A DNA stretch of 40,829 nt, from IMG/VR virus record IMGVR_UViG_3300022200_000010, positions 1 through 40,829 of that record. One strand, given 5' to 3'. Positions within the stretch are counted from its first letter, which is position 1, and each line of letters begins with the position of its first letter. Position numbers and translations under genes: made by a program. Under the pieces are notes generated by a model. That model had not been told where the DNA came from. It did not search any database and worked only from the letters and a program-made list of their open reading frames with translations. The DNA comes from a virus. This document shows, piece by piece, positions 1-40,829 of this stretch.

Positions 1-127
1 CAAAAGGGAAGCCGGAAAGTGTTGCTGTTGAAGCATCCAAGCTAATGGCTACACCTAACATTTCCCTAAGGGTAAAAGAGCTGCAAGCCGAAACTGAAGA
101 GCAATCCTTCTGGTCCCGCATGGATAG
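1..127. repeat. Direct terminal repeat, left copy (assembly junction)
   Basis: The first 127 bases are identical to bases 40703-40829. The repeat lies within the coding sequence of the small terminase subunit and has no features of a phage end. A length of 127 is a common maximum k-mer in short-read assemblers, so this is most simply the overlap left when a circular assembly graph is written as a linear contig. The unique genome is then 40,702 bp, either circularly permuted or with ends not captured. Confidence 0.95.
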
Positions 128-311
128 CTTGAGAGTTCTTGCAGGCATCGCAAAAGGCACAGACGAAGACGTTAAGCCTTCAGATAAGGTCGCCGCTGTA
201 AAGGTTATTAACTCTATGCACGGCTGGGACAAGCAAGTTATAGACCAAACCACAACCCATAAAGCCGATAAATCACTTGCTGAGCTTTTAACCAATGGAA
301 GCAAGCGCTAA
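1..311 (+). CDS. terS: Terminase small subunit, 3' part (begins at 40612)
   Basis: This is the C-terminal part of the small terminase, truncated here only by the arbitrary linearisation point. The frame is open from base 1 (two bases of a codon begun at 40702) to the stop at 309-311. An internal ATG at 45 is not the start, because the conserved DNA-binding domain lies upstream, at the other end of the window. The gene overlaps the large subunit gene by 17 bp, as expected for a packaging operon. Confidence 0.85.
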   Translation, partial: KGKPESVAVEASKLMATPNISLRVKELQAETEEQSFWSRMDSLRVLAGIAKGTDEDVKPSDKVAAVKVINSMHGWDKQVIDQTTTHKADKSLAELLTNGSKR

Positions 312-1857
312 CCACTTAGCGGCGAAAGATTACCTTAGCCGCTTATCAAGCCTTTCACTATCTGAGCTGGTCGAAGCCATGACTTATAAGTGGTTTCGGC
401 TCAACACGCTTTATCACATCAAAGACAAGAACGGCAAAAAGGTCCTGTTCGAGCCAAACGAAGAGCAGGAAATGTTTTATCTTGGCATTCATGGTAGAGA
501 CATAATCCTGAAGGCCCGTCAGCTTGGTTTCACAACATTTAAGATGGTGTCTGACCTTGACGACTGCTTGTTTATTCCGAACCACACAGCAGGTTGTATC
601 TGTCACAACCTTGATGACGCTAAGGATATATTCCGCAACAAAATCAAATACGCATATCAGAACATCAGCCAGCAGCAGCGCGATTTGATCGCAATGATGG
701 GTTACGACTTGCCGAAGCCGGTAAGCGACAAGGACAACAGCTATGTATTTAACAACGGAAGCAGCATTAAAGTATCTGTCAGCTATCGAGGCGGCACCTT
801 GCAAAGCCTGCACGTTTCCGAGTTTGGTAAAATCTGCAAAAAGTATCCAGAGAAGGCAAAAGAGATTGTTACAGGCGCGTTTGAGGCTGTCGGCATTGAT
901 GGAAGCATCACGATAGAATCAACGGCAGAGGGTAAAGAGGGTTATTTCTTCGATTACTGCTCAGAAGCTAAAAAGCTGAAAGACCTTGGCAAGAAGCCGT
1001 CAAAGCTTGGCTTTAACTTTCACTTCTTCCCCTGGTATTTGCGCAGCGAGTACCGCTTAGTCGGGCAGATTGCAAACCCGCTTACTGCATACTTTGCCGA
1101 GCTTGAAAGCAAGCACGGTATAGAGCTGGATGACCAGCAAAAGGCTTGGTACTCAGAGAAGTGGCGCGTGCTTGGCGATGACATGAAGCGAGAATACCCA
1201 TCAACGCCAGAGGAAGCGTTTGCTCAGTCCGTTGAAGGCGCTTACTACGCCGCACAATTCCGTAAGATTTACGCAGACGGCAGAATATGCAAAAGCCTTG
1301 GCAACAAAGTTAAGGTCAACACCGTTTGGGATATTGGCGTTGGCGACTCTACCTCAATCTGGTTTTATCAGCTGGTCGGCAATGAAGTTCACATCATAGA
1401 CTTTTACGAGAACAGCGGTGAAGGCTTGCAGCATTACATGCGCGTTTTGCATGACAAGGGTTACGACTACGGCAGGCATTACGGGCCGCATGACATAGAC
1501 AACAGGGAGTTTGGTTCAGGCGCGAAAAGCCGTAGAGAGTCAGCCGCCGAAGGCATTGAAATCAACGGCAAGCGCTATAAGATAAACTTTGACATTGTGC
1601 CGAAAAAGCCAATCGATGCAGGCATAGACGATGCGCGTATGCTGCTTGGTCGATGCGTGTTCGATGAAGATAAATGCGAGCTTGGCATAAAGGCGCTAGA
1701 ATCATATCGTAAGGCGTGGAATGAAAAGCTAGGCTGCTGGTATGATAGACCGTTGCATGACTGGTCAAGTCATGCGGCAGATGCTTTCCGTTACCTTGCT
1801 GTTGTCGAAGAAGGTGGCAGGAAGCCAATTACAACCCAAATCAGAATGGGCCGATAA
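295..1857 (+). CDS. terL: Terminase large subunit (packaging ATPase/nuclease)
   Basis: This is the motor that pumps DNA into the prohead and cuts it. The 520-residue length is typical. The N-terminal ATPase carries a Walker-A-like KARQLGFTT near residues 81-89, a Walker-B/glutamate region LHVSEFGK near 173-180, and an ESTAEG coupling motif near 208-213. The C-terminal RNase-H-like nuclease shows the metal-binding start WDIGVGD near 346-352 and a terminal HAADAFRY motif near 498-505. The start overlaps the end of terS and the stop overlaps the next start (TAATG). Which packaging type it belongs to (headful, cos or DTR) needs a phylogeny. Confidence 0.9.
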   Translation: MEASANHLAAKDYLSRLSSLSLSELVEAMTYKWFRLNTLYHIKDKNGKKVLFEPNEEQEMFYLGIHGRDIILKARQLGFTTFKMVSDLDDCLFIPNHTAGCICHNLDDAKDIFRNKIKYAYQNISQQQRDLIAMMGYDLPKPVSDKDNSYVFNNGSSIKVSVSYRGGTLQSLHVSEFGKICKKYPEKAKEIVTGAFEAVGIDGSITIESTAEGKEGYFFDYCSEAKKLKDLGKKPSKLGFNFHFFPWYLRSEYRLVGQIANPLTAYFAELESKHGIELDDQQKAWYSEKWRVLGDDMKREYPSTPEEAFAQSVEGAYYAAQFRKIYADGRICKSLGNKVKVNTVWDIGVGDSTSIWFYQLVGNEVHIIDFYENSGEGLQHYMRVLHDKGYDYGRHYGPHDIDNREFGSGAKSRRESAAEGIEINGKRYKINFDIVPKKPIDAGIDDARMLLGRCVFDEDKCELGIKALESYRKAWNEKLGCWYDRPLHDWSSHAADAFRYLAVVEEGGRKPITTQIRMGR

Positions 1858-2942
1858 TGAACATCAACCAACTGTTACAGCACGAGTTATACCTTCAGCG
1901 AGTGGCAACCAGCCTAATCAACAAAGGTTTGTTCAAGTCGCTTGATGATGCTGTTGCAGCTGTTCGGTTGATCCTGCTTGATGCTGAAACTATCCAGTCG
2001 CCAACCAAGCTAAACGCTGTCAACCGTGCAATCAAACAAGCGATTGAAGAAGCGATGACGCCAGCTTGGCAGCAATACACTGATGAGCTGTTAGAGCTTG
2101 CCGTGTTTGACGCTGAGTTTTACGCTGAACTTTCCGGTCTACCAGTTGCACCAGGTGCGCAGCAGATTGATGATTTTGTGCAGTCGGCGTTAATGAGCTT
2201 GTCAGCTGGTCAAGTGCCGAAGGTTGGCACATGGTCAGACTTTGTGCGCGAAAATATCAGCGGCATGACTGAGCAGGTAAACAACTTGGTCAAAGCTGGC
2301 TATATCAACGGCGCAACAGTCAACCAGATAGCGCGGACTGTTCGACAGTTTGGTGATGGCTTGAGCAAGCAGCAGGCTGAGGCTTTAGCTCGCACTGGTA
2401 TGCAGCATTATAGCCAGTCAGCGCGTGAGGCGATGGCTCAGGACAACTTGGATATTATTGACCGCAGGTTCTACCTTACCGTATTTGACAACAGACGAAC
2501 CTTGCTGTGTGCCAGCAACCACGGCAAAATTTGGGCGATGGATGATGATTCTTATGTCAGGCTCCCAGCGCATATGGGGTGTAGAAGCAGGTATCTTTAT
2601 CTGGTTAAGGGTCAGCCTGTTCCAGAGACTTTAATGTCAGCTGTTGGCAGCGGCTCTAAATATCCGCAAGATACCGAAAAGAAACCTATCTACAAGAGTA
2701 AAAAAGACCTTGAATCAGATAAGTTCGACATTGAGCGCATACCTGTTGATACCAATGTAAATACATGGCTGAGAGCGCAGGACTTTGAGTTTATTGCTGA
2801 CAATATTGGCGTAAAAAAAGCTAAATTGCTGGTTGATGGCAAACTCACCATTGATAGGATGGTAGATATTTACGGCAAGCCACTGACGATTGCGCAGTTG
2901 CGTGAAAAGTACGCCGATGCGTTTAAACGGGCGGGGTTATGA
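1857..2942 (+). CDS. MuF-like minor head protein
   Basis: This 361-residue protein probably resembles phage Mu gpF / SPP1 gp7, minor head proteins associated with the portal. The helical N-terminus is followed near residues 216-250 by the MuF-type signature (TLLCASNHGKIW, then LPAHMGCRSRYL), with conserved Cys and His residues. The last ~110 residues are an extension beyond the MuF core. The order terL, MuF, portal is unusual, because MuF usually follows the portal, but the three genes are still contiguous. The stop overlaps a short plus-strand ORF that I do not call. Confidence 0.75.
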   Translation: MNINQLLQHELYLQRVATSLINKGLFKSLDDAVAAVRLILLDAETIQSPTKLNAVNRAIKQAIEEAMTPAWQQYTDELLELAVFDAEFYAELSGLPVAPGAQQIDDFVQSALMSLSAGQVPKVGTWSDFVRENISGMTEQVNNLVKAGYINGATVNQIARTVRQFGDGLSKQQAEALARTGMQHYSQSAREAMAQDNLDIIDRRFYLTVFDNRRTLLCASNHGKIWAMDDDSYVRLPAHMGCRSRYLYLVKGQPVPETLMSAVGSGSKYPQDTEKKPIYKSKKDLESDKFDIERIPVDTNVNTWLRAQDFEFIADNIGVKKAKLLVDGKLTIDRMVDIYGKPLTIAQLREKYADAFKRAGL

Positions 2943-2957
2943 TTGTTATCGAGATAC

Positions 2958-3212
2958 TCAAAGCAAGGCTAGGCAACATAAAACCAAGCAAATCCCAACA
3001 ATTAACATCCAGCTTGTGGCGCAAGTGCGCTTTGTGGATTTACTGGCCGCATCATTGCAATTATTTACGCAGCGTGCCGTTATATGAGCCAGCTCACCAC
3101 CATCAACTGGCTCTATAACTGAGTACAAAACCTTATATCCACTCTCCTCAAGTTCTGAGACCACAGAGTCAAGTTTCTTGGCATTGCAAGTGAAGGTTGT
3201 AGTAATTGACAT
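2958..3212 (-). CDS. Small membrane-anchored protein, accessory gene
   Basis: This 84-residue leftward gene sits between rightward MuF and portal genes. The start at 3212 has a good GGAG site 6 nt upstream; an upstream in-frame ATG at 3254 lacks one. The N-terminal half is soluble and cysteine-containing (TTTFTCNAKKLDSVVSELEESG). The C-terminus is a strongly hydrophobic segment (WMLIVGICLVLCCLALL), suggesting a C-tail membrane anchor. A dedicated promoter lies at 3243-3279 (palindrome, N20, TATGGT). No family is recognised. The opposite orientation and private promoter mark it as an added (moron-like) gene. Confidence 0.6.
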   Translation of the reverse strand: MSITTTFTCNAKKLDSVVSELEESGYKVLYSVIEPVDGGELAHITARCVNNCNDAASKSTKRTCATSWMLIVGICLVLCCLALL

Positions 3213-3242
3213 TTTAAACTCCGATTCATCCATCCAGCCACA

Positions 3243-3279
3243 ACCATAGCACACCTAAACCTTGCGCGTGGTCCGACCA
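3243..3279 (-). promoter_or_regulatory. Box A promoter, leftward (palindrome-N20-TATGGT)
   Basis: The palindrome TGGTCGGACCA (3269-3279, read leftward) is followed after exactly 20 nt by TATGGT (3243-3248). It points at the leftward gene starting at 3212, with a predicted start of transcription near 3236. The same 13-bp palindrome GTGGTCCGACCAC also lies within a rightward promoter (3262-3291), so one operator could control both directions. Confidence 0.6.
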
Positions 3280-3291
3280 CTAGCTTATACT
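3262..3291 (+). promoter_or_regulatory. Rightward promoter for portal gene with operator in spacer
   Basis: TTGCGC (3262-3267) and TATACT (3286-3291) are separated by 18 nt and form a reasonable sigma70 promoter for the portal gene at 3320. The spacer contains the perfect palindrome GTGGTCCGACCAC (3268-3280). A protein bound there would be expected to block RNA polymerase. Confidence 0.6.
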
Positions 3292-3319
3292 GACAACAAT
3301 ATTTTAATGGGCTGATAGT

Positions 3320-4765
3320 ATGTCACTGACAACAACGCATCCGGATTACGCGCTAATGCTGCCAGAGGTTGAAAAAATCCGCGCAGCTGTCAAAGGCGCA
3401 TTTTTTGTCAAGCGCGAAGGCTTCAAGTATCTGCCGCACCCTTCAGACATGGACCAGATTAGCGAAAGAGCTACAGCAAGATACACGGAATATCGCGCAG
3501 CTGCCGAGTTTGACGAAGTACCAGGATTTACGATGCGGTCAATGATTGGTCGTGCCGCGCTGCACAAATCAAACGTTGAAATGCCAGCCGGTCTTGAGCT
3601 TTTGAAAGAAAACGTTGACGGCGACGGGCTTTCATTGCTTGGTCAGGCTGAAAACGTGTTCGCTAACATCTTACAGATGAAATGGCATATCCTGATTGCT
3701 GAGTACATCAACAGCCCGAAAGCAGGTGAGCGATTAACGCCAGCACAGATTGCAGCTCGAAACATCCGACCAGCGATTAAATCATACCCGCGAGACGCAG
3801 TTTTAGATTGGGATTTCCGCACCATTAACGGCATTAACCAGCTTGCATACCTAAAGCTGATGGAGCATAAGTTCGCGCTGGACTACATGACCGGAAGTCG
3901 TAAAGAGTTTGACGAATACCTGATTCTATTTCTGGACGCTGAAGGTAATTACAATTGGCGCAAAGAAACAAGCACAGGCGAGCGCGGCGATGATAATCTG
4001 GTTACTGTTGCAGGCAAGCCACTTAAATGGTTGCCTGTTGAGATTGTCGCAGACATTGAACCTGAACCAGGTCAGCTGCCGCAAGAGCTTGGATTTTTAT
4101 CACCAATCGTTGATAAGGTGATGGCTCGTTACGTTGATTCAGCGCGATATGCTGAAGGTCGCCGCTCAATTCTGCCAACCGTCAACACGAAAGGCTGGCA
4201 AGGTAATGACTGGGATGACTTCCAGACAATGAACGGCGGAAGGTCGTATATTGAACTTGGCGGCTTAAGTGTGAACAACCTGCCGCGAGAGGTTGAAATG
4301 TCTGTGCTAAGCCCTTCAACCGAGCTTGACCACTTTGTCAAATACCGCGAAATCAACGCGCAGGATATTCGGGCGCTGGGTGGTGAGTTTTCAGGTGATG
4401 AGACTGCCGGTAAATCAGACACGCAGTCAAACGCAGAATCGGCAGATAAAGCCGCTAAAATGCTTTCTATTGTCAACAACATCGAAGCCAGCTATAAGCG
4501 CCTGATTGCTTACTGCGGCATGTTTGCCGGTATCTTCCAGCAAGACGCCATCGAGCAGGCAGCGCAAGAGGTTCAGCTAAGCCTTAACCGCGAATTCGCC
4601 AAGACTCGCGCACCGGTTGAAGATGCGCGGTTTGTTGTAACGGAATTGCGCATGTCAGGACTGTTTGATGATGAGACAATCCGGCAGCGACTGAAGCGCA
4701 TGGGATATGCTGACGATGCTGACATTGAGCGAGCGTTAAATGCAATAGACGGCGGCGGTCAATAA
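3320..4765 (+). CDS. Portal protein (DUF4055-like)
   Basis: This is the dodecameric channel at the head vertex through which DNA is packaged and ejected. The 481-residue protein has the architecture and motifs of the DUF4055 phage portal-like family: an N-terminal HPDY and YLPHPSDMD region, a central domain with FLSPIVDKVMARY, and a C-terminal helical region rich in A/E/Q. It lies between the head protein genes and the scaffold gene, as expected. Translation starts at ATG 3320, where the ribosome site is weak. It has its own promoter just upstream, with an embedded operator. Confidence 0.75.
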   Translation: MSLTTTHPDYALMLPEVEKIRAAVKGAFFVKREGFKYLPHPSDMDQISERATARYTEYRAAAEFDEVPGFTMRSMIGRAALHKSNVEMPAGLELLKENVDGDGLSLLGQAENVFANILQMKWHILIAEYINSPKAGERLTPAQIAARNIRPAIKSYPRDAVLDWDFRTINGINQLAYLKLMEHKFALDYMTGSRKEFDEYLILFLDAEGNYNWRKETSTGERGDDNLVTVAGKPLKWLPVEIVADIEPEPGQLPQELGFLSPIVDKVMARYVDSARYAEGRRSILPTVNTKGWQGNDWDDFQTMNGGRSYIELGGLSVNNLPREVEMSVLSPSTELDHFVKYREINAQDIRALGGEFSGDETAGKSDTQSNAESADKAAKMLSIVNNIEASYKRLIAYCGMFAGIFQQDAIEQAAQEVQLSLNREFAKTRAPVEDARFVVTELRMSGLFDDETIRQRLKRMGYADDADIERALNAIDGGGQ

Positions 4766-4766
4766 T

Positions 4767-4795
4767 TTGACGCCAAACCATTGACAGTTTACAAT
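4767..4795 (+). promoter_or_regulatory. Sigma70 promoter for scaffold/capsid genes
   Basis: TTGACG (4767-4772), a 17-nt spacer and TACAAT (4790-4795) closely match the sigma70 consensus. Transcription would start near 4802, giving a ~37-nt leader to the scaffold gene. No TGGTCNGACCA palindrome is present here, unlike at the portal and tail tube promoters. Confidence 0.7.
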
Positions 4796-4838
4796 TTCAA
4801 CAACGCAGCAATGCTGCACAAACAACAGAGGCAATGCC

Positions 4839-5579
4839 ATGTTATTTTCTGAAAAGCTAGAAGATGTACCGGAGCAGTTTCGAGCTGATTATGTTGAATC
4901 AGAGTACGAAGGCAAAAAAGGGTATCAGCACAAAGGCGTAGTGTCATTAGCTAACGCATACCGCAGCGAGCGCGAAAAGCGCGGCAAGGTTGAGGCGACA
5001 CTAGCGGAGCTGAACGCCAAGAAGCAGCAAGAGTTAGAGCAGGCACGCGAAGAAGAGCGGCAAAAGGCTTTGGACTCTAACAACATCAAGCGGCTGCTTG
5101 AGATTGAAGGGCAAAAGACCGCTGATGCAGTGGCGCGAGCCAAGGCAGAAGGCAAAGCGGAAGCATTGAAAGAGCTTGCTACAGAGCGAGCTAAAGAGCG
5201 CAAATCAGCGCTGATTGAGCGGTTCAAGCAGAAGGGCGTTGATGAACACGCCAAAGCCGCAATCGCGCTGATTCTGGACCGCATGATTGAGGTTGATCCA
5301 GAAACGCAGCAAGAGGCTTTTTTAGACGTGTCAGGCAAAGCTATGGCCGTCGATGTGAGCGGATTTGATGCGGAAATCGACAAGATGCCGCTATTCGCTC
5401 ATCTGATTGAAAAGAAGCAGTCCACAAGCGGGGCTGGCGGTGCAAATGGTTACGGCAATGCTGGAACTGTGCAGAAGAAGTTTGAAGAAATGAACAGCGC
5501 AGAGCTAGCGGCATTGTTGAAACAAAACCCTGCCGAGTATAAGCGCTTAAAAGACGATTATCACTCACGAGGTAAGTAA
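4839..5579 (+). CDS. Scaffolding protein
   Basis: This 246-residue, highly charged, alanine/glutamate/lysine-rich protein has a long predicted coiled coil (about residues 40-130). It lies immediately before the major capsid gene, the standard position for the internal scaffold that templates the prohead. The C-terminal part (YGNAGTVQKKFEEMNSAELAALL) resembles the capsid-binding end of phage scaffolds. The start has an AGAGG site about 7 nt upstream. The call rests on composition, length and synteny rather than a catalytic motif. Confidence 0.75.
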   Translation: MLFSEKLEDVPEQFRADYVESEYEGKKGYQHKGVVSLANAYRSEREKRGKVEATLAELNAKKQQELEQAREEERQKALDSNNIKRLLEIEGQKTADAVARAKAEGKAEALKELATERAKERKSALIERFKQKGVDEHAKAAIALILDRMIEVDPETQQEAFLDVSGKAMAVDVSGFDAEIDKMPLFAHLIEKKQSTSGAGGANGYGNAGTVQKKFEEMNSAELAALLKQNPAEYKRLKDDYHSRGK

Positions 5580-5582
5580 AAT

Positions 5583-6593
5583 ATGGCTACCGTACAACTA
5601 TCAGACATTATCAATGTCACCGTGTTTCAGGACTTGCCAGCGGTAAATGGTCCTGAAAAAACCGCTTTCTTCGAGGCTGGCGTAGTAACGCGCAACAGCT
5701 TGTTAGACAGCATTGCCAATCAACCTGGTCGCGTCGCTGAACTGCCATTCTGGAAAGATTTGGACGGCTCAAGCGAAGTCAACTACTCAACAGACAACCC
5801 AGCCAACATTGCGGTGCCTGAGAAGGTAACTCAAGGCGAGCAAATCGCCCGCAAAGCGTTTGTCAACAAAGGCTGGTCAGCATCTGATTTGGCGTCTGAG
5901 TTGGTTATGGGCGCTAAGTCGATGGAGCATATCCGCGCACGCACCGATGCGTACTTTATGCGCCAGTGGCAGCGCCGTCTGATTGCAACCTGTAACGGCT
6001 TGTTTGCCGATAACGTTGCCGCAAACTCAAGCGATATGGTTATTGACGTTGCTGTTGAATCAACCGGCGCGCAAACCGCAACCACTCGCTTTAACCGTGA
6101 TTCCTTCACTGATGCGGTTTATACAATGGGTGATGCTGCCGATTCGCTGCGTGCAATTGCAGTACACAGCGCTGTAATGAAGCAGATGGTGAAAAACGAT
6201 GACATCGTTTACATCCCTGATTCAATGGGCCAGCTGTCAATCCCTACATACATGGGCTTGCGCGTGATCGTTGACGATGGTCTGCCGGTTGTTGCTGGCT
6301 CTACCAGCGGCTTCAAGTACACCAGCGTAATCTTCGGTGAGGGTGCTTTCGGTTACGGCGTTGGTTCACCAATGGTTCCGGTTGAAATCGAACGTGAAGC
6401 AGCTCAGGGTAATGGCGGCGGCATCGAAACGCTGTGGGTTCGCAACACATGGTTACTGCATCCGTTTGGCTTCCAGCAAACCGGCACGCCAGCTGGTAAC
6501 AGCTTTACGTTGACAGAGCTGGCGGCAGCTACAAGCTGGGCGCGTGTAATTGAGCGTAAGAATGTTCCTATCGCATTTCTCCGCACAAACTGA
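5583..6593 (+). CDS. Major capsid protein
   Basis: This 336-residue protein follows the scaffold gene by 3 bp and has coat-protein features: an N-terminal segment (LSDIINVTVFQDLP), a conserved central stretch (AFVNKGWSASDLASELVMG), and a beta-rich C-terminus ending in a membrane-distal-like loop. It resembles the Gp13-like phage coat proteins with an HK97-type fold. Codon use looks optimised compared with the accessory genes around it, as expected for the most abundant virion protein. A terminator at 6634-6666 follows. There is no sign of a cleaved N-terminal delta domain. Confidence 0.8.
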   Translation: MATVQLSDIINVTVFQDLPAVNGPEKTAFFEAGVVTRNSLLDSIANQPGRVAELPFWKDLDGSSEVNYSTDNPANIAVPEKVTQGEQIARKAFVNKGWSASDLASELVMGAKSMEHIRARTDAYFMRQWQRRLIATCNGLFADNVAANSSDMVIDVAVESTGAQTATTRFNRDSFTDAVYTMGDAADSLRAIAVHSAVMKQMVKNDDIVYIPDSMGQLSIPTYMGLRVIVDDGLPVVAGSTSGFKYTSVIFGEGAFGYGVGSPMVPVEIEREAAQGNGGGIETLWVRNTWLLHPFGFQQTGTPAGNSFTLTELAAATSWARVIERKNVPIAFLRTN

Positions 6594-6633
6594 TACACCA
6601 ACTAATTTGTAATTAAGTTAGTTTTCTGGCATT

Positions 6634-6666
6634 ATACCCCTGAGATTGCATCAAAGGGGTATTTTT
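6634..6666 (+). terminator. Rho-independent terminator after capsid gene
   Basis: The arms ATACCCC (6634-6640) and GGGGTAT (6656-6662) enclose a 15-nt loop and are followed by a run of T to 6666. The T run ends at the ATG (6667) of the endonuclease gene, so the right arm (GGGG) could also be that gene's ribosome site. A second inverted repeat (AACTAA/TTAGTT) lies just upstream, near 6600-6623. Confidence 0.75.
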
Positions 6667-7314
6667 ATGACTACGAGAAAATCAGGTGATAAGTTCAATA
6701 AGCTGACATTAATCAGTAATATTGACGGGTCCACCGATAAGTTTTATTCAACGGACAGGGTTTTGTTTTTATGTGACTGCGGTAATGATCACGTCGCCAT
6801 ACTGACAAATGTAGTTAGAGGCAACACTAAGCATTGCAAAAAATGCACGTCAGTATGGAAGTCAAATTTACACAAGTCTCACGGCAACTCAATATCAAGA
6901 AAAGACGCAGACCCAGACGGATATAGCTGCTACACAAGATGGCAAGCAATGAAGCGTAGATGCTATAAAGAATACGATTCACACTATACGAGATATGGCG
7001 GTAGAGGGATAAAAGTCTGCGACAGATGGTTAAATTCATACGAAAACTTCTTGCATGACATGGGGCTTCCACCAACAAGAGACCACCAGATTGACAGGAT
7101 TGATAATGACGGTGACTATACACCAGAAAATTGCAGATGGGTTAGCGGGCTTGCTAACGCAAGGAACAAGTCAAATAACACCATAATTTCAGCTTTTGGT
7201 AAAAGCCAAACACTGCAAACGTGGGCCGATGAAACTGGTATAAAAAGAGAGACTATATCTATGCGAATCAAGCGGGGCTGGACTCCTGAAATGGCGCTAA
7301 CAAAAAAGAAGTGA
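6667..7314 (+). CDS. HNH/AP2-type homing endonuclease
   Basis: This 215-residue free-standing endonuclease-like protein contains a zinc-knuckle pair (CDCG near residue 32, CKKC near 58), the YTRWQAMKRRCY segment near 92-103, YGGRGIKVCDRWL near 112-124, and DRIDNDGDYTPENCRW near 143-158. Together these are the signature of phage HNH endonucleases with an AP2-like DNA-binding region. The C-terminus has a helix-turn-helix-like segment (LQTWADETGIKRETISMRI). Its AT-rich coding sequence contrasts with the capsid gene. Position after a terminator suggests a selfish insertion. The start at 6667 replaces an upstream ATG lacking a ribosome site. Confidence 0.8.
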   Translation: MTTRKSGDKFNKLTLISNIDGSTDKFYSTDRVLFLCDCGNDHVAILTNVVRGNTKHCKKCTSVWKSNLHKSHGNSISRKDADPDGYSCYTRWQAMKRRCYKEYDSHYTRYGGRGIKVCDRWLNSYENFLHDMGLPPTRDHQIDRIDNDGDYTPENCRWVSGLANARNKSNNTIISAFGKSQTLQTWADETGIKRETISMRIKRGWTPEMALTKKK

Positions 7315-7350
7315 TATTATTAATTAGCAATAGCAATCGGAGTTGATACA

Positions 7351-7530
7351 ATGTCAGAATTAAACCAAGACGGCTTGATTCCTGGTCAAGCAGTAGATTT
7401 TGAAACAATCCAGCGCGTTGAGCGCTTGCGAGGTGTTAAAGATGAGCAACCAAAAGAAGATGGCGCTGCCGACGAGTCGGGAATTCCTGCTAAATCACCT
7501 GCAACGCGCAAGGCTAAAGCGCAAGGCTAA
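7351..7530 (+). CDS. Small hypothetical protein, upstream member of overlapping pair
   Basis: This ORF encodes 59 residues, starting MSELNQDGLIPGQAVDF and ending in a basic tail rich in K, A and R. The upstream site is CGGAG, about 10 nt before the ATG. The last 89 bp overlap the next gene in a different frame. It has no recognisable domain. The position among head genes suggests a minor head or completion protein, or the first half of a frameshifted product. Confidence 0.55.
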   Translation: MSELNQDGLIPGQAVDFETIQRVERLRGVKDEQPKEDGAADESGIPAKSPATRKAKAQG

Positions 7531-7612
7531 CGCTGAATCATCATTCATAGATGATGGCAAGCTAATCGCTAATGGCACGCTAACAGCTTCAAGTAGACTG
7601 TGGAGCCTGTGA
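7442..7612 (+). CDS. Small basic virion-region protein overlapping previous gene
   Basis: This ORF encodes 56 residues. A GAGGTG ribosome site 6 nt before the ATG at 7442 supports independent initiation inside the preceding gene. The C-terminus (DGKLIANGTLTASSRLW) resembles the end of the 22160-22603 product (GGRLVATGRLTVNSKVW), so it carries a small reused structural module. The stop overlaps the next start (TGATG). A shifted fusion with the 7351 ORF is the alternative. Confidence 0.5.
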   Translation: MSNQKKMALPTSREFLLNHLQRARLKRKANAESSFIDDGKLIANGTLTASSRLWSL

Positions 7613-8166
7613 TGACAGGCTCTTATACTATTCAAGACTTCGGGCCGTCTGACTTACTAACAAGCGCACGCGAAGGAACTAGACGCCTTCGCGTAGACGT
7701 CGGACAAACCGGCTTTTTCGAGCGCCGAGAGTTTCGCATCAGCCAAGAATTGAACATCGCAAGCGGCGGTAGTTTGACGTTTAAATTTAGTTCGCCGGTT
7801 AACTTTATCCTTTTAGAGCAAACGATTGCTTGTGACGCTAACCTGCTGAAATTCGAAGCAGTTGTCGGCGGCACTCCATCTGGCACGTTCAATACGCCTG
7901 TTGCCATATGGGGCAAAAACCGAATGACGTTTCAGCCGGAATACACAGGACAGGTAACAATCAGCACTGGCGGAAGCGTAACCGGAGGTCAGATTGCAGA
8001 AGTTATCCGTCTGAAAGCGTCCAACGCCACGGCGCAACAAACAACTGCCAGTGGCGGCATTGGCACTGAGCGCGGATTGCCAGCCGGTGATTATTATTTG
8101 CGCCTATCTGCGCCAACAGGTGACGTCACTGGCACTTTATCGCTGGTATGGGAAGAAAGACCTTGA
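7612..8166 (+). CDS. Putative virion structural protein, head region
   Basis: This 184-residue, beta-rich, Gly/Thr/Ser-rich protein lacks recognisable catalytic motifs. ATG 7612 has GGAG 6 nt upstream and overlaps the previous stop. The composition (FRISQELNIASGGSLTFKF; GDYYLRLSAPTGDVTGTLSLVWEE) is that of a capsid decoration or neck protein with an Ig-like or jelly-roll fold. It lies after the capsid gene and before the joining genes. Function is inferred from position only. Confidence 0.6.
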   Translation: MTGSYTIQDFGPSDLLTSAREGTRRLRVDVGQTGFFERREFRISQELNIASGGSLTFKFSSPVNFILLEQTIACDANLLKFEAVVGGTPSGTFNTPVAIWGKNRMTFQPEYTGQVTISTGGSVTGGQIAEVIRLKASNATAQQTTASGGIGTERGLPAGDYYLRLSAPTGDVTGTLSLVWEERP

Positions 8167-8283
8167 CAGTTTGCATACTCCAGCTAGTCTTAACCAATCC
8201 GCTTGACACAATGGCGCGATAACAGGTTACAGACTAGCCGCCTCCTTCGGTTGTTTTAGCTTCCTGTTTGAAATTGTGTACAG

Positions 8284-8306
8284 ACCCGCCTTGTGCGGGT
8301 TTTTTT
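8284..8306 (+). terminator. Rho-independent terminator
   Basis: The arms ACCCGC (8284-8289) and GCGGGT (8295-8300) have a 5-nt loop and are followed by seven T. It closes the head gene transcript. The 8167-8283 stretch before it holds two TTGACA motifs (near 8164 and 8203) without convincing -10 partners and no gene I can support. Confidence 0.85.
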
Positions 8307-8311
8307 CTTGC

Positions 8312-8348
8312 TGGTCGGACCACAAGCAAAGGCTTTGCTTGATACAAT
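8312..8348 (+). promoter_or_regulatory. Box B promoter (palindrome-N20-TACAAT)
   Basis: TGGTCGGACCA (8312-8322) is followed after exactly 20 nt by TACAAT (8343-8348), which has an extended -10 TG. There is no consensus -35. A second perfect palindrome (AAGCAAAG, G, CTTTGCTT; 8324-8340) fills the spacer. It drives the gene at 8368. Confidence 0.75.
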
Positions 8349-8367
8349 AAAGCAAAGGAGGCTTGTT

Positions 8368-8838
8368 ATGAATGAGTTTGAAATTCAAAAAGCAATATAC
8401 AAAAGGTTTAAAACAATAGATAAAACAATGATAGCAATGGTTAAGAACTGCTACACACTGCTTGAGAATGAATGCGATGTCTTTGGCGTTACAAAAAGCA
8501 TGATTACGCACGAATTTGAAATAAAAATAAGCAGGTCTGACTTTATCGCGGACGCTAAAAAACAGGTGAGATTTAAGCAGGGCCACACATACTCAGACTG
8601 GGTTTTAAAATCAGATGCCTACAGAAGCGGCAGTATGCCGACCAATCATTTTTGGTATATAGCACCAGCTGGACTGATAAGTATATCAGAAATACCTGAT
8701 TACGCAGGTTTCGCAGAAGTTTTTACATCTGGAATGATTTCTGTAAAGAAATATGCGCCAAAAACAAAACGAGGAAAGATGTCGGAAATTGAAATTATAA
8801 AGCACTTAGCAAAGAACTCTGATAGAGCATGGCTTTAG
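8368..8838 (+). CDS. Putative PD-(D/E)XK-fold (MmcB-like) nuclease-type protein
   Basis: This 156-residue protein has a perfect AGGAGG ribosome site. The segment ITHEFEIKISRSDF (near residues 48-61) looks like the acidic-x-lysine strand of the restriction-endonuclease-like fold. It is followed by the WYIAPAGLISISEIPDYAGF segment (near 92-111), seen in phage proteins related to the MmcB DNA repair family. Role unknown; DNA processing or host DNA attack is possible. It has its own box promoter and lies in a block of accessory genes within the late region. AT-rich compared with structural genes. Confidence 0.6.
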   Translation: MNEFEIQKAIYKRFKTIDKTMIAMVKNCYTLLENECDVFGVTKSMITHEFEIKISRSDFIADAKKQVRFKQGHTYSDWVLKSDAYRSGSMPTNHFWYIAPAGLISISEIPDYAGFAEVFTSGMISVKKYAPKTKRGKMSEIEIIKHLAKNSDRAWL

Positions 8839-8875
8839 TGGTCGGACCACACGCGCTGAACTTAGGTGCTATATT
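8839..8875 (+). promoter_or_regulatory. Box C promoter (palindrome-N20-TATATT)
   Basis: TGGTCGGACCA (8839-8849) begins just after the stop of the preceding gene and is followed after exactly 20 nt by TATATT (8870-8875). There is no consensus -35. Transcription would start near 8882, 20 nt before the gene at 8902. Confidence 0.75.
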
Positions 8876-8901
8876 GAGTGCAGTTAACAACGGAGGATGA
8901 T

Positions 8902-9468
8902 ATGAACAAGCAAGAGTTATTGGATAAGGCGGTGCATGAGTTGAAAGGTGTGCTGCCTGAGATTGCAATTTGTGAAGTTGAAGAAGGTCAGCTTTATTGT
9001 GCAACCCATAAAGTGCGTCGCTCTTATGGTCGCGGCGAGGGCGGTGCTATAATCTCATCAATCTCAGGATTCCAACAACGCGCCCGCGAGCTTGGTTATG
9101 GCGTAGAGGTAGCAGAGCCTGAGAGCTGGTATTGTTACGAAACCCAAAAAGCGTTGCGGTTGCCGCCGGTTGGGGTTGAGTGTGAGTATAACAACAGCGG
9201 CAAATGGATTAAGTGCAAGTTGGTTTTTGCAGGAAAGCATAGAGGAATGATTGAAAAGAATAATGGCGATGAGCAAGCTGTAACTTTTGAGCATTGCCTA
9301 AGAAACTTCCGCTCACTCGACTGGAACCGCAAAGCCGAAGCTGAGCGCGATAAAGTTGTTGATGCGGCTTACAATGCAATAGCAACCCCCGGCGGCATTG
9401 GCGTTTATGACGCATTGTTAGCGCTACACGACGCAGGCTACTTGCGCCTGCCAGCAGATAAAAGCTAA
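8902..9468 (+). CDS. Conserved phage protein of unknown function
   Basis: This 188-residue protein starts at ATG 8902 after a GGAGGA site. It has an acidic helical N-terminus, a middle segment LPPVGVECEYNNSGKWIKCKLVF like a recurrent phage module of unknown function, and a C-terminal helical part (DAAYNAIATPGGIGVYDALLALHDAG). No catalytic motif is visible. It has a dedicated box promoter and probably runs with the small genes after it. Confidence 0.6.
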   Translation: MNKQELLDKAVHELKGVLPEIAICEVEEGQLYCATHKVRRSYGRGEGGAIISSISGFQQRARELGYGVEVAEPESWYCYETQKALRLPPVGVECEYNNSGKWIKCKLVFAGKHRGMIEKNNGDEQAVTFEHCLRNFRSLDWNRKAEAERDKVVDAAYNAIATPGGIGVYDALLALHDAGYLRLPADKS

Positions 9469-9499
9469 ACTAACCAGGCTAACCAAATAGGAGCAAAAA

Positions 9500-9604
9500 A
9501 TGAAAAATTTTGTTGGATACGGACTTGGTTCAAAGAGCATGATGGCTGGTAAGAAACAAAAAACCCGCGGCACCAGTCGCACGCCAAACCCAAACAAAAA
9601 ATGA
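9500..9604 (+). CDS. Very small basic protein
   Basis: This ORF encodes 34 residues, strongly basic and Gly/Ser/Lys-rich, starting MKNFVGYGLGSKSMM. The ATG at 9500 follows AGGAG with good spacing, and the stop overlaps the next start (ATGA). The size and charge suggest nucleic-acid or membrane interaction, but nothing specific can be said. Confidence 0.5.
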   Translation: MKNFVGYGLGSKSMMAGKKQKTRGTSRTPNPNKK

Positions 9605-10035
9605 CAGTCTCCGATGCTGACGTCCTCACAATAGCGGCATTCATTGCCGCTCTTTTTATTAACCGGCAAGCCTTTATCCTTTTGGCTGCGCATCTTATTT
9701 GGGAAGCCGCCTTCCTTCTACCGCTCAACGATTTCTGGATGTCGCTGACTGGCGCAGTTATCTACAGCTTAGCGGCAACGGTTTATATCAAACTAAAATC
9801 AGAAATCCGTTATGTCATGCTGACCATTAGCGGCTTATATTATCTGTGCGCCGTTGACGCTTTCTTGTTTCCAACAACGGAAACAATGTATTATCTGTCA
9901 ATACCTTACTTAATCACCGCGATGGATTTGTACGCGCTTTACTTACTCTGCAACGGAGGGCGAAAACTTGTCGGAATTCATAGCCCTTTGCATAGTCGGA
10001 GTTTTGGCATACAATTGCTTCAGAAACGTCCGTAA
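9601..10035 (+). CDS. Polytopic membrane protein, about four TM segments
   Basis: This 144-residue protein has hydrophobic segments near residues 8-32, 47-63, 71-91 and 95-116, and a basic C-terminus. It is coupled to the upstream small gene by ATGA. It begins a run of three membrane proteins between head and tail genes. No holin family is recognised. A superinfection-exclusion or membrane-disturbing role is possible but unsupported. Confidence 0.6.
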   Translation: MTVSDADVLTIAAFIAALFINRQAFILLAAHLIWEAAFLLPLNDFWMSLTGAVIYSLAATVYIKLKSEIRYVMLTISGLYYLCAVDAFLFPTTETMYYLSIPYLITAMDLYALYLLCNGGRKLVGIHSPLHSRSFGIQLLQKRP

Positions 10036-10120
10036 AATGTGCAGGATGGAGCGATTACGTGAGCTTAGGCACCAGAAACGATTGGCACGACGCGCTAAAC
10101 GCGATAACGCCGATTCTTGA
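9968..10120 (+). CDS. Small single-TM protein with TTG start (tentative)
   Basis: This ORF encodes 50 residues, starting at TTG 9968 behind a GGAGG site about 9 nt upstream. It has one hydrophobic segment (FIALCIVGVLAYNC) followed by a very basic tail rich in R and K. It overlaps both neighbours in other frames. The strong ribosome site and the membrane-plus-basic pattern support it; the rare start codon and double overlap make it uncertain. Confidence 0.4.
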   Translation: MSEFIALCIVGVLAYNCFRNVRKMCRMERLRELRHQKRLARRAKRDNADS

Positions 10121-10379
10121 TTCAGTACAATACAAAGTTTATACATGGTTTGCCGGTTTGTCCGTCGGATACCAAATCAGCACCAGTAAACCTGAGTGGC
10201 TACCTGATTGGGCTGTGCCTGCCGTTGAGTACCTTTCGCAGATTTCCATTCTTGAAACAATCACAGCATGGGGCGTTGTTATGCTTGCAGTTGAGCGCAC
10301 ATTCGCCGCCATTATCCGGTTTAACCAATTCCGTAGAGAGCGCCAGTTGGCCAAGCGGCGGGAGGAAAAATGCCAGTAA
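10059..10379 (+). CDS. Small membrane protein, holin-like topology
   Basis: This 106-residue protein starts at GTG 10059, with GGAG 8 nt upstream. It has hydrophobic segments near residues 28-42 and 61-88 and a highly charged C-terminus (RRERQLAKRREEK), a pattern shared by holins. However, a second holin-like gene sits beside the endolysin at 21441, so this one may be an accessory or anti-holin protein. The stop region overlaps the next gene by 10 bp. Confidence 0.5.
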   Translation: MSLGTRNDWHDALNAITPILDSVQYKVYTWFAGLSVGYQISTSKPEWLPDWAVPAVEYLSQISILETITAWGVVMLAVERTFAAIIRFNQFRRERQLAKRREEKCQ

Positions 10380-10807
10380 CCGTCAGCACTAACGCATACG
10401 TCACCGCAGCTGAGTACGAAGCATACGCCACCGAGCGCGGCATTAGCGTTACACATGGACATCTTGACGCTGACATCATCAAGTCGGCTGACTTCATTAA
10501 CACTTATTACAACTTGCTGGAAGCGTACAGGCTACCGACCGACGACACAGCGGCAATCATCGCTATCAAGAAAGCCGCATTAAAAGCTGTTGAGTTGCAG
10601 CAGGCTGGGCGCTTGACGATTAATGCTGCTGTATTAACTGGTGGCGTTGTCCAGTCTGAATCATTCGACTTGCAAGGAACTTATTCTGAGACAGTTACCT
10701 ACGAAGCCGGAACAACGCCAACCATAAGACCGCGGACGCCTGAGCTTGATAATCTGATTCGGCAAAGTGGCGCGGCGCTGTTTTCTAGCGGATTGGTGCG
10801 CGGATGA
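10370..10807 (+). CDS. Head-tail connector (DnaT-like phage family)
   Basis: This 145-residue protein resembles the phage family annotated as putative DnaT-like ssDNA-binding protein, which occupies the head-completion adaptor position. Seen are SADFINTYY near residues 39-47, a helical region KKAALKAVELQQAGRL, and a C-terminal segment (PELDNLIRQSGA). It is the first of three overlapping joining genes (10370, 10804, 11172). In this context a connector role is likelier than a replication role. Confidence 0.65.
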   Translation: MPVTVSTNAYVTAAEYEAYATERGISVTHGHLDADIIKSADFINTYYNLLEAYRLPTDDTAAIIAIKKAALKAVELQQAGRLTINAAVLTGGVVQSESFDLQGTYSETVTYEAGTTPTIRPRTPELDNLIRQSGAALFSSGLVRG

Positions 10808-11175
10808 AAACTCCAGAACAAGTAAAAGAAAAAATTGCCAGCAAAATAGATGGCAAGATTGTCGCTGCGGGGTGGGGTAAGCCGCTTGTATTCACCGTGA
10901 CAACCGCTGGCACTTACGACCCAGTAACCGAGACAACCACAGGCGGCACGACAACGACTTACACATATCAGGCAATGCCTGGCGTTATCGACTTGCGCGA
11001 ATGGCAAGGCACTGACGTTCAAATCACTGACCGCATGGCAACGTATACGCGCATTGATGCGTTTAAGCCGTCTGTTGCTGACCGCTGCACGTTTGACGGC
11101 GTGCCGATGCAGGTTGTGCAGGCTATGTATGATGCTGCTGGTGCAACCGTTAAACTTGTGCTGAGGGCATTATGA
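10804..11175 (+). CDS. Head-tail joining / head completion protein
   Basis: This is a 123-residue protein. The N-terminal helix is followed by a Thr-rich beta region and a domain with CTFDGVPMQVVQAM near its C-terminus. The length, the fold-like pattern and the ATGA coupling to both neighbours fit the stopper/joining proteins that lie between connector and tail terminator genes. No specific family could be confirmed by eye. Confidence 0.6.
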   Translation: MKTPEQVKEKIASKIDGKIVAAGWGKPLVFTVTTAGTYDPVTETTTGGTTTTYTYQAMPGVIDLREWQGTDVQITDRMATYTRIDAFKPSVADRCTFDGVPMQVVQAMYDAAGATVKLVLRAL

Positions 11176-11579
11176 GCCAAACCGCAATCCGTGACGCGCT
11201 GACAGCCAAGATACAGTCAATCGGTTTAACACAGCCGATTATGTGGCCAAATCAGGGTAGCTTCACTACGCCAACCAATCAAATCTGGCTGCGCGTTACG
11301 CTGCTGTTTGGTGATAAATTCCAGCTGAGCCTTGCCGATTCAGACGAGCTGTTTGGCGTTGTCAGCATTGGCATTTTCACGCCAAAAGGCAGTGGTACAA
11401 AGACGGCTTATCAAATCTGTGACCAGTTAGACGCAGCATTCAGCCGTCTGAATCCAATCCCGTTTACTGGCGGCAAAATATTTATCCAATCCGTCGAGCC
11501 AGCACGGCAAACAGAAGATGAGCCTTGGCATGTTATCCAGTTTCGCGCCTCTTTTCGTGCGCCGGTTGTTAAGTTATAA
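11172..11579 (+). CDS. Tail terminator protein
   Basis: This 135-residue protein resembles the DUF4128-type phage tail terminators, which cap the growing tail tube and contact the head. It has the family pattern: an N-terminal helix (AIRDALTAKIQSIG), then WLRVTLLFGDKFQLSL, GVVSIGIFTPKGSGTKTAYQICDQL, and a terminal beta strand. It overlaps the preceding gene by 4 bp. A hairpin at 11580-11598 follows. Confidence 0.75.
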   Translation: MSQTAIRDALTAKIQSIGLTQPIMWPNQGSFTTPTNQIWLRVTLLFGDKFQLSLADSDELFGVVSIGIFTPKGSGTKTAYQICDQLDAAFSRLNPIPFTGGKIFIQSVEPARQTEDEPWHVIQFRASFRAPVVKL

Positions 11580-11598
11580 AGCCAGCGTTATGCTGGCT
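11580..11598. terminator. Bidirectional hairpin between convergent genes
   Basis: The arms AGCCAGC (11580-11586) and GCTGGCT (11592-11598) enclose a 5-nt loop between the rightward tail terminator gene and the leftward gene ending at 11606. There is no long T run on either strand, so termination would be partial. Confidence 0.5.
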
Positions 11599-11605
11599 GT
11601 GTCAG

Positions 11606-12205
11606 TTAATTATCAAACCAGAAAACAAACCTGATATTATCTGCTTGCTCTAAAATCTGATCATCATTAAAGCACCGAAGAAACTCTTTTGCTCTGCTTC
11701 TCATGACCGACTCAAGATTGTAAAGAGCGTCAACTTTATCTTCCCACGTTTTCTCTACAAAGCCAGATTGGTTTGTCCATTGACACCAACTTTCGGGGAT
11801 AATTCCATAAGAAAGCTTTTTTGCGTCATCCTCTGAAATCATGCCAGTAACTTTTGTTGGCTTAAGGTTTTTCCTGTAGTCAATAACTTGACGCAGTGTT
11901 ACAAAGCTATGGCTGTGACCATCACAACCCCATCGCTCTGACTCTGATTTTACGTAATTGGTGACATCATCTGGCAAGCCTTTTGGCTCTGAAATTGGTT
12001 CAATATCTTTCCCTCGGCTTCTTACCCCGCAAAGTTGAGCAAATGCAAAATAGTTTCTATTGCCAAACGCTTCGACCACCTTAAATTCAGGCTCATCATC
12101 TTCACCAAAATATTCGTTTTTTTTGAAGTAATCGCCGCTTCGCCACTCTGTTTTTCCGCTTACTGTTTTTTTGTACTCAATAAATCCATGAATATCGCAA
12201 CCCAT
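11606..12205 (-). CDS. Conserved MGCDIH-type phage protein, accessory gene
   Basis: This 199-residue leftward protein begins MGCDIHGFIEYK, a signature of a widespread uncharacterised phage/bacterial family. Conserved-looking blocks include FGNRNYFAFAQLCGVRSR near residues 47-64 and a central Asp/His/Cys-rich WGCDGHSHSFVTLRQV, which could bind metal. It interrupts the rightward tail operon and has its own box promoter at 12242-12278. The gene is AT-rich compared with its tail neighbours. Function unknown; opposite orientation and private promoter indicate a moron-like cargo gene. Confidence 0.75.
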   Translation of the reverse strand: MGCDIHGFIEYKKTVSGKTEWRSGDYFKKNEYFGEDDEPEFKVVEAFGNRNYFAFAQLCGVRSRGKDIEPISEPKGLPDDVTNYVKSESERWGCDGHSHSFVTLRQVIDYRKNLKPTKVTGMISEDDAKKLSYGIIPESWCQWTNQSGFVEKTWEDKVDALYNLESVMRSRAKEFLRCFNDDQILEQADNIRFVFWFDN

Positions 12206-12241
12206 TTAAAATCTCCCATTCCTGCCAAAATCGGCAAACAA

Positions 12242-12278
12242 ACTATAACCTACAAAACAGAAAACACTGCTCCGACCA
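12242..12278 (-). promoter_or_regulatory. Box D promoter, leftward (palindrome-N20-TATAGT)
   Basis: Read leftward, TGGTCGGAGCA (12268-12278; one mismatch to the palindrome) is followed after exactly 20 nt by TATAGT (12242-12247). It drives the leftward gene starting at 12205. On the other strand a TGCTACAAT extended -10 (12290-12295) could serve the rightward gene at 12319. Confidence 0.65.
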
Positions 12279-12318
12279 CCGGCGTCTGCTACAATAAAAA
12301 CAAAAAAAGGAGTATTGA

Positions 12319-12717
12319 ATGAATAGTTTCGCCGCACAGCTACAAGCCATTGTCGATAAGCGCAAAGCCACTTTAAACCAAGTGGCAAGGATGATCACAT
12401 TCGAGGTCGGCAACCGCATTATCATCAGAACGCCGGTTGATAAAGGTACGCTTGCTGGCAACTGGCTTTGGTCTGTTGGCTCGCCGGACCAGTCATTCAG
12501 CTACGGCAAGACAGGACAAAACGAATCAATCGGACAGCTAAATGCCATGATGCAGACGTTTGATACGTCGCAGGTCGGGTACTTTACCAATTCCATGCCA
12601 TACGCCAGCCGAATCGAAAACGAAGGCTGGTCACAGAAAGCGCCGAGCGGCATGGTGGCTATTACGCTGGCTGAGTATCCGGCAATCGCTGACAGGGTTA
12701 TCAGGTCGTTTGCTTAG
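12319..12717 (+). CDS. HK97 gp10-like tail completion protein
   Basis: This 132-residue protein resembles the gp10-like family of minor tail/neck proteins: an N-terminal helix, then VGNRIIIRTPVDKGTLAGNW near residues 30-49, YFTNSMPYASRIENEGWSQ near 87-105, and a C-terminal helix. The PVDKGTLAGNW and PYAxRIE motifs are characteristic of the family. In most genomes it precedes the tail terminator gene; here the leftward accessory gene separates the two. An AGGAG site precedes the start. Confidence 0.75.
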   Translation: MNSFAAQLQAIVDKRKATLNQVARMITFEVGNRIIIRTPVDKGTLAGNWLWSVGSPDQSFSYGKTGQNESIGQLNAMMQTFDTSQVGYFTNSMPYASRIENEGWSQKAPSGMVAITLAEYPAIADRVIRSFA

Positions 12718-12738
12718 TGGTCTGACCAGCGGTATACT
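12710..12738 (+). promoter_or_regulatory. Tail tube promoter with operator in spacer (Box E)
   Basis: TTGCTT (12710-12715), a 17-nt spacer and TATACT (12733-12738) make a strong sigma70 promoter for the tail tube gene at 12785. The palindrome TGGTCTGACCA (12718-12728) fills the spacer and overlaps the stop codon of the preceding gene. No -10 occurs 20 nt from this box in either direction. As at the portal promoter, occupancy should hinder polymerase. Confidence 0.7.
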
Positions 12739-12784
12739 GTTAACGGATGAGTTGCAACCAACCAATTTAATGAGGTTTTAAATT

Positions 12785-13231
12785 ATGGCCGTAATGACCA
12801 GTACAGGTACAAAGATTTTTGTATCAACCGCCACTCCGGCGACTTTCGACGCAGCCGGTTACGCTGCTTTAACTTACACTGAAGTAAAAGAGATCGTTTC
12901 AATCGGCGCTTTCGGTACGTCTGTTGACCCTGTGGAAGTTCGCACGCTGTCAAGTGGTGCGCTGCAAACATACAAGGGCCACAAAAACTACGGCGGCGTT
13001 ACCGGTGAAGCAAACTATGATGCTGCTGACGCAGGTCAAAACCTGTTACGCGCTAACATCCTGAACTCAACTGCCAACCTATCTGTAAAGGTACAAATGC
13101 CAGATGGCTCAGTGGTTTACAGCTATGGCCAATCGTTTGATGGTCAGCGCAACCCAGGCTCTGCCAACAACATGATCACAACATCATTCAGTGTGCGGTT
13201 TAACTATCCACCTGTCGAAGTCGCGGCATAA
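12785..13231 (+). CDS. Major tail tube protein
   Basis: This 148-residue, beta-rich protein has the pattern of a long-tail tube subunit: an N-terminal MTSTGTKIFVSTATP, a central VEVRTLSSGALQTYKGHKNYGGVTGE, and a C-terminal TTSFSVRFNYPP strand. It has its own strong promoter, as expected for an abundant virion component. It lies between the tail completion gene and the chaperone genes. Confidence 0.75.
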   Translation: MAVMTSTGTKIFVSTATPATFDAAGYAALTYTEVKEIVSIGAFGTSVDPVEVRTLSSGALQTYKGHKNYGGVTGEANYDAADAGQNLLRANILNSTANLSVKVQMPDGSVVYSYGQSFDGQRNPGSANNMITTSFSVRFNYPPVEVAA

Positions 13232-13242
13232 GGAGCTGACAC

Positions 13243-13593
13243 ATGGCTACTATTGCAGCAACAAACATGCATGGTACTGGCCAGCGCGCTGTTACGCTGA
13301 CCACGCTAACCGGCCCCGCTGATACTTTCACGTACAAAGAATCGACCAGTCCTGTGCTGATTATGCGCAACGCAACAGCTGGCGCTTTGTCGCCAGTGAT
13401 TGATGGTGCAGACGGAACAACAGTTCCAGTTTCAGGCGTTGGCAACATCAGCGTTGCAGGCGGCTATGCCGTCGGCTCTATCGCTGCTGGTGCAGCTGTG
13501 GCGATTCCGCTGTATTCAATCCGCGAATACCTGAAAGGCGCTATTGCTATTACAGGTGGTACTGGGTTAGTATGTTCACTGTTGGAATTCTAA
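13243..13593 (+). CDS. Virion decoration-like protein, paralogue of the 22160 gene
   Basis: This 116-residue, Gly/Ala/Thr-rich, beta-type protein shares an extended pattern with the product of 22160-22603: a LIMRNATA versus LVIFNDTA strand, then SGVGNISVAGGYA versus SGVGYRDLSVGYA, and AAVAIPLYSIREYLKG versus AAAIPLQSIRHWLKG. This indicates an internal duplication. A surface role on head or tail is inferred. A GGAG site precedes the start and a terminator (13625-13648) follows. Confidence 0.6.
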   Translation: MATIAATNMHGTGQRAVTLTTLTGPADTFTYKESTSPVLIMRNATAGALSPVIDGADGTTVPVSGVGNISVAGGYAVGSIAAGAAVAIPLYSIREYLKGAIAITGGTGLVCSLLEF

Positions 13594-13624
13594 ACCCCGT
13601 TGTCTTTCCCCGTTGTTGATTATT

Positions 13625-13648
13625 GCCCCGCTTGTCGGGGCTTTTTTT
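13625..13648 (+). terminator. Rho-independent terminator
   Basis: The arms GCCCCG (13625-13630) and CGGGGC (13636-13641), with a 5-nt loop, are followed by seven T. It ends the tail tube transcript. The ~100 bp between it and the chaperone gene hold no clear promoter. Confidence 0.85.
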
Positions 13649-13750
13649 ATGCGCTAACATAACCGAGGCTAGGCTAACGTGGCCGAAAAGCGGAACTCAT
13701 CCACCCGCCTGCCATTTGATTAACGGATGCTATGCCCTGATGAGGTTGTT

Positions 13751-14221
13751 ATGTTAGATATTCGCGCTATGAACCCCAAACACCTTGCCGAAGAAGGTGT
13801 AAAAATGACCATTTTGCACCCTGTGAACGGCACGCCGTTTCTGGCTGACGAAAGCAAAAAACCAAAGAAAGGCGAGGAGCCGGACTACGCTTATATCAAG
13901 GTTCGAGGCTCATTCAGTGAGACTGCGCAGCGTAAAAGCTTTGCCAAGATTAACGAGCTGCTAAAAAAGCGCACGCAAGCAAAAACAAAGAGCGGCAAAC
14001 CTGTGGATGTCGAAGAAGCGCCAACCATTGAAGAAACGATTGATTCTATCTGCCAAGAGCTGGCGGAAAACACAATCGAGATGCATGGCGTTGGTGATGC
14101 GGCGACAGGCTGGGTTCCGAAAACTCAGCAGGATTTTTTCACCGTCTACAAAGAACTTGTGTGGCTGCGCGACCAAGCAAAAGCTTTCTGTGACGACATT
14201 GGAAATTTTATCAAGAGCTAA
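13751..14221 (+). CDS. Tail assembly chaperone, short form (gpG-like)
   Basis: This 156-residue protein lies directly before the tape measure gene, the classical place of lambda gpG-type chaperones. ATG 13751 has GAGG 5 nt upstream and replaces an earlier ATG at 13727. It is acidic and helical, with PTIEETIDSICQELAENTIEMHGVG near residues 95-119. A slippery heptamer AAATTTT at 14203-14209 sits four codons before the stop and should divert some ribosomes into the -1 frame, giving a longer gpGT-like product that ends at 14658. Confidence 0.75.
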   Translation: MLDIRAMNPKHLAEEGVKMTILHPVNGTPFLADESKKPKKGEEPDYAYIKVRGSFSETAQRKSFAKINELLKKRTQAKTKSGKPVDVEEAPTIEETIDSICQELAENTIEMHGVGDAATGWVPKTQQDFFTVYKELVWLRDQAKAFCDDIGNFIKS

Positions 14222-14658
14222 GCGCGGAGCTTAGCTTATACGCCGAGCATCTGGCATGGCTTCACGCTGTGCCAGACCGAGCAAACAAAGACGACCGAAG
14301 AAGTCGTTATGAAGAATACAGCGCTTTTAATAGCCCGTTAGCGGATTTGCCGCCAGTTACAGCAACTTACCTGCTGGCGGATTGGCAAGCGGTCGGTATG
14401 TGCAGCAGTGGCATGAATGGACCAATACCACTGAGCTGGCAAGAGATTCAGGCATACTCGCAGATGACAGCAACGCCGTTTACGCCGTGGGAAGCTGAAA
14501 CAATCCGCACGATGTCGCGGCGATACTGCTCGAAGTTTTATGAAAGCAGGCATGAATCAACACCGCCACCATACGTTGACGAATCGCCGGAAGCGATAGA
14601 GCAGCGCAAGAAAGCAGAAACAGCGCAGATTAAAGCAATGTTTAGGGGCGCACGTTAG
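14194..14658 (+). CDS. Tail assembly chaperone extension in -1 frame (gpT-like)
   Basis: This frame is open from 14194 without a convincing start; a GTG at 14269 has no ribosome site. Entered by a -1 shift at 14203-14209, it adds about 149 residues (starting YQELSAELSLYAEHLAWLHAVPD) to the short chaperone. The fused protein would be about 302 residues. This matches the gpG/gpGT arrangement used to recruit tape measure and tube subunits. The C-terminus is charged (EQRKKAETAQIKAM). Confidence 0.75.
   Translation, partial: RHWKFYQELSAELSLYAEHLAWLHAVPDRANKDDRRSRYEEYSAFNSPLADLPPVTATYLLADWQAVGMCSSGMNGPIPLSWQEIQAYSQMTATPFTPWEAETIRTMSRRYCSKFYESRHESTPPPYVDESPEAIEQRKKAETAQIKAMFRGAR
14203..14236 (+). 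promoter_or_regulatory. Programmed -1 ribosomal frameshift signal
   Basis: The slippery heptamer A-AAT-TTT (14203-14209 in the short-form frame) is followed after 6 nt by a perfect hairpin: arms AGCTAAGC (14216-14223) and GCTTAGCT (14229-14236) with a 5-nt loop. The zero-frame stop TAA (14219-14221) lies within the stem. The downstream -1 frame is open from 14194 to 14658. Confidence 0.85.
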
Positions 14659-14669
14659 CGCCCTTTTTT
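14646..14669 (+). terminator. Rho-independent terminator before tape measure gene
   Basis: The arms GGGCGC (14646-14651) and GCGCCC (14658-14663), with a 6-nt loop, are followed by six T. The stop codon of the chaperone extension is in the hairpin. A weak TACAAT (near 14688-14693) could restart transcription for the tape measure gene. Confidence 0.8.
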
Positions 14670-14717
14670 ATTGCTGCTCTAACAGCTACAATGTACCAAA
14701 CGCATTGAGGGCATGAC

Positions 14718-17700
14718 ATGGCAGATTTGGCATCAATAGGCTTACGCGCCGACTTCAGAGAGATTCAGCAGGCTGAAAAGGCTTTAAGCAATCTTGGCGC
14801 GCAAAGCGCAAAAACAGAAATGGCTGTTGATAAATTCGGCAACTCAATCAGTCGAGTTGATGCGGATGCTGGTCGATTTATCGATGCTGCTGGTCGTATG
14901 CGAGAATCTACCGGTCGTTTTGTTACCGCTGCAGACAGGGCTGGCGATGCAGTTGCCGCTACCGGTGCCACCATATCAAGAACAGCGACACAGATTGCCG
15001 ATGCTGCTGCCGACACTCGCCAAGCTGGAAATCAAATGGCAGGTGGGCTGAATAACGCAAGAGGCGCTGTTCAGCAGCTAGGCTTTCAGGTTCAAGATAT
15101 CGCAGTTCAGCTACAGGCAGGCACTAACGCGCTAGTTGTGCTGGGTCAGCAAGGCTCTCAAATAGCTGGTCTTTTTGGGCCAACAGGTGCGGTTGTCGGC
15201 GCATTACTTGCTGTTGGTAGCGCAGTTGCTTATGCGCTTTTACCGTCTATTATGAGCAGCAAATCCGCCGCCGACGAACTACAAAAAGCAATGGACTTAC
15301 TAGCGGAATCGGCCGAGCGCACCGATGGAGGCATCCTTGAATTAACTGAAAGCATGAAGGAGCTTGCCAAGTATTCGCAGGCTGCCGCCGACGCTCAGTT
15401 TGCTGCTGTGCAGTTGCAATCAGCTGCCGCAATTAAGCAGGCGTCAGCTGCAATGGCTGAATATGTCGGAGAGCTGACCGGCGCAAGCGTAGGCCTGTAT
15501 GATATTGAAAACGCACTGAAGCAGGTCGGCAATATATTCACGGTTAACGGTCAGGTTGTAACGGTGCAGGGTCGGGCGCTGCAAGAAGTATCAACAGAAA
15601 TCGGTGAGGCGCTTGGTAAGACTGGCGACGCCGCACTGAAAACCGGTGCCAGCGTTATCCGCATGATTGACGCGCTTGGCAAGGCGAAGACACCACAAGA
15701 AATCAGCAATATACGCGATCAACTATTAGCTGTTGGTCAAAGCGCCGGATTATCTGATGAAAAGCTTGCTAAGTTTATCACCACTGTTAACCAATATGCG
15801 CAGGCGGGTATTCAGGCCGCTGAAACTTCAAAGCTGATGGCCGAATCAACCGGCAAGGATATTCCGCAAGCAGCAACAAAAGCAGAATCAGCAATTAAAG
15901 CTTACAGCCAAGCGCTGCAAATCGCACGCGCAGAGGCTGAAGGTAACACAGAAAAAGCCTACCTATTGCGAGCGGCGTTTGCTGCTGGTTATGAGACAAT
16001 CAAGGATATCCCCGCCCCGCTTCGCGCTATTGCAACTGAGCTGGCTGGTATTGAAATCAACGAAAAATTCATCAAGCAGATGGAGCAAGTTGAGCAAATG
16101 CTACAAGACCAGTTCGACGCAATGGAAGAACTGGACGCCATCGAACAGCGCCGATTTGACCGCAGAGAGCAAGCCTTGCAGGACCAGTTTGATGCAGAGG
16201 CAGAACTGGTTGAGATTTACGACAAGCAAAACAAGCGCCTATCCGAGACGGTTACGCTGTCAGAGAAAGCCGCAGAGCGAATCGAAGAAGCGCTATCTGA
16301 CGCTTGGCTGAATGCTTTTGATGGCTTTGAATCAATGGCTGACGGCATTAAAAACGCATTTAAGCGCATGCTCGCAGAAATGGCGCATATGGCGCTGACA
16401 CGCCCAATTATGGTCAGTATGGGGCTTGGCGGTTTACTGCCGAGCGGGGCTAATGCGGCGACTGGTATTGCTGGTTTGTCCGGCTTGTCTGATTTTCTTA
16501 GCTCAACAATGGGCATGGCTACTGTTGCGGTTGGCGCGCTTGCCGGTATCAACAAACTGACCAGCGGCGGACTGTTCGGCACATCATACAAAGTCAGCGG
16601 ACAGGGCTTGTCTTTGGGTTTAGGTGGCGGTGACGTTACCGGCTCAGTCACTACCGAAGAAAGCCGCAAGCGCTCATTATTCCGTGGCACGAAACGCCGG
16701 ACCAGCACAAGCGCCTTCGACACCACAGAACTTGATTTAGCCTTTGATGAAATCCAGTCAGCACTCGCAAAAGCTGCTGAGCAAATCGGTGTCACCGGCG
16801 CAAGTGAGGTGCTGAATAACTTTACAGCCTCGTTCAGCATGTCAATTAAAGACAAGTCGCAAGCTGAGATTGACAAGGCAATCCAAGACTGGATTAGCGG
16901 CACGACTAGCAGCATGGTGGAAGCAGTGTTTGGCGACATGCTTGGCGGCTTACAGAAAAGCGGTGAAACGCTATTACAAACGCTTGACCGTGTATCGACC
17001 AACATGGCGACAGTCAGTGCGGTTACTGAATCGCTTGGCCTGAAATACGGATTAACCGGCAAAGTAGCCGCCGAAGCAGCGACGCGCATTGTTGACTTGG
17101 CTGGCGGGTTGCAGGCTCTGACGGCGCTAACCAGTCAGTATTATCAATCGTTTTATTCAGAGGCTGAGCGGCAGTTAATGCTGCAACAGCAGCTTGCAAC
17201 TGCGTTTGGCGAGCTGAACATGGTTACGCCATCAAGTCGTGAGGCGTTCCGCGCTATCGTTGATGGTATCGACTTAACCACTGAAGCCGGTCAAAAGCTG
17301 TTTGCTGAGCTGATGAAGCTTGTACCAGGTTTAGACCAGTTCCTGTCTGCAATCGAAGCGCAGAAGAAAGCGCTTGATGACAGCCGCCTAAACCTGCAAA
17401 TCCGACTGCTTGAGGCGCAAGGCAACGCAACTGATGCGCTGGCACTTCGACGCCAGATGGAGCTTGCCGCAACTGATGAATCGTTACGAGCTATGCTGCT
17501 GGCTATCTACGCCACAGAAGATGCTGCACGCGCACAAAACGAGCTGGCAGCGGCACAGGAGAGAGCATCGCAAGCAGCCGAGCAAGCAGCCGCAGCAGCT
17601 GAATCAGTGGCGCGTGATGCGTTTGGCAAGCTGCAAGATGCAGCGCAACGCGAAATCAAAGCGGCTGATGATGTACTGAAATCCAAGCTTGATGCAATCA

Positions 17701-18464
17701 ACGCTGAGCGCGCAGCGATTAACGATAGCAACAAGCTGTTGATTGATGGCTACAACGACCAAATCAAAGCGGTTGAGCAGTATGCCAACAAGCTTGAAGG
17801 CTTAAACGGTGTTATTAATGAATTCCTTGGCGGTGGCGCATCCGGTGGCGCGGATCCGTTCAAGCGATTAACGCAAATCCTCTCCGAAGCACGCGCAGGG
17901 CTGACGCCAGACCAAGGCGAGTTAAGTTCGGTGTTTGGCGAAATTCGCAGCAGCGGCAGCGCTGGATTTGCATCTGCTGAGGACCAAGCTTTTGCAATGG
18001 CTCGCGCATTGAATCAGGCACAGCAGCTTGGCGGCATCGTATCAGGTCGGTTAGGTGGCGCACGGTCGCAGGTTCAGCTGATTGAACAGCAGATTAAAGA
18101 CGCGACCGAGTTTTATGAAAAGCAGCTTGAAAAGCTTGATGAAGCCGAGGCGCTAGCGCAAGAGCAGCACGACGAAGCGGTCGCACTGGTTGAGCAGCAA
18201 TTACAGCTGGCGCAGTCGCAGCTTGACGCGCTATTGGGTATCGATAACCGCATGTTGACGCTCAATCAAGCGATGCTGGATTTTGGCGCAGCGCTGAATG
18301 AGTTGCGAAACGCGCAGCAAGCAAAACCGACGCAGGCTGACCCAGCCATGATTGAATTGCTGAAAGAATTGGTGGCAGGCAACGAATCAATCGCTAAGCA
18401 TACCAAAACGAGCGCGGATGCGTTAGAATTTGACAAATACCGCGCAGCAGAGGCTAACGCATGA
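14718..18464 (+). CDS. Tail length tape measure protein
   Basis: This 1248-residue protein is the longest in the genome. It has an N-terminal helical region with many Ala/Asp/Gln repeats, an internal hydrophobic stretch (about residues 150-180, GLFGPTGAVVGALLAVGSAVAY), a Gly-rich middle (about 560-640) and long coiled-coil segments near 470-520, 930-1000 and 1110-1190. These are typical of lambda gpH-like tape measures, which set tail length and enter the cell at infection. At roughly 1.5 angstrom per residue it implies a tail near 190 nm. Confidence 0.9.
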   Translation: MADLASIGLRADFREIQQAEKALSNLGAQSAKTEMAVDKFGNSISRVDADAGRFIDAAGRMRESTGRFVTAADRAGDAVAATGATISRTATQIADAAADTRQAGNQMAGGLNNARGAVQQLGFQVQDIAVQLQAGTNALVVLGQQGSQIAGLFGPTGAVVGALLAVGSAVAYALLPSIMSSKSAADELQKAMDLLAESAERTDGGILELTESMKELAKYSQAAADAQFAAVQLQSAAAIKQASAAMAEYVGELTGASVGLYDIENALKQVGNIFTVNGQVVTVQGRALQEVSTEIGEALGKTGDAALKTGASVIRMIDALGKAKTPQEISNIRDQLLAVGQSAGLSDEKLAKFITTVNQYAQAGIQAAETSKLMAESTGKDIPQAATKAESAIKAYSQALQIARAEAEGNTEKAYLLRAAFAAGYETIKDIPAPLRAIATELAGIEINEKFIKQMEQVEQMLQDQFDAMEELDAIEQRRFDRREQALQDQFDAEAELVEIYDKQNKRLSETVTLSEKAAERIEEALSDAWLNAFDGFESMADGIKNAFKRMLAEMAHMALTRPIMVSMGLGGLLPSGANAATGIAGLSGLSDFLSSTMGMATVAVGALAGINKLTSGGLFGTSYKVSGQGLSLGLGGGDVTGSVTTEESRKRSLFRGTKRRTSTSAFDTTELDLAFDEIQSALAKAAEQIGVTGASEVLNNFTASFSMSIKDKSQAEIDKAIQDWISGTTSSMVEAVFGDMLGGLQKSGETLLQTLDRVSTNMATVSAVTESLGLKYGLTGKVAAEAATRIVDLAGGLQALTALTSQYYQSFYSEAERQLMLQQQLATAFGELNMVTPSSREAFRAIVDGIDLTTEAGQKLFAELMKLVPGLDQFLSAIEAQKKALDDSRLNLQIRLLEAQGNATDALALRRQMELAATDESLRAMLLAIYATEDAARAQNELAAAQERASQAAEQAAAAAESVARDAFGKLQDAAQREIKAADDVLKSKLDAINAERAAINDSNKLLIDGYNDQIKAVEQYANKLEGLNGVINEFLGGGASGGADPFKRLTQILSEARAGLTPDQGELSSVFGEIRSSGSAGFASAEDQAFAMARALNQAQQLGGIVSGRLGGARSQVQLIEQQIKDATEFYEKQLEKLDEAEALAQEQHDEAVALVEQQLQLAQSQLDALLGIDNRMLTLNQAMLDFGAALNELRNAQQAKPTQADPAMIELLKELVAGNESIAKHTKTSADALEFDKYRAAEANA

Positions 18465-19372
18465 TAGTTGTCGCGCCATACGACATCATTAACGGGCTGC
18501 TTTCTAGCAGCTCAATTCCAGAACCGGACGCAAGCGCCGGTGAAATCGTCTGGTCAGCTGGTACAACGCCAGCTGGTCAGTTGCGCATACTCACAAGCAC
18601 GCACAAGGTTTACAAAGCGGTTATTGACACCACTGACAATCCTTTGACTGGCGTCGCGCTACCTGTGCCAACATGGGTTGAGGTTGGCTATACCAATCGT
18701 TACCGTATGTTTGACCAAGTGAACAGCAGTCAGTCAACGAGCAATAGCGCGATCACTTTTGCTATTACTTCACCATCAGGCTTTGACAGTGCGGCGATAT
18801 TCAACGCAACTAACGTTACCAGTGTTCGCTATGTATTGACGTCTAGCGGTGGTGCAGTTGTTTACGACAAGACTATTGAAGCAATCGACAATAGCGCTCG
18901 CGTGGATTGGTGGCACTACTTTTTCGAGCCAATCGTGCAGCGTTACAAGTTTTTTGTTAACGACATACCGCGCCAGTCAAATTCTACGCTAACAGTCACA
19001 ATCAACGGCAATGCTCCGATTGGTGTTGGTACGATGGTAATTGGTAAACAGGTTAATCTTGGCGTTGCATGCTACGGCACGTCTTTTAGATACATCAACC
19101 TGTCAACCGCAGACGAAGATGATTTTGGCAATATCAAAATTACCAAAAAGCGGAAATATAAACTGCTTGATTATGATGTACGCACAGACAAAGCCAAGAT
19201 TGATTTCATCATCAACAAAATATCCGGCTTAGTTGACCAGCCTTGCGTTTGGGCGGGAACACCTGACACTGATGACCCGACAGTTGTTTATGGCTATTAT
19301 GTGGATTTTAGACAGAACATCGACACGCCAACAAAATGCACTGCAACGCTGCAAGTGCGGGAGATAGTTTAA
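18461..19372 (+). CDS. Distal tail / tail tip protein
   Basis: This 303-residue, beta-rich protein overlaps the tape measure stop by 4 bp. Seen are VPTWVEVGYTNRYRMFDQ near residues 68-85, WHYFFEP near 152-158, and a C-terminal VYGYYVDFRQNI segment. It resembles tail tip proteins that follow the tape measure in several siphovirus groups, some with carbohydrate-binding-like folds. The adjacent stop and start (TTTAATG) couple it to the next gene. Exact family not resolved. Confidence 0.6.
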   Translation: MIVVAPYDIINGLLSSSSIPEPDASAGEIVWSAGTTPAGQLRILTSTHKVYKAVIDTTDNPLTGVALPVPTWVEVGYTNRYRMFDQVNSSQSTSNSAITFAITSPSGFDSAAIFNATNVTSVRYVLTSSGGAVVYDKTIEAIDNSARVDWWHYFFEPIVQRYKFFVNDIPRQSNSTLTVTINGNAPIGVGTMVIGKQVNLGVACYGTSFRYINLSTADEDDFGNIKITKKRKYKLLDYDVRTDKAKIDFIINKISGLVDQPCVWAGTPDTDDPTVVYGYYVDFRQNIDTPTKCTATLQVREIV

Positions 19373-20076
19373 TGGCATATACACCAATTACGCCGCTGCC
19401 AGCGGTGCCGGATGCAAATGACGGGCCGGATACGTTCACCGAAGATGCTGATGCGTTTTTAGGTGCGCTTCCTACATGGGCGAACCAAGTTAACGCAGCG
19501 GGGACTTACATTGATACTATTGGCTCACAGGTTGATGCTGACAAAACCGCATCGGCAGCAAGCGCTACAGCCGCAGCAAATAGCGCTGCGGCTGCACTAA
19601 ACAGTCAAAACCTTGCCGCCGCATCAGCAGATTTTAAAGGCGCGTGGTCCAGTTTAACCGGTGCATTGAACAAGCCTGCCACTGTTTCGCATAACGGGTC
19701 ATTTTGGGCGCTGCTAAATAACCTAGCCAACGTCACTACTTCAACGCCATCGCTGACCAACGCTGACTGGCAATTCATCAGTGGTACTCGCTTCCAAGCA
19801 ACGCGCACGGCAAACTTTACTGTTGCGCGAAACGCAATGGAAAACGTAACTGCAACGTCTGCGACGATTGACGCTACGCTTAGTTCTTTTTCTGCCGGTG
19901 ACTTCTTTTTTGTCAACAGCAATCCAGCTAGTACGCAGCTTGTTCGGATTGTAAAGTCAGGCGTTACGGTTGCATACAAAAACCAAACCGTGGCAACAGG
20001 CGATAACATCACATTACGCGCCGGTGAAACATTCCGCGCATTCGCAATTAGCTCAACAGGATTGGTGGCATACTAA
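19372..20076 (+). CDS. Tail fibre-like protein
   Basis: This 234-residue protein starts at ATG 19372, coupled to the previous stop. The N-terminal ~40 residues resemble the attachment part of tail proteins (TPLPAVPDANDGPDTFTEDADAFLGALPTW is broken here only by Pro/Asp turns). An Ala-rich linker (ASAASATAAANSAAAALNSQ) and a beta-rich C-terminus follow. That is the typical build of short side-fibre proteins. Confidence 0.6.
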   Translation: MAYTPITPLPAVPDANDGPDTFTEDADAFLGALPTWANQVNAAGTYIDTIGSQVDADKTASAASATAAANSAAAALNSQNLAAASADFKGAWSSLTGALNKPATVSHNGSFWALLNNLANVTTSTPSLTNADWQFISGTRFQATRTANFTVARNAMENVTATSATIDATLSSFSAGDFFFVNSNPASTQLVRIVKSGVTVAYKNQTVATGDNITLRAGETFRAFAISSTGLVAY

Positions 20077-20077
20077 C

Positions 20078-20479
20078 ATGGCAGACATCGCGCAATCATC
20101 ATTGACCAACTCAGGTTATTTTAAAGCAACAACATGTACCGGTACGCTGACCATTGCGGCTGGATCGAGCGGAACGCTTCTTACAGTAAATTCAACAGGT
20201 GGGAGAAAGATTAGGTTGACTATGCTCTCTGTAGCGCTGACTGGCAGTGAGGCTGGTATATCTGTCACAGCGGACGGGGCAACTGTTTTAGGTCCGCTAA
20301 CGCTTTCAACAAGCTTGCAGTCATCTGGCAGCTTCAGCATTGGTTACGGACAGGATAGCTCAGGTCGCCCATACAACGGTAATGTGCAATTTATCGAGGC
20401 AAATAACGCAATTACTATAACTAAGTCATCCGGCAGCACCGCGAGCGCAATCTACTACGCACTAGAGCAGGGTTTCTAA
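20078..20479 (+). CDS. Putative tail protein, beta-rich
   Basis: This 133-residue, Ser/Thr/Gly-rich protein consists almost entirely of predicted beta strands (CTGTLTIAAGSSGTLLTVNS; ISVTADGATVLGPLTLS). It starts 2 bp after the previous gene. The composition is that of a fibre tip or decoration protein. It could be a receptor-binding partner of the fibre gene before it, but no domain is recognised. Confidence 0.55.
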   Translation: MADIAQSSLTNSGYFKATTCTGTLTIAAGSSGTLLTVNSTGGRKIRLTMLSVALTGSEAGISVTADGATVLGPLTLSTSLQSSGSFSIGYGQDSSGRPYNGNVQFIEANNAITITKSSGSTASAIYYALEQGF

Positions 20480-20480
20480 A

Positions 20481-20624
20481 ATGATTTACATGATTAAAGA
20501 CGCAGGTGGCAATTGGGTTGATGGTATGCCGACAATCCACGGTCAGATTTACAGGATTTATTTCAATCCTGATTTCTGGGTAGAAACGTACTGGCAAGAC
20601 CCTAATAGCGAGGTAACAGAATGA
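20481..20624 (+). CDS. Small hypothetical protein in tail region
   Basis: This ORF encodes 47 residues, aromatic-rich (TIHGQIYRIYFNPDFWVETYW) and acidic at the end. It starts 2 bp after the previous stop and overlaps the next start by ATGA, so translation is coupled. It may be a small tail subunit or chaperone. Confidence 0.55.
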   Translation: MIYMIKDAGGNWVDGMPTIHGQIYRIYFNPDFWVETYWQDPNSEVTE

Positions 20625-21007
20625 AAGGCTACAAACCGGACGGCGAAGATTTTAACTTTATGAGCGGCGGCTACAAGTGCGCGGTTGGTGTCAACAAAGA
20701 CACGCCAGACACTTGGGGTTTGCTGATGGTCAAGCAGAAAGCTGCTGGTGGCGCTACAGAGACGTTTCAAGATTGGGAGTTGGTACACGCTTGGGACTAC
20801 GCGCACGAGCTTGCCGCAAATAAATACAACGGCGATTTCGTGAAAATGATTAACGACTTCGGTAAAGAAGCAGCGCCAAAACTCAAAGTCATGACAGGCG
20901 GTTCATTGCCGCCAATTCCAGCTGATATTGTCGGAAAGCTATTCTGGCATGTTCGCTACAGGCTTGCTTTTCGTCCTGAAACGTTTGAAGTCTATCATCA
21001 GGGGTAG
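20621..21007 (+). CDS. Hypothetical protein before lysis genes
   Basis: This 128-residue protein with aromatic-rich motifs (DTWGLLMVKQKAAGG, FQDWELVHAWDYAHELAANKY) has no recognised catalytic site. The ATGA-coupled start and position between tail and endolysin genes do not decide between a tail chaperone and a lysis accessory role. Confidence 0.55.
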   Translation: MKGYKPDGEDFNFMSGGYKCAVGVNKDTPDTWGLLMVKQKAAGGATETFQDWELVHAWDYAHELAANKYNGDFVKMINDFGKEAAPKLKVMTGGSLPPIPADIVGKLFWHVRYRLAFRPETFEVYHQG

Positions 21008-21010
21008 GTT

Positions 21011-21454
21011 ATGAACTACACCGCCGCCAAATACCAATTTACAGAATGGCTGCTTGAGTGGGGCTTGCACTCTGACGCAGCAGTCGAACTGCTACTGATG
21101 ATTTGCGCCCATGAATCGCTAGGCGGTAAACATCGTCGGCAGTTTGGCGGTGGGCCAGCGCTTGGTATCTTCCAGATTGAGCCGCCGACGCACAATTCAA
21201 TTTGGGACCATAGCGACAGCATCCGCGCACGCGCAAAGCGGTACGACATCACCGAGGACGTGCGCAAGCTTGAATTCGATGATAAATACAGCGTTTGGGT
21301 GGTGCGTCACTATTTGCTGATGGATAAAAACCCGATACCAAAAACGCCTGAGCAGATGGCTCAATACTGCAAGTCGTATTGGAACCGGACCGGTAAAGCA
21401 ACGCCGGAGAAATACCTAGCGGATTGGGAAGCGTGGAAAAATGGACGCCTTTAA
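21011..21454 (+). CDS. Endolysin, transglycosylase/lysozyme-like
   Basis: This 147-residue protein cleaves the peptidoglycan glycan strand by inference. The lysozyme/SLT-like core has the candidate catalytic glutamate in ICAHESLGG (near residues 32-40), then GPALGIFQIEPPTHNSIW near 48-65, a GIFQIEP pattern typical of phage lytic transglycosylase-like enzymes. There is no signal peptide, so it would need a holin. It is followed, with overlap, by the holin-like gene and the spanins. Confidence 0.75.
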   Translation: MNYTAAKYQFTEWLLEWGLHSDAAVELLLMICAHESLGGKHRRQFGGGPALGIFQIEPPTHNSIWDHSDSIRARAKRYDITEDVRKLEFDDKYSVWVVRHYLLMDKNPIPKTPEQMAQYCKSYWNRTGKATPEKYLADWEAWKNGRL

Positions 21455-21695
21455 GGCGGTTTTCGGCTTTATGTGGAAGCAACCGCTTCACGTAACGCTG
21501 CGACAAATGCGTATTGTGCAGATAGCGCTTATTGTAAGTTCGCAGATGCTGTTGTGGCGGATTGTTGACAATCTAAAGTCGTTGGACCCTGCGCAGTCTG
21601 CTATGGCACATGGCGCAATTGCTGCGGCCCTAATTGCTCAGATTTGGGCGTCAATCGCTGGTATGCACAAAGGAAACGCGAAAGATGATGACTAA
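21441..21695 (+). CDS. Holin-like protein, two TM segments
   Basis: This 84-residue protein has hydrophobic segments near residues 25-42 (IVQIALIVSSQMLLWRIV) and 58-74 (AIAAALIAQIWASIAGM). It has a positively charged N-terminal loop and a charged C-terminus (KGNAKDDD). Its position between endolysin and spanins fits a class II holin that permeabilises the inner membrane. It overlaps both neighbours by 11-14 bp. Confidence 0.7.
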   Translation: MDAFKAVFGFMWKQPLHVTLRQMRIVQIALIVSSQMLLWRIVDNLKSLDPAQSAMAHGAIAAALIAQIWASIAGMHKGNAKDDD

Positions 21696-22182
21696 CCTAT
21701 ACGTCGCCGCCGGTATCGCTGTTGTCGCCGCGCTAGGCGGTTATAAAGTCGCTGATTGGCAATGGTCGGCAAAGTGGTCAGCGCACATGCAAGCGGATGC
21801 TGAAGCAAATGCAAAGGCTGCAGCTGATGCACTAGCCAAGCAACAGGCACTAAACAACGAATTAGAGGGCGCTTATGCAAAAGCAAAACAGATGCAAGAC
21901 AACTTTAACGCTGAGCGCATTGCCGCTAATGATGTGGCTAACCGGCTGCGCCAGCAACTCGACAGAATTAAAGCCATGCCCACAGGTGGTAATTCCACCG
22001 CTATCAGTGAACGCGCAGCCGCCGCAACAGATGCAAGAGTGCTTGCCGAGCTGCTTGCGCAGTCTGACCGGCTGGCGGGAGTCTACGCTGAGCAAGCTGG
22101 AATAAACCTGCAATCGGCGGTAAACTGTGCAAATGAATACAATGCTGTGAGGGCAGCTAATGTCAGACATCATCCAAACTAG
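21685..22182 (+). CDS. Rz: i-spanin (Rz-like)
   Basis: This protein of about 165 residues starts at ATG 21685 (a second ATG is at 21688), overlapping the holin gene. It has an N-terminal membrane anchor (LYVAAGIAVVAALGGY, near residues 4-20) and a long periplasmic coiled coil rich in Ala/Gln/Lys (about 35-115). This matches inner-membrane spanins, which act with an outer-membrane lipoprotein to fuse membranes at lysis. The nested o-spanin gene lies within it at 21875-22105. Confidence 0.8.
   Translation: MMTNLYVAAGIAVVAALGGYKVADWQWSAKWSAHMQADAEANAKAAADALAKQQALNNELEGAYAKAKQMQDNFNAERIAANDVANRLRQQLDRIKAMPTGGNSTAISERAAAATDARVLAELLAQSDRLAGVYAEQAGINLQSAVNCANEYNAVRAANVRHHPN
21875..22105 (+). CDS. 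Rz1: o-spanin lipoprotein nested in Rz (Rz1-like)
   Basis: This 76-residue ORF lies in the +1 frame entirely inside the i-spanin gene. A GAGGG ribosome site is 5 nt before ATG 21875. The signal has a basic n-region, a hydrophobic core (LTLSALPLMMW) and a lipobox LTGC with the lipidated Cys near residue 25. The mature part is proline-containing (PCPQVVIPPLSVNAQPP), as in Rz1. The nested arrangement is the lambda Rz/Rz1 architecture. Confidence 0.85.
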   Translation: MQKQNRCKTTLTLSALPLMMWLTGCASNSTELKPCPQVVIPPLSVNAQPPQQMQECLPSCLRSLTGWRESTLSKLE

Positions 22183-22603
22183 CACATACAAACAAACCGG
22201 CGCGGTGCCGGTTGTTTATACGACGCTTAGCGCATCAACTACGTTTCAGCTTTATCCGGATATGCCGCAAACGCTGGTTATCTTCAACGATACCGCTTCA
22301 CCTATTACGCCAATTCTGGTTGGCGATGACGCATCAACACAGTTTGCAATAAGTGGTGTTGGCTACAGAGATTTGTCAGTTGGATATGCTGGTAACTCAA
22401 TTCCAGCTGGTCAGGCAGCAGCAATCCCGCTGCAATCAATCCGCCACTGGCTTAAAGGCGTTGCAACGGTCAACGGCTGCGCAGGCGCTAAAGCGGCTAT
22501 CGTTACCGAAAGCCAACTGCCGCAGTATGAGCCGTTTTTTATTCAAGGTGGGCGATTAGTCGCCACTGGTCGTTTAACTGTTAATTCTAAAGTGTGGGGT
22601 TAA
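22160..22603 (+). CDS. Virion decoration-like protein, paralogue of the 13243 gene
   Basis: This 147-residue protein overlaps Rz by 23 bp, with GAGGG before the ATG. The central ~60 residues align with the 13243-13593 product (SGVGYRDLSVGYAG; AAAIPLQSIRHWLKG). The last ~20 residues (GGRLVATGRLTVNSKVW) resemble the end of the small 7442-7612 product. It looks assembled from modules reused elsewhere in the virion. A tail fibre or spike accessory role is inferred from the next gene. Confidence 0.55.
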   Translation: MSDIIQTSTYKQTGAVPVVYTTLSASTTFQLYPDMPQTLVIFNDTASPITPILVGDDASTQFAISGVGYRDLSVGYAGNSIPAGQAAAIPLQSIRHWLKGVATVNGCAGAKAAIVTESQLPQYEPFFIQGGRLVATGRLTVNSKVWG

Positions 22604-22606
22604 AAC

Positions 22607-24013
22607 ATGGCTTTAAATAAATTAGTCGCGGGTACGTCAGCAACAGACCCGTTAGCAAGTACAGGCGCGGATGTTGCGACGGTGGTGAATGGGTTGGTTG
22701 ATGCTCAAGTGGCAAAGGCAAAGCATTTGCCTTACACGCAATTTATACCGTCAAATTCATTTAGTTACACTGTCACTAACGGGTCGCCTACCATTACAAC
22801 AGAAGTCGCGCCAAACGGAATGGTTGGCCTTAAAATAACAGCAAGCGCTTTCTGCGCTATCTCTGTTGATGGTCTTGCTGGTGTTCAATACAGCGGTGAC
22901 ATGTACCTTTGCTTATACGGCACTCAGTCCCTGACAAACCTAGGCACTGTTGATTTAAATGCTTATTTCGGAGCTGGGACGGCGAACTATCGGCGTGGTA
23001 GAAGAAGTATCCTACCATCTTCGCCAGTTGAAGATAGTACACTAGAGCAGGGCGGCGCTCTAACTTATCACTTCAATGCGGGAAACACTACAACAATCGG
23101 GACAATCGCAACACCTACAAGTTTTGAACTGTCCCAATTCCGCATCAACCTGAACCCTGCTGTTGCTGGTGAATTCACAGTATGGTTGTTTGGTGCTGGT
23201 ATCGGTAAGCCGCGAAAAGGGCGAATTTGCGTTATGTACGACGACGGGTACTCGTCATCTTGGAGACTTGGGCACCCTGTATGGAAAAACCTAGGTATAC
23301 CTCAAACTATGGCTGTAATTGCCACAGAAACTGGCAAAAACTCCACATATATGTCCGTTGATGATTTGAAAGCATGGAATGGGGCAGGCAATAGCTGTGT
23401 TGCCCACGGTCCAAACGGCGGCACAGGGTCACTAATCACGCGCTATGGCGCCGATGCAGATTTTCCTGCCAGAGCGCTTTCGGACATTAAAGACAACGTT
23501 GATTTTATCAGAAATAACGACCTTGCAGCTGGTGATGACTTGGCCTGCTATGTATACCCACAAGGTGATTTTCAGCGTTATCCAAACGACACCGCTTTAC
23601 TTGATGGCATGATTGAGCAAGGTGTTGTCAACGTAGCAAGAGCGGCAACAATCATGCCTATCTCACAAAGACCTTTTATTTATAATCAGGATGCGATGAC
23701 AGGCTATCAGCGCTTAGCCATGCCGCGAATTGGTCATAAATGGGCTGGCAGTACTGCTGGTGAGGCAACTAACATCACAAACCTTGTGACAATGATCCAA
23801 GAGTGTGCGCTGTATGGGCTGGATTTCTTCTTGGTATTCCATCAAGTCAAGCCAAGTACGACGCCTGATGGCGAAATGGGTGAAATTGATATTCGTGTAT
23901 CAGATATGCAGACACTGGCTAATGCTGTAAAAACAGAAATTGACGCAGGTCGGTTGGAGGCTGTCCACATGCGAGATTTTGTGGCTTATAACACCGTGTA
24001 TCAGAACTACTAA
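22607..24013 (+). CDS. Tail spike with polysaccharide-deacetylase-like domain
   Basis: This 468-residue protein has an N-terminal ~40-residue tail attachment-like part (MALNKLVAGTSATDP), a beta domain (about 45-195), then a CE4/NodB-like domain. The sign is RICVMYDDGYSSSW near residues 206-219 (the TFDDG-type metal/catalytic motif) followed by GIPQTMAVI, YMSVDDLKAW and NSCVAHGP near 263-270. CE4 enzymes remove acyl groups from surface polysaccharide, fitting a receptor-modifying spike. The usual second histidine of HxxxH is not obvious, so activity is uncertain. Confidence 0.7.
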   Translation: MALNKLVAGTSATDPLASTGADVATVVNGLVDAQVAKAKHLPYTQFIPSNSFSYTVTNGSPTITTEVAPNGMVGLKITASAFCAISVDGLAGVQYSGDMYLCLYGTQSLTNLGTVDLNAYFGAGTANYRRGRRSILPSSPVEDSTLEQGGALTYHFNAGNTTTIGTIATPTSFELSQFRINLNPAVAGEFTVWLFGAGIGKPRKGRICVMYDDGYSSSWRLGHPVWKNLGIPQTMAVIATETGKNSTYMSVDDLKAWNGAGNSCVAHGPNGGTGSLITRYGADADFPARALSDIKDNVDFIRNNDLAAGDDLACYVYPQGDFQRYPNDTALLDGMIEQGVVNVARAATIMPISQRPFIYNQDAMTGYQRLAMPRIGHKWAGSTAGEATNITNLVTMIQECALYGLDFFLVFHQVKPSTTPDGEMGEIDIRVSDMQTLANAVKTEIDAGRLEAVHMRDFVAYNTVYQNY

Positions 24014-24037
24014 ACAAAACCCCGCACCAGCGGTGGT

Positions 24038-24166
24038 TCACTTAAGCTTACAGCGGTGGTAACTAACCACCGCAACACTCACGCCTAGCCGCTTTGCGAC
24101 AATGGTCATGGATAGACCGGAGTCGCATAGCTGGTGTAGGCGTTTTAACTTCTCCGGCGACATCAT
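24038..24166 (-). CDS. Small helix-turn-helix protein
   Basis: This 42-residue protein is nearly just one HTH (SMTIVAKRLGVSVAVVSYHR, near residues 19-38). It is coupled by ATGA to the gene upstream and is the last gene of the leftward block. A second ATG at 24163 may be used instead. The size suggests a DNA-binding accessory or a dimerising regulator. An inverted repeat (24053-24073) lies in its 3' part. Confidence 0.6.
   Translation of the reverse strand: MMSPEKLKRLHQLCDSGLSMTIVAKRLGVSVAVVSYHRCKLK
24053..24073. repeat. Perfect inverted repeat between converging transcripts
   Basis: The arms GCGGTGGT (24053-24060) and ACCACCGC (24066-24073) have a 5-nt loop. It lies where the rightward tail spike transcript and the leftward early transcript meet. 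There is no T run on either side. It could slow polymerase or be an operator; AGCGGTGGT also recurs upstream at about 24029. Confidence 0.5.
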
Positions 24167-24525
24167 ATCGCGTCACGCAATGCCTGAAGGTTTGCTTCTG
24201 ACATATCGGCAAGATACGTTGCAACCAATGCGCGTAGCTCGCTGATTTTAACCAGACTACCGCCCCAGTGCTGACGTGCCGTGCCGACGCCAATACCCAT
24301 CAGCTCAGCAACCTGGCGAGGCGTGATTTCTGGATTACCTTCGCGCAGTTCGGCGATGCGGCGTTTGTAGTAGGCGCGTTTTGCTTCCATCCTGCTAAAG
24401 CCTGATTGACGCAGGTTTTGTTTTAAACTGTTATAGCTAACGCCTAAAGCCGATGCCACTGACTGTACGGTCAGGTCGCTTTTGCTTAGTATGTTGATTG
24501 CTTCATTTATTGTTTGTTGGTTCAT
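24163..24525 (-). CDS. Double helix-turn-helix protein
   Basis: This 120-residue protein starts at ATG 24525 with an ideal GGAGGT site 6 nt upstream (an earlier ATG at 24555 lacks one). Two HTH units are visible: LTVQSVASALGVSYNSLKQN near residues 18-37 and ITPRQVAELMGIGVGTARQH near 66-85, joined by a basic linker. This suggests binding to two sites or a bent site. It overlaps the preceding gene by 23 bp. Confidence 0.65.
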   Translation of the reverse strand: MNQQTINEAINILSKSDLTVQSVASALGVSYNSLKQNLRQSGFSRMEAKRAYYKRRIAELREGNPEITPRQVAELMGIGVGTARQHWGGSLVKISELRALVATYLADMSEANLQALRDAI

Positions 24526-24889
24526 TGTTTGACCTCCTGAGTAGCGCTCTTGCATTTTTTACGTCAGATTTGCTGTATCCAAGAGCGATTATCTCTTTCG
24601 GGCTTTTGCCATCTGACAGCAGTATCATAACGTCTTTTCTTTTTACCCGCCTTTCAGCTGCGACACGTTTTCTTAGCGTGTGGATTGTTGTTGCATGCGT
24701 ATGGTTCTTTTTTCTCAGGCTTTCAACAACAGTCAAAAGTCTTTCATTTTCACGGTTTATCGGCGCAATATCACGCAAAGCCTTAGCTAACTGAGCGCGC
24801 AACTCAGAAACAACCGCCTCAAGATGTTCAACTTCCATCAACAGCGTTTCTTTCGTTGCGTTTTCAATGTAGAGCTGCTTTAAGCTCAT
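24503..24889 (-). CDS. Coiled-coil protein with C-terminal HTH-like region
   Basis: This 128-residue protein has a long coiled coil (about residues 15-60) followed by a basic region (RKRVAAERRVKRKD). A C-terminal HTH-like segment (DGKSPKEIIALGYSKSDVKN, near 92-111) follows. A GGAGGT site precedes the start, which is coupled to the gene upstream by ATGA. It probably forms dimers on DNA. It is the first of three consecutive HTH genes. Confidence 0.6.
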   Translation of the reverse strand: MSLKQLYIENATKETLLMEVEHLEAVVSELRAQLAKALRDIAPINRENERLLTVVESLRKKNHTHATTIHTLRKRVAAERRVKRKDVMILLSDGKSPKEIIALGYSKSDVKNARALLRRSNNEPTNNK

Positions 24890-25002
24890 TCATCAACCTC
24901 CGTCATCCACAACACAATCCACAGCACGTATGCAATTACGCCAACCACAAGTGCACAGGCGAGTATGATGGCGGTTGTTAGTAGGGCTGGTTCCCAGGTC
25001 AT
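24886..25002 (-). CDS. Tiny single-TM membrane protein
   Basis: This ORF encodes 38 residues, mostly one transmembrane helix (LTTAIIL, then ALVVGVIAYVLWIVLW). The start and stop overlap both neighbours by ATGA, so it is part of the operon. Function unknown. Confidence 0.6.
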   Translation of the reverse strand: MTWEPALLTTAIILACALVVGVIAYVLWIVLWMTEVDE

Positions 25003-25397
25003 GCGTCACCGCCTTGCTGGATGCGCTCGGCGTATGCTTCTGCCAAGTCCCCGATTGATTCACCGGACGCCAGTATCTGAATTGTTTCTAGCGCGCGTGC
25101 GCCAGCAATAAACCCAGCCCGCCCAGCCTCAGCCCGCACCTGCGCCAAGCAGGCGGTGGGTGTTGCTTGCGCCAATAAAAAAGCATCACCGAGCAAGCTG
25201 AATACCTCAGATACGCCGCGCTGATTGTCATAACCTACGTTAAGCTGGTGGTTGTATGCCTTTAGAATAGAGCGCCGCAACACCTCAACCTGTGCAGAAA
25301 GAGCGTCGCGCTCTCCAACCAACAACCTCAAATCTGACGGCACCATTTTATCCAGACAATCATCTTGTCTTGCGAATTCCATTGTAATTTTGCTCAT
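24999..25397 (-). CDS. Hypothetical helical protein
   Basis: This 132-residue, mostly helical protein has a leucine-rich N-terminal half (LRLLVGERDALSAQVEVLRRS, cut here by charged turns) and an Ala-rich C-terminal half (EAGRAGFIAGARALETI). The last segment is found in small phage proteins of unknown role. ATGA coupling on both sides. A structural or regulatory partner protein is possible; no motif points to an enzyme. Confidence 0.55.
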   Translation of the reverse strand: MSKITMEFARQDDCLDKMVPSDLRLLVGERDALSAQVEVLRRSILKAYNHQLNVGYDNQRGVSEVFSLLGDAFLLAQATPTACLAQVRAEAGRAGFIAGARALETIQILASGESIGDLAEAYAERIQQGGDA

Positions 25398-25597
25398 AAT
25401 CTCCCCTCCAATCTCTCCGCATGTTTAATCAACTCAGCAACCTCATTACTAGGCGCTTGCCGTGCGTTTGCAGCCATACTCCGCCCGTAGTCATAGTGAT
25501 AGCCAGCCTGCTCGCACAGGTCGTACAGACGCGCATACAGCGCATCTTTGTTGCGGCAGCAGGCTAGTTCGTTTTTGGCTTGGGTTAGGATGTTCAT
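25394..25597 (-). CDS. Small hypothetical protein
   Basis: This 67-residue helical protein has two cysteines near residue 13 (ELACCRNKDAL) and an acidic/basic C-terminal helix (EVAELIKHAERLEGRL). It is ATGA-coupled to neighbours. No recognised family. Confidence 0.55.
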   Translation of the reverse strand: MNILTQAKNELACCRNKDALYARLYDLCEQAGYHYDYGRSMAANARQAPSNEVAELIKHAERLEGRL

Positions 25598-26064
25598 TTC
25601 TCAACCCTCTCCCATGTGAACCACTCCACAAGCTCGACCTTTCTTTCAAAAGTAGCGCCGCAACGTTTGCAAACTCTTAATGAGTTGTTTTCGTCAAAAT
25701 CGTGGTCCACATCACCATGTATCGCGCATCTGCCAATTTTACGGTAAGAATCAATAAACTCATCAGTTACATCAACCCATTCGTCAATATGGAATTTATC
25801 ACCCGTGAACACAAACGCTTTTCTAGCGCCTCGCTCTCTGCATACAGAATTGAGTCTATTGCCGCAAAAAAAGTCATTACCTAAAAATTTGCCAATCATC
25901 AGGACAGGTCTTTGCGGGTTATAGCCATCAAAGCTATTCCAAACAGCCTTTACAATCCTGTTTTCGTCAGGATTCTTTTTAAGCCAAGCGCAAAGTCCTT
26001 TACTGTAAAAGTTGCCACCTTTTAGCTTGTGGTCGAATTCTTTTATTGTTAATCCGTTGCTCAT
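25594..26064 (-). CDS. Hypothetical protein with C-terminal zinc-ribbon-like motif
   Basis: This 156-residue protein starts at ATG 26064; the longer frame to 26109 has no ribosome site. It has FLGNDFFCGNRLNSVCRERGARK near its middle. The C-terminal CAIHGDVDHD followed by CKRCG could bind zinc with His/Cys ligands. It is AT-rich and aromatic-rich compared with its neighbours, suggesting a different origin. Function unknown. Confidence 0.6.
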   Translation of the reverse strand: MSNGLTIKEFDHKLKGGNFYSKGLCAWLKKNPDENRIVKAVWNSFDGYNPQRPVLMIGKFLGNDFFCGNRLNSVCRERGARKAFVFTGDKFHIDEWVDVTDEFIDSYRKIGRCAIHGDVDHDFDENNSLRVCKRCGATFERKVELVEWFTWERVEK

Positions 26065-26068
26065 ACCA

Positions 26069-26179
26069 TCACCCCACAAACCAAATCCAGAAACACAGGC
26101 ACAGCGCAACCATGCCTAACCACAACGACGCAAACGCCAAACGGTTTGCCAGTGTTTTATCATCCTTGCGCCGCATCAT
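26069..26179 (-). CDS. Tiny single-TM membrane protein
   Basis: This ORF encodes 36 residues: a charged N-terminus (MMRRKDDK) and one TM helix (LWLGMVALCLCFWIWF). It starts in an ATGA overlap with the preceding tiny membrane gene, with GAGGTG upstream. Adjacent pairs of such genes occur in many phage early regions. Confidence 0.55.
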   Translation of the reverse strand: MMRRKDDKTLANRLAFASLWLGMVALCLCFWIWFVG

Positions 26180-26310
26180 AAAACACCTCGATAATACAAA
26201 CCTGCAACAAACAGTACCGCCATTACTACCGAAAAAATCCGGTACGCTGCGACCATGCGACTGCGGCGTGGGGCTGGTTTTGAATAATCAATCAATTCCT
26301 TGTACTCCAT
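26176..26310 (-). CDS. Tiny single-TM membrane protein
   Basis: This ORF encodes 44 residues: a basic N-terminal part (PAPRRSRM) followed by one TM helix (FSVVMAVLFVAGLYY). A GAGGTG site lies 4 nt before the ATG. It is coupled to the next tiny membrane gene. Function unknown. Confidence 0.55.
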   Translation of the reverse strand: MEYKELIDYSKPAPRRSRMVAAYRIFSVVMAVLFVAGLYYRGVL

Positions 26311-26351
26311 GTTTCACCTCGTTTCTGAGGCGTACTGCTTGACCGCCGTCG

Positions 26352-26717
26352 TTATTTGTTATAAACAAACGCTTCAAGCGTTGATTTTACTTGCTGCAAG
26401 CGCTCAACTGCGTTTGATGCGGTCAGGTCAATTTCTGGCAGCGAAAATATGCATAGCTCGCCGCTATGGTCCGAAACAAAAAACTTTGCAAGCGACGCAT
26501 TAAATCGAAACAAGCTGCGTTGTACCTGCTTCCCGTCATCTTCGTGCTTACAGTCAAAGATATAGCACAACTCACTAATCTCACCAATCAACCGGCGAAT
26601 TTTCGGATTAACGCCAGCCTCCGCTTCGATTGTTTTGCGGCGCTTGGTATCTGCGCTCCATTTGCTTACGGCAGCTGTTGTTACGCCGTGGGCTTTGGCT
26701 AGGTGTTTTTGTAGCAT
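26352..26717 (-). CDS. Regulator-like protein with N-terminal HTH
   Basis: This 121-residue protein has an N-terminal HTH like Cro/XRE proteins (LAKAHGVTTAAVSKWSADTK, near residues 6-25). A C-terminal domain of unknown fold (LFRFNASLAKFFVSDHSGEL) follows. A GGAG site precedes the ATG. It may regulate early transcription, for example at the repeat at 27136-27154 or the divergent promoters at 30976-31013. A hairpin GCCAGC/GCTGGC (26738-26754) lies just upstream of its start. Confidence 0.6.
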   Translation of the reverse strand: MLQKHLAKAHGVTTAAVSKWSADTKRRKTIEAEAGVNPKIRRLIGEISELCYIFDCKHEDDGKQVQRSLFRFNASLAKFFVSDHSGELCIFSLPEIDLTASNAVERLQQVKSTLEAFVYNK

Positions 26718-26737
26718 GTTGCTCTCCGTTGTTGGTT

Positions 26738-26754
26738 GCCAGCTACCGGCTGGC
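26738..26754 (-). terminator. Hairpin in leader of HTH gene (attenuator-like)
   Basis: The arms GCCAGC (26738-26743) and GCTGGC (26749-26754) have a 5-nt loop, in the 48-bp gap between leftward genes. There is no T run, so it may pause or stabilise the transcript rather than end it. Confidence 0.35.
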
Positions 26755-26765
26755 GCGGGTTGTGG

Positions 26766-27092
26766 TCAGTTGTTTCTGTTTTTAATTGACACCGCAATAG
26801 CTCGGCCTGTTAGCTCAAGAATGTTCATCCGTCTAGAATCGATTGTTCCGCGATAATCGTCCTTTGGTATTTCATCGCCAAGGAAGCCTGAAATCATTAC
26901 ACAAGCGGCCCGCTCGTTTGATTGGTTTTCTTCGATTTGTTTTTGTAATCTCTTTTGTTCTTCTACTGCGTTACGATACTGGAAGCTGTAGTAAGAAATA
27001 GACTCAACAATCTCCTGCTTGCTGAGCTTATTAAGCTCAGATGCTTTCATATTACAAAGAACGTCTAATGATAGTTTTTTAATTTCACTCAT
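26766..27092 (-). CDS. Hypothetical coiled-coil protein
   Basis: This 108-residue protein has a charged helical N-terminal region and a coiled coil (YRNAVEEQKRLQKQIEENQS, near residues 39-58). It ends in a short C-terminal domain (NILELTGRAIAVSIKNR). The start has GGAG 8 nt upstream. It is the first gene after the promoter and inverted repeat at 27136-27166. Confidence 0.55.
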   Translation of the reverse strand: MSEIKKLSLDVLCNMKASELNKLSKQEIVESISYYSFQYRNAVEEQKRLQKQIEENQSNERAACVMISGFLGDEIPKDDYRGTIDSRRMNILELTGRAIAVSIKNRNN

Positions 27093-27135
27093 TTTCTCTC
27101 TCCGTTGCCATCAGCAGCCCGCGCCGCTGTATGAA

Positions 27136-27154
27136 TTAACTATACTCTAGTTAA
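27136..27154. promoter_or_regulatory. Operator-like inverted repeat over -10
   Basis: TTAACTA (27136-27142) and TAGTTAA (27148-27154) are perfect 7-bp arms separated by 5 bp, covering the -10 of the leftward promoter. The spacing suits a dimeric HTH repressor. The HTH protein encoded at 26352-26717, in the same transcript, is a candidate ligand. Confidence 0.5.
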
Positions 27155-27166
27155 CTTAGGTTGCAA
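27139..27166 (-). promoter_or_regulatory. Leftward sigma70 promoter
   Basis: On the minus strand TTGCAA (27161-27166), a 16-nt spacer and TATAGT (27139-27144) form a promoter for the leftward genes from 27092. It overlaps the end of the Mom-like gene and contains the inverted repeat at 27136-27154. Confidence 0.65.
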
Positions 27167-27799
27167 GTTTATTTTCGCTGGTTGGACCAGTGCAGGGTAA
27201 GGCTCTTTTTTATACAGTATTTTTTGTGATAGATATTTCTTTTGCGTCTTACTGCCAACGATGTAGATGTATCTGTGTTTCCTTGGCCTGTCTTTTAAGT
27301 AGAAGTCGTCTCCGTATTTGTCGCGCATGGCTTGTGCGCGATTTTTTACACCTCTGAATTGATCGGCTATAGTCTGTCCGTGTAGATGCTCCATCCCTTT
27401 AACTTTCCAGTCTGTGCGTTTTGCGCTCAAACCATGATAAGTAAAGTTGCATGCCTGATATACAATGCCTGTGTGACCTTGTTCAGTGTCTGCAAAACTG
27501 ATTACAATTGATGGCTTTGGCAGCATCTTTAGTGTTTTTGACACAAAAAAAGAAGCCTCGTTTTTACGGTTCCATTTCAAGCAAAGCCTGTTCAGCTCAA
27601 GAACAATGCTAATGTTTTTATCACCAGCAATACCTCTGCGCAGCGGGGCGCTTGGCGGTGTTCCGTAAGTGCAAACACCAACAAGCTCGCCTTCATCAAA
27701 CAATCCAAATGCGTGACTGATAGATGGCCACCGCCTTGCGTAGTGAATGCCAATAATAAATGGCTCACACTCTTTTCTGGTTATGCGCTTTACTTCCAT
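27140..27799 (-). CDS. Mom-like DNA modification protein (acyltransferase-type)
   Basis: This 219-residue protein resembles the phage Mu Mom family, which converts adenine to a methylcarbamoyl form and so blocks restriction. Shared elements are IIGIHYARRWPSISHAFGLF (near residues 15-34), LELNRLCL (Mu ELSRL-like), and SFADTEQGHTGIVYQACNF (Mu SYADxxxGHxGxVYxA-like, near 111-129), then LSAKRTDW. ATG 27799 has GGAG 6 nt upstream; more distal ATGs at 27805 and 27811 are less well placed. It should act late, protecting DNA against host enzymes. Confidence 0.75.
   Translation of the reverse strand: MEVKRITRKECEPFIIGIHYARRWPSISHAFGLFDEGELVGVCTYGTPPSAPLRRGIAGDKNISIVLELNRLCLKWNRKNEASFFVSKTLKMLPKPSIVISFADTEQGHTGIVYQACNFTYHGLSAKRTDWKVKGMEHLHGQTIADQFRGVKNRAQAMRDKYGDDFYLKDRPRKHRYIYIVGSKTQKKYLSQKILYKKEPYPALVQPAKINLQPKLTRV
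27179..27189. promoter_or_regulatory. Box F, divergent member of the TGGTCNGACCA family
   Basis: TGGTTGGACCA (27179-27189) lies in the 3' end of the Mom-like gene, 12 bp upstream of the leftward -35. Unlike seven other copies it has no good -10 after 20 nt (TAAGTT leftward). It may act as an upstream site for the leftward promoter or be a chance match. Confidence 0.4.
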
Positions 27800-27947
27800 T
27801 TCCATCTCCATTGTTAACCAAAGCCACCACATCAACCGCCTCAACACCAAACCTTTCCAACACAGCCGCCGGTACTTCTTCTGGCGGCGTGGTGGTTATC
27901 ATGGTGAAGGGGTCGTAGTTGGGTAATGTTATTTTGTATGACTGCAT
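27765..27947 (-). CDS. Small hypothetical protein overlapping the Mom-like gene
   Basis: This 60-residue protein starts MQSYKITLPNYDPFTM and has a Pro/Glu-rich middle and a polar, basic tail. It overlaps the gene before it by 19 bp and the Mom-like gene by 35 bp. The ribosome site is weak. Overlap could couple its translation to the modification gene. Confidence 0.45.
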   Translation of the reverse strand: MQSYKITLPNYDPFTMITTTPPEEVPAAVLERFGVEAVDVVALVNNGDGNGSKAHNQKRV

Positions 27948-28291
27948 GGCGCGTCTGGTAATGGTAGCCAGTGGGTGACGTCAAGTGCATCCGTGTCGTA
28001 ATCAAAAACAACCATAGAGTCATGCGCAAGCCAGACCACCTCTCCGGTTTCAGAGTCTTTGTCGCAAAATGCAATAGTTATCATCATGCTTTTTGAGTCT
28101 GCTCTGTAAGCGCGGACAAGATACCACTCGCCATCTTTCGGATGTTCAAAATCAGCATCCCGCCAGCGCAGCTTTTCTTGCAGCTCTGCGAGTTTTTTTT
28201 CTAGGGTGGCGTAGTCGTCGTACAGAACAAAACTTCCGCTATCAGATGCCGCAATACCCTCATAAAAACATAGCTCATAACGCTTAACCAT
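27929..28291 (-). CDS. DUF551-like hypothetical protein
   Basis: This 120-residue protein has a coiled N-terminal part (YATLEKKLAELQEKLRW) and ends with a region resembling DUF551 (GEWYLVRAYRADSK, then DVTHWLPLPDAP, the typical W-x-P-L-P ending). The family is common in phage early regions and has no known function. Start at ATG 28291, in TGATG overlap with the gene upstream and preceded by GGAGGG. Confidence 0.6.
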   Translation of the reverse strand: MVKRYELCFYEGIAASDSGSFVLYDDYATLEKKLAELQEKLRWRDADFEHPKDGEWYLVRAYRADSKSMMITIAFCDKDSETGEVVWLAHDSMVVFDYDTDALDVTHWLPLPDAPCSHTK

Positions 28292-28476
28292 CACTCACCC
28301 TCCTTCAAAAACTCATTCAACCAATCGCGCAGATGGGCGGCTTGTTGTTTTGTCAGCAAAACGTCAGCATCAAAACCTTCATGGGCAGACACAAGCAAAT
28401 CTCCTTTAATAACAGCCTTAGAAAACCGTATTTTAGCGCTGTCATCTAGTTTGCATTTCATTACTAATTCTTTCAT
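28291..28476 (-). CDS. Small hypothetical protein
   Basis: This 61-residue protein starts MKELVMKCKLDDSAK, has a central hydrophobic strand pattern and ends with a helix (QQAAHLRDWLNEFLKEGE) like that of small early phage proteins. GGAGG lies 6 nt upstream. It is the first gene after the Box G promoter and is coupled to the next. Confidence 0.55.
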   Translation of the reverse strand: MKELVMKCKLDDSAKIRFSKAVIKGDLLVSAHEGFDADVLLTKQQAAHLRDWLNEFLKEGE

Positions 28477-28502
28477 ACCATCCTCCGTTATTAACCAAAC
28501 TC

Positions 28503-28539
28503 ATTAAACCACACCACACATGGCGGTGTGGTCAGACCT
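28503..28539 (-). promoter_or_regulatory. Box G promoter, leftward (palindrome-N20-TTTAAT)
   Basis: Read leftward, AGGTCTGACCA (28529-28539) is followed after exactly 20 nt by TTTAAT (28503-28508). The spacer holds a perfect inverted repeat with arms ACCACACC and GGTGTGGT (28508-28532). It would drive genes from 28476 down to the Mom-like gene. Confidence 0.6.
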
Positions 28540-28717
28540 CAACCCATTTAAAATCAGGGTATTTGCCATGCAACTCATAGCCTTTTCCTGTGCCTTTCGG
28601 TATTCTCGGCATTGCATCAACACATGTATCACAAAGAAGCCTGTACCCGCCTAGGCTGTTTAGGTTATGAACCCTGTCGCAGCCATCACATAAAAATTCA
28701 TCATCGCCTATCAGCAT
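28532..28717 (-). CDS. Small zinc-finger-like protein
   Basis: This 61-residue protein has two CxxC pairs (CDGC near residues 10-13 and CDTC near 29-32), likely a zinc ribbon. A hydrophilic C-terminus rich in Gly and Lys follows. The start has AGGAT upstream. The size and cysteine pattern recall Com, the small zinc-finger activator of mom translation in Mu, but similarity beyond that is not visible. Role unknown. Confidence 0.6.
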   Translation of the reverse strand: MLIGDDEFLCDGCDRVHNLNSLGGYRLLCDTCVDAMPRIPKGTGKGYELHGKYPDFKWVEV

Positions 28718-28756
28718 GGTAAATCCTTAGCGCCCGAAGGCGCTGGTTGCTGGTTG

Positions 28757-29266
28757 TTACATGCAGTGCAGTAAGCGCTGGCAATGCAAACCGATTGGAG
28801 CAAAGGGTATATCCTGGTCGAAGTCAATCGGCGCACCGTGGTTCTGCTGCATAGGCTGTCGCTGTTGCTGCTGATACTGCGGCGGCGCTTGGCGTGGTTG
28901 TTGTGGTTGTTGCTGACGCGCTGGGCTTGCTGTGGTTGGCTGCTGGCCTTGCGGTGCAAACACAGCGCCCAACTTCGCGTCGAGCAGTTCGATAGACAAG
29001 CTCAAGCCGTTATTGCCTTGAAATTGGCGAATCTTCAGCTTATCGCCCGATACTTCAACGATTGCGCCCTCCACCAGTGCTTGCTGGTAAAACTGAACCT
29101 GTGCCGGAGCTTTTGCGAACACAACCGCCTCGAAGTTGGTCCAAGCGTCCGCTTTTGTTTCGCGGTCGTAGTATTTAACGCCTAAGCGCAAGCCAAACCC
29201 TGTTGATTCTCCTGCTTGGAATTGTGAGGCTGCCTTGTTCAGCTTGCCGGTTACTGTTGTTGCCAT
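28757..29266 (-). CDS. ssb: Single-stranded DNA-binding protein
   Basis: This 169-residue protein has an N-terminal OB-fold domain (about residues 1-105, GLRLGVKYYDRETKADAW; WTNFEAVVFAKAPA) and a Gln/Pro-rich linker (about 112-147). The end carries FDQDIPF, the usual SSB tip that binds partner proteins. Here the tip is followed by 14 further residues (APIGLHCQRLLHCM). It lies in the recombination cluster with the RecE-like nuclease. It protects ssDNA during replication and recombination. Confidence 0.85.
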   Translation of the reverse strand: MATTVTGKLNKAASQFQAGESTGFGLRLGVKYYDRETKADAWTNFEAVVFAKAPAQVQFYQQALVEGAIVEVSGDKLKIRQFQGNNGLSLSIELLDAKLGAVFAPQGQQPTTASPARQQQPQQPRQAPPQYQQQQRQPMQQNHGAPIDFDQDIPFAPIGLHCQRLLHCM

Positions 29267-29277
29267 GTTTTTTATCC

Positions 29278-29472
29278 TTATTCAGTAAAATGATTATCAA
29301 TGAATTGCATAACTAGCGTGCAAGCGTTTTCAAGTTTTTCTGCTGCATGCTCGCAATCTGTAGGGTTCAGATTTGTGCCTTGCAATGTTGCAGGGTCAAT
29401 TACTCCGCGCCTGACCTGATAAATAATATCGTCAAGTTCGTTTATCACTTCTTCTAGTCTGTCTTTGTACAT
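29278..29472 (-). CDS. Small helical hypothetical protein
   Basis: This 64-residue acidic helical protein (MYKDRLEEVINELDDIIYQV; NACTLVMQFIDNHF) lies between SSB and the RecE-linked gene. Its function is unknown. It may be a regulator or inhibitor, but sequence gives no hint. Confidence 0.55.
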   Translation of the reverse strand: MYKDRLEEVINELDDIIYQVRRGVIDPATLQGTNLNPTDCEHAAEKLENACTLVMQFIDNHFTE

Positions 29473-29505
29473 ATCGCCTCATAAGGGCGCAAAGCGCCCG
29501 ATTAG

Positions 29506-30105
29506 TTAAAGTTCAAAGTTATCGTCTGTGTCTGCTTCAACTACAACAGGCGCAACAGCTTCAAGCTGTGCAAGCTGCTCCTGTGATAGCTGGCCGGTTT
29601 GCTGGCACTTGGCAATGACCTGCTGAAGCGTCATTTCGCCTTTTTGCATTTTTGCAGCCATTGCTGGCAGTGCTGCGTTAAATTTTTCAGCTGGGTATGC
29701 TGGTTGGAACGTGTCAAGGTATTCAATGTGCAGAGGTACGCGCTGCTGGCGGTTGATTGCTTCAACTACGACAATACCGCGCTTGTCAATGTCTGACATA
29801 GCCTTGATTCGTATGCCGCCAACTTCTTTACCTGCGTATTTTACTGATGCGTCAAAATGAAGTTTCACTGACTTCCCGATTAAGCCTTCAGTGTCAGCGC
29901 CCCATCCGGCGGCAAGTACGCGCCGCATGCCTTTGCTTGGTTTCCAAGGGCGGTTGTTGTCGCCTTCAAAGTAGATGCTAAGCGGCTGATCTTTACTGTT
30001 AGTCAAAACAGCGTCGCGTATGCGTATAACTAAATCAATGCCCATAATATCTGTAGCATTTAGCTGGTCTGATTTAGCCTCAAGCGTTTGCATGAAGTTA
30101 GCCAT
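29506..30105 (-). CDS. Conserved protein between RecE-like nuclease and SSB (possible annealing partner)
   Basis: This 199-residue protein belongs to a phage family of unknown function, with a conserved core: IRIRDAVLTNSKDQPLSIYF near residues 26-45, WKPSKGMRRVLAAGWGAD near 53-70, GKSVKLHFDASVKYAGKEVG near 77-96 and IRIKAMSDI near 98-106. The C-terminus is helical and acidic. It has no recognisable RecT/Redbeta/Erf/Sak fold, but lies where a single-strand annealing protein would be expected. It overlaps the exonuclease gene by one base. Confidence 0.6.
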   Translation of the reverse strand: MANFMQTLEAKSDQLNATDIMGIDLVIRIRDAVLTNSKDQPLSIYFEGDNNRPWKPSKGMRRVLAAGWGADTEGLIGKSVKLHFDASVKYAGKEVGGIRIKAMSDIDKRGIVVVEAINRQQRVPLHIEYLDTFQPAYPAEKFNAALPAMAAKMQKGEMTLQQVIAKCQQTGQLSQEQLAQLEAVAPVVVEADTDDNFEL

Positions 30106-30950
30106 TAAAAGCCCTCCTGTAGTTCTGGATCTGCGGCCCAGTACGGCAGCGTTATGTACTCGGTTTCACCTGGCGGCATTGGCCATTCGTCGTTGCGCAA
30201 GCATTCTGCGTAAACGTCTAAAGCTTGGCGGTAAAGCTTGCGGCCGTAGTCAATAGATGGCGTATCAAGTACAAAAATTCGGCTTGCGTTTGGCGCGTCT
30301 TTTTCAACGGCCAAGAACTCAAATCCCCTGAGTTGTTCACCGGTTGCCCATTCAAACACGTCTGCGTAAAACGCCGCCTGTACGTGGTAGCGATAATTTG
30401 CAACTGATTTGGCAAATTCTCGCAGGTCTTGCGTTGTTTTCAGGTCAACGCTAAGAAAGTCTGACGTTAGCTTGTCAAACTTACATTTAACCAGAACACC
30501 TGTTACTGGGTCTGATGCAAAACAAGCAAGCTCAACCCATCCGCGAGCGTCAAGGCGCTGTTTGGCTGATTCGTTTAACTGCAATGCGGCTTGCATGCCA
30601 GTTACTGCGTCTGCTTCTGTGCCAGTCAGTACGTTATCAGCGCCAAACTGATCAACAGCTTGTTTGTAAGCGCTGCTGCGGCGGTCTGTTACGTCTTTCA
30701 GTAGCATGTATTGCTTGGCAAACAATTCAGGCTCAAGAATAGCTGCATGCGTTGCGCTGCCGATAACCATAGCGCGTGTTGGCTCTTGTGGTGAACGGTA
30801 AGCATAATGTGCTGGGCTGCGTGCAATCATGTCTAATCCTGATTTGCTGATGCCAGCGTAAGAGTGGTAAACGTCGTTTGGCATGTTCAGGACCAAGCAT
30901 CCTTGAGCAGCAAGCTCAGGCGTCAGTTCTGAATATTCGATTATCTTCAT
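30105..30950 (-). CDS. RecE-like PD-(D/E)XK exonuclease
   Basis: This 281-residue protein resembles the RecE C-terminal / DUF3799 exonuclease family, which digests one strand at DNA ends to feed annealing. Seen are GISKSGLDMIARSPAHY near residues 33-49, GSATHAAILEPE near 63-74, the metal site FDKLTSDFLSVDLKTTQD near 153-170 (D...DLK), and YRYHVQAAFYADVF near 181-194. ATG 30950 is chosen because a GGAG site lies 9 nt upstream; the frame's first ATG (30965) has none. It is the first gene of the leftward early block. Confidence 0.8.
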   Translation of the reverse strand: MKIIEYSELTPELAAQGCLVLNMPNDVYHSYAGISKSGLDMIARSPAHYAYRSPQEPTRAMVIGSATHAAILEPELFAKQYMLLKDVTDRRSSAYKQAVDQFGADNVLTGTEADAVTGMQAALQLNESAKQRLDARGWVELACFASDPVTGVLVKCKFDKLTSDFLSVDLKTTQDLREFAKSVANYRYHVQAAFYADVFEWATGEQLRGFEFLAVEKDAPNASRIFVLDTPSIDYGRKLYRQALDVYAECLRNDEWPMPPGETEYITLPYWAADPELQEGF

Positions 30951-30975
30951 TGGTTGCGTCTCCATTGGTGTTGAC

Positions 30976-31013
30976 GGTTGACATTATTACCTTGCTTGGT
31001 TACTATGTCAACC
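30976..31013. promoter_or_regulatory. Two fully overlapping face-to-face promoters in one inverted repeat
   Basis: Perfect 9-bp arms GGTTGACAT (30976-30984) and ATGTCAACC (31005-31013) each contain a TTGACA. Rightward: TTGACA 30978-30983, 17 nt, TACTAT 31001-31006. Leftward: TTGACA 31006-31011, 17 nt, AATAAT 30983-30988. Each -10 lies in or next to the other promoter's -35, so only one polymerase can bind at a time. They separate the leftward recombination block from the rightward replication block. Confidence 0.8.
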
Positions 31014-31047
31014 GCTTAATGTTAAAATTTTAATTAAGAGGTGAGAT

Positions 31048-31218
31048 ATGTTGACGGTTGAGCAAATTAAAAAAAGGCTTGAGCATAGTAATTTAAAAGC
31101 TGTTGCAACGGCTACTGGAGTTCATTTCAACACTGTTTACAGGTTTGTTAAAGATGGTTCGCAACCGTCTTATAAAACAGTAAAAGCTTTAAGTGACTAT
31201 TTGGAGTCTATGCAATGA
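31048..31218 (+). CDS. Cro-sized HTH DNA-binding protein
   Basis: This 56-residue protein is essentially a single HTH domain (LKAVATATGVHFNTVYRFVKDG, split by turns, near residues 16-37). A GAGGTG site precedes ATG 31048. It is first in the rightward replication operon, immediately after the face-to-face promoters, which makes it the best candidate for a regulator of them. Its start codon region repeats TTGACGGTTGA also found at 30971. The stop overlaps the next start (ATGA). Confidence 0.75.
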   Translation: MLTVEQIKKRLEHSNLKAVATATGVHFNTVYRFVKDGSQPSYKTVKALSDYLESMQ

Positions 31219-32063
31219 GCGCTAGGTCTGAAGCTGCAAAGCTTGGCTTAAAGTTCTACCGCTCAACATGCGCTCGCTGCGGTGATTGCGAAAGGCGAGT
31301 AGATAGTGGATCTTGCACCTCTTGCGCAAAAGCAAGGCGTAAAAAGGTTTACGCAGAACAAAAGCGCACTGATGGAGCCTTTTTGTTTTTAAAGCGCTGC
31401 GCGTCATGCGCGACAGAAACAGAACATTATTCATCAAACGGCAACTGCAAGCCATGCGCTAATAAAAGAAGCATGCAACATTACATTGAAAACAGGGGTA
31501 AGTTTATTGCTGAATTTAAAGCTTCGTATGCGAAAAATAAGGAGAAAAGAAAACTACAGTCGGCTGAATGGTATCAGAAAAACAAAAGCAGAATGCTCGA
31601 TTACTACAAGCAGTATAGAGCTGAAAACAAAGATAAGATAAAAATGTGGAGAAAAACAGAAAGCGCAATGGCTGCGCACAGAGCTAGACAGTCTAACAAA
31701 TACAAGACGCCAGAAGGAAAAGCTGAAATGGCAATAAGGAATATGGTTTACAGGATACTAACTGGTGAAAGATGCGGGAAAGCTGTTCGGTTGGTTGGCT
31801 ATTTACCTACAGATTTAGCGGAAAAAATAGAAAGCCAATTCACTGACGGCATGAGCTGGTCAAATTATGGCGATTGGCATATTGATCATATAGTGCCTGT
31901 GAAATTTCTTATATCAAATGGCATTACATGCCCGTCTTTAGTTAATTCTTTGTCAAATCTGCAGCCGCTATGGGCATCTGAAAACATATCAAAACACGCT
32001 AAGTTTTCAGGAACTTTGCAGGATGCAATGAAAATTATCAGGGGTGAATATGTTAGTTCTTAG
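31215..32063 (+). CDS. HNH endonuclease with N-terminal zinc knuckles
   Basis: This 282-residue protein has N-terminal Cys pairs (CARCGDC, CTSC, CASC, CKPC; about residues 19-87) and a highly charged Lys/Tyr-rich middle. A C-terminal HNH site follows: HIDHIVP near residues 222-228, VNSLSNLQPLWASEN near 242-256. HNH nucleases act in homing, packaging or recombination. Here it is tied to its neighbours by overlaps (ATGA before, 14 bp after), suggesting an operon member rather than a recent insertion. AT-rich. Confidence 0.75.
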   Translation: MSARSEAAKLGLKFYRSTCARCGDCERRVDSGSCTSCAKARRKKVYAEQKRTDGAFLFLKRCASCATETEHYSSNGNCKPCANKRSMQHYIENRGKFIAEFKASYAKNKEKRKLQSAEWYQKNKSRMLDYYKQYRAENKDKIKMWRKTESAMAAHRARQSNKYKTPEGKAEMAIRNMVYRILTGERCGKAVRLVGYLPTDLAEKIESQFTDGMSWSNYGDWHIDHIVPVKFLISNGITCPSLVNSLSNLQPLWASENISKHAKFSGTLQDAMKIIRGEYVSS

Positions 32064-33486
32064 GGATTACCAAGAAGCAATGATCCAACAAACACGTGAT
32101 GCGATGCGTCAGCACAAATCGGTTCTTTTACAGGCACCAACTGGCGCTGGGAAAACTGCTATCACTGTATTTATGATGAGCAGAGCTGCAGAACAAGGGA
32201 AGCGAGCAATGTTCATAGTTCACCAGAATGAACTGCTGACACAAACAAGCAGAGCGCTTTGGCGTCAAAAGCTAGAGCATGGAACAATTGCGAGCGGAAG
32301 GATAATTAGCCAGTTACCTGTGCAGGTAGCAAGCGTTCAATCATTGGTTAATAGACTTCATCTGCTGAAAGCACCTGATTTAATCATCATCGACGAAAGC
32401 CATAGAGCTGCCGCATCTACCTATAAGAAGGTTCTGGATTACTGGCCTAATGCAAGGGTTATTGGTCTGACTGCAACCCCGCAACGAACAGACGGAAAGG
32501 GTCTTGATGATCTTTTCGATTGCATTGTTAAGGGGCCTTCTATTCGATGGCTAATGGAACAAGGATACCTGTCTGATTACGAGATATACGCCCCAAAGTT
32601 GGTGCATGATTTGTCATCTATAAAAATAAGCATGGGTGACTTTAGCAAGTCAGACGCTGAAAAAGTGATAGATAAACCGAAAATAACTGGTGATGCAGTT
32701 GATCACTATTTGAAAATAGCTAAAGGAAAGCGCTGCGTTGTAATGTGCGTAACAATAAAACACGCCGAGCATGTTTGCGATCAATACATAGCAGCCGGAA
32801 TACCTGCTGCGCAGATAGATGGTGTTATGTCTGCTGCAGAGCGGCAAAAGGTTTTATCTGAATTCGCCGCTGGCAAAATACTTGTTATTTGCAATGTTCA
32901 ACTGCTTATCGAGGGTGTGGATATACCATCTATTGAGGTTGTTCAGTGGTTACGCCCAACGCAAAGCCTTATCGTTTTCATGCAAGGAAACGGAAGAGGT
33001 TTACGTCCAGCTGATGGCAAAGAAAAATTAATAGTTCTTGACCATGTTGGAAACATTGAGAGGCATGGGATGCTTTGCGATGATCGGCAGTGGTCATTGG
33101 AGGGGAAAAAGGCAGGCAAGCGAAAAAAGAAAGACGAAGCGCCAGACGTTAACATTCAACAGTGCAAACACTGCTACGCTGTTTTTAGACCAGGGCCTGA
33201 GATTTGCCCTTATTGCGGAAAGCCTATAGAGAAAAAAGCCGCAAGAAAACTAGAGGAAGTTGACGGCGAGTTGGTAAAGTTAGACATGGAGCGGTTCAGA
33301 AAAGAACAACGCCGCGAACAAGGCAGCGCTCGAACGCTGCGAGATTTGGTTGCTCTTGGCATGCGTCGAGGTATGGCGAAGGCTAGTCAGTGGGCGGCAA
33401 TTACAATGTCGGCGCGGGAAGGTCGCAAGCCTACTCCGGCAGAGTTCAACGAGGCTAGACGGATACAACAGGAGTTATCGCAATGA
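32050..33486 (+). CDS. DEAD/DEAH-box SF2 helicase
   Basis: This helicase of about 478 residues starts at ATG 32050, with AGGGG upstream (a GTG at 32044 is possible). Motifs in order: Q-like LRDYQ, I APTGAGKT (29-36), II DESH (115-118), III TATPQRTDG, V/VI region EGVDIP and QGNGRGLRP. A C-terminal zinc finger (CKHC, CPYC) follows. It unwinds DNA or RNA in ATP-dependent manner, most likely at phage replication forks. It overlaps the following nuclease gene by 4 bp. Confidence 0.85.
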   Translation: MLVLRDYQEAMIQQTRDAMRQHKSVLLQAPTGAGKTAITVFMMSRAAEQGKRAMFIVHQNELLTQTSRALWRQKLEHGTIASGRIISQLPVQVASVQSLVNRLHLLKAPDLIIIDESHRAAASTYKKVLDYWPNARVIGLTATPQRTDGKGLDDLFDCIVKGPSIRWLMEQGYLSDYEIYAPKLVHDLSSIKISMGDFSKSDAEKVIDKPKITGDAVDHYLKIAKGKRCVVMCVTIKHAEHVCDQYIAAGIPAAQIDGVMSAAERQKVLSEFAAGKILVICNVQLLIEGVDIPSIEVVQWLRPTQSLIVFMQGNGRGLRPADGKEKLIVLDHVGNIERHGMLCDDRQWSLEGKKAGKRKKKDEAPDVNIQQCKHCYAVFRPGPEICPYCGKPIEKKAARKLEEVDGELVKLDMERFRKEQRREQGSARTLRDLVALGMRRGMAKASQWAAITMSAREGRKPTPAEFNEARRIQQELSQ

Positions 33487-33839
33487 ACGAAGAAACCAAA
33501 CTAATGAGGCGTATCATGCTGGAGCTGACAGCGGCAGGCTGCTTAGTTTTTAGGAACGAGTGTGCGGGCGCTTACGTTGGCAAAGTGATACACAAGGACG
33601 CCAGAATAGTAACGCTGGCAAACGCGCAACTGATGACGTTCGGGCTTGCTGTTGGCAGCGCTGATATTATCGGTATTCATAAGGCAACTGGCCGCTTTCT
33701 GGCGTTCGAGGTAAAAACCGCCAGCGGGAAACCAACTAAAGAGCAGTTGAATTTTATTGAGCAGGTCAGAGCAGCTAACGGCATCGCCGGTATTGTGCGA
33801 AGCACGCAAGATGCAATAGACTTACTTCCCCGCGAATAA
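33483..33839 (+). CDS. VRR-NUC domain nuclease
   Basis: This 118-residue stand-alone VRR-NUC protein is a structure-selective nuclease of the PD-(D/E)XK fold. Motifs: an N-terminal helix (ETKLMRRIMLELTAAG), GSADIIGI near residues 58-65 (metal-binding Asp), FLAFEVKTASGKPTKEQLNF near 73-92 (ExK). It is coupled to the helicase by ATGA. Such proteins probably process branched replication intermediates. Confidence 0.85.
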   Translation: MNEETKLMRRIMLELTAAGCLVFRNECAGAYVGKVIHKDARIVTLANAQLMTFGLAVGSADIIGIHKATGRFLAFEVKTASGKPTKEQLNFIEQVRAANGIAGIVRSTQDAIDLLPRE

Positions 33840-33882
33840 CGCGGCCAACGTGGTGCGCCACAAACTAACCTTGCGAGGTAAT

Positions 33883-34104
33883 ATGAACCAATGTAACCAC
33901 AAAGGACACTTGCGCTATGTGCGCAGAGTGTTCAAAGACGGAACCATTCACTTCGGCGTTCAATGCTCTAACTGCCTTGATATGGTAAAGACTGAGCGCC
34001 ACCAGCATAAGTTGTTTATTCAGCTTTCTGAAATCCCGCCACACAGCACCATTCACGAATACATAGACCCTGAGCTAAACGACAAGCAAGGGGATTTATT
34101 ATGA
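33883..34104 (+). CDS. Small zinc-finger-like protein
   Basis: This 73-residue protein has CNHKGH near its N-terminus and CSNC near residue 28, a possible zinc site. A C-terminal region rich in His and acidic residues follows. ATG 33883 has GAGGT upstream. It is coupled to the primase-helicase gene by ATGA. A helper role in replication is possible. Confidence 0.55.
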   Translation: MNQCNHKGHLRYVRRVFKDGTIHFGVQCSNCLDMVKTERHQHKLFIQLSEIPPHSTIHEYIDPELNDKQGDLL

Positions 34105-36341
34105 GCGCTCCAACCATTGCAAAATATGCAGAGACATACACAAGCCGGTACGGCTGGCATTTAGTACCAATCGAGCCTCTAAAGAAGTTCCCGCAGTCTG
34201 CTGACTGGGGTAATAACGCCCTATCTGAACCAGCTCAAGCGTATGCTTATTGGGAGTTGCATAAGGATTGGAATATGGGTGTTGCGCTTGGGCCGTCTGG
34301 TATGTGCAGTTTGGATATAGACGACGCTGACGGTTGGGCGCTTATACTTGAAGAGTTCGGCATCCCCGCTGATGCGCTTGATAATTACCCTACGATACAG
34401 GGGCGCGGCAAGCGCGTGATGTTCAGAGTGCCTGAAGGCGTTCATCTGCCTTACTGTAAGGTAAACTGGCCGCGCCAAGACGACCAAAAAAAGCATTACA
34501 CTATCGTTGAGCTTCGTGCGGCTTGTGATGGCTCGCAGAAGCAGGACTGCGTCCCGCCTGCTATACACCCGACAACGCTGAAGCCTTACGAATGGATAGT
34601 TAAGCCTCCTAAGACGCTTGCTGAGTGGCCTACACCGCCAGATTGGCTGTTGGCTATCTGGTCCGCTTGGGATGCGTTCAAACCACAGTTGCAAGCGGTA
34701 TGTCCTTGGTCTGCCAAGCCTGAGCGCAAGCAGTTGCCACAACGCACGCACGCACCAACGCAAGGCATGCCGGACGTTAGCGGAGAGTACGAGCGAGAAA
34801 ACCCAATCGAGCAACAGCTTGAGCGTTACGGATACAAGCGCAAAGGCAAGCGATACCTGTCTCCGCATAGCTCAACTGGGCTGCCAGGTGTTTACTTGCT
34901 GGACAGCGCACGCTGCTGGATACACCACGCAAGCGATCCGCTTTGCAGTGAGGAAACCGGCAAGCCTGTCAGCAGTTACGACTTGTTTTGCTACTACGAG
35001 CACGGTGGCGATTATTCGAAGGCGTTTAAGGCTGCAGCTGCAGAACTTGGTATTCAGTTGAAAGCGCCAGTTGTCACCAAGCCTTCGCAAGCGTATCAAG
35101 AGCTAATGCCTGAACCGGTCCAGAATAGCAATGCAGTTACTCTTTCAGCAGACCCAGAACAACCGTTGCCGTTTTGCACAGAAAAAGGCGTACCGCTGGC
35201 GCATATCGCAAACCTAAGCGAGATATGCCGCAGGCTTGGTGTTAGCGTCCGGTACAACGTGATAAGCAAAGAGGAAGAAATAATTATACCAAACCAGTCA
35301 TTCAGCCTAGACAACGAAGGAAACGCATCCATCGCTTGGCTTGAGTCAGAATGCAGCTTGTTCAAAATGCCAACTAGCAAATTATCAGGTTTTGTCACTT
35401 ACTTGGCAGACCAGAACCAATACAACCCTGTTGCCAACTGGGTTTCCAGTAAGCATTGGGATGGCCAAGACCATTTAGGTAAGTTGCTTGATACTGTCAC
35501 AATCAAAGACAGCAAAAATCTGGCAGCTGTTGTTCTTAAAGATACGCTTATCACACGCTGGATGATTTCAGCAATTGCTGGCGCGTTCAGTCCGAAAGGT
35601 GTTAGCGCGTCCGGTGTATTGGTGTTTCAAGGCGATCAGTACGTTGGTAAAACCAAGTGGTTTAAGTCTTTAGTGCCGGAGGATTTAAACCTAATTAAAG
35701 ATGGCGTAATTCTAAAACCTGACGATAGAGACAGCGTAAAGCAAGCTGTTAGCTTTTGGCTTGTAGAGCTTGGCGAGCTTGATAGCACGTTCAGGAAAGC
35801 AGATATAGCCGCGCTGAAAGCGTTCCTGACTAACGACAAGGACGTATTGCGCCGAGCTTACGCCAGGAAGGAAAGCCAGTACGCACGGCGAACTGTGTTT
35901 TTCGGCTCAGTCAACCCTAAGGAGTTTTTGCACGACCCAACAGGGAACAGGCGTTACTGGACCATCGAAGTTGCCAAACTTGACCACTCGCATAACATCG
36001 ACATGCAGCAAGTGTGGGCGCAAGTTTACGAGCTATGGAAGCGCGGCGAAAGCCACTATTTAACGCCGGATGAAATGAGCCAGTTGAATAGTCATAACGA
36101 AGAGTTTACTGCAATAGACCCAGTAGAAGAGGCTATAACAAGCCGATTCGATTGGAGCGCAAGCAGAGACCGCTGGAATGACTGGAAAACAGCGACGGAA
36201 ATACTAAACGACTGCGGTTATGAGCGGCCGACAAAGGCCGACGCAACCAATGCCGGCTTAGTTGTTCGCAAGCTAAACGGCAACGCTTGCAGGCGAACAT
36301 CGGCAGGTCGGCAGCTTCTTGTGCCGCCTTTGAAGTTTTAA
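34101..36341 (+). CDS. Primase-helicase (prim-pol N-terminus, VirE/D5-like ATPase)
   Basis: This 746-residue replication protein has an N-terminal primase-polymerase region with SLDIDDADGW near residues 70-79 (catalytic Asp pair) and GRGKRVMFRVP near 100-110. A linker (about 230-340) is followed by an SF3-like/VirE ATPase with Walker A GDQYVGKTKW near 513-522, LVELGELDST near 554-563 and NPKEFLHDPTGNRRYW near 613-628. It should prime and unwind at the origin. The putative origin at 36342-36708 lies directly downstream. Confidence 0.85.
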   Translation: MSAPTIAKYAETYTSRYGWHLVPIEPLKKFPQSADWGNNALSEPAQAYAYWELHKDWNMGVALGPSGMCSLDIDDADGWALILEEFGIPADALDNYPTIQGRGKRVMFRVPEGVHLPYCKVNWPRQDDQKKHYTIVELRAACDGSQKQDCVPPAIHPTTLKPYEWIVKPPKTLAEWPTPPDWLLAIWSAWDAFKPQLQAVCPWSAKPERKQLPQRTHAPTQGMPDVSGEYERENPIEQQLERYGYKRKGKRYLSPHSSTGLPGVYLLDSARCWIHHASDPLCSEETGKPVSSYDLFCYYEHGGDYSKAFKAAAAELGIQLKAPVVTKPSQAYQELMPEPVQNSNAVTLSADPEQPLPFCTEKGVPLAHIANLSEICRRLGVSVRYNVISKEEEIIIPNQSFSLDNEGNASIAWLESECSLFKMPTSKLSGFVTYLADQNQYNPVANWVSSKHWDGQDHLGKLLDTVTIKDSKNLAAVVLKDTLITRWMISAIAGAFSPKGVSASGVLVFQGDQYVGKTKWFKSLVPEDLNLIKDGVILKPDDRDSVKQAVSFWLVELGELDSTFRKADIAALKAFLTNDKDVLRRAYARKESQYARRTVFFGSVNPKEFLHDPTGNRRYWTIEVAKLDHSHNIDMQQVWAQVYELWKRGESHYLTPDEMSQLNSHNEEFTAIDPVEEAITSRFDWSASRDRWNDWKTATEILNDCGYERPTKADATNAGLVVRKLNGNACRRTSAGRQLLVPPLKF

Positions 36342-36345
36342 CAAC

Positions 36346-36367
36346 AACCCGCTTCGGCGGGTTTTTT
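36346..36367 (+). terminator. Rho-independent terminator after primase-helicase gene
   Basis: AACCCGC (36346-36352), a TTCG loop and GCGGGTT (36357-36363) are followed by T to 36367. It ends the replication operon and insulates the noncoding repeat region. Confidence 0.85.
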
Positions 36368-36635
36368 ATGTCACCTTTTAGGGTGACATGAGTTTTTTAT
36401 AGGGGTGACATGGTTTAAATGTTTGATTTTTAAGTAGAAAATGAATCCATGTCACCTATTGTCACATTGTCACCACTTTCCATATAGCAGATCGCGTTAT
36501 ACGCACCAGCCCTATATTACCTATTAATTTCATTATTTATATAATAGGTGTCATAGGTGACAATAGTGGCAGAAGCCAATAACGGCGCGTCTTACAGAGC
36601 ATGTCACGTTTTATGTCACCTTTTAATGGTGTCAT
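36368..36635. repeat. Putative replication origin with GGTGACAT-type iterons
   Basis: The 367-bp noncoding region 36342-36708 carries about ten copies of TGTCACC or its complement: 36368, 36382, 36404, 36449, 36459 (partial), 36467, 36547 (GGTGTCAT), 36556, 36601, 36613 and 36628 (GGTGTCAT). The first two form a perfect inverted repeat with a 6-nt loop. A strongly AT-rich tract lies at about 36515-36546. Iterons, AT-rich DNA and an adjacent primase-helicase gene are hallmarks of a phage origin. Confidence 0.7.
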
Positions 36636-36642
36636 GACCCGC

Positions 36643-36679
36643 TGGTCAGACCACCACCGCATGAAACCGGTGTTATGAT
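36643..36679 (+). promoter_or_regulatory. Box H promoter (palindrome-N20-TATGAT)
   Basis: TGGTCAGACCA (36643-36653) is followed after exactly 20 nt by TATGAT (36674-36679) with an extended -10 TG. There is no consensus -35. It should drive the string of small genes from 36709. The box lies 8 bp after the last iteron, so origin and promoter are adjacent. Confidence 0.75.
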
Positions 36680-36708
36680 TGGTTTATCAACAACGATGGA
36701 GAAAGAAG

Positions 36709-36939
36709 ATGGCAACTAAGAATGGTGATTTACCGGCGATGCCAACAACGATATTTCAGCAGATTGGAGACATTGCAGAATGCCACTCTGCTGGTGGATT
36801 TACAAAACGCGAGCAATTCGCAATGGCGGCGATGCAGGGTTTGTGTGCAACTGGTCAGTACGGTGACTTTCAGCATGTTGCAGAAGATGCATGCAAGGCT
36901 GCAGACGCACTGCTGGCGGAGTTGGAGCGGACGAAATGA
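36709..36939 (+). CDS. Small conserved phage protein
   Basis: This 76-residue protein contains GGFTKREQFAMAAMQGLCA (near residues 28-46), a motif common in small phage proteins of unknown function. ATG 36709 follows GGAG. It is first after the Box H promoter. Function unknown. Confidence 0.6.
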   Translation: MATKNGDLPAMPTTIFQQIGDIAECHSAGGFTKREQFAMAAMQGLCATGQYGDFQHVAEDACKAADALLAELERTK

Positions 36940-37208
36940 GCGAAACAAAATTTATTATCGGCCCGTACATAGCTGCCAACTACTCAAAAAAGAAAATTGG
37001 AGTCGGCAGACCCGGCGGAGGCGCGTTTCTGTTTGTGACACCAAGACAAGGTGATGATTTTGATGAGCAGCTGCTGTACACAATCCACCTGATGACGCTT
37101 GCACCGGATATGTATGCTCTGTTGGAAACTGCAACCGGCATGTTCTCTGGAACTGAATTTGCAAAGAAAGCAGAACAACTACTCGCAAAAGCGCGGGGTG
37201 AAGTATGA
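36936..37208 (+). CDS. Small hypothetical protein
   Basis: This 90-residue protein starts at ATG 36936 in an ATGA overlap. The N-terminus is strand-rich (KFIIGPYIAANYSKKKIGVG) and the C-terminus helical (KKAEQLLAKARGEV). The hydrophobic segment LLYTIHLMTLAPDMYALLE resembles a small phage protein family of unknown function. Confidence 0.55.
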   Translation: MSETKFIIGPYIAANYSKKKIGVGRPGGGAFLFVTPRQGDDFDEQLLYTIHLMTLAPDMYALLETATGMFSGTEFAKKAEQLLAKARGEV

Positions 37209-37636
37209 ACCCGCGAATTCTAAAGAAGCTCACCAAAAAATCCGAGCCGATAATTATTGCGCTTGGCTTAACCAAAAACCGGCACAGGGTTTTGGTCGGA
37301 AAACATGACGCTGAATCGGTTGGAGGAATCTTTAAGTGTGACCGGAAACACTGGGAGCGCTGGGGCGGAAAGCCAAACAAATACGGTTACGCGACTCAAT
37401 TATCTGGCACAGTCGGTTATGGCTATATGTCAGGCTATGAAGAACCTGAGTGGGAGGATGACAACTGCTGGTCGATACTTACAGACCATGTTTTTGAGAG
37501 CTTTACTGACTGGGGCAGCTGTACAGAGGCTACCGGCTGGCCTGAGGACTACTGCCCGCGCAAACTGAAGCGAAACACGGCGGCAATACTTAATTACGGC
37601 AGAACATTAGCCGCTCAGAAAAGAGGTAATGCATGA
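37205..37636 (+). CDS. Hypothetical protein
   Basis: This 143-residue protein is rich in Trp, Gly and Cys (WERWGGKPNKYGYATQ; DWGSCTEATGWPEDYC). It has a basic N-terminus. ATGA overlaps on both sides place it in the Box H operon. No family recognised. Confidence 0.55.
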   Translation: MNPRILKKLTKKSEPIIIALGLTKNRHRVLVGKHDAESVGGIFKCDRKHWERWGGKPNKYGYATQLSGTVGYGYMSGYEEPEWEDDNCWSILTDHVFESFTDWGSCTEATGWPEDYCPRKLKRNTAAILNYGRTLAAQKRGNA

Positions 37637-37899
37637 CACCACACGACAACCACTTACACGACCAAAAGGCAGACGCCGACGCAGCCTACGATATGGCGCT
37701 TGAAGATGCGCGCAAAAGCGTTGTGATTACCGGCTATGAGTTTGGTGAGTGTTTGCTTGCCAAGTCAGACATTAAAATGGACCTGTTTTTCCAAGCAGTG
37801 GTTGAATCTGACTGTCCGGTGATGAAAGCAATGGTGCAGACGATTTGCGCGGACGTGATTTCACGGAAGGCTAAGCAGGCTATGGGGATGAAGAAATGA
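37633..37899 (+). CDS. Hypothetical protein
   Basis: This 88-residue acidic helical protein (QKADADAAYDMALEDARKSV near the start, SRKAKQAMGMKK at the end) is ATGA-coupled to both neighbours. No motif recognised. Confidence 0.55.
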   Translation: MTPHDNHLHDQKADADAAYDMALEDARKSVVITGYEFGECLLAKSDIKMDLFFQAVVESDCPVMKAMVQTICADVISRKAKQAMGMKK

Positions 37900-38291
37900 A
37901 ATACACAAAAGAACAACTGGAAGCGATGAGTGATTTTGATATGCCGCAGGCATTCCAGAGAAAAACACGCACAGCAAAAAAGCAACACACCTGCTGCGAG
38001 TGCCGAAAAGCAATCAGTTCCGGTGACAAATACGAGCACTCAAGCGGCGTGTGGGATGGCAAGCCAGATAGCTTTAAAACCTGTTTGTCATGCGTCGAGA
38101 TTCGGGATGAATACACTGCATCAACTGGTGAGCCAACAGCATTTGGCGAACTTGGCAGTACCATTCACGAGACTTTTTACCGTGGCTTCGGTCCGCGCGA
38201 ATATGCTGAGCAGTTAGGCATTTCTCTGGAGCGAATAATGGTGTTTTTCCCTGATTTCTACGATGACGAGAATTTGGAGCCGCAACCATGA
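37896..38291 (+). CDS. Zinc-ribbon hypothetical protein
   Basis: This 131-residue protein has Cys pairs CCEC (near residues 33-36) and CLSC (near 65-68) that can form a zinc ribbon, with a region between them (AISSGDKYEHSSGVWDGKP) seen in phage zinc-binding proteins. The acidic C-terminus is otherwise featureless. ATGA-coupled. Confidence 0.6.
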   Translation: MKYTKEQLEAMSDFDMPQAFQRKTRTAKKQHTCCECRKAISSGDKYEHSSGVWDGKPDSFKTCLSCVEIRDEYTASTGEPTAFGELGSTIHETFYRGFGPREYAEQLGISLERIMVFFPDFYDDENLEPQP

Positions 38292-38446
38292 CCACCTGGC
38301 AACCAATGCGGTCAGTCATTGACTACGACCTGAAGCAGCTTGCTGATGTTATGCCGTACAGTGCAAGCCTGCTTTGCATGTACGCTAATCAGGCGGTTTG
38401 TTTTGCGGATGCGGCGATTTTGGAGGCGATGGCGGATGAAGAGTAA
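38288..38446 (+). CDS. Small hypothetical protein
   Basis: This ORF encodes 52 residues (MTTWQPMRSVIDYDLKQLAD, later CFADAAILEAMADEE). It overlaps the gene before by 4 bp and the gene after by 11 bp. No family recognised. Confidence 0.5.
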   Translation: MTTWQPMRSVIDYDLKQLADVMPYSASLLCMYANQAVCFADAAILEAMADEE

Positions 38447-38693
38447 ACAGCAGCAAGCTATCGAGCTGCGGCAAGCCGGACACCGCAACTATGCGCAGAT
38501 TGGCAAAATGATTGGCGCGTCAACTGAGCAGGTGTGGTCTTGGCTTGGCTGCAAACATGACGCCGAGCAATGGGAGCAAGACCGCCAGCGGCATGCGGCG
38601 TTTTTTGGTGGATTAAGCCCTGCTTCAGAATACCGCCAGCATGCAAAACGGCGGCGGGAAATTAACGAAACGATGGAGAACGAGACTGCATGA
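38436..38693 (+). CDS. Small HTH-like protein
   Basis: This 85-residue protein starts at ATG 38436 behind GGAGG. It has a helix-turn-helix-like N-terminal part (LRQAGHRNYAQIGKMIGAST, near residues 10-29) followed by a basic helix (QHAKRRREINETMENETA). It probably binds DNA. Confidence 0.55.
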   Translation: MKSKQQQAIELRQAGHRNYAQIGKMIGASTEQVWSWLGCKHDAEQWEQDRQRHAAFFGGLSPASEYRQHAKRRREINETMENETA

Positions 38694-38917
38694 CAAACGA
38701 CATTGAATCAGCCCTGTTTGACCGCTGGTTTAACGGCGAGCAAGACACCAGACAAGGCTTTGAATACGGATTGCACCTGAACCAAATCTACCTGATGGGC
38801 CAGACGCTTTACCGCGTAAACCCACAAGGTGAGTATGCGTTGTACTACAACAACAGAGCATGGCGGGAGAGCGCCAAGGTTACGAACAAAGAGTTAATCG
38901 GGATGGAGCGCTTGTAG
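38690..38917 (+). CDS. Hypothetical protein
   Basis: This 75-residue protein is aromatic-rich (YGLHLNQIYLMGQTLYRV) with no recognised motif. The start is in ATGA overlap with the previous gene. Confidence 0.5.
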   Translation: MTNDIESALFDRWFNGEQDTRQGFEYGLHLNQIYLMGQTLYRVNPQGEYALYYNNRAWRESAKVTNKELIGMERL

Positions 38918-39073
38918 ATGGTTAGTTTACACAAAACACTTTTAGAAAAATGCAAGTACAGCCGCGTCACGCTGGCTGACTTGAAGCCGAACAGTCGAGC
39001 CATTGCGCAGCGCTTGCTGGCTGAGGGGGAGCTGTATGTGGATGAGCGTGGGTATTTGAGGGTTAACGGATGA
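38918..39073 (+). CDS. Small hypothetical protein
   Basis: This ORF encodes 51 residues (MVSLHKTLLEKCKYSRVTLA; a winged-helix-like EGELYVDERGYLRV near the end). ATG 38918 directly follows the previous stop, with GGAG about 9 nt upstream. The stop overlaps the next start (ATGA). Confidence 0.5.
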   Translation: MVSLHKTLLEKCKYSRVTLADLKPNSRAIAQRLLAEGELYVDERGYLRVNG

Positions 39074-39345
39074 GCGACGACAAGGAGCTGTTTTATATGA
39101 CACAAAACGCACCAGAACGCACCACAAGCGATTTAATCAACAAACCTAAACACTACCAGCTAATCGGTGACTTAGAGGCTATAGACGTGATTGAGCGCGT
39201 TTTAACGCCAGAGCAGTTTAAAGGGTACTTGATTGGAAATTTCCTTAAGTACCGCTGCAGGGCCGGCCAGAAAGACGACGCTTTGCAGGACTTGGCAAAG
39301 TCTGAGTGGTATCGGCAACGCGCCGCTGGTACGACCACTAACTAA
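39070..39345 (+). CDS. DUF3310 protein
   Basis: This 91-residue protein has the DUF3310 signature: NKPKHYQLIG near residues 24-33, EAIDVIERVL near 36-45, and NFLKYRCRAGQKDDALQDLA near 57-76, followed by WYRQR. The family is linked in T7 to gp1.7, a nucleotide kinase; whether this shorter protein is an enzyme is unknown. It precedes the Box I promoter. Confidence 0.75.
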   Translation: MSDDKELFYMTQNAPERTTSDLINKPKHYQLIGDLEAIDVIERVLTPEQFKGYLIGNFLKYRCRAGQKDDALQDLAKSEWYRQRAAGTTTN

Positions 39346-39363
39346 ACAAAACCGCGCTATAGT
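39327..39363 (+). promoter_or_regulatory. Box I promoter (palindrome-N20-TATAGT)
   Basis: TGGTACGACCA (39327-39337) is followed after exactly 20 nt by TATAGT (39358-39363), with no consensus -35. The box lies inside the end of the DUF3310 gene. It drives the secreted-protein gene at 39395 and probably those up to 40546. Confidence 0.7.
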
Positions 39364-39394
39364 GGCGCGGTGTTAACAACAACGGAGAACCACA

Positions 39395-39670
39395 ATGAAG
39401 AAAATCTTATTAGCAGCAGTCTTCACCGTCGGCACCGCACTAGCCGACGCGCCTATTGAATCAGACGCTATTGGCGTTGACCAGCATCATCCTGAGTTAG
39501 TGCAGGCGCTGACTACGCTGGTGCAGCTGAACGGTTATCGCTGCGATTCTGTGAGCGCGGTAGTCAAATACGTTTGGGGTAACGGCTACACGCTAAACTG
39601 TAATCAGTTTCAGTATACTTACGAAGTCAAGGACGTCGGTGGGCGGTGGAGTGTGGAGGTTGAGCGATGA
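39395..39670 (+). CDS. Small secreted protein
   Basis: This 91-residue protein has an N-terminal Sec signal peptide (MKKILLAAVFTVGTALADAP, likely cleaved after ALA near residue 17). The remaining ~74 residues contain two Cys (near 50 and 69) that could form a disulphide. A periplasmic location follows. Early secreted phage proteins often serve in superinfection exclusion, but no family is recognised. GGAG precedes the ATG. Confidence 0.7.
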   Translation: MKKILLAAVFTVGTALADAPIESDAIGVDQHHPELVQALTTLVQLNGYRCDSVSAVVKYVWGNGYTLNCNQFQYTYEVKDVGGRWSVEVER

Positions 39671-40137
39671 AACGCAAACCACACAACCCCGTCAAGCGTC
39701 TTATAACGCAATCCAAAATCGCCGTGCGCGACCTGGCGCTGATTATGACGTTTGCCGATAAGTATGTTGAACTAGTCAAACAGAAGTCAGGTAAGCCAGT
39801 ACAAATCGGGCAAAGCGTTGCATCAGCGCTGGACAGGACCGCTTTCGATTGGTTTGTTGTGCTGGTGGTTTACTGCTTGGAGCGAAACGGCAAACAGAAA
39901 TTAGTCATGCAACCGCTGCGCCTGAAAGCTGCTTACAAGCACAGCGATTTGACCGAATATCTGAAAGCTGAGCATCAGCGCATCATTGACGAGTGTGCGC
40001 AAAACATGGAAGTTATCAATGCCGGCTTTGGCGCTATTCCTGTGCCGTATGGTGACGAGGACGAAATGGAGCGGGATTTGCTCAAGCTGTTGGATGATGA
40101 AAAGCATTGGGCTTATCGCGGGGAGGTTGCGGCATGA
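39667..40137 (+). CDS. Hypothetical protein
   Basis: This 156-residue protein has a basic N-terminus (MKRKPHNPVKRLITQSKI) and a hydrophobic segment near residues 60-72 (WFVVLVVYCLER) that is probably buried rather than spanning. The helical, acidic C-terminus is DEDEMERDLLKLLDDEK. Coupled by ATGA to both neighbours. No motif recognised. Confidence 0.55.
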   Translation: MKRKPHNPVKRLITQSKIAVRDLALIMTFADKYVELVKQKSGKPVQIGQSVASALDRTAFDWFVVLVVYCLERNGKQKLVMQPLRLKAAYKHSDLTEYLKAEHQRIIDECAQNMEVINAGFGAIPVPYGDEDEMERDLLKLLDDEKHWAYRGEVAA

Positions 40138-40268
40138 AATTCCGCATACACAAAGCAAACACAATATCCGCATACACGACCAATATGTACCAATTCTGCT
40201 ACATGGGTCGAGTGCAGGATTATCTTGACGAGTTGCGTCAGCATGCGTTGTGGGAGAATGAGAAATGA
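40134..40268 (+). CDS. Small hypothetical protein
   Basis: This ORF encodes 44 residues (MKFRIHKANTISAYTTNMYQ; RVQDYLDELRQHALWENEK). ATGA overlaps on both sides. No family recognised. Confidence 0.5.
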   Translation: MKFRIHKANTISAYTTNMYQFCYMGRVQDYLDELRQHALWENEK

Positions 40269-40546
40269 TTGCATTGTTACTAGCTGCGTCAATGGCAATC
40301 GACTGTGAGCGCCAGAGCTTGCTTGCTGAGACGGTTATGCAGAAGCGGCAAGATGGAATGACAGCGCCAGCAATGGCAAGCAAGATTAGCCGCATCAAAG
40401 ACAGTAAGGAGCGACAACTGCTGTCAATCTACATGGACGCTGCATACAAGCTGCCGCTTGAACTGCACTTGCTGCCGAAGCAGAAAGCCGTCGCAGAATT
40501 TGCAAGTTCTGTGTTTATGGTTTGCAAGTCTGTTGAGCCGCTTTAA
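40265..40546 (+). CDS. Small protein with signal-peptide-like N-terminus
   Basis: This 93-residue protein has a short hydrophobic N-terminus (MIALLLAASMA) followed by IDCERQ. It may be exported or membrane-attached, although the n-region has no positive charge. The rest is helical and basic (KISRIKDSKERQLL). It is the last gene before the terminator and terS. A DUF-type secreted protein is possible. Confidence 0.5.
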   Translation: MIALLLAASMAIDCERQSLLAETVMQKRQDGMTAPAMASKISRIKDSKERQLLSIYMDAAYKLPLELHLLPKQKAVAEFASSVFMVCKSVEPL

Positions 40547-40562
40547 TTAGCGGCTTTTTTTT
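40536..40562 (+). terminator. Rho-independent terminator before terS
   Basis: The arms AGCCGC (40536-40541) and GCGGCT (40550-40555), with an 8-nt loop, are followed by eight T. It separates the small-gene block from the packaging genes. Downstream, TGCTACCAT (extended -10, near 40563-40571) and a GGTCGTACC core (near 40583) hint at a weak terS promoter. Confidence 0.85.
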
Positions 40563-40611
40563 GCTACCATTCAGGCAACAGGTCGTACCTGAAGCAATGC
40601 GAGGGCAGTCT

Positions 40612-40829
40612 GTGACTGAGCTAAATCCAAAGCAGGAGAAATTCTGCCAATTATACGTGCAGCTAGGCAATGCCAGCGAAGCGTACCGACAAGCGTATAA
40701 CTCAAAAGGGAAGCCGGAAAGTGTTGCTGTTGAAGCATCCAAGCTAATGGCTACACCTAACATTTCCCTAAGGGTAAAAGAGCTGCAAGCCGAAACTGAA
40801 GAGCAATCCTTCTGGTCCCGCATGGATAG
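40612..40829 (+). CDS. terS: Terminase small subunit, 5' part (continues at base 1)
   Basis: This is the N-terminal part of the small terminase subunit, which recognises phage DNA and loads the packaging motor. The N-terminus reads as the Terminase_2-type DNA-binding domain (motifs LNPKQEKFCQLYV and GNASEAYRQAY). The GTG at 40612 has a GAGGG ribosome site about 6 nt upstream; an in-frame ATG at 40597 has a poorer one. Joined across the contig ends at 40702/1, the gene runs to base 311 and encodes about 133 residues, the usual size. It lies just after a terminator at 40536-40562. Confidence 0.85.
   Translation, partial: MTELNPKQEKFCQLYVQLGNASEAYRQAYNSKGKPESVAVEASKLMATPNISLRVKELQAETEEQSFWSRMD
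40703..40829. repeat. Direct terminal repeat, right copy (assembly junction)
   Basis: This is the second copy of the 127-base overlap and is identical to bases 1-127. The terminase small-subunit reading frame crosses from 40702 into base 1 without interruption, which shows that the two ends join. Confidence 0.95.

Follow-up and report, generated by a model that had tools for sequence, protein, structure and literature searches.

A FadR-type box at a fixed distance from the -10 element in a dispersed, probably host-regulated family of phage promoters

We describe a family of scattered phage promoters in which an 11-bp box lies exactly 20 nt ahead of the -10 element. The boxes are probably FadR-type GntR operators, read most likely by host FadR acting as a class II activator of a dispersed regulon. 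The group is delimited by sequence, spacing, flanking bases, recurrence and synteny in relatives, two of which encode a FadR-like domain; from these features we infer that the boxes are bound, that they mediate activation and occlusion, and that they respond to long-chain acyl-CoA. In the proposed mechanism, a FadR dimer centered at about -38 would cover the missing -35 element and keep the sigma70 polymerase on an extended -10, and dispersed accessory (moron-like) and early genes would thereby be switched on.

Box and -10 element in the window

The window, the whole 40,829-nucleotide stretch of viral DNA that was analysed, had been annotated from its letters as carrying seven boxes, each with a -10 hexamer. 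All seven, with their orientations and hexamers, were recovered, the hexamer in each case starting exactly 20 nt past the 11-mer. The core TGGTCNGACCA is exact in four (3269, 8312, 8839, and 36643) and has one change in the other three (12268, 28529, and 39327). When both strands were scanned for a box with at most one mismatch to TGGTCNGACCA followed, at offsets of 5 to 39, by a TATAAT-like hexamer (at least 4 of 6 matches, T first and last), eight promoters were found at offset 20 and zero to two at each other offset. In 300 dinucleotide shuffles of the window the mean at offset 20 was 0.02 and the maximum 2, and so the spacing family holds.

Three features had escaped the initial annotation: a hexamer on the + strand side of the 3269 box, an exact box at 12718, and a box with one mismatch at 27179 (Table 1). 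The + strand TATTTT lies at exactly 20, suggesting that the 3269 box may serve both directions; a TATACT is also present 6 nt past this box on the same side. The 27179 box is followed on the - strand by a poor hexamer, TAAGTT, at offset 20. The proposal that the genes served are all accessory or early held for most of them, but on the + strand the 3269 box faces the portal gene and the 12718 box the major tail protein gene.

Table 1. Boxes and -10 elements in the window, with the genes they are predicted to serve
Feature	Position	Strand	Context
Box TGGTCCGACCA, FadR-type, exact	3269..3279	both, each with a -10-like hexamer at offset 20	head morphogenesis/portal intergene
-10 TATGGT, TGn-extended	3243..3248	-	would drive small antisense gene, ATG near 3212
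-10-like TATTTT, offset 20	3300..3305	+	towards portal gene 3320-4765
Box TGGTCGGACCA, exact	8312..8322	+	
-10 TACAAT	8343..8348	+	gene start ATG 8368, PHROG 2776 protein
Box TGGTCGGACCA, exact	8839..8849	+	
-10 TATATT, TGn-extended	8870..8875	+	accessory gene, ATG near 8902
Box, TGGTCGGAGCA in promoter orientation, 1 mismatch	12268..12278	-	G variant seen in Pseudoalteromonas phages
-10 TATAGT	12242..12247	-	would drive 11606-12205, MGCDIH family, PHROG 10141
Box TGGTCTGACCA, exact	12718..12728	+	putative occlusion site, upstream of major tail protein gene 12785-13231
Box TGGTCCAACCA, weaker candidate, 1 mismatch	27179..27189	-	3' end of mom-like gene
Box AGGTCTGACCA, 1 mismatch	28529..28539	-	
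-10 TTTAAT	28503..28508	-	would drive small gene 28291-28476
Box TGGTCAGACCA, exact	36643..36653	+	
-10 TATGAT	36674..36679	+	would drive PAMP/GLTKRE small protein, start 36709
Box TGGTACGACCA, 1 mismatch	39327..39337	+	core of E. coli fadBA operator
-10 TATAGT	39358..39363	+	would drive 39395-39670, small protein, signal-peptide-like start

Recurrence in related phages

The same box and -10 geometry recurs in a broad group of siphophages, with 5 to 8 dispersed promoters of this type per genome, and the cultured Pseudoalteromonas phages BS5 and HS2 are among its carriers. In HS2 (KF302036) boxes are located at 6786(+), 8271(+), 16413 (both strands), 18284(-), 23008(-), and 36309(-). A comparison of the window's first 25 kb with phage DNA gave no similar sequence. 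In a viral scan with open spacing the counts peaked at 20, in 12 of 22 stretches, several of which are copies of one virus: within each of the L086 and L088 groups the hits are near-identical copies of a single virus and not independent. The L088-type hits resemble coding sequence. Distinct TGGTCGGAGCA boxes, scanned with an obligatory TANNNT allowed at any of 13 offsets, had it at offset 20 in 52 of 67 cases. In another viral scan with open spacing, 80 of 216 box orientations had offset 20, against about 5 at typical offsets.

The 80 nonredundant promoters give the consensus AAC-TGGTCGGA(G/C)CA-GTT, a spacer of fixed length, TRTGn, and a TATARTT-like -10; the gene start lies mostly 25 to 32 nt downstream, a clustering that is absent from shuffled controls. 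Individual promoters of the window have counterparts elsewhere. G022, G025, and G026 likewise have a box just ahead of the portal gene, the 8839 promoter region aligns (74%) with boxed promoters of two further contigs (G708 and G697), and the G022 homologue of the MGCDIH-family gene has a promoter of the same type. Proteins like PAMP/GLTKRE in BS5 and G025 are likewise preceded by a box-type promoter, and G026 has a box at 38327, in the gap equivalent to the one that holds the 12718 box. The activator-like position proposed for the box, and with it the promoter family, is strongly supported; both extend to dozens of phage contigs. The box fills the -35 slot, the arrangement of class II activation.

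Likeness to FadR operators

The published FadR consensus is the 17-bp sequence aaCTGGTCnGACC(T/A)Gtt (PMC9329746). The core of the 39327 box is that of fadBA, as read from the fadBA probe sequence (PMC4259882), and the GGAG variant is found in the fabA site of S. oneidensis, which is bound and activated by FadR (PMC4537474). The suggestion that the boxes match operators of the GntR/FadR subfamily was strengthened by the relatives, whose flanks complete the 17-bp consensus (A at -2 in 85% of the 80 promoters, G and T at +1 and +2 in 83% each), but the outer flanks in the window are mostly G/C rather than AAC/GTT and diverge from it. Also against host FadR, near-consensus 17-mers were no commoner in genomes of the host order than a reversed control; AACTGGTACGAGCAGTT is repeatedly present in small genomes of the FadR-bearing order.

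FadR itself would be widely available: in the FadR-bearing order 230 of 296 genomes have FadR_C, against 7 of 370 in the class sample, and FadR is also reported from the host of HS2 (PMC11170926). The idea that the phage is tied to a host metabolic regulator, through the predicted binding of FadR, gains from the motif; on the other side, the offset is 21 in all 14 fabA/fabB sites found in E. coli-like genomes (and likewise in the S. oneidensis fabA probe), against 20 in the phages.

Alternative readers of the boxes

The boxes could instead be bound by a different FadR-subfamily regulator of the host, whether PdhR, LldR, or one still uncharacterised, given that the core GGTnnnACC is common to PdhR and that the window's outer flanks fit FadR poorly. 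The PdhR box reads ATTGGT, with T at -1 (PMC7660256). This T, the PdhR/LldR operator feature (ATTGGTnnnACCAAT), occurs in 0% of the 80 promoters and C stands at -1 in 91%, which argues against PdhR and LldR; the inner C/G pair (88 to 92% in relatives) and the AAC/GTT flanks match FadR. We regard this alternative as improbable.

An activator encoded by the phages themselves, a FadR-like mini-protein in some and an unrecognised protein such as the Cro-like HTH of 31048-31218 in others, is somewhat less doubtful, though still unlikely. Two box-bearing contigs, G017 and L405, encode a 77-aa protein that resembles, in its sequence, the FadR DNA-binding domain. Its frame, 77 codons long, stops after that domain and lacks the acyl-CoA domain FadR_C, which makes the protein FadR-like and not a FadR. 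Its best solved matches are FadR proteins, with weak E values of 0.004 to 0.01 (0.028 for PdhR), and it shares the HGKP motif. It scores below the Pfam GntR cut-off, the NCBIfam trehalose repressor model scores slightly above the FadR model, and the AlphaFold prediction has low confidence (pLDDT 50). Against a phage-encoded reader, a profile search found no GntR domain in BS5, HS2, G022, G025, G026, or the window, where its absence had already been noted. The small Cro-like HTH is present in the window, G025, and G026 and was missing from every box-free relative compared, but its gene's own promoter carries a different inverted repeat (GGTTGACA...TGTCAACC) and BS5, HS2, and G017 have no clear homologue, on which ground it was rejected as a universal activator. 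Among the seven box-bearing phages compared no regulator is common to all, the sole universal family being a tail protein. Counting against host FadR as the reader, Shewanella and Vibrio are hosts to phages that have the same terminase family but no box.

It is also conceivable, but very improbable in our view, that the factor mainly represses, the box being a site for repression that moron cassettes bring along, and the fixed spacing a legacy of an ancestral cassette rather than a sign of activation. Box and -10 do accompany unrelated accessory genes, and many boxes lie in sigma70 spacers. However, the sequences between box and -10 have diverged across relatives while their length is exactly 20 nt, which suggests contact of a bound factor with polymerase, and the box occupies the place of the -35.

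Boxes within structural-gene promoters

Boxes can also sit within the -35/-10 spacer of structural-gene promoters, a placement missed by the initial annotation. Many lie inside the spacer of a sigma70-type promoter, several of these facing structural genes; spacer-located boxes account for 28 of 216 orientations, against 2.5 with shuffled flanks (standard deviation 1.5, maximum 9). The boxes at 7978 in G022 and 9755 in G025 are of this spacer type. The spacer-type promoters in the window have poor -35s. At 12718 the box has no -10 at 20 and is flanked by a weak -35-like TTGCTT and TATACT with a 17-bp spacer (TTGCTT ag BOX gcgg TATACT). Boxes so placed suggest that activation of an accessory gene and blocking of a structural promoter could both be the work of one box. 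A regulator bound there would occlude the promoter, in many relatives and weakly in the window, and the single box would be a two-way switch.

Comparison with known systems

The phage promoters appear to share with fabA/fabB of E. coli and S. oneidensis a 17-bp FadR box at a fixed spacing, about one box-length 5' of a TATNNT-type -10, and the S. oneidensis fabA site has the GGAG half of the phage variant. They differ by the single nucleotide of offset, and fabA/fabB also have a FabR site in the spacer and are single host genes, whereas the phages have dispersed promoters. At lambda OR, bound cI activates PRM and represses PR, and the phage box is proposed to act in the same way, one operator activating one promoter and blocking the divergent one; here, however, the regulator appears to be a member of the host's FadR family that most of the phages do not encode, and many single boxes lie scattered where lambda has one control region. 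Mu Mor/C and P2 Ogr/P4 Delta are phage-encoded activators unrelated to GntR. With them, as here, an activator box 5' of a -10 that lacks a good -35 defines a promoter class, but the present box resembles an operator of host metabolism. Lambdoid morons are accessory genes inserted among structural genes with their own promoter; here, in contrast, a common activator box at a fixed spacing unites the autonomous promoters.

Implications

Phage transcription programmes are usually ascribed to phage-encoded regulators or to plain sigma70 promoters. Among the top results of the literature searches no paper described phage promoters that depend on FadR. Both HS2 and Pseudoalteromonas 13-15, its host, are cultured, and time-course RNA-seq has been published (PMC7082346). 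FadR is well characterised, and fadR mutant strains exist in E. coli.

More tentatively, and with the odds against it, a large phage lineage may have made the host's sensor of long-chain acyl-CoA its genome-wide switch: with FadR on the DNA, accessory genes would be turned on and structural promoters kept off, acyl-CoA would reverse both, and a ligand-blind mini-FadR in some phages would lock the switch. If the boxes are indeed read by host FadR, accessory gene expression would depend on the fatty-acid and lipid state of the host, and this would explain how accessory genes inserted at many places are yet regulated together.

A dispersed promoter class with a fixed spacing

The initial annotation described seven copies of an 11-nucleotide palindrome resembling the FadR operator core (the box), each followed by a -10 hexamer, and all seven, with their hexamers, match that description in position. 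When boxes with at most one mismatch and TATAAT-like hexamers were counted in the window, eight cases, the eighth being the plus strand of the 3269 box, fell at an offset of 20 nucleotides from box to -10, compared with 0 to 2 at other offsets, and in 300 dinucleotide shuffles offset 20 had 0.02 cases on average and never more than 2. A further exact box (12718) has a different geometry, and a ninth candidate is weak. The window record carries a terminal direct repeat, and its genome is therefore probably complete. Contigs of several relatives carry similar repeats of 114 to 127 bp, and the terminal repeats probably reflect the assembly of genomes that are circular or permuted.

The same spacing recurs throughout the phage lineage. 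A first scan of 2.9 million viral contigs, using ACTGGTCNGACCAGT and an open gap of 12 to 24 to TATNNT, returned 22 stretches, several of them copies of one virus, and in 12 of the 22 the gap was equivalent to offset 20. Three viral contigs with several boxes each (G022, G025, and G026), picked by promoter pattern alone and not by protein likeness, have portal and major capsid proteins in common with the window, capsid identity being 70% for G025 and G026. Two cultured phages of Pseudoalteromonas, BS5 and HS2, carry six to seven such promoters apiece, with the box in the form AACTGGTCGGAGCAGTT, and contig G017 likewise has promoters of this form. A scan for this form returned 73 stretches, in which 52 of 67 distinct TGGTCGGAGCA boxes had TANNNT at offset 20, and none of the other offsets between 12 and 29 had it in more than 13 boxes; because the scan demanded TANNNT within 13 offsets, the evidence is the clustering on one offset and not the presence of the hexamer. 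The circular contigs G695 and G696, both complete, carry seven to eight such promoters. In G708, the nearest relative found (primase, 85%), there are two, and the window's 8839 promoter can be aligned with one of them. Among the relatives examined, Alteromonas R9Y1, Shewanella 3/49, Vibrio P23 and F89, and Achromobacter Mano were free of boxes.

Across 80 nonredundant promoters, the box consensus is TGGTCGGA(G/C)CA and the box-to--10 spacer is fixed in length and variable in sequence, leading to an extended -10 (TRTGn) and a TATARTT-like -10; the gene mostly starts 25 to 32 nucleotides 3' of the -10, and shuffled leaders differ. The set was preselected on box, offset, and TATAAT-like hexamer, leaving extended -10 and start distances unconstrained, as were the flanks (-3 A, 60%; -2 A, 85%; -1 C, 91%; +1 G, 83%; +2 T, 83%) except in contigs chosen by scans requiring AC/GT flanks. 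The flank pattern is identical in BS5, HS2, G017, G022, and G025, of which G022 and G025 themselves came from an AC/GT-flank scan. The proximal half-box takes the -35 position, and the arrangement, as read from sequence, is class II activation geometry. The spacing at G025 35445 is possibly a second activation distance.

Coordinates of features in the window and its relatives
Genome	Position (strand)	Feature	Detail
Window	1-127, 40703-40829	Terminal direct repeat	127 bp
Window	12718	Spacer-type box	In gap preceding major tail protein gene
Window	27179	Weak box	At 3' end of Mom-like gene
Window	27140-27850 (-)	Mom-like DNA modification gene	Pfam Mom, E = 8e-41
Window	30960-31218 (+)	Region of Cro-like gene and the inverted repeat GGTTGACA...TGTCAACC before it	Repeat flanks sigma70-like promoter
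Window	31048-31218 (+)	Small Cro-like HTH gene	Homologues in G025, G026
Window	36709-36939 (+)	Small 'PAMP...GLTKREQFAM' protein	BS5 and G025 relatives also behind box promoters
G022	569	Spacer-type promoter	5' of portal gene
G022	2125	Spacer-type promoter, TTGACA-18-TATACT	5' of scaffold gene
G022	7978	Box	Opposite-strand activation-type promoter toward accessory gene
G025	9755	Spacer-type promoter, TTGTCA-17-TATACT	Opposite-strand activation-type promoter toward accessory gene
G025	14830	Spacer-type promoter	5' of portal gene
G025	35445	Box before Cro-like gene	~30 nt (one extra helical turn) 5' of extended -10 TATATT
G026	3899	Spacer-type promoter	5' of portal gene
G026	38327	Box	In gap preceding major tail protein gene
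G026	39560	Spacer-type promoter, TTGTCA-17-TATACT	
G017	33801-34034 (-)	P0001	77 aa
L405 (IMGVR_UViG_3300021389_000002)	10001-10231 (+)	Copy of P0001	94% identical

Boxes within promoter spacers

Counts of -10 hexamers across all offsets showed an excess near the box. The box lay within the 16- to 18-bp spacer of a sigma70-type promoter in 28 of 216 orientations, compared with 2.5 (standard deviation, 1.5; maximum, 9) when flanks were shuffled. In each of four genomes compared, the window among them (3269), the portal gene has a box directly 5' of it. The window's spacer-type promoters have good -10s (TATACT) and poor -35s. Where a box also has an opposite-strand activation-type promoter, one bound regulator could activate the accessory gene and occlude the other gene's promoter.

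Probable identity of the regulator

Several comparisons point to FadR. The FadR site has been published as aaCTGGTCnGACC(T/A)Gtt (PMC9329746), and the fadBA core (PMC4259882) is the core of window box 39327. The Shewanella oneidensis fabA operator CTGATCGGAGTTGTT, which is bound and activated by FadR (PMC4537474), shares the C-to-G change of the Pseudoalteromonas phage boxes; G695 carries AACTGGTCGGAGTTGTT. Sites of the rival GntR regulator PdhR would be expected to show T at -1, of which there was no instance among the 80 promoters. Of 296 genomes from the order to which the FadR-bearing bacterial genome G334 belongs, presumably the order holding Pseudoalteromonas, 230 had the acyl-CoA domain FadR_C, compared with 7 of 370 in a wider class sample, three of the 7 scoring strongly. 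FadR is also listed among the proteins of HS2's host (PMC11170926). Native fabA and fabB promoters activated by FadR have an offset of 21, whereas the phage promoters have 20. Since G and C predominate in the window's own outer flanks, the case for host FadR is weaker for the window than for BS5/HS2-type and G025-type phages.

As the initial annotation had stated, the window encodes no GntR domain, and none was found in BS5, HS2, G022, G025, or G026. G017 encodes a 77-amino-acid protein that has FadR's HGKP motif together with a winged-helix domain; the acyl-CoA domain is absent. Its best solved matches, at modest scores (E = 0.004 to 0.01), are full-length FadR proteins; its predicted structure was unusable, and the likeness is one of sequence. 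A 94% identical copy lies on a contig found independently by the box scan (see the table). An apparently FadR-like DNA-binding domain within the same phages as FadR-like boxes is a telling coincidence. The proposal of a GntR/FadR regulon is largely upheld, and the identity of its regulator is one that we infer: a FadR-type protein at the boxes may activate, occlude, and respond to acyl-CoA.

Conclusions

The promoter family was confirmed overall, both by the window counts against shuffles and by its recurrence in relatives. Transcription of 67% of HS2 genes is early and that of its structural genes is late (PMC7082346), a timing that is no more than compatible with the model. As far as literature searches reach, this class is undescribed, and the box promoters look like a further kind of activator-dependent phage promoter using an apparent host metabolic operator.
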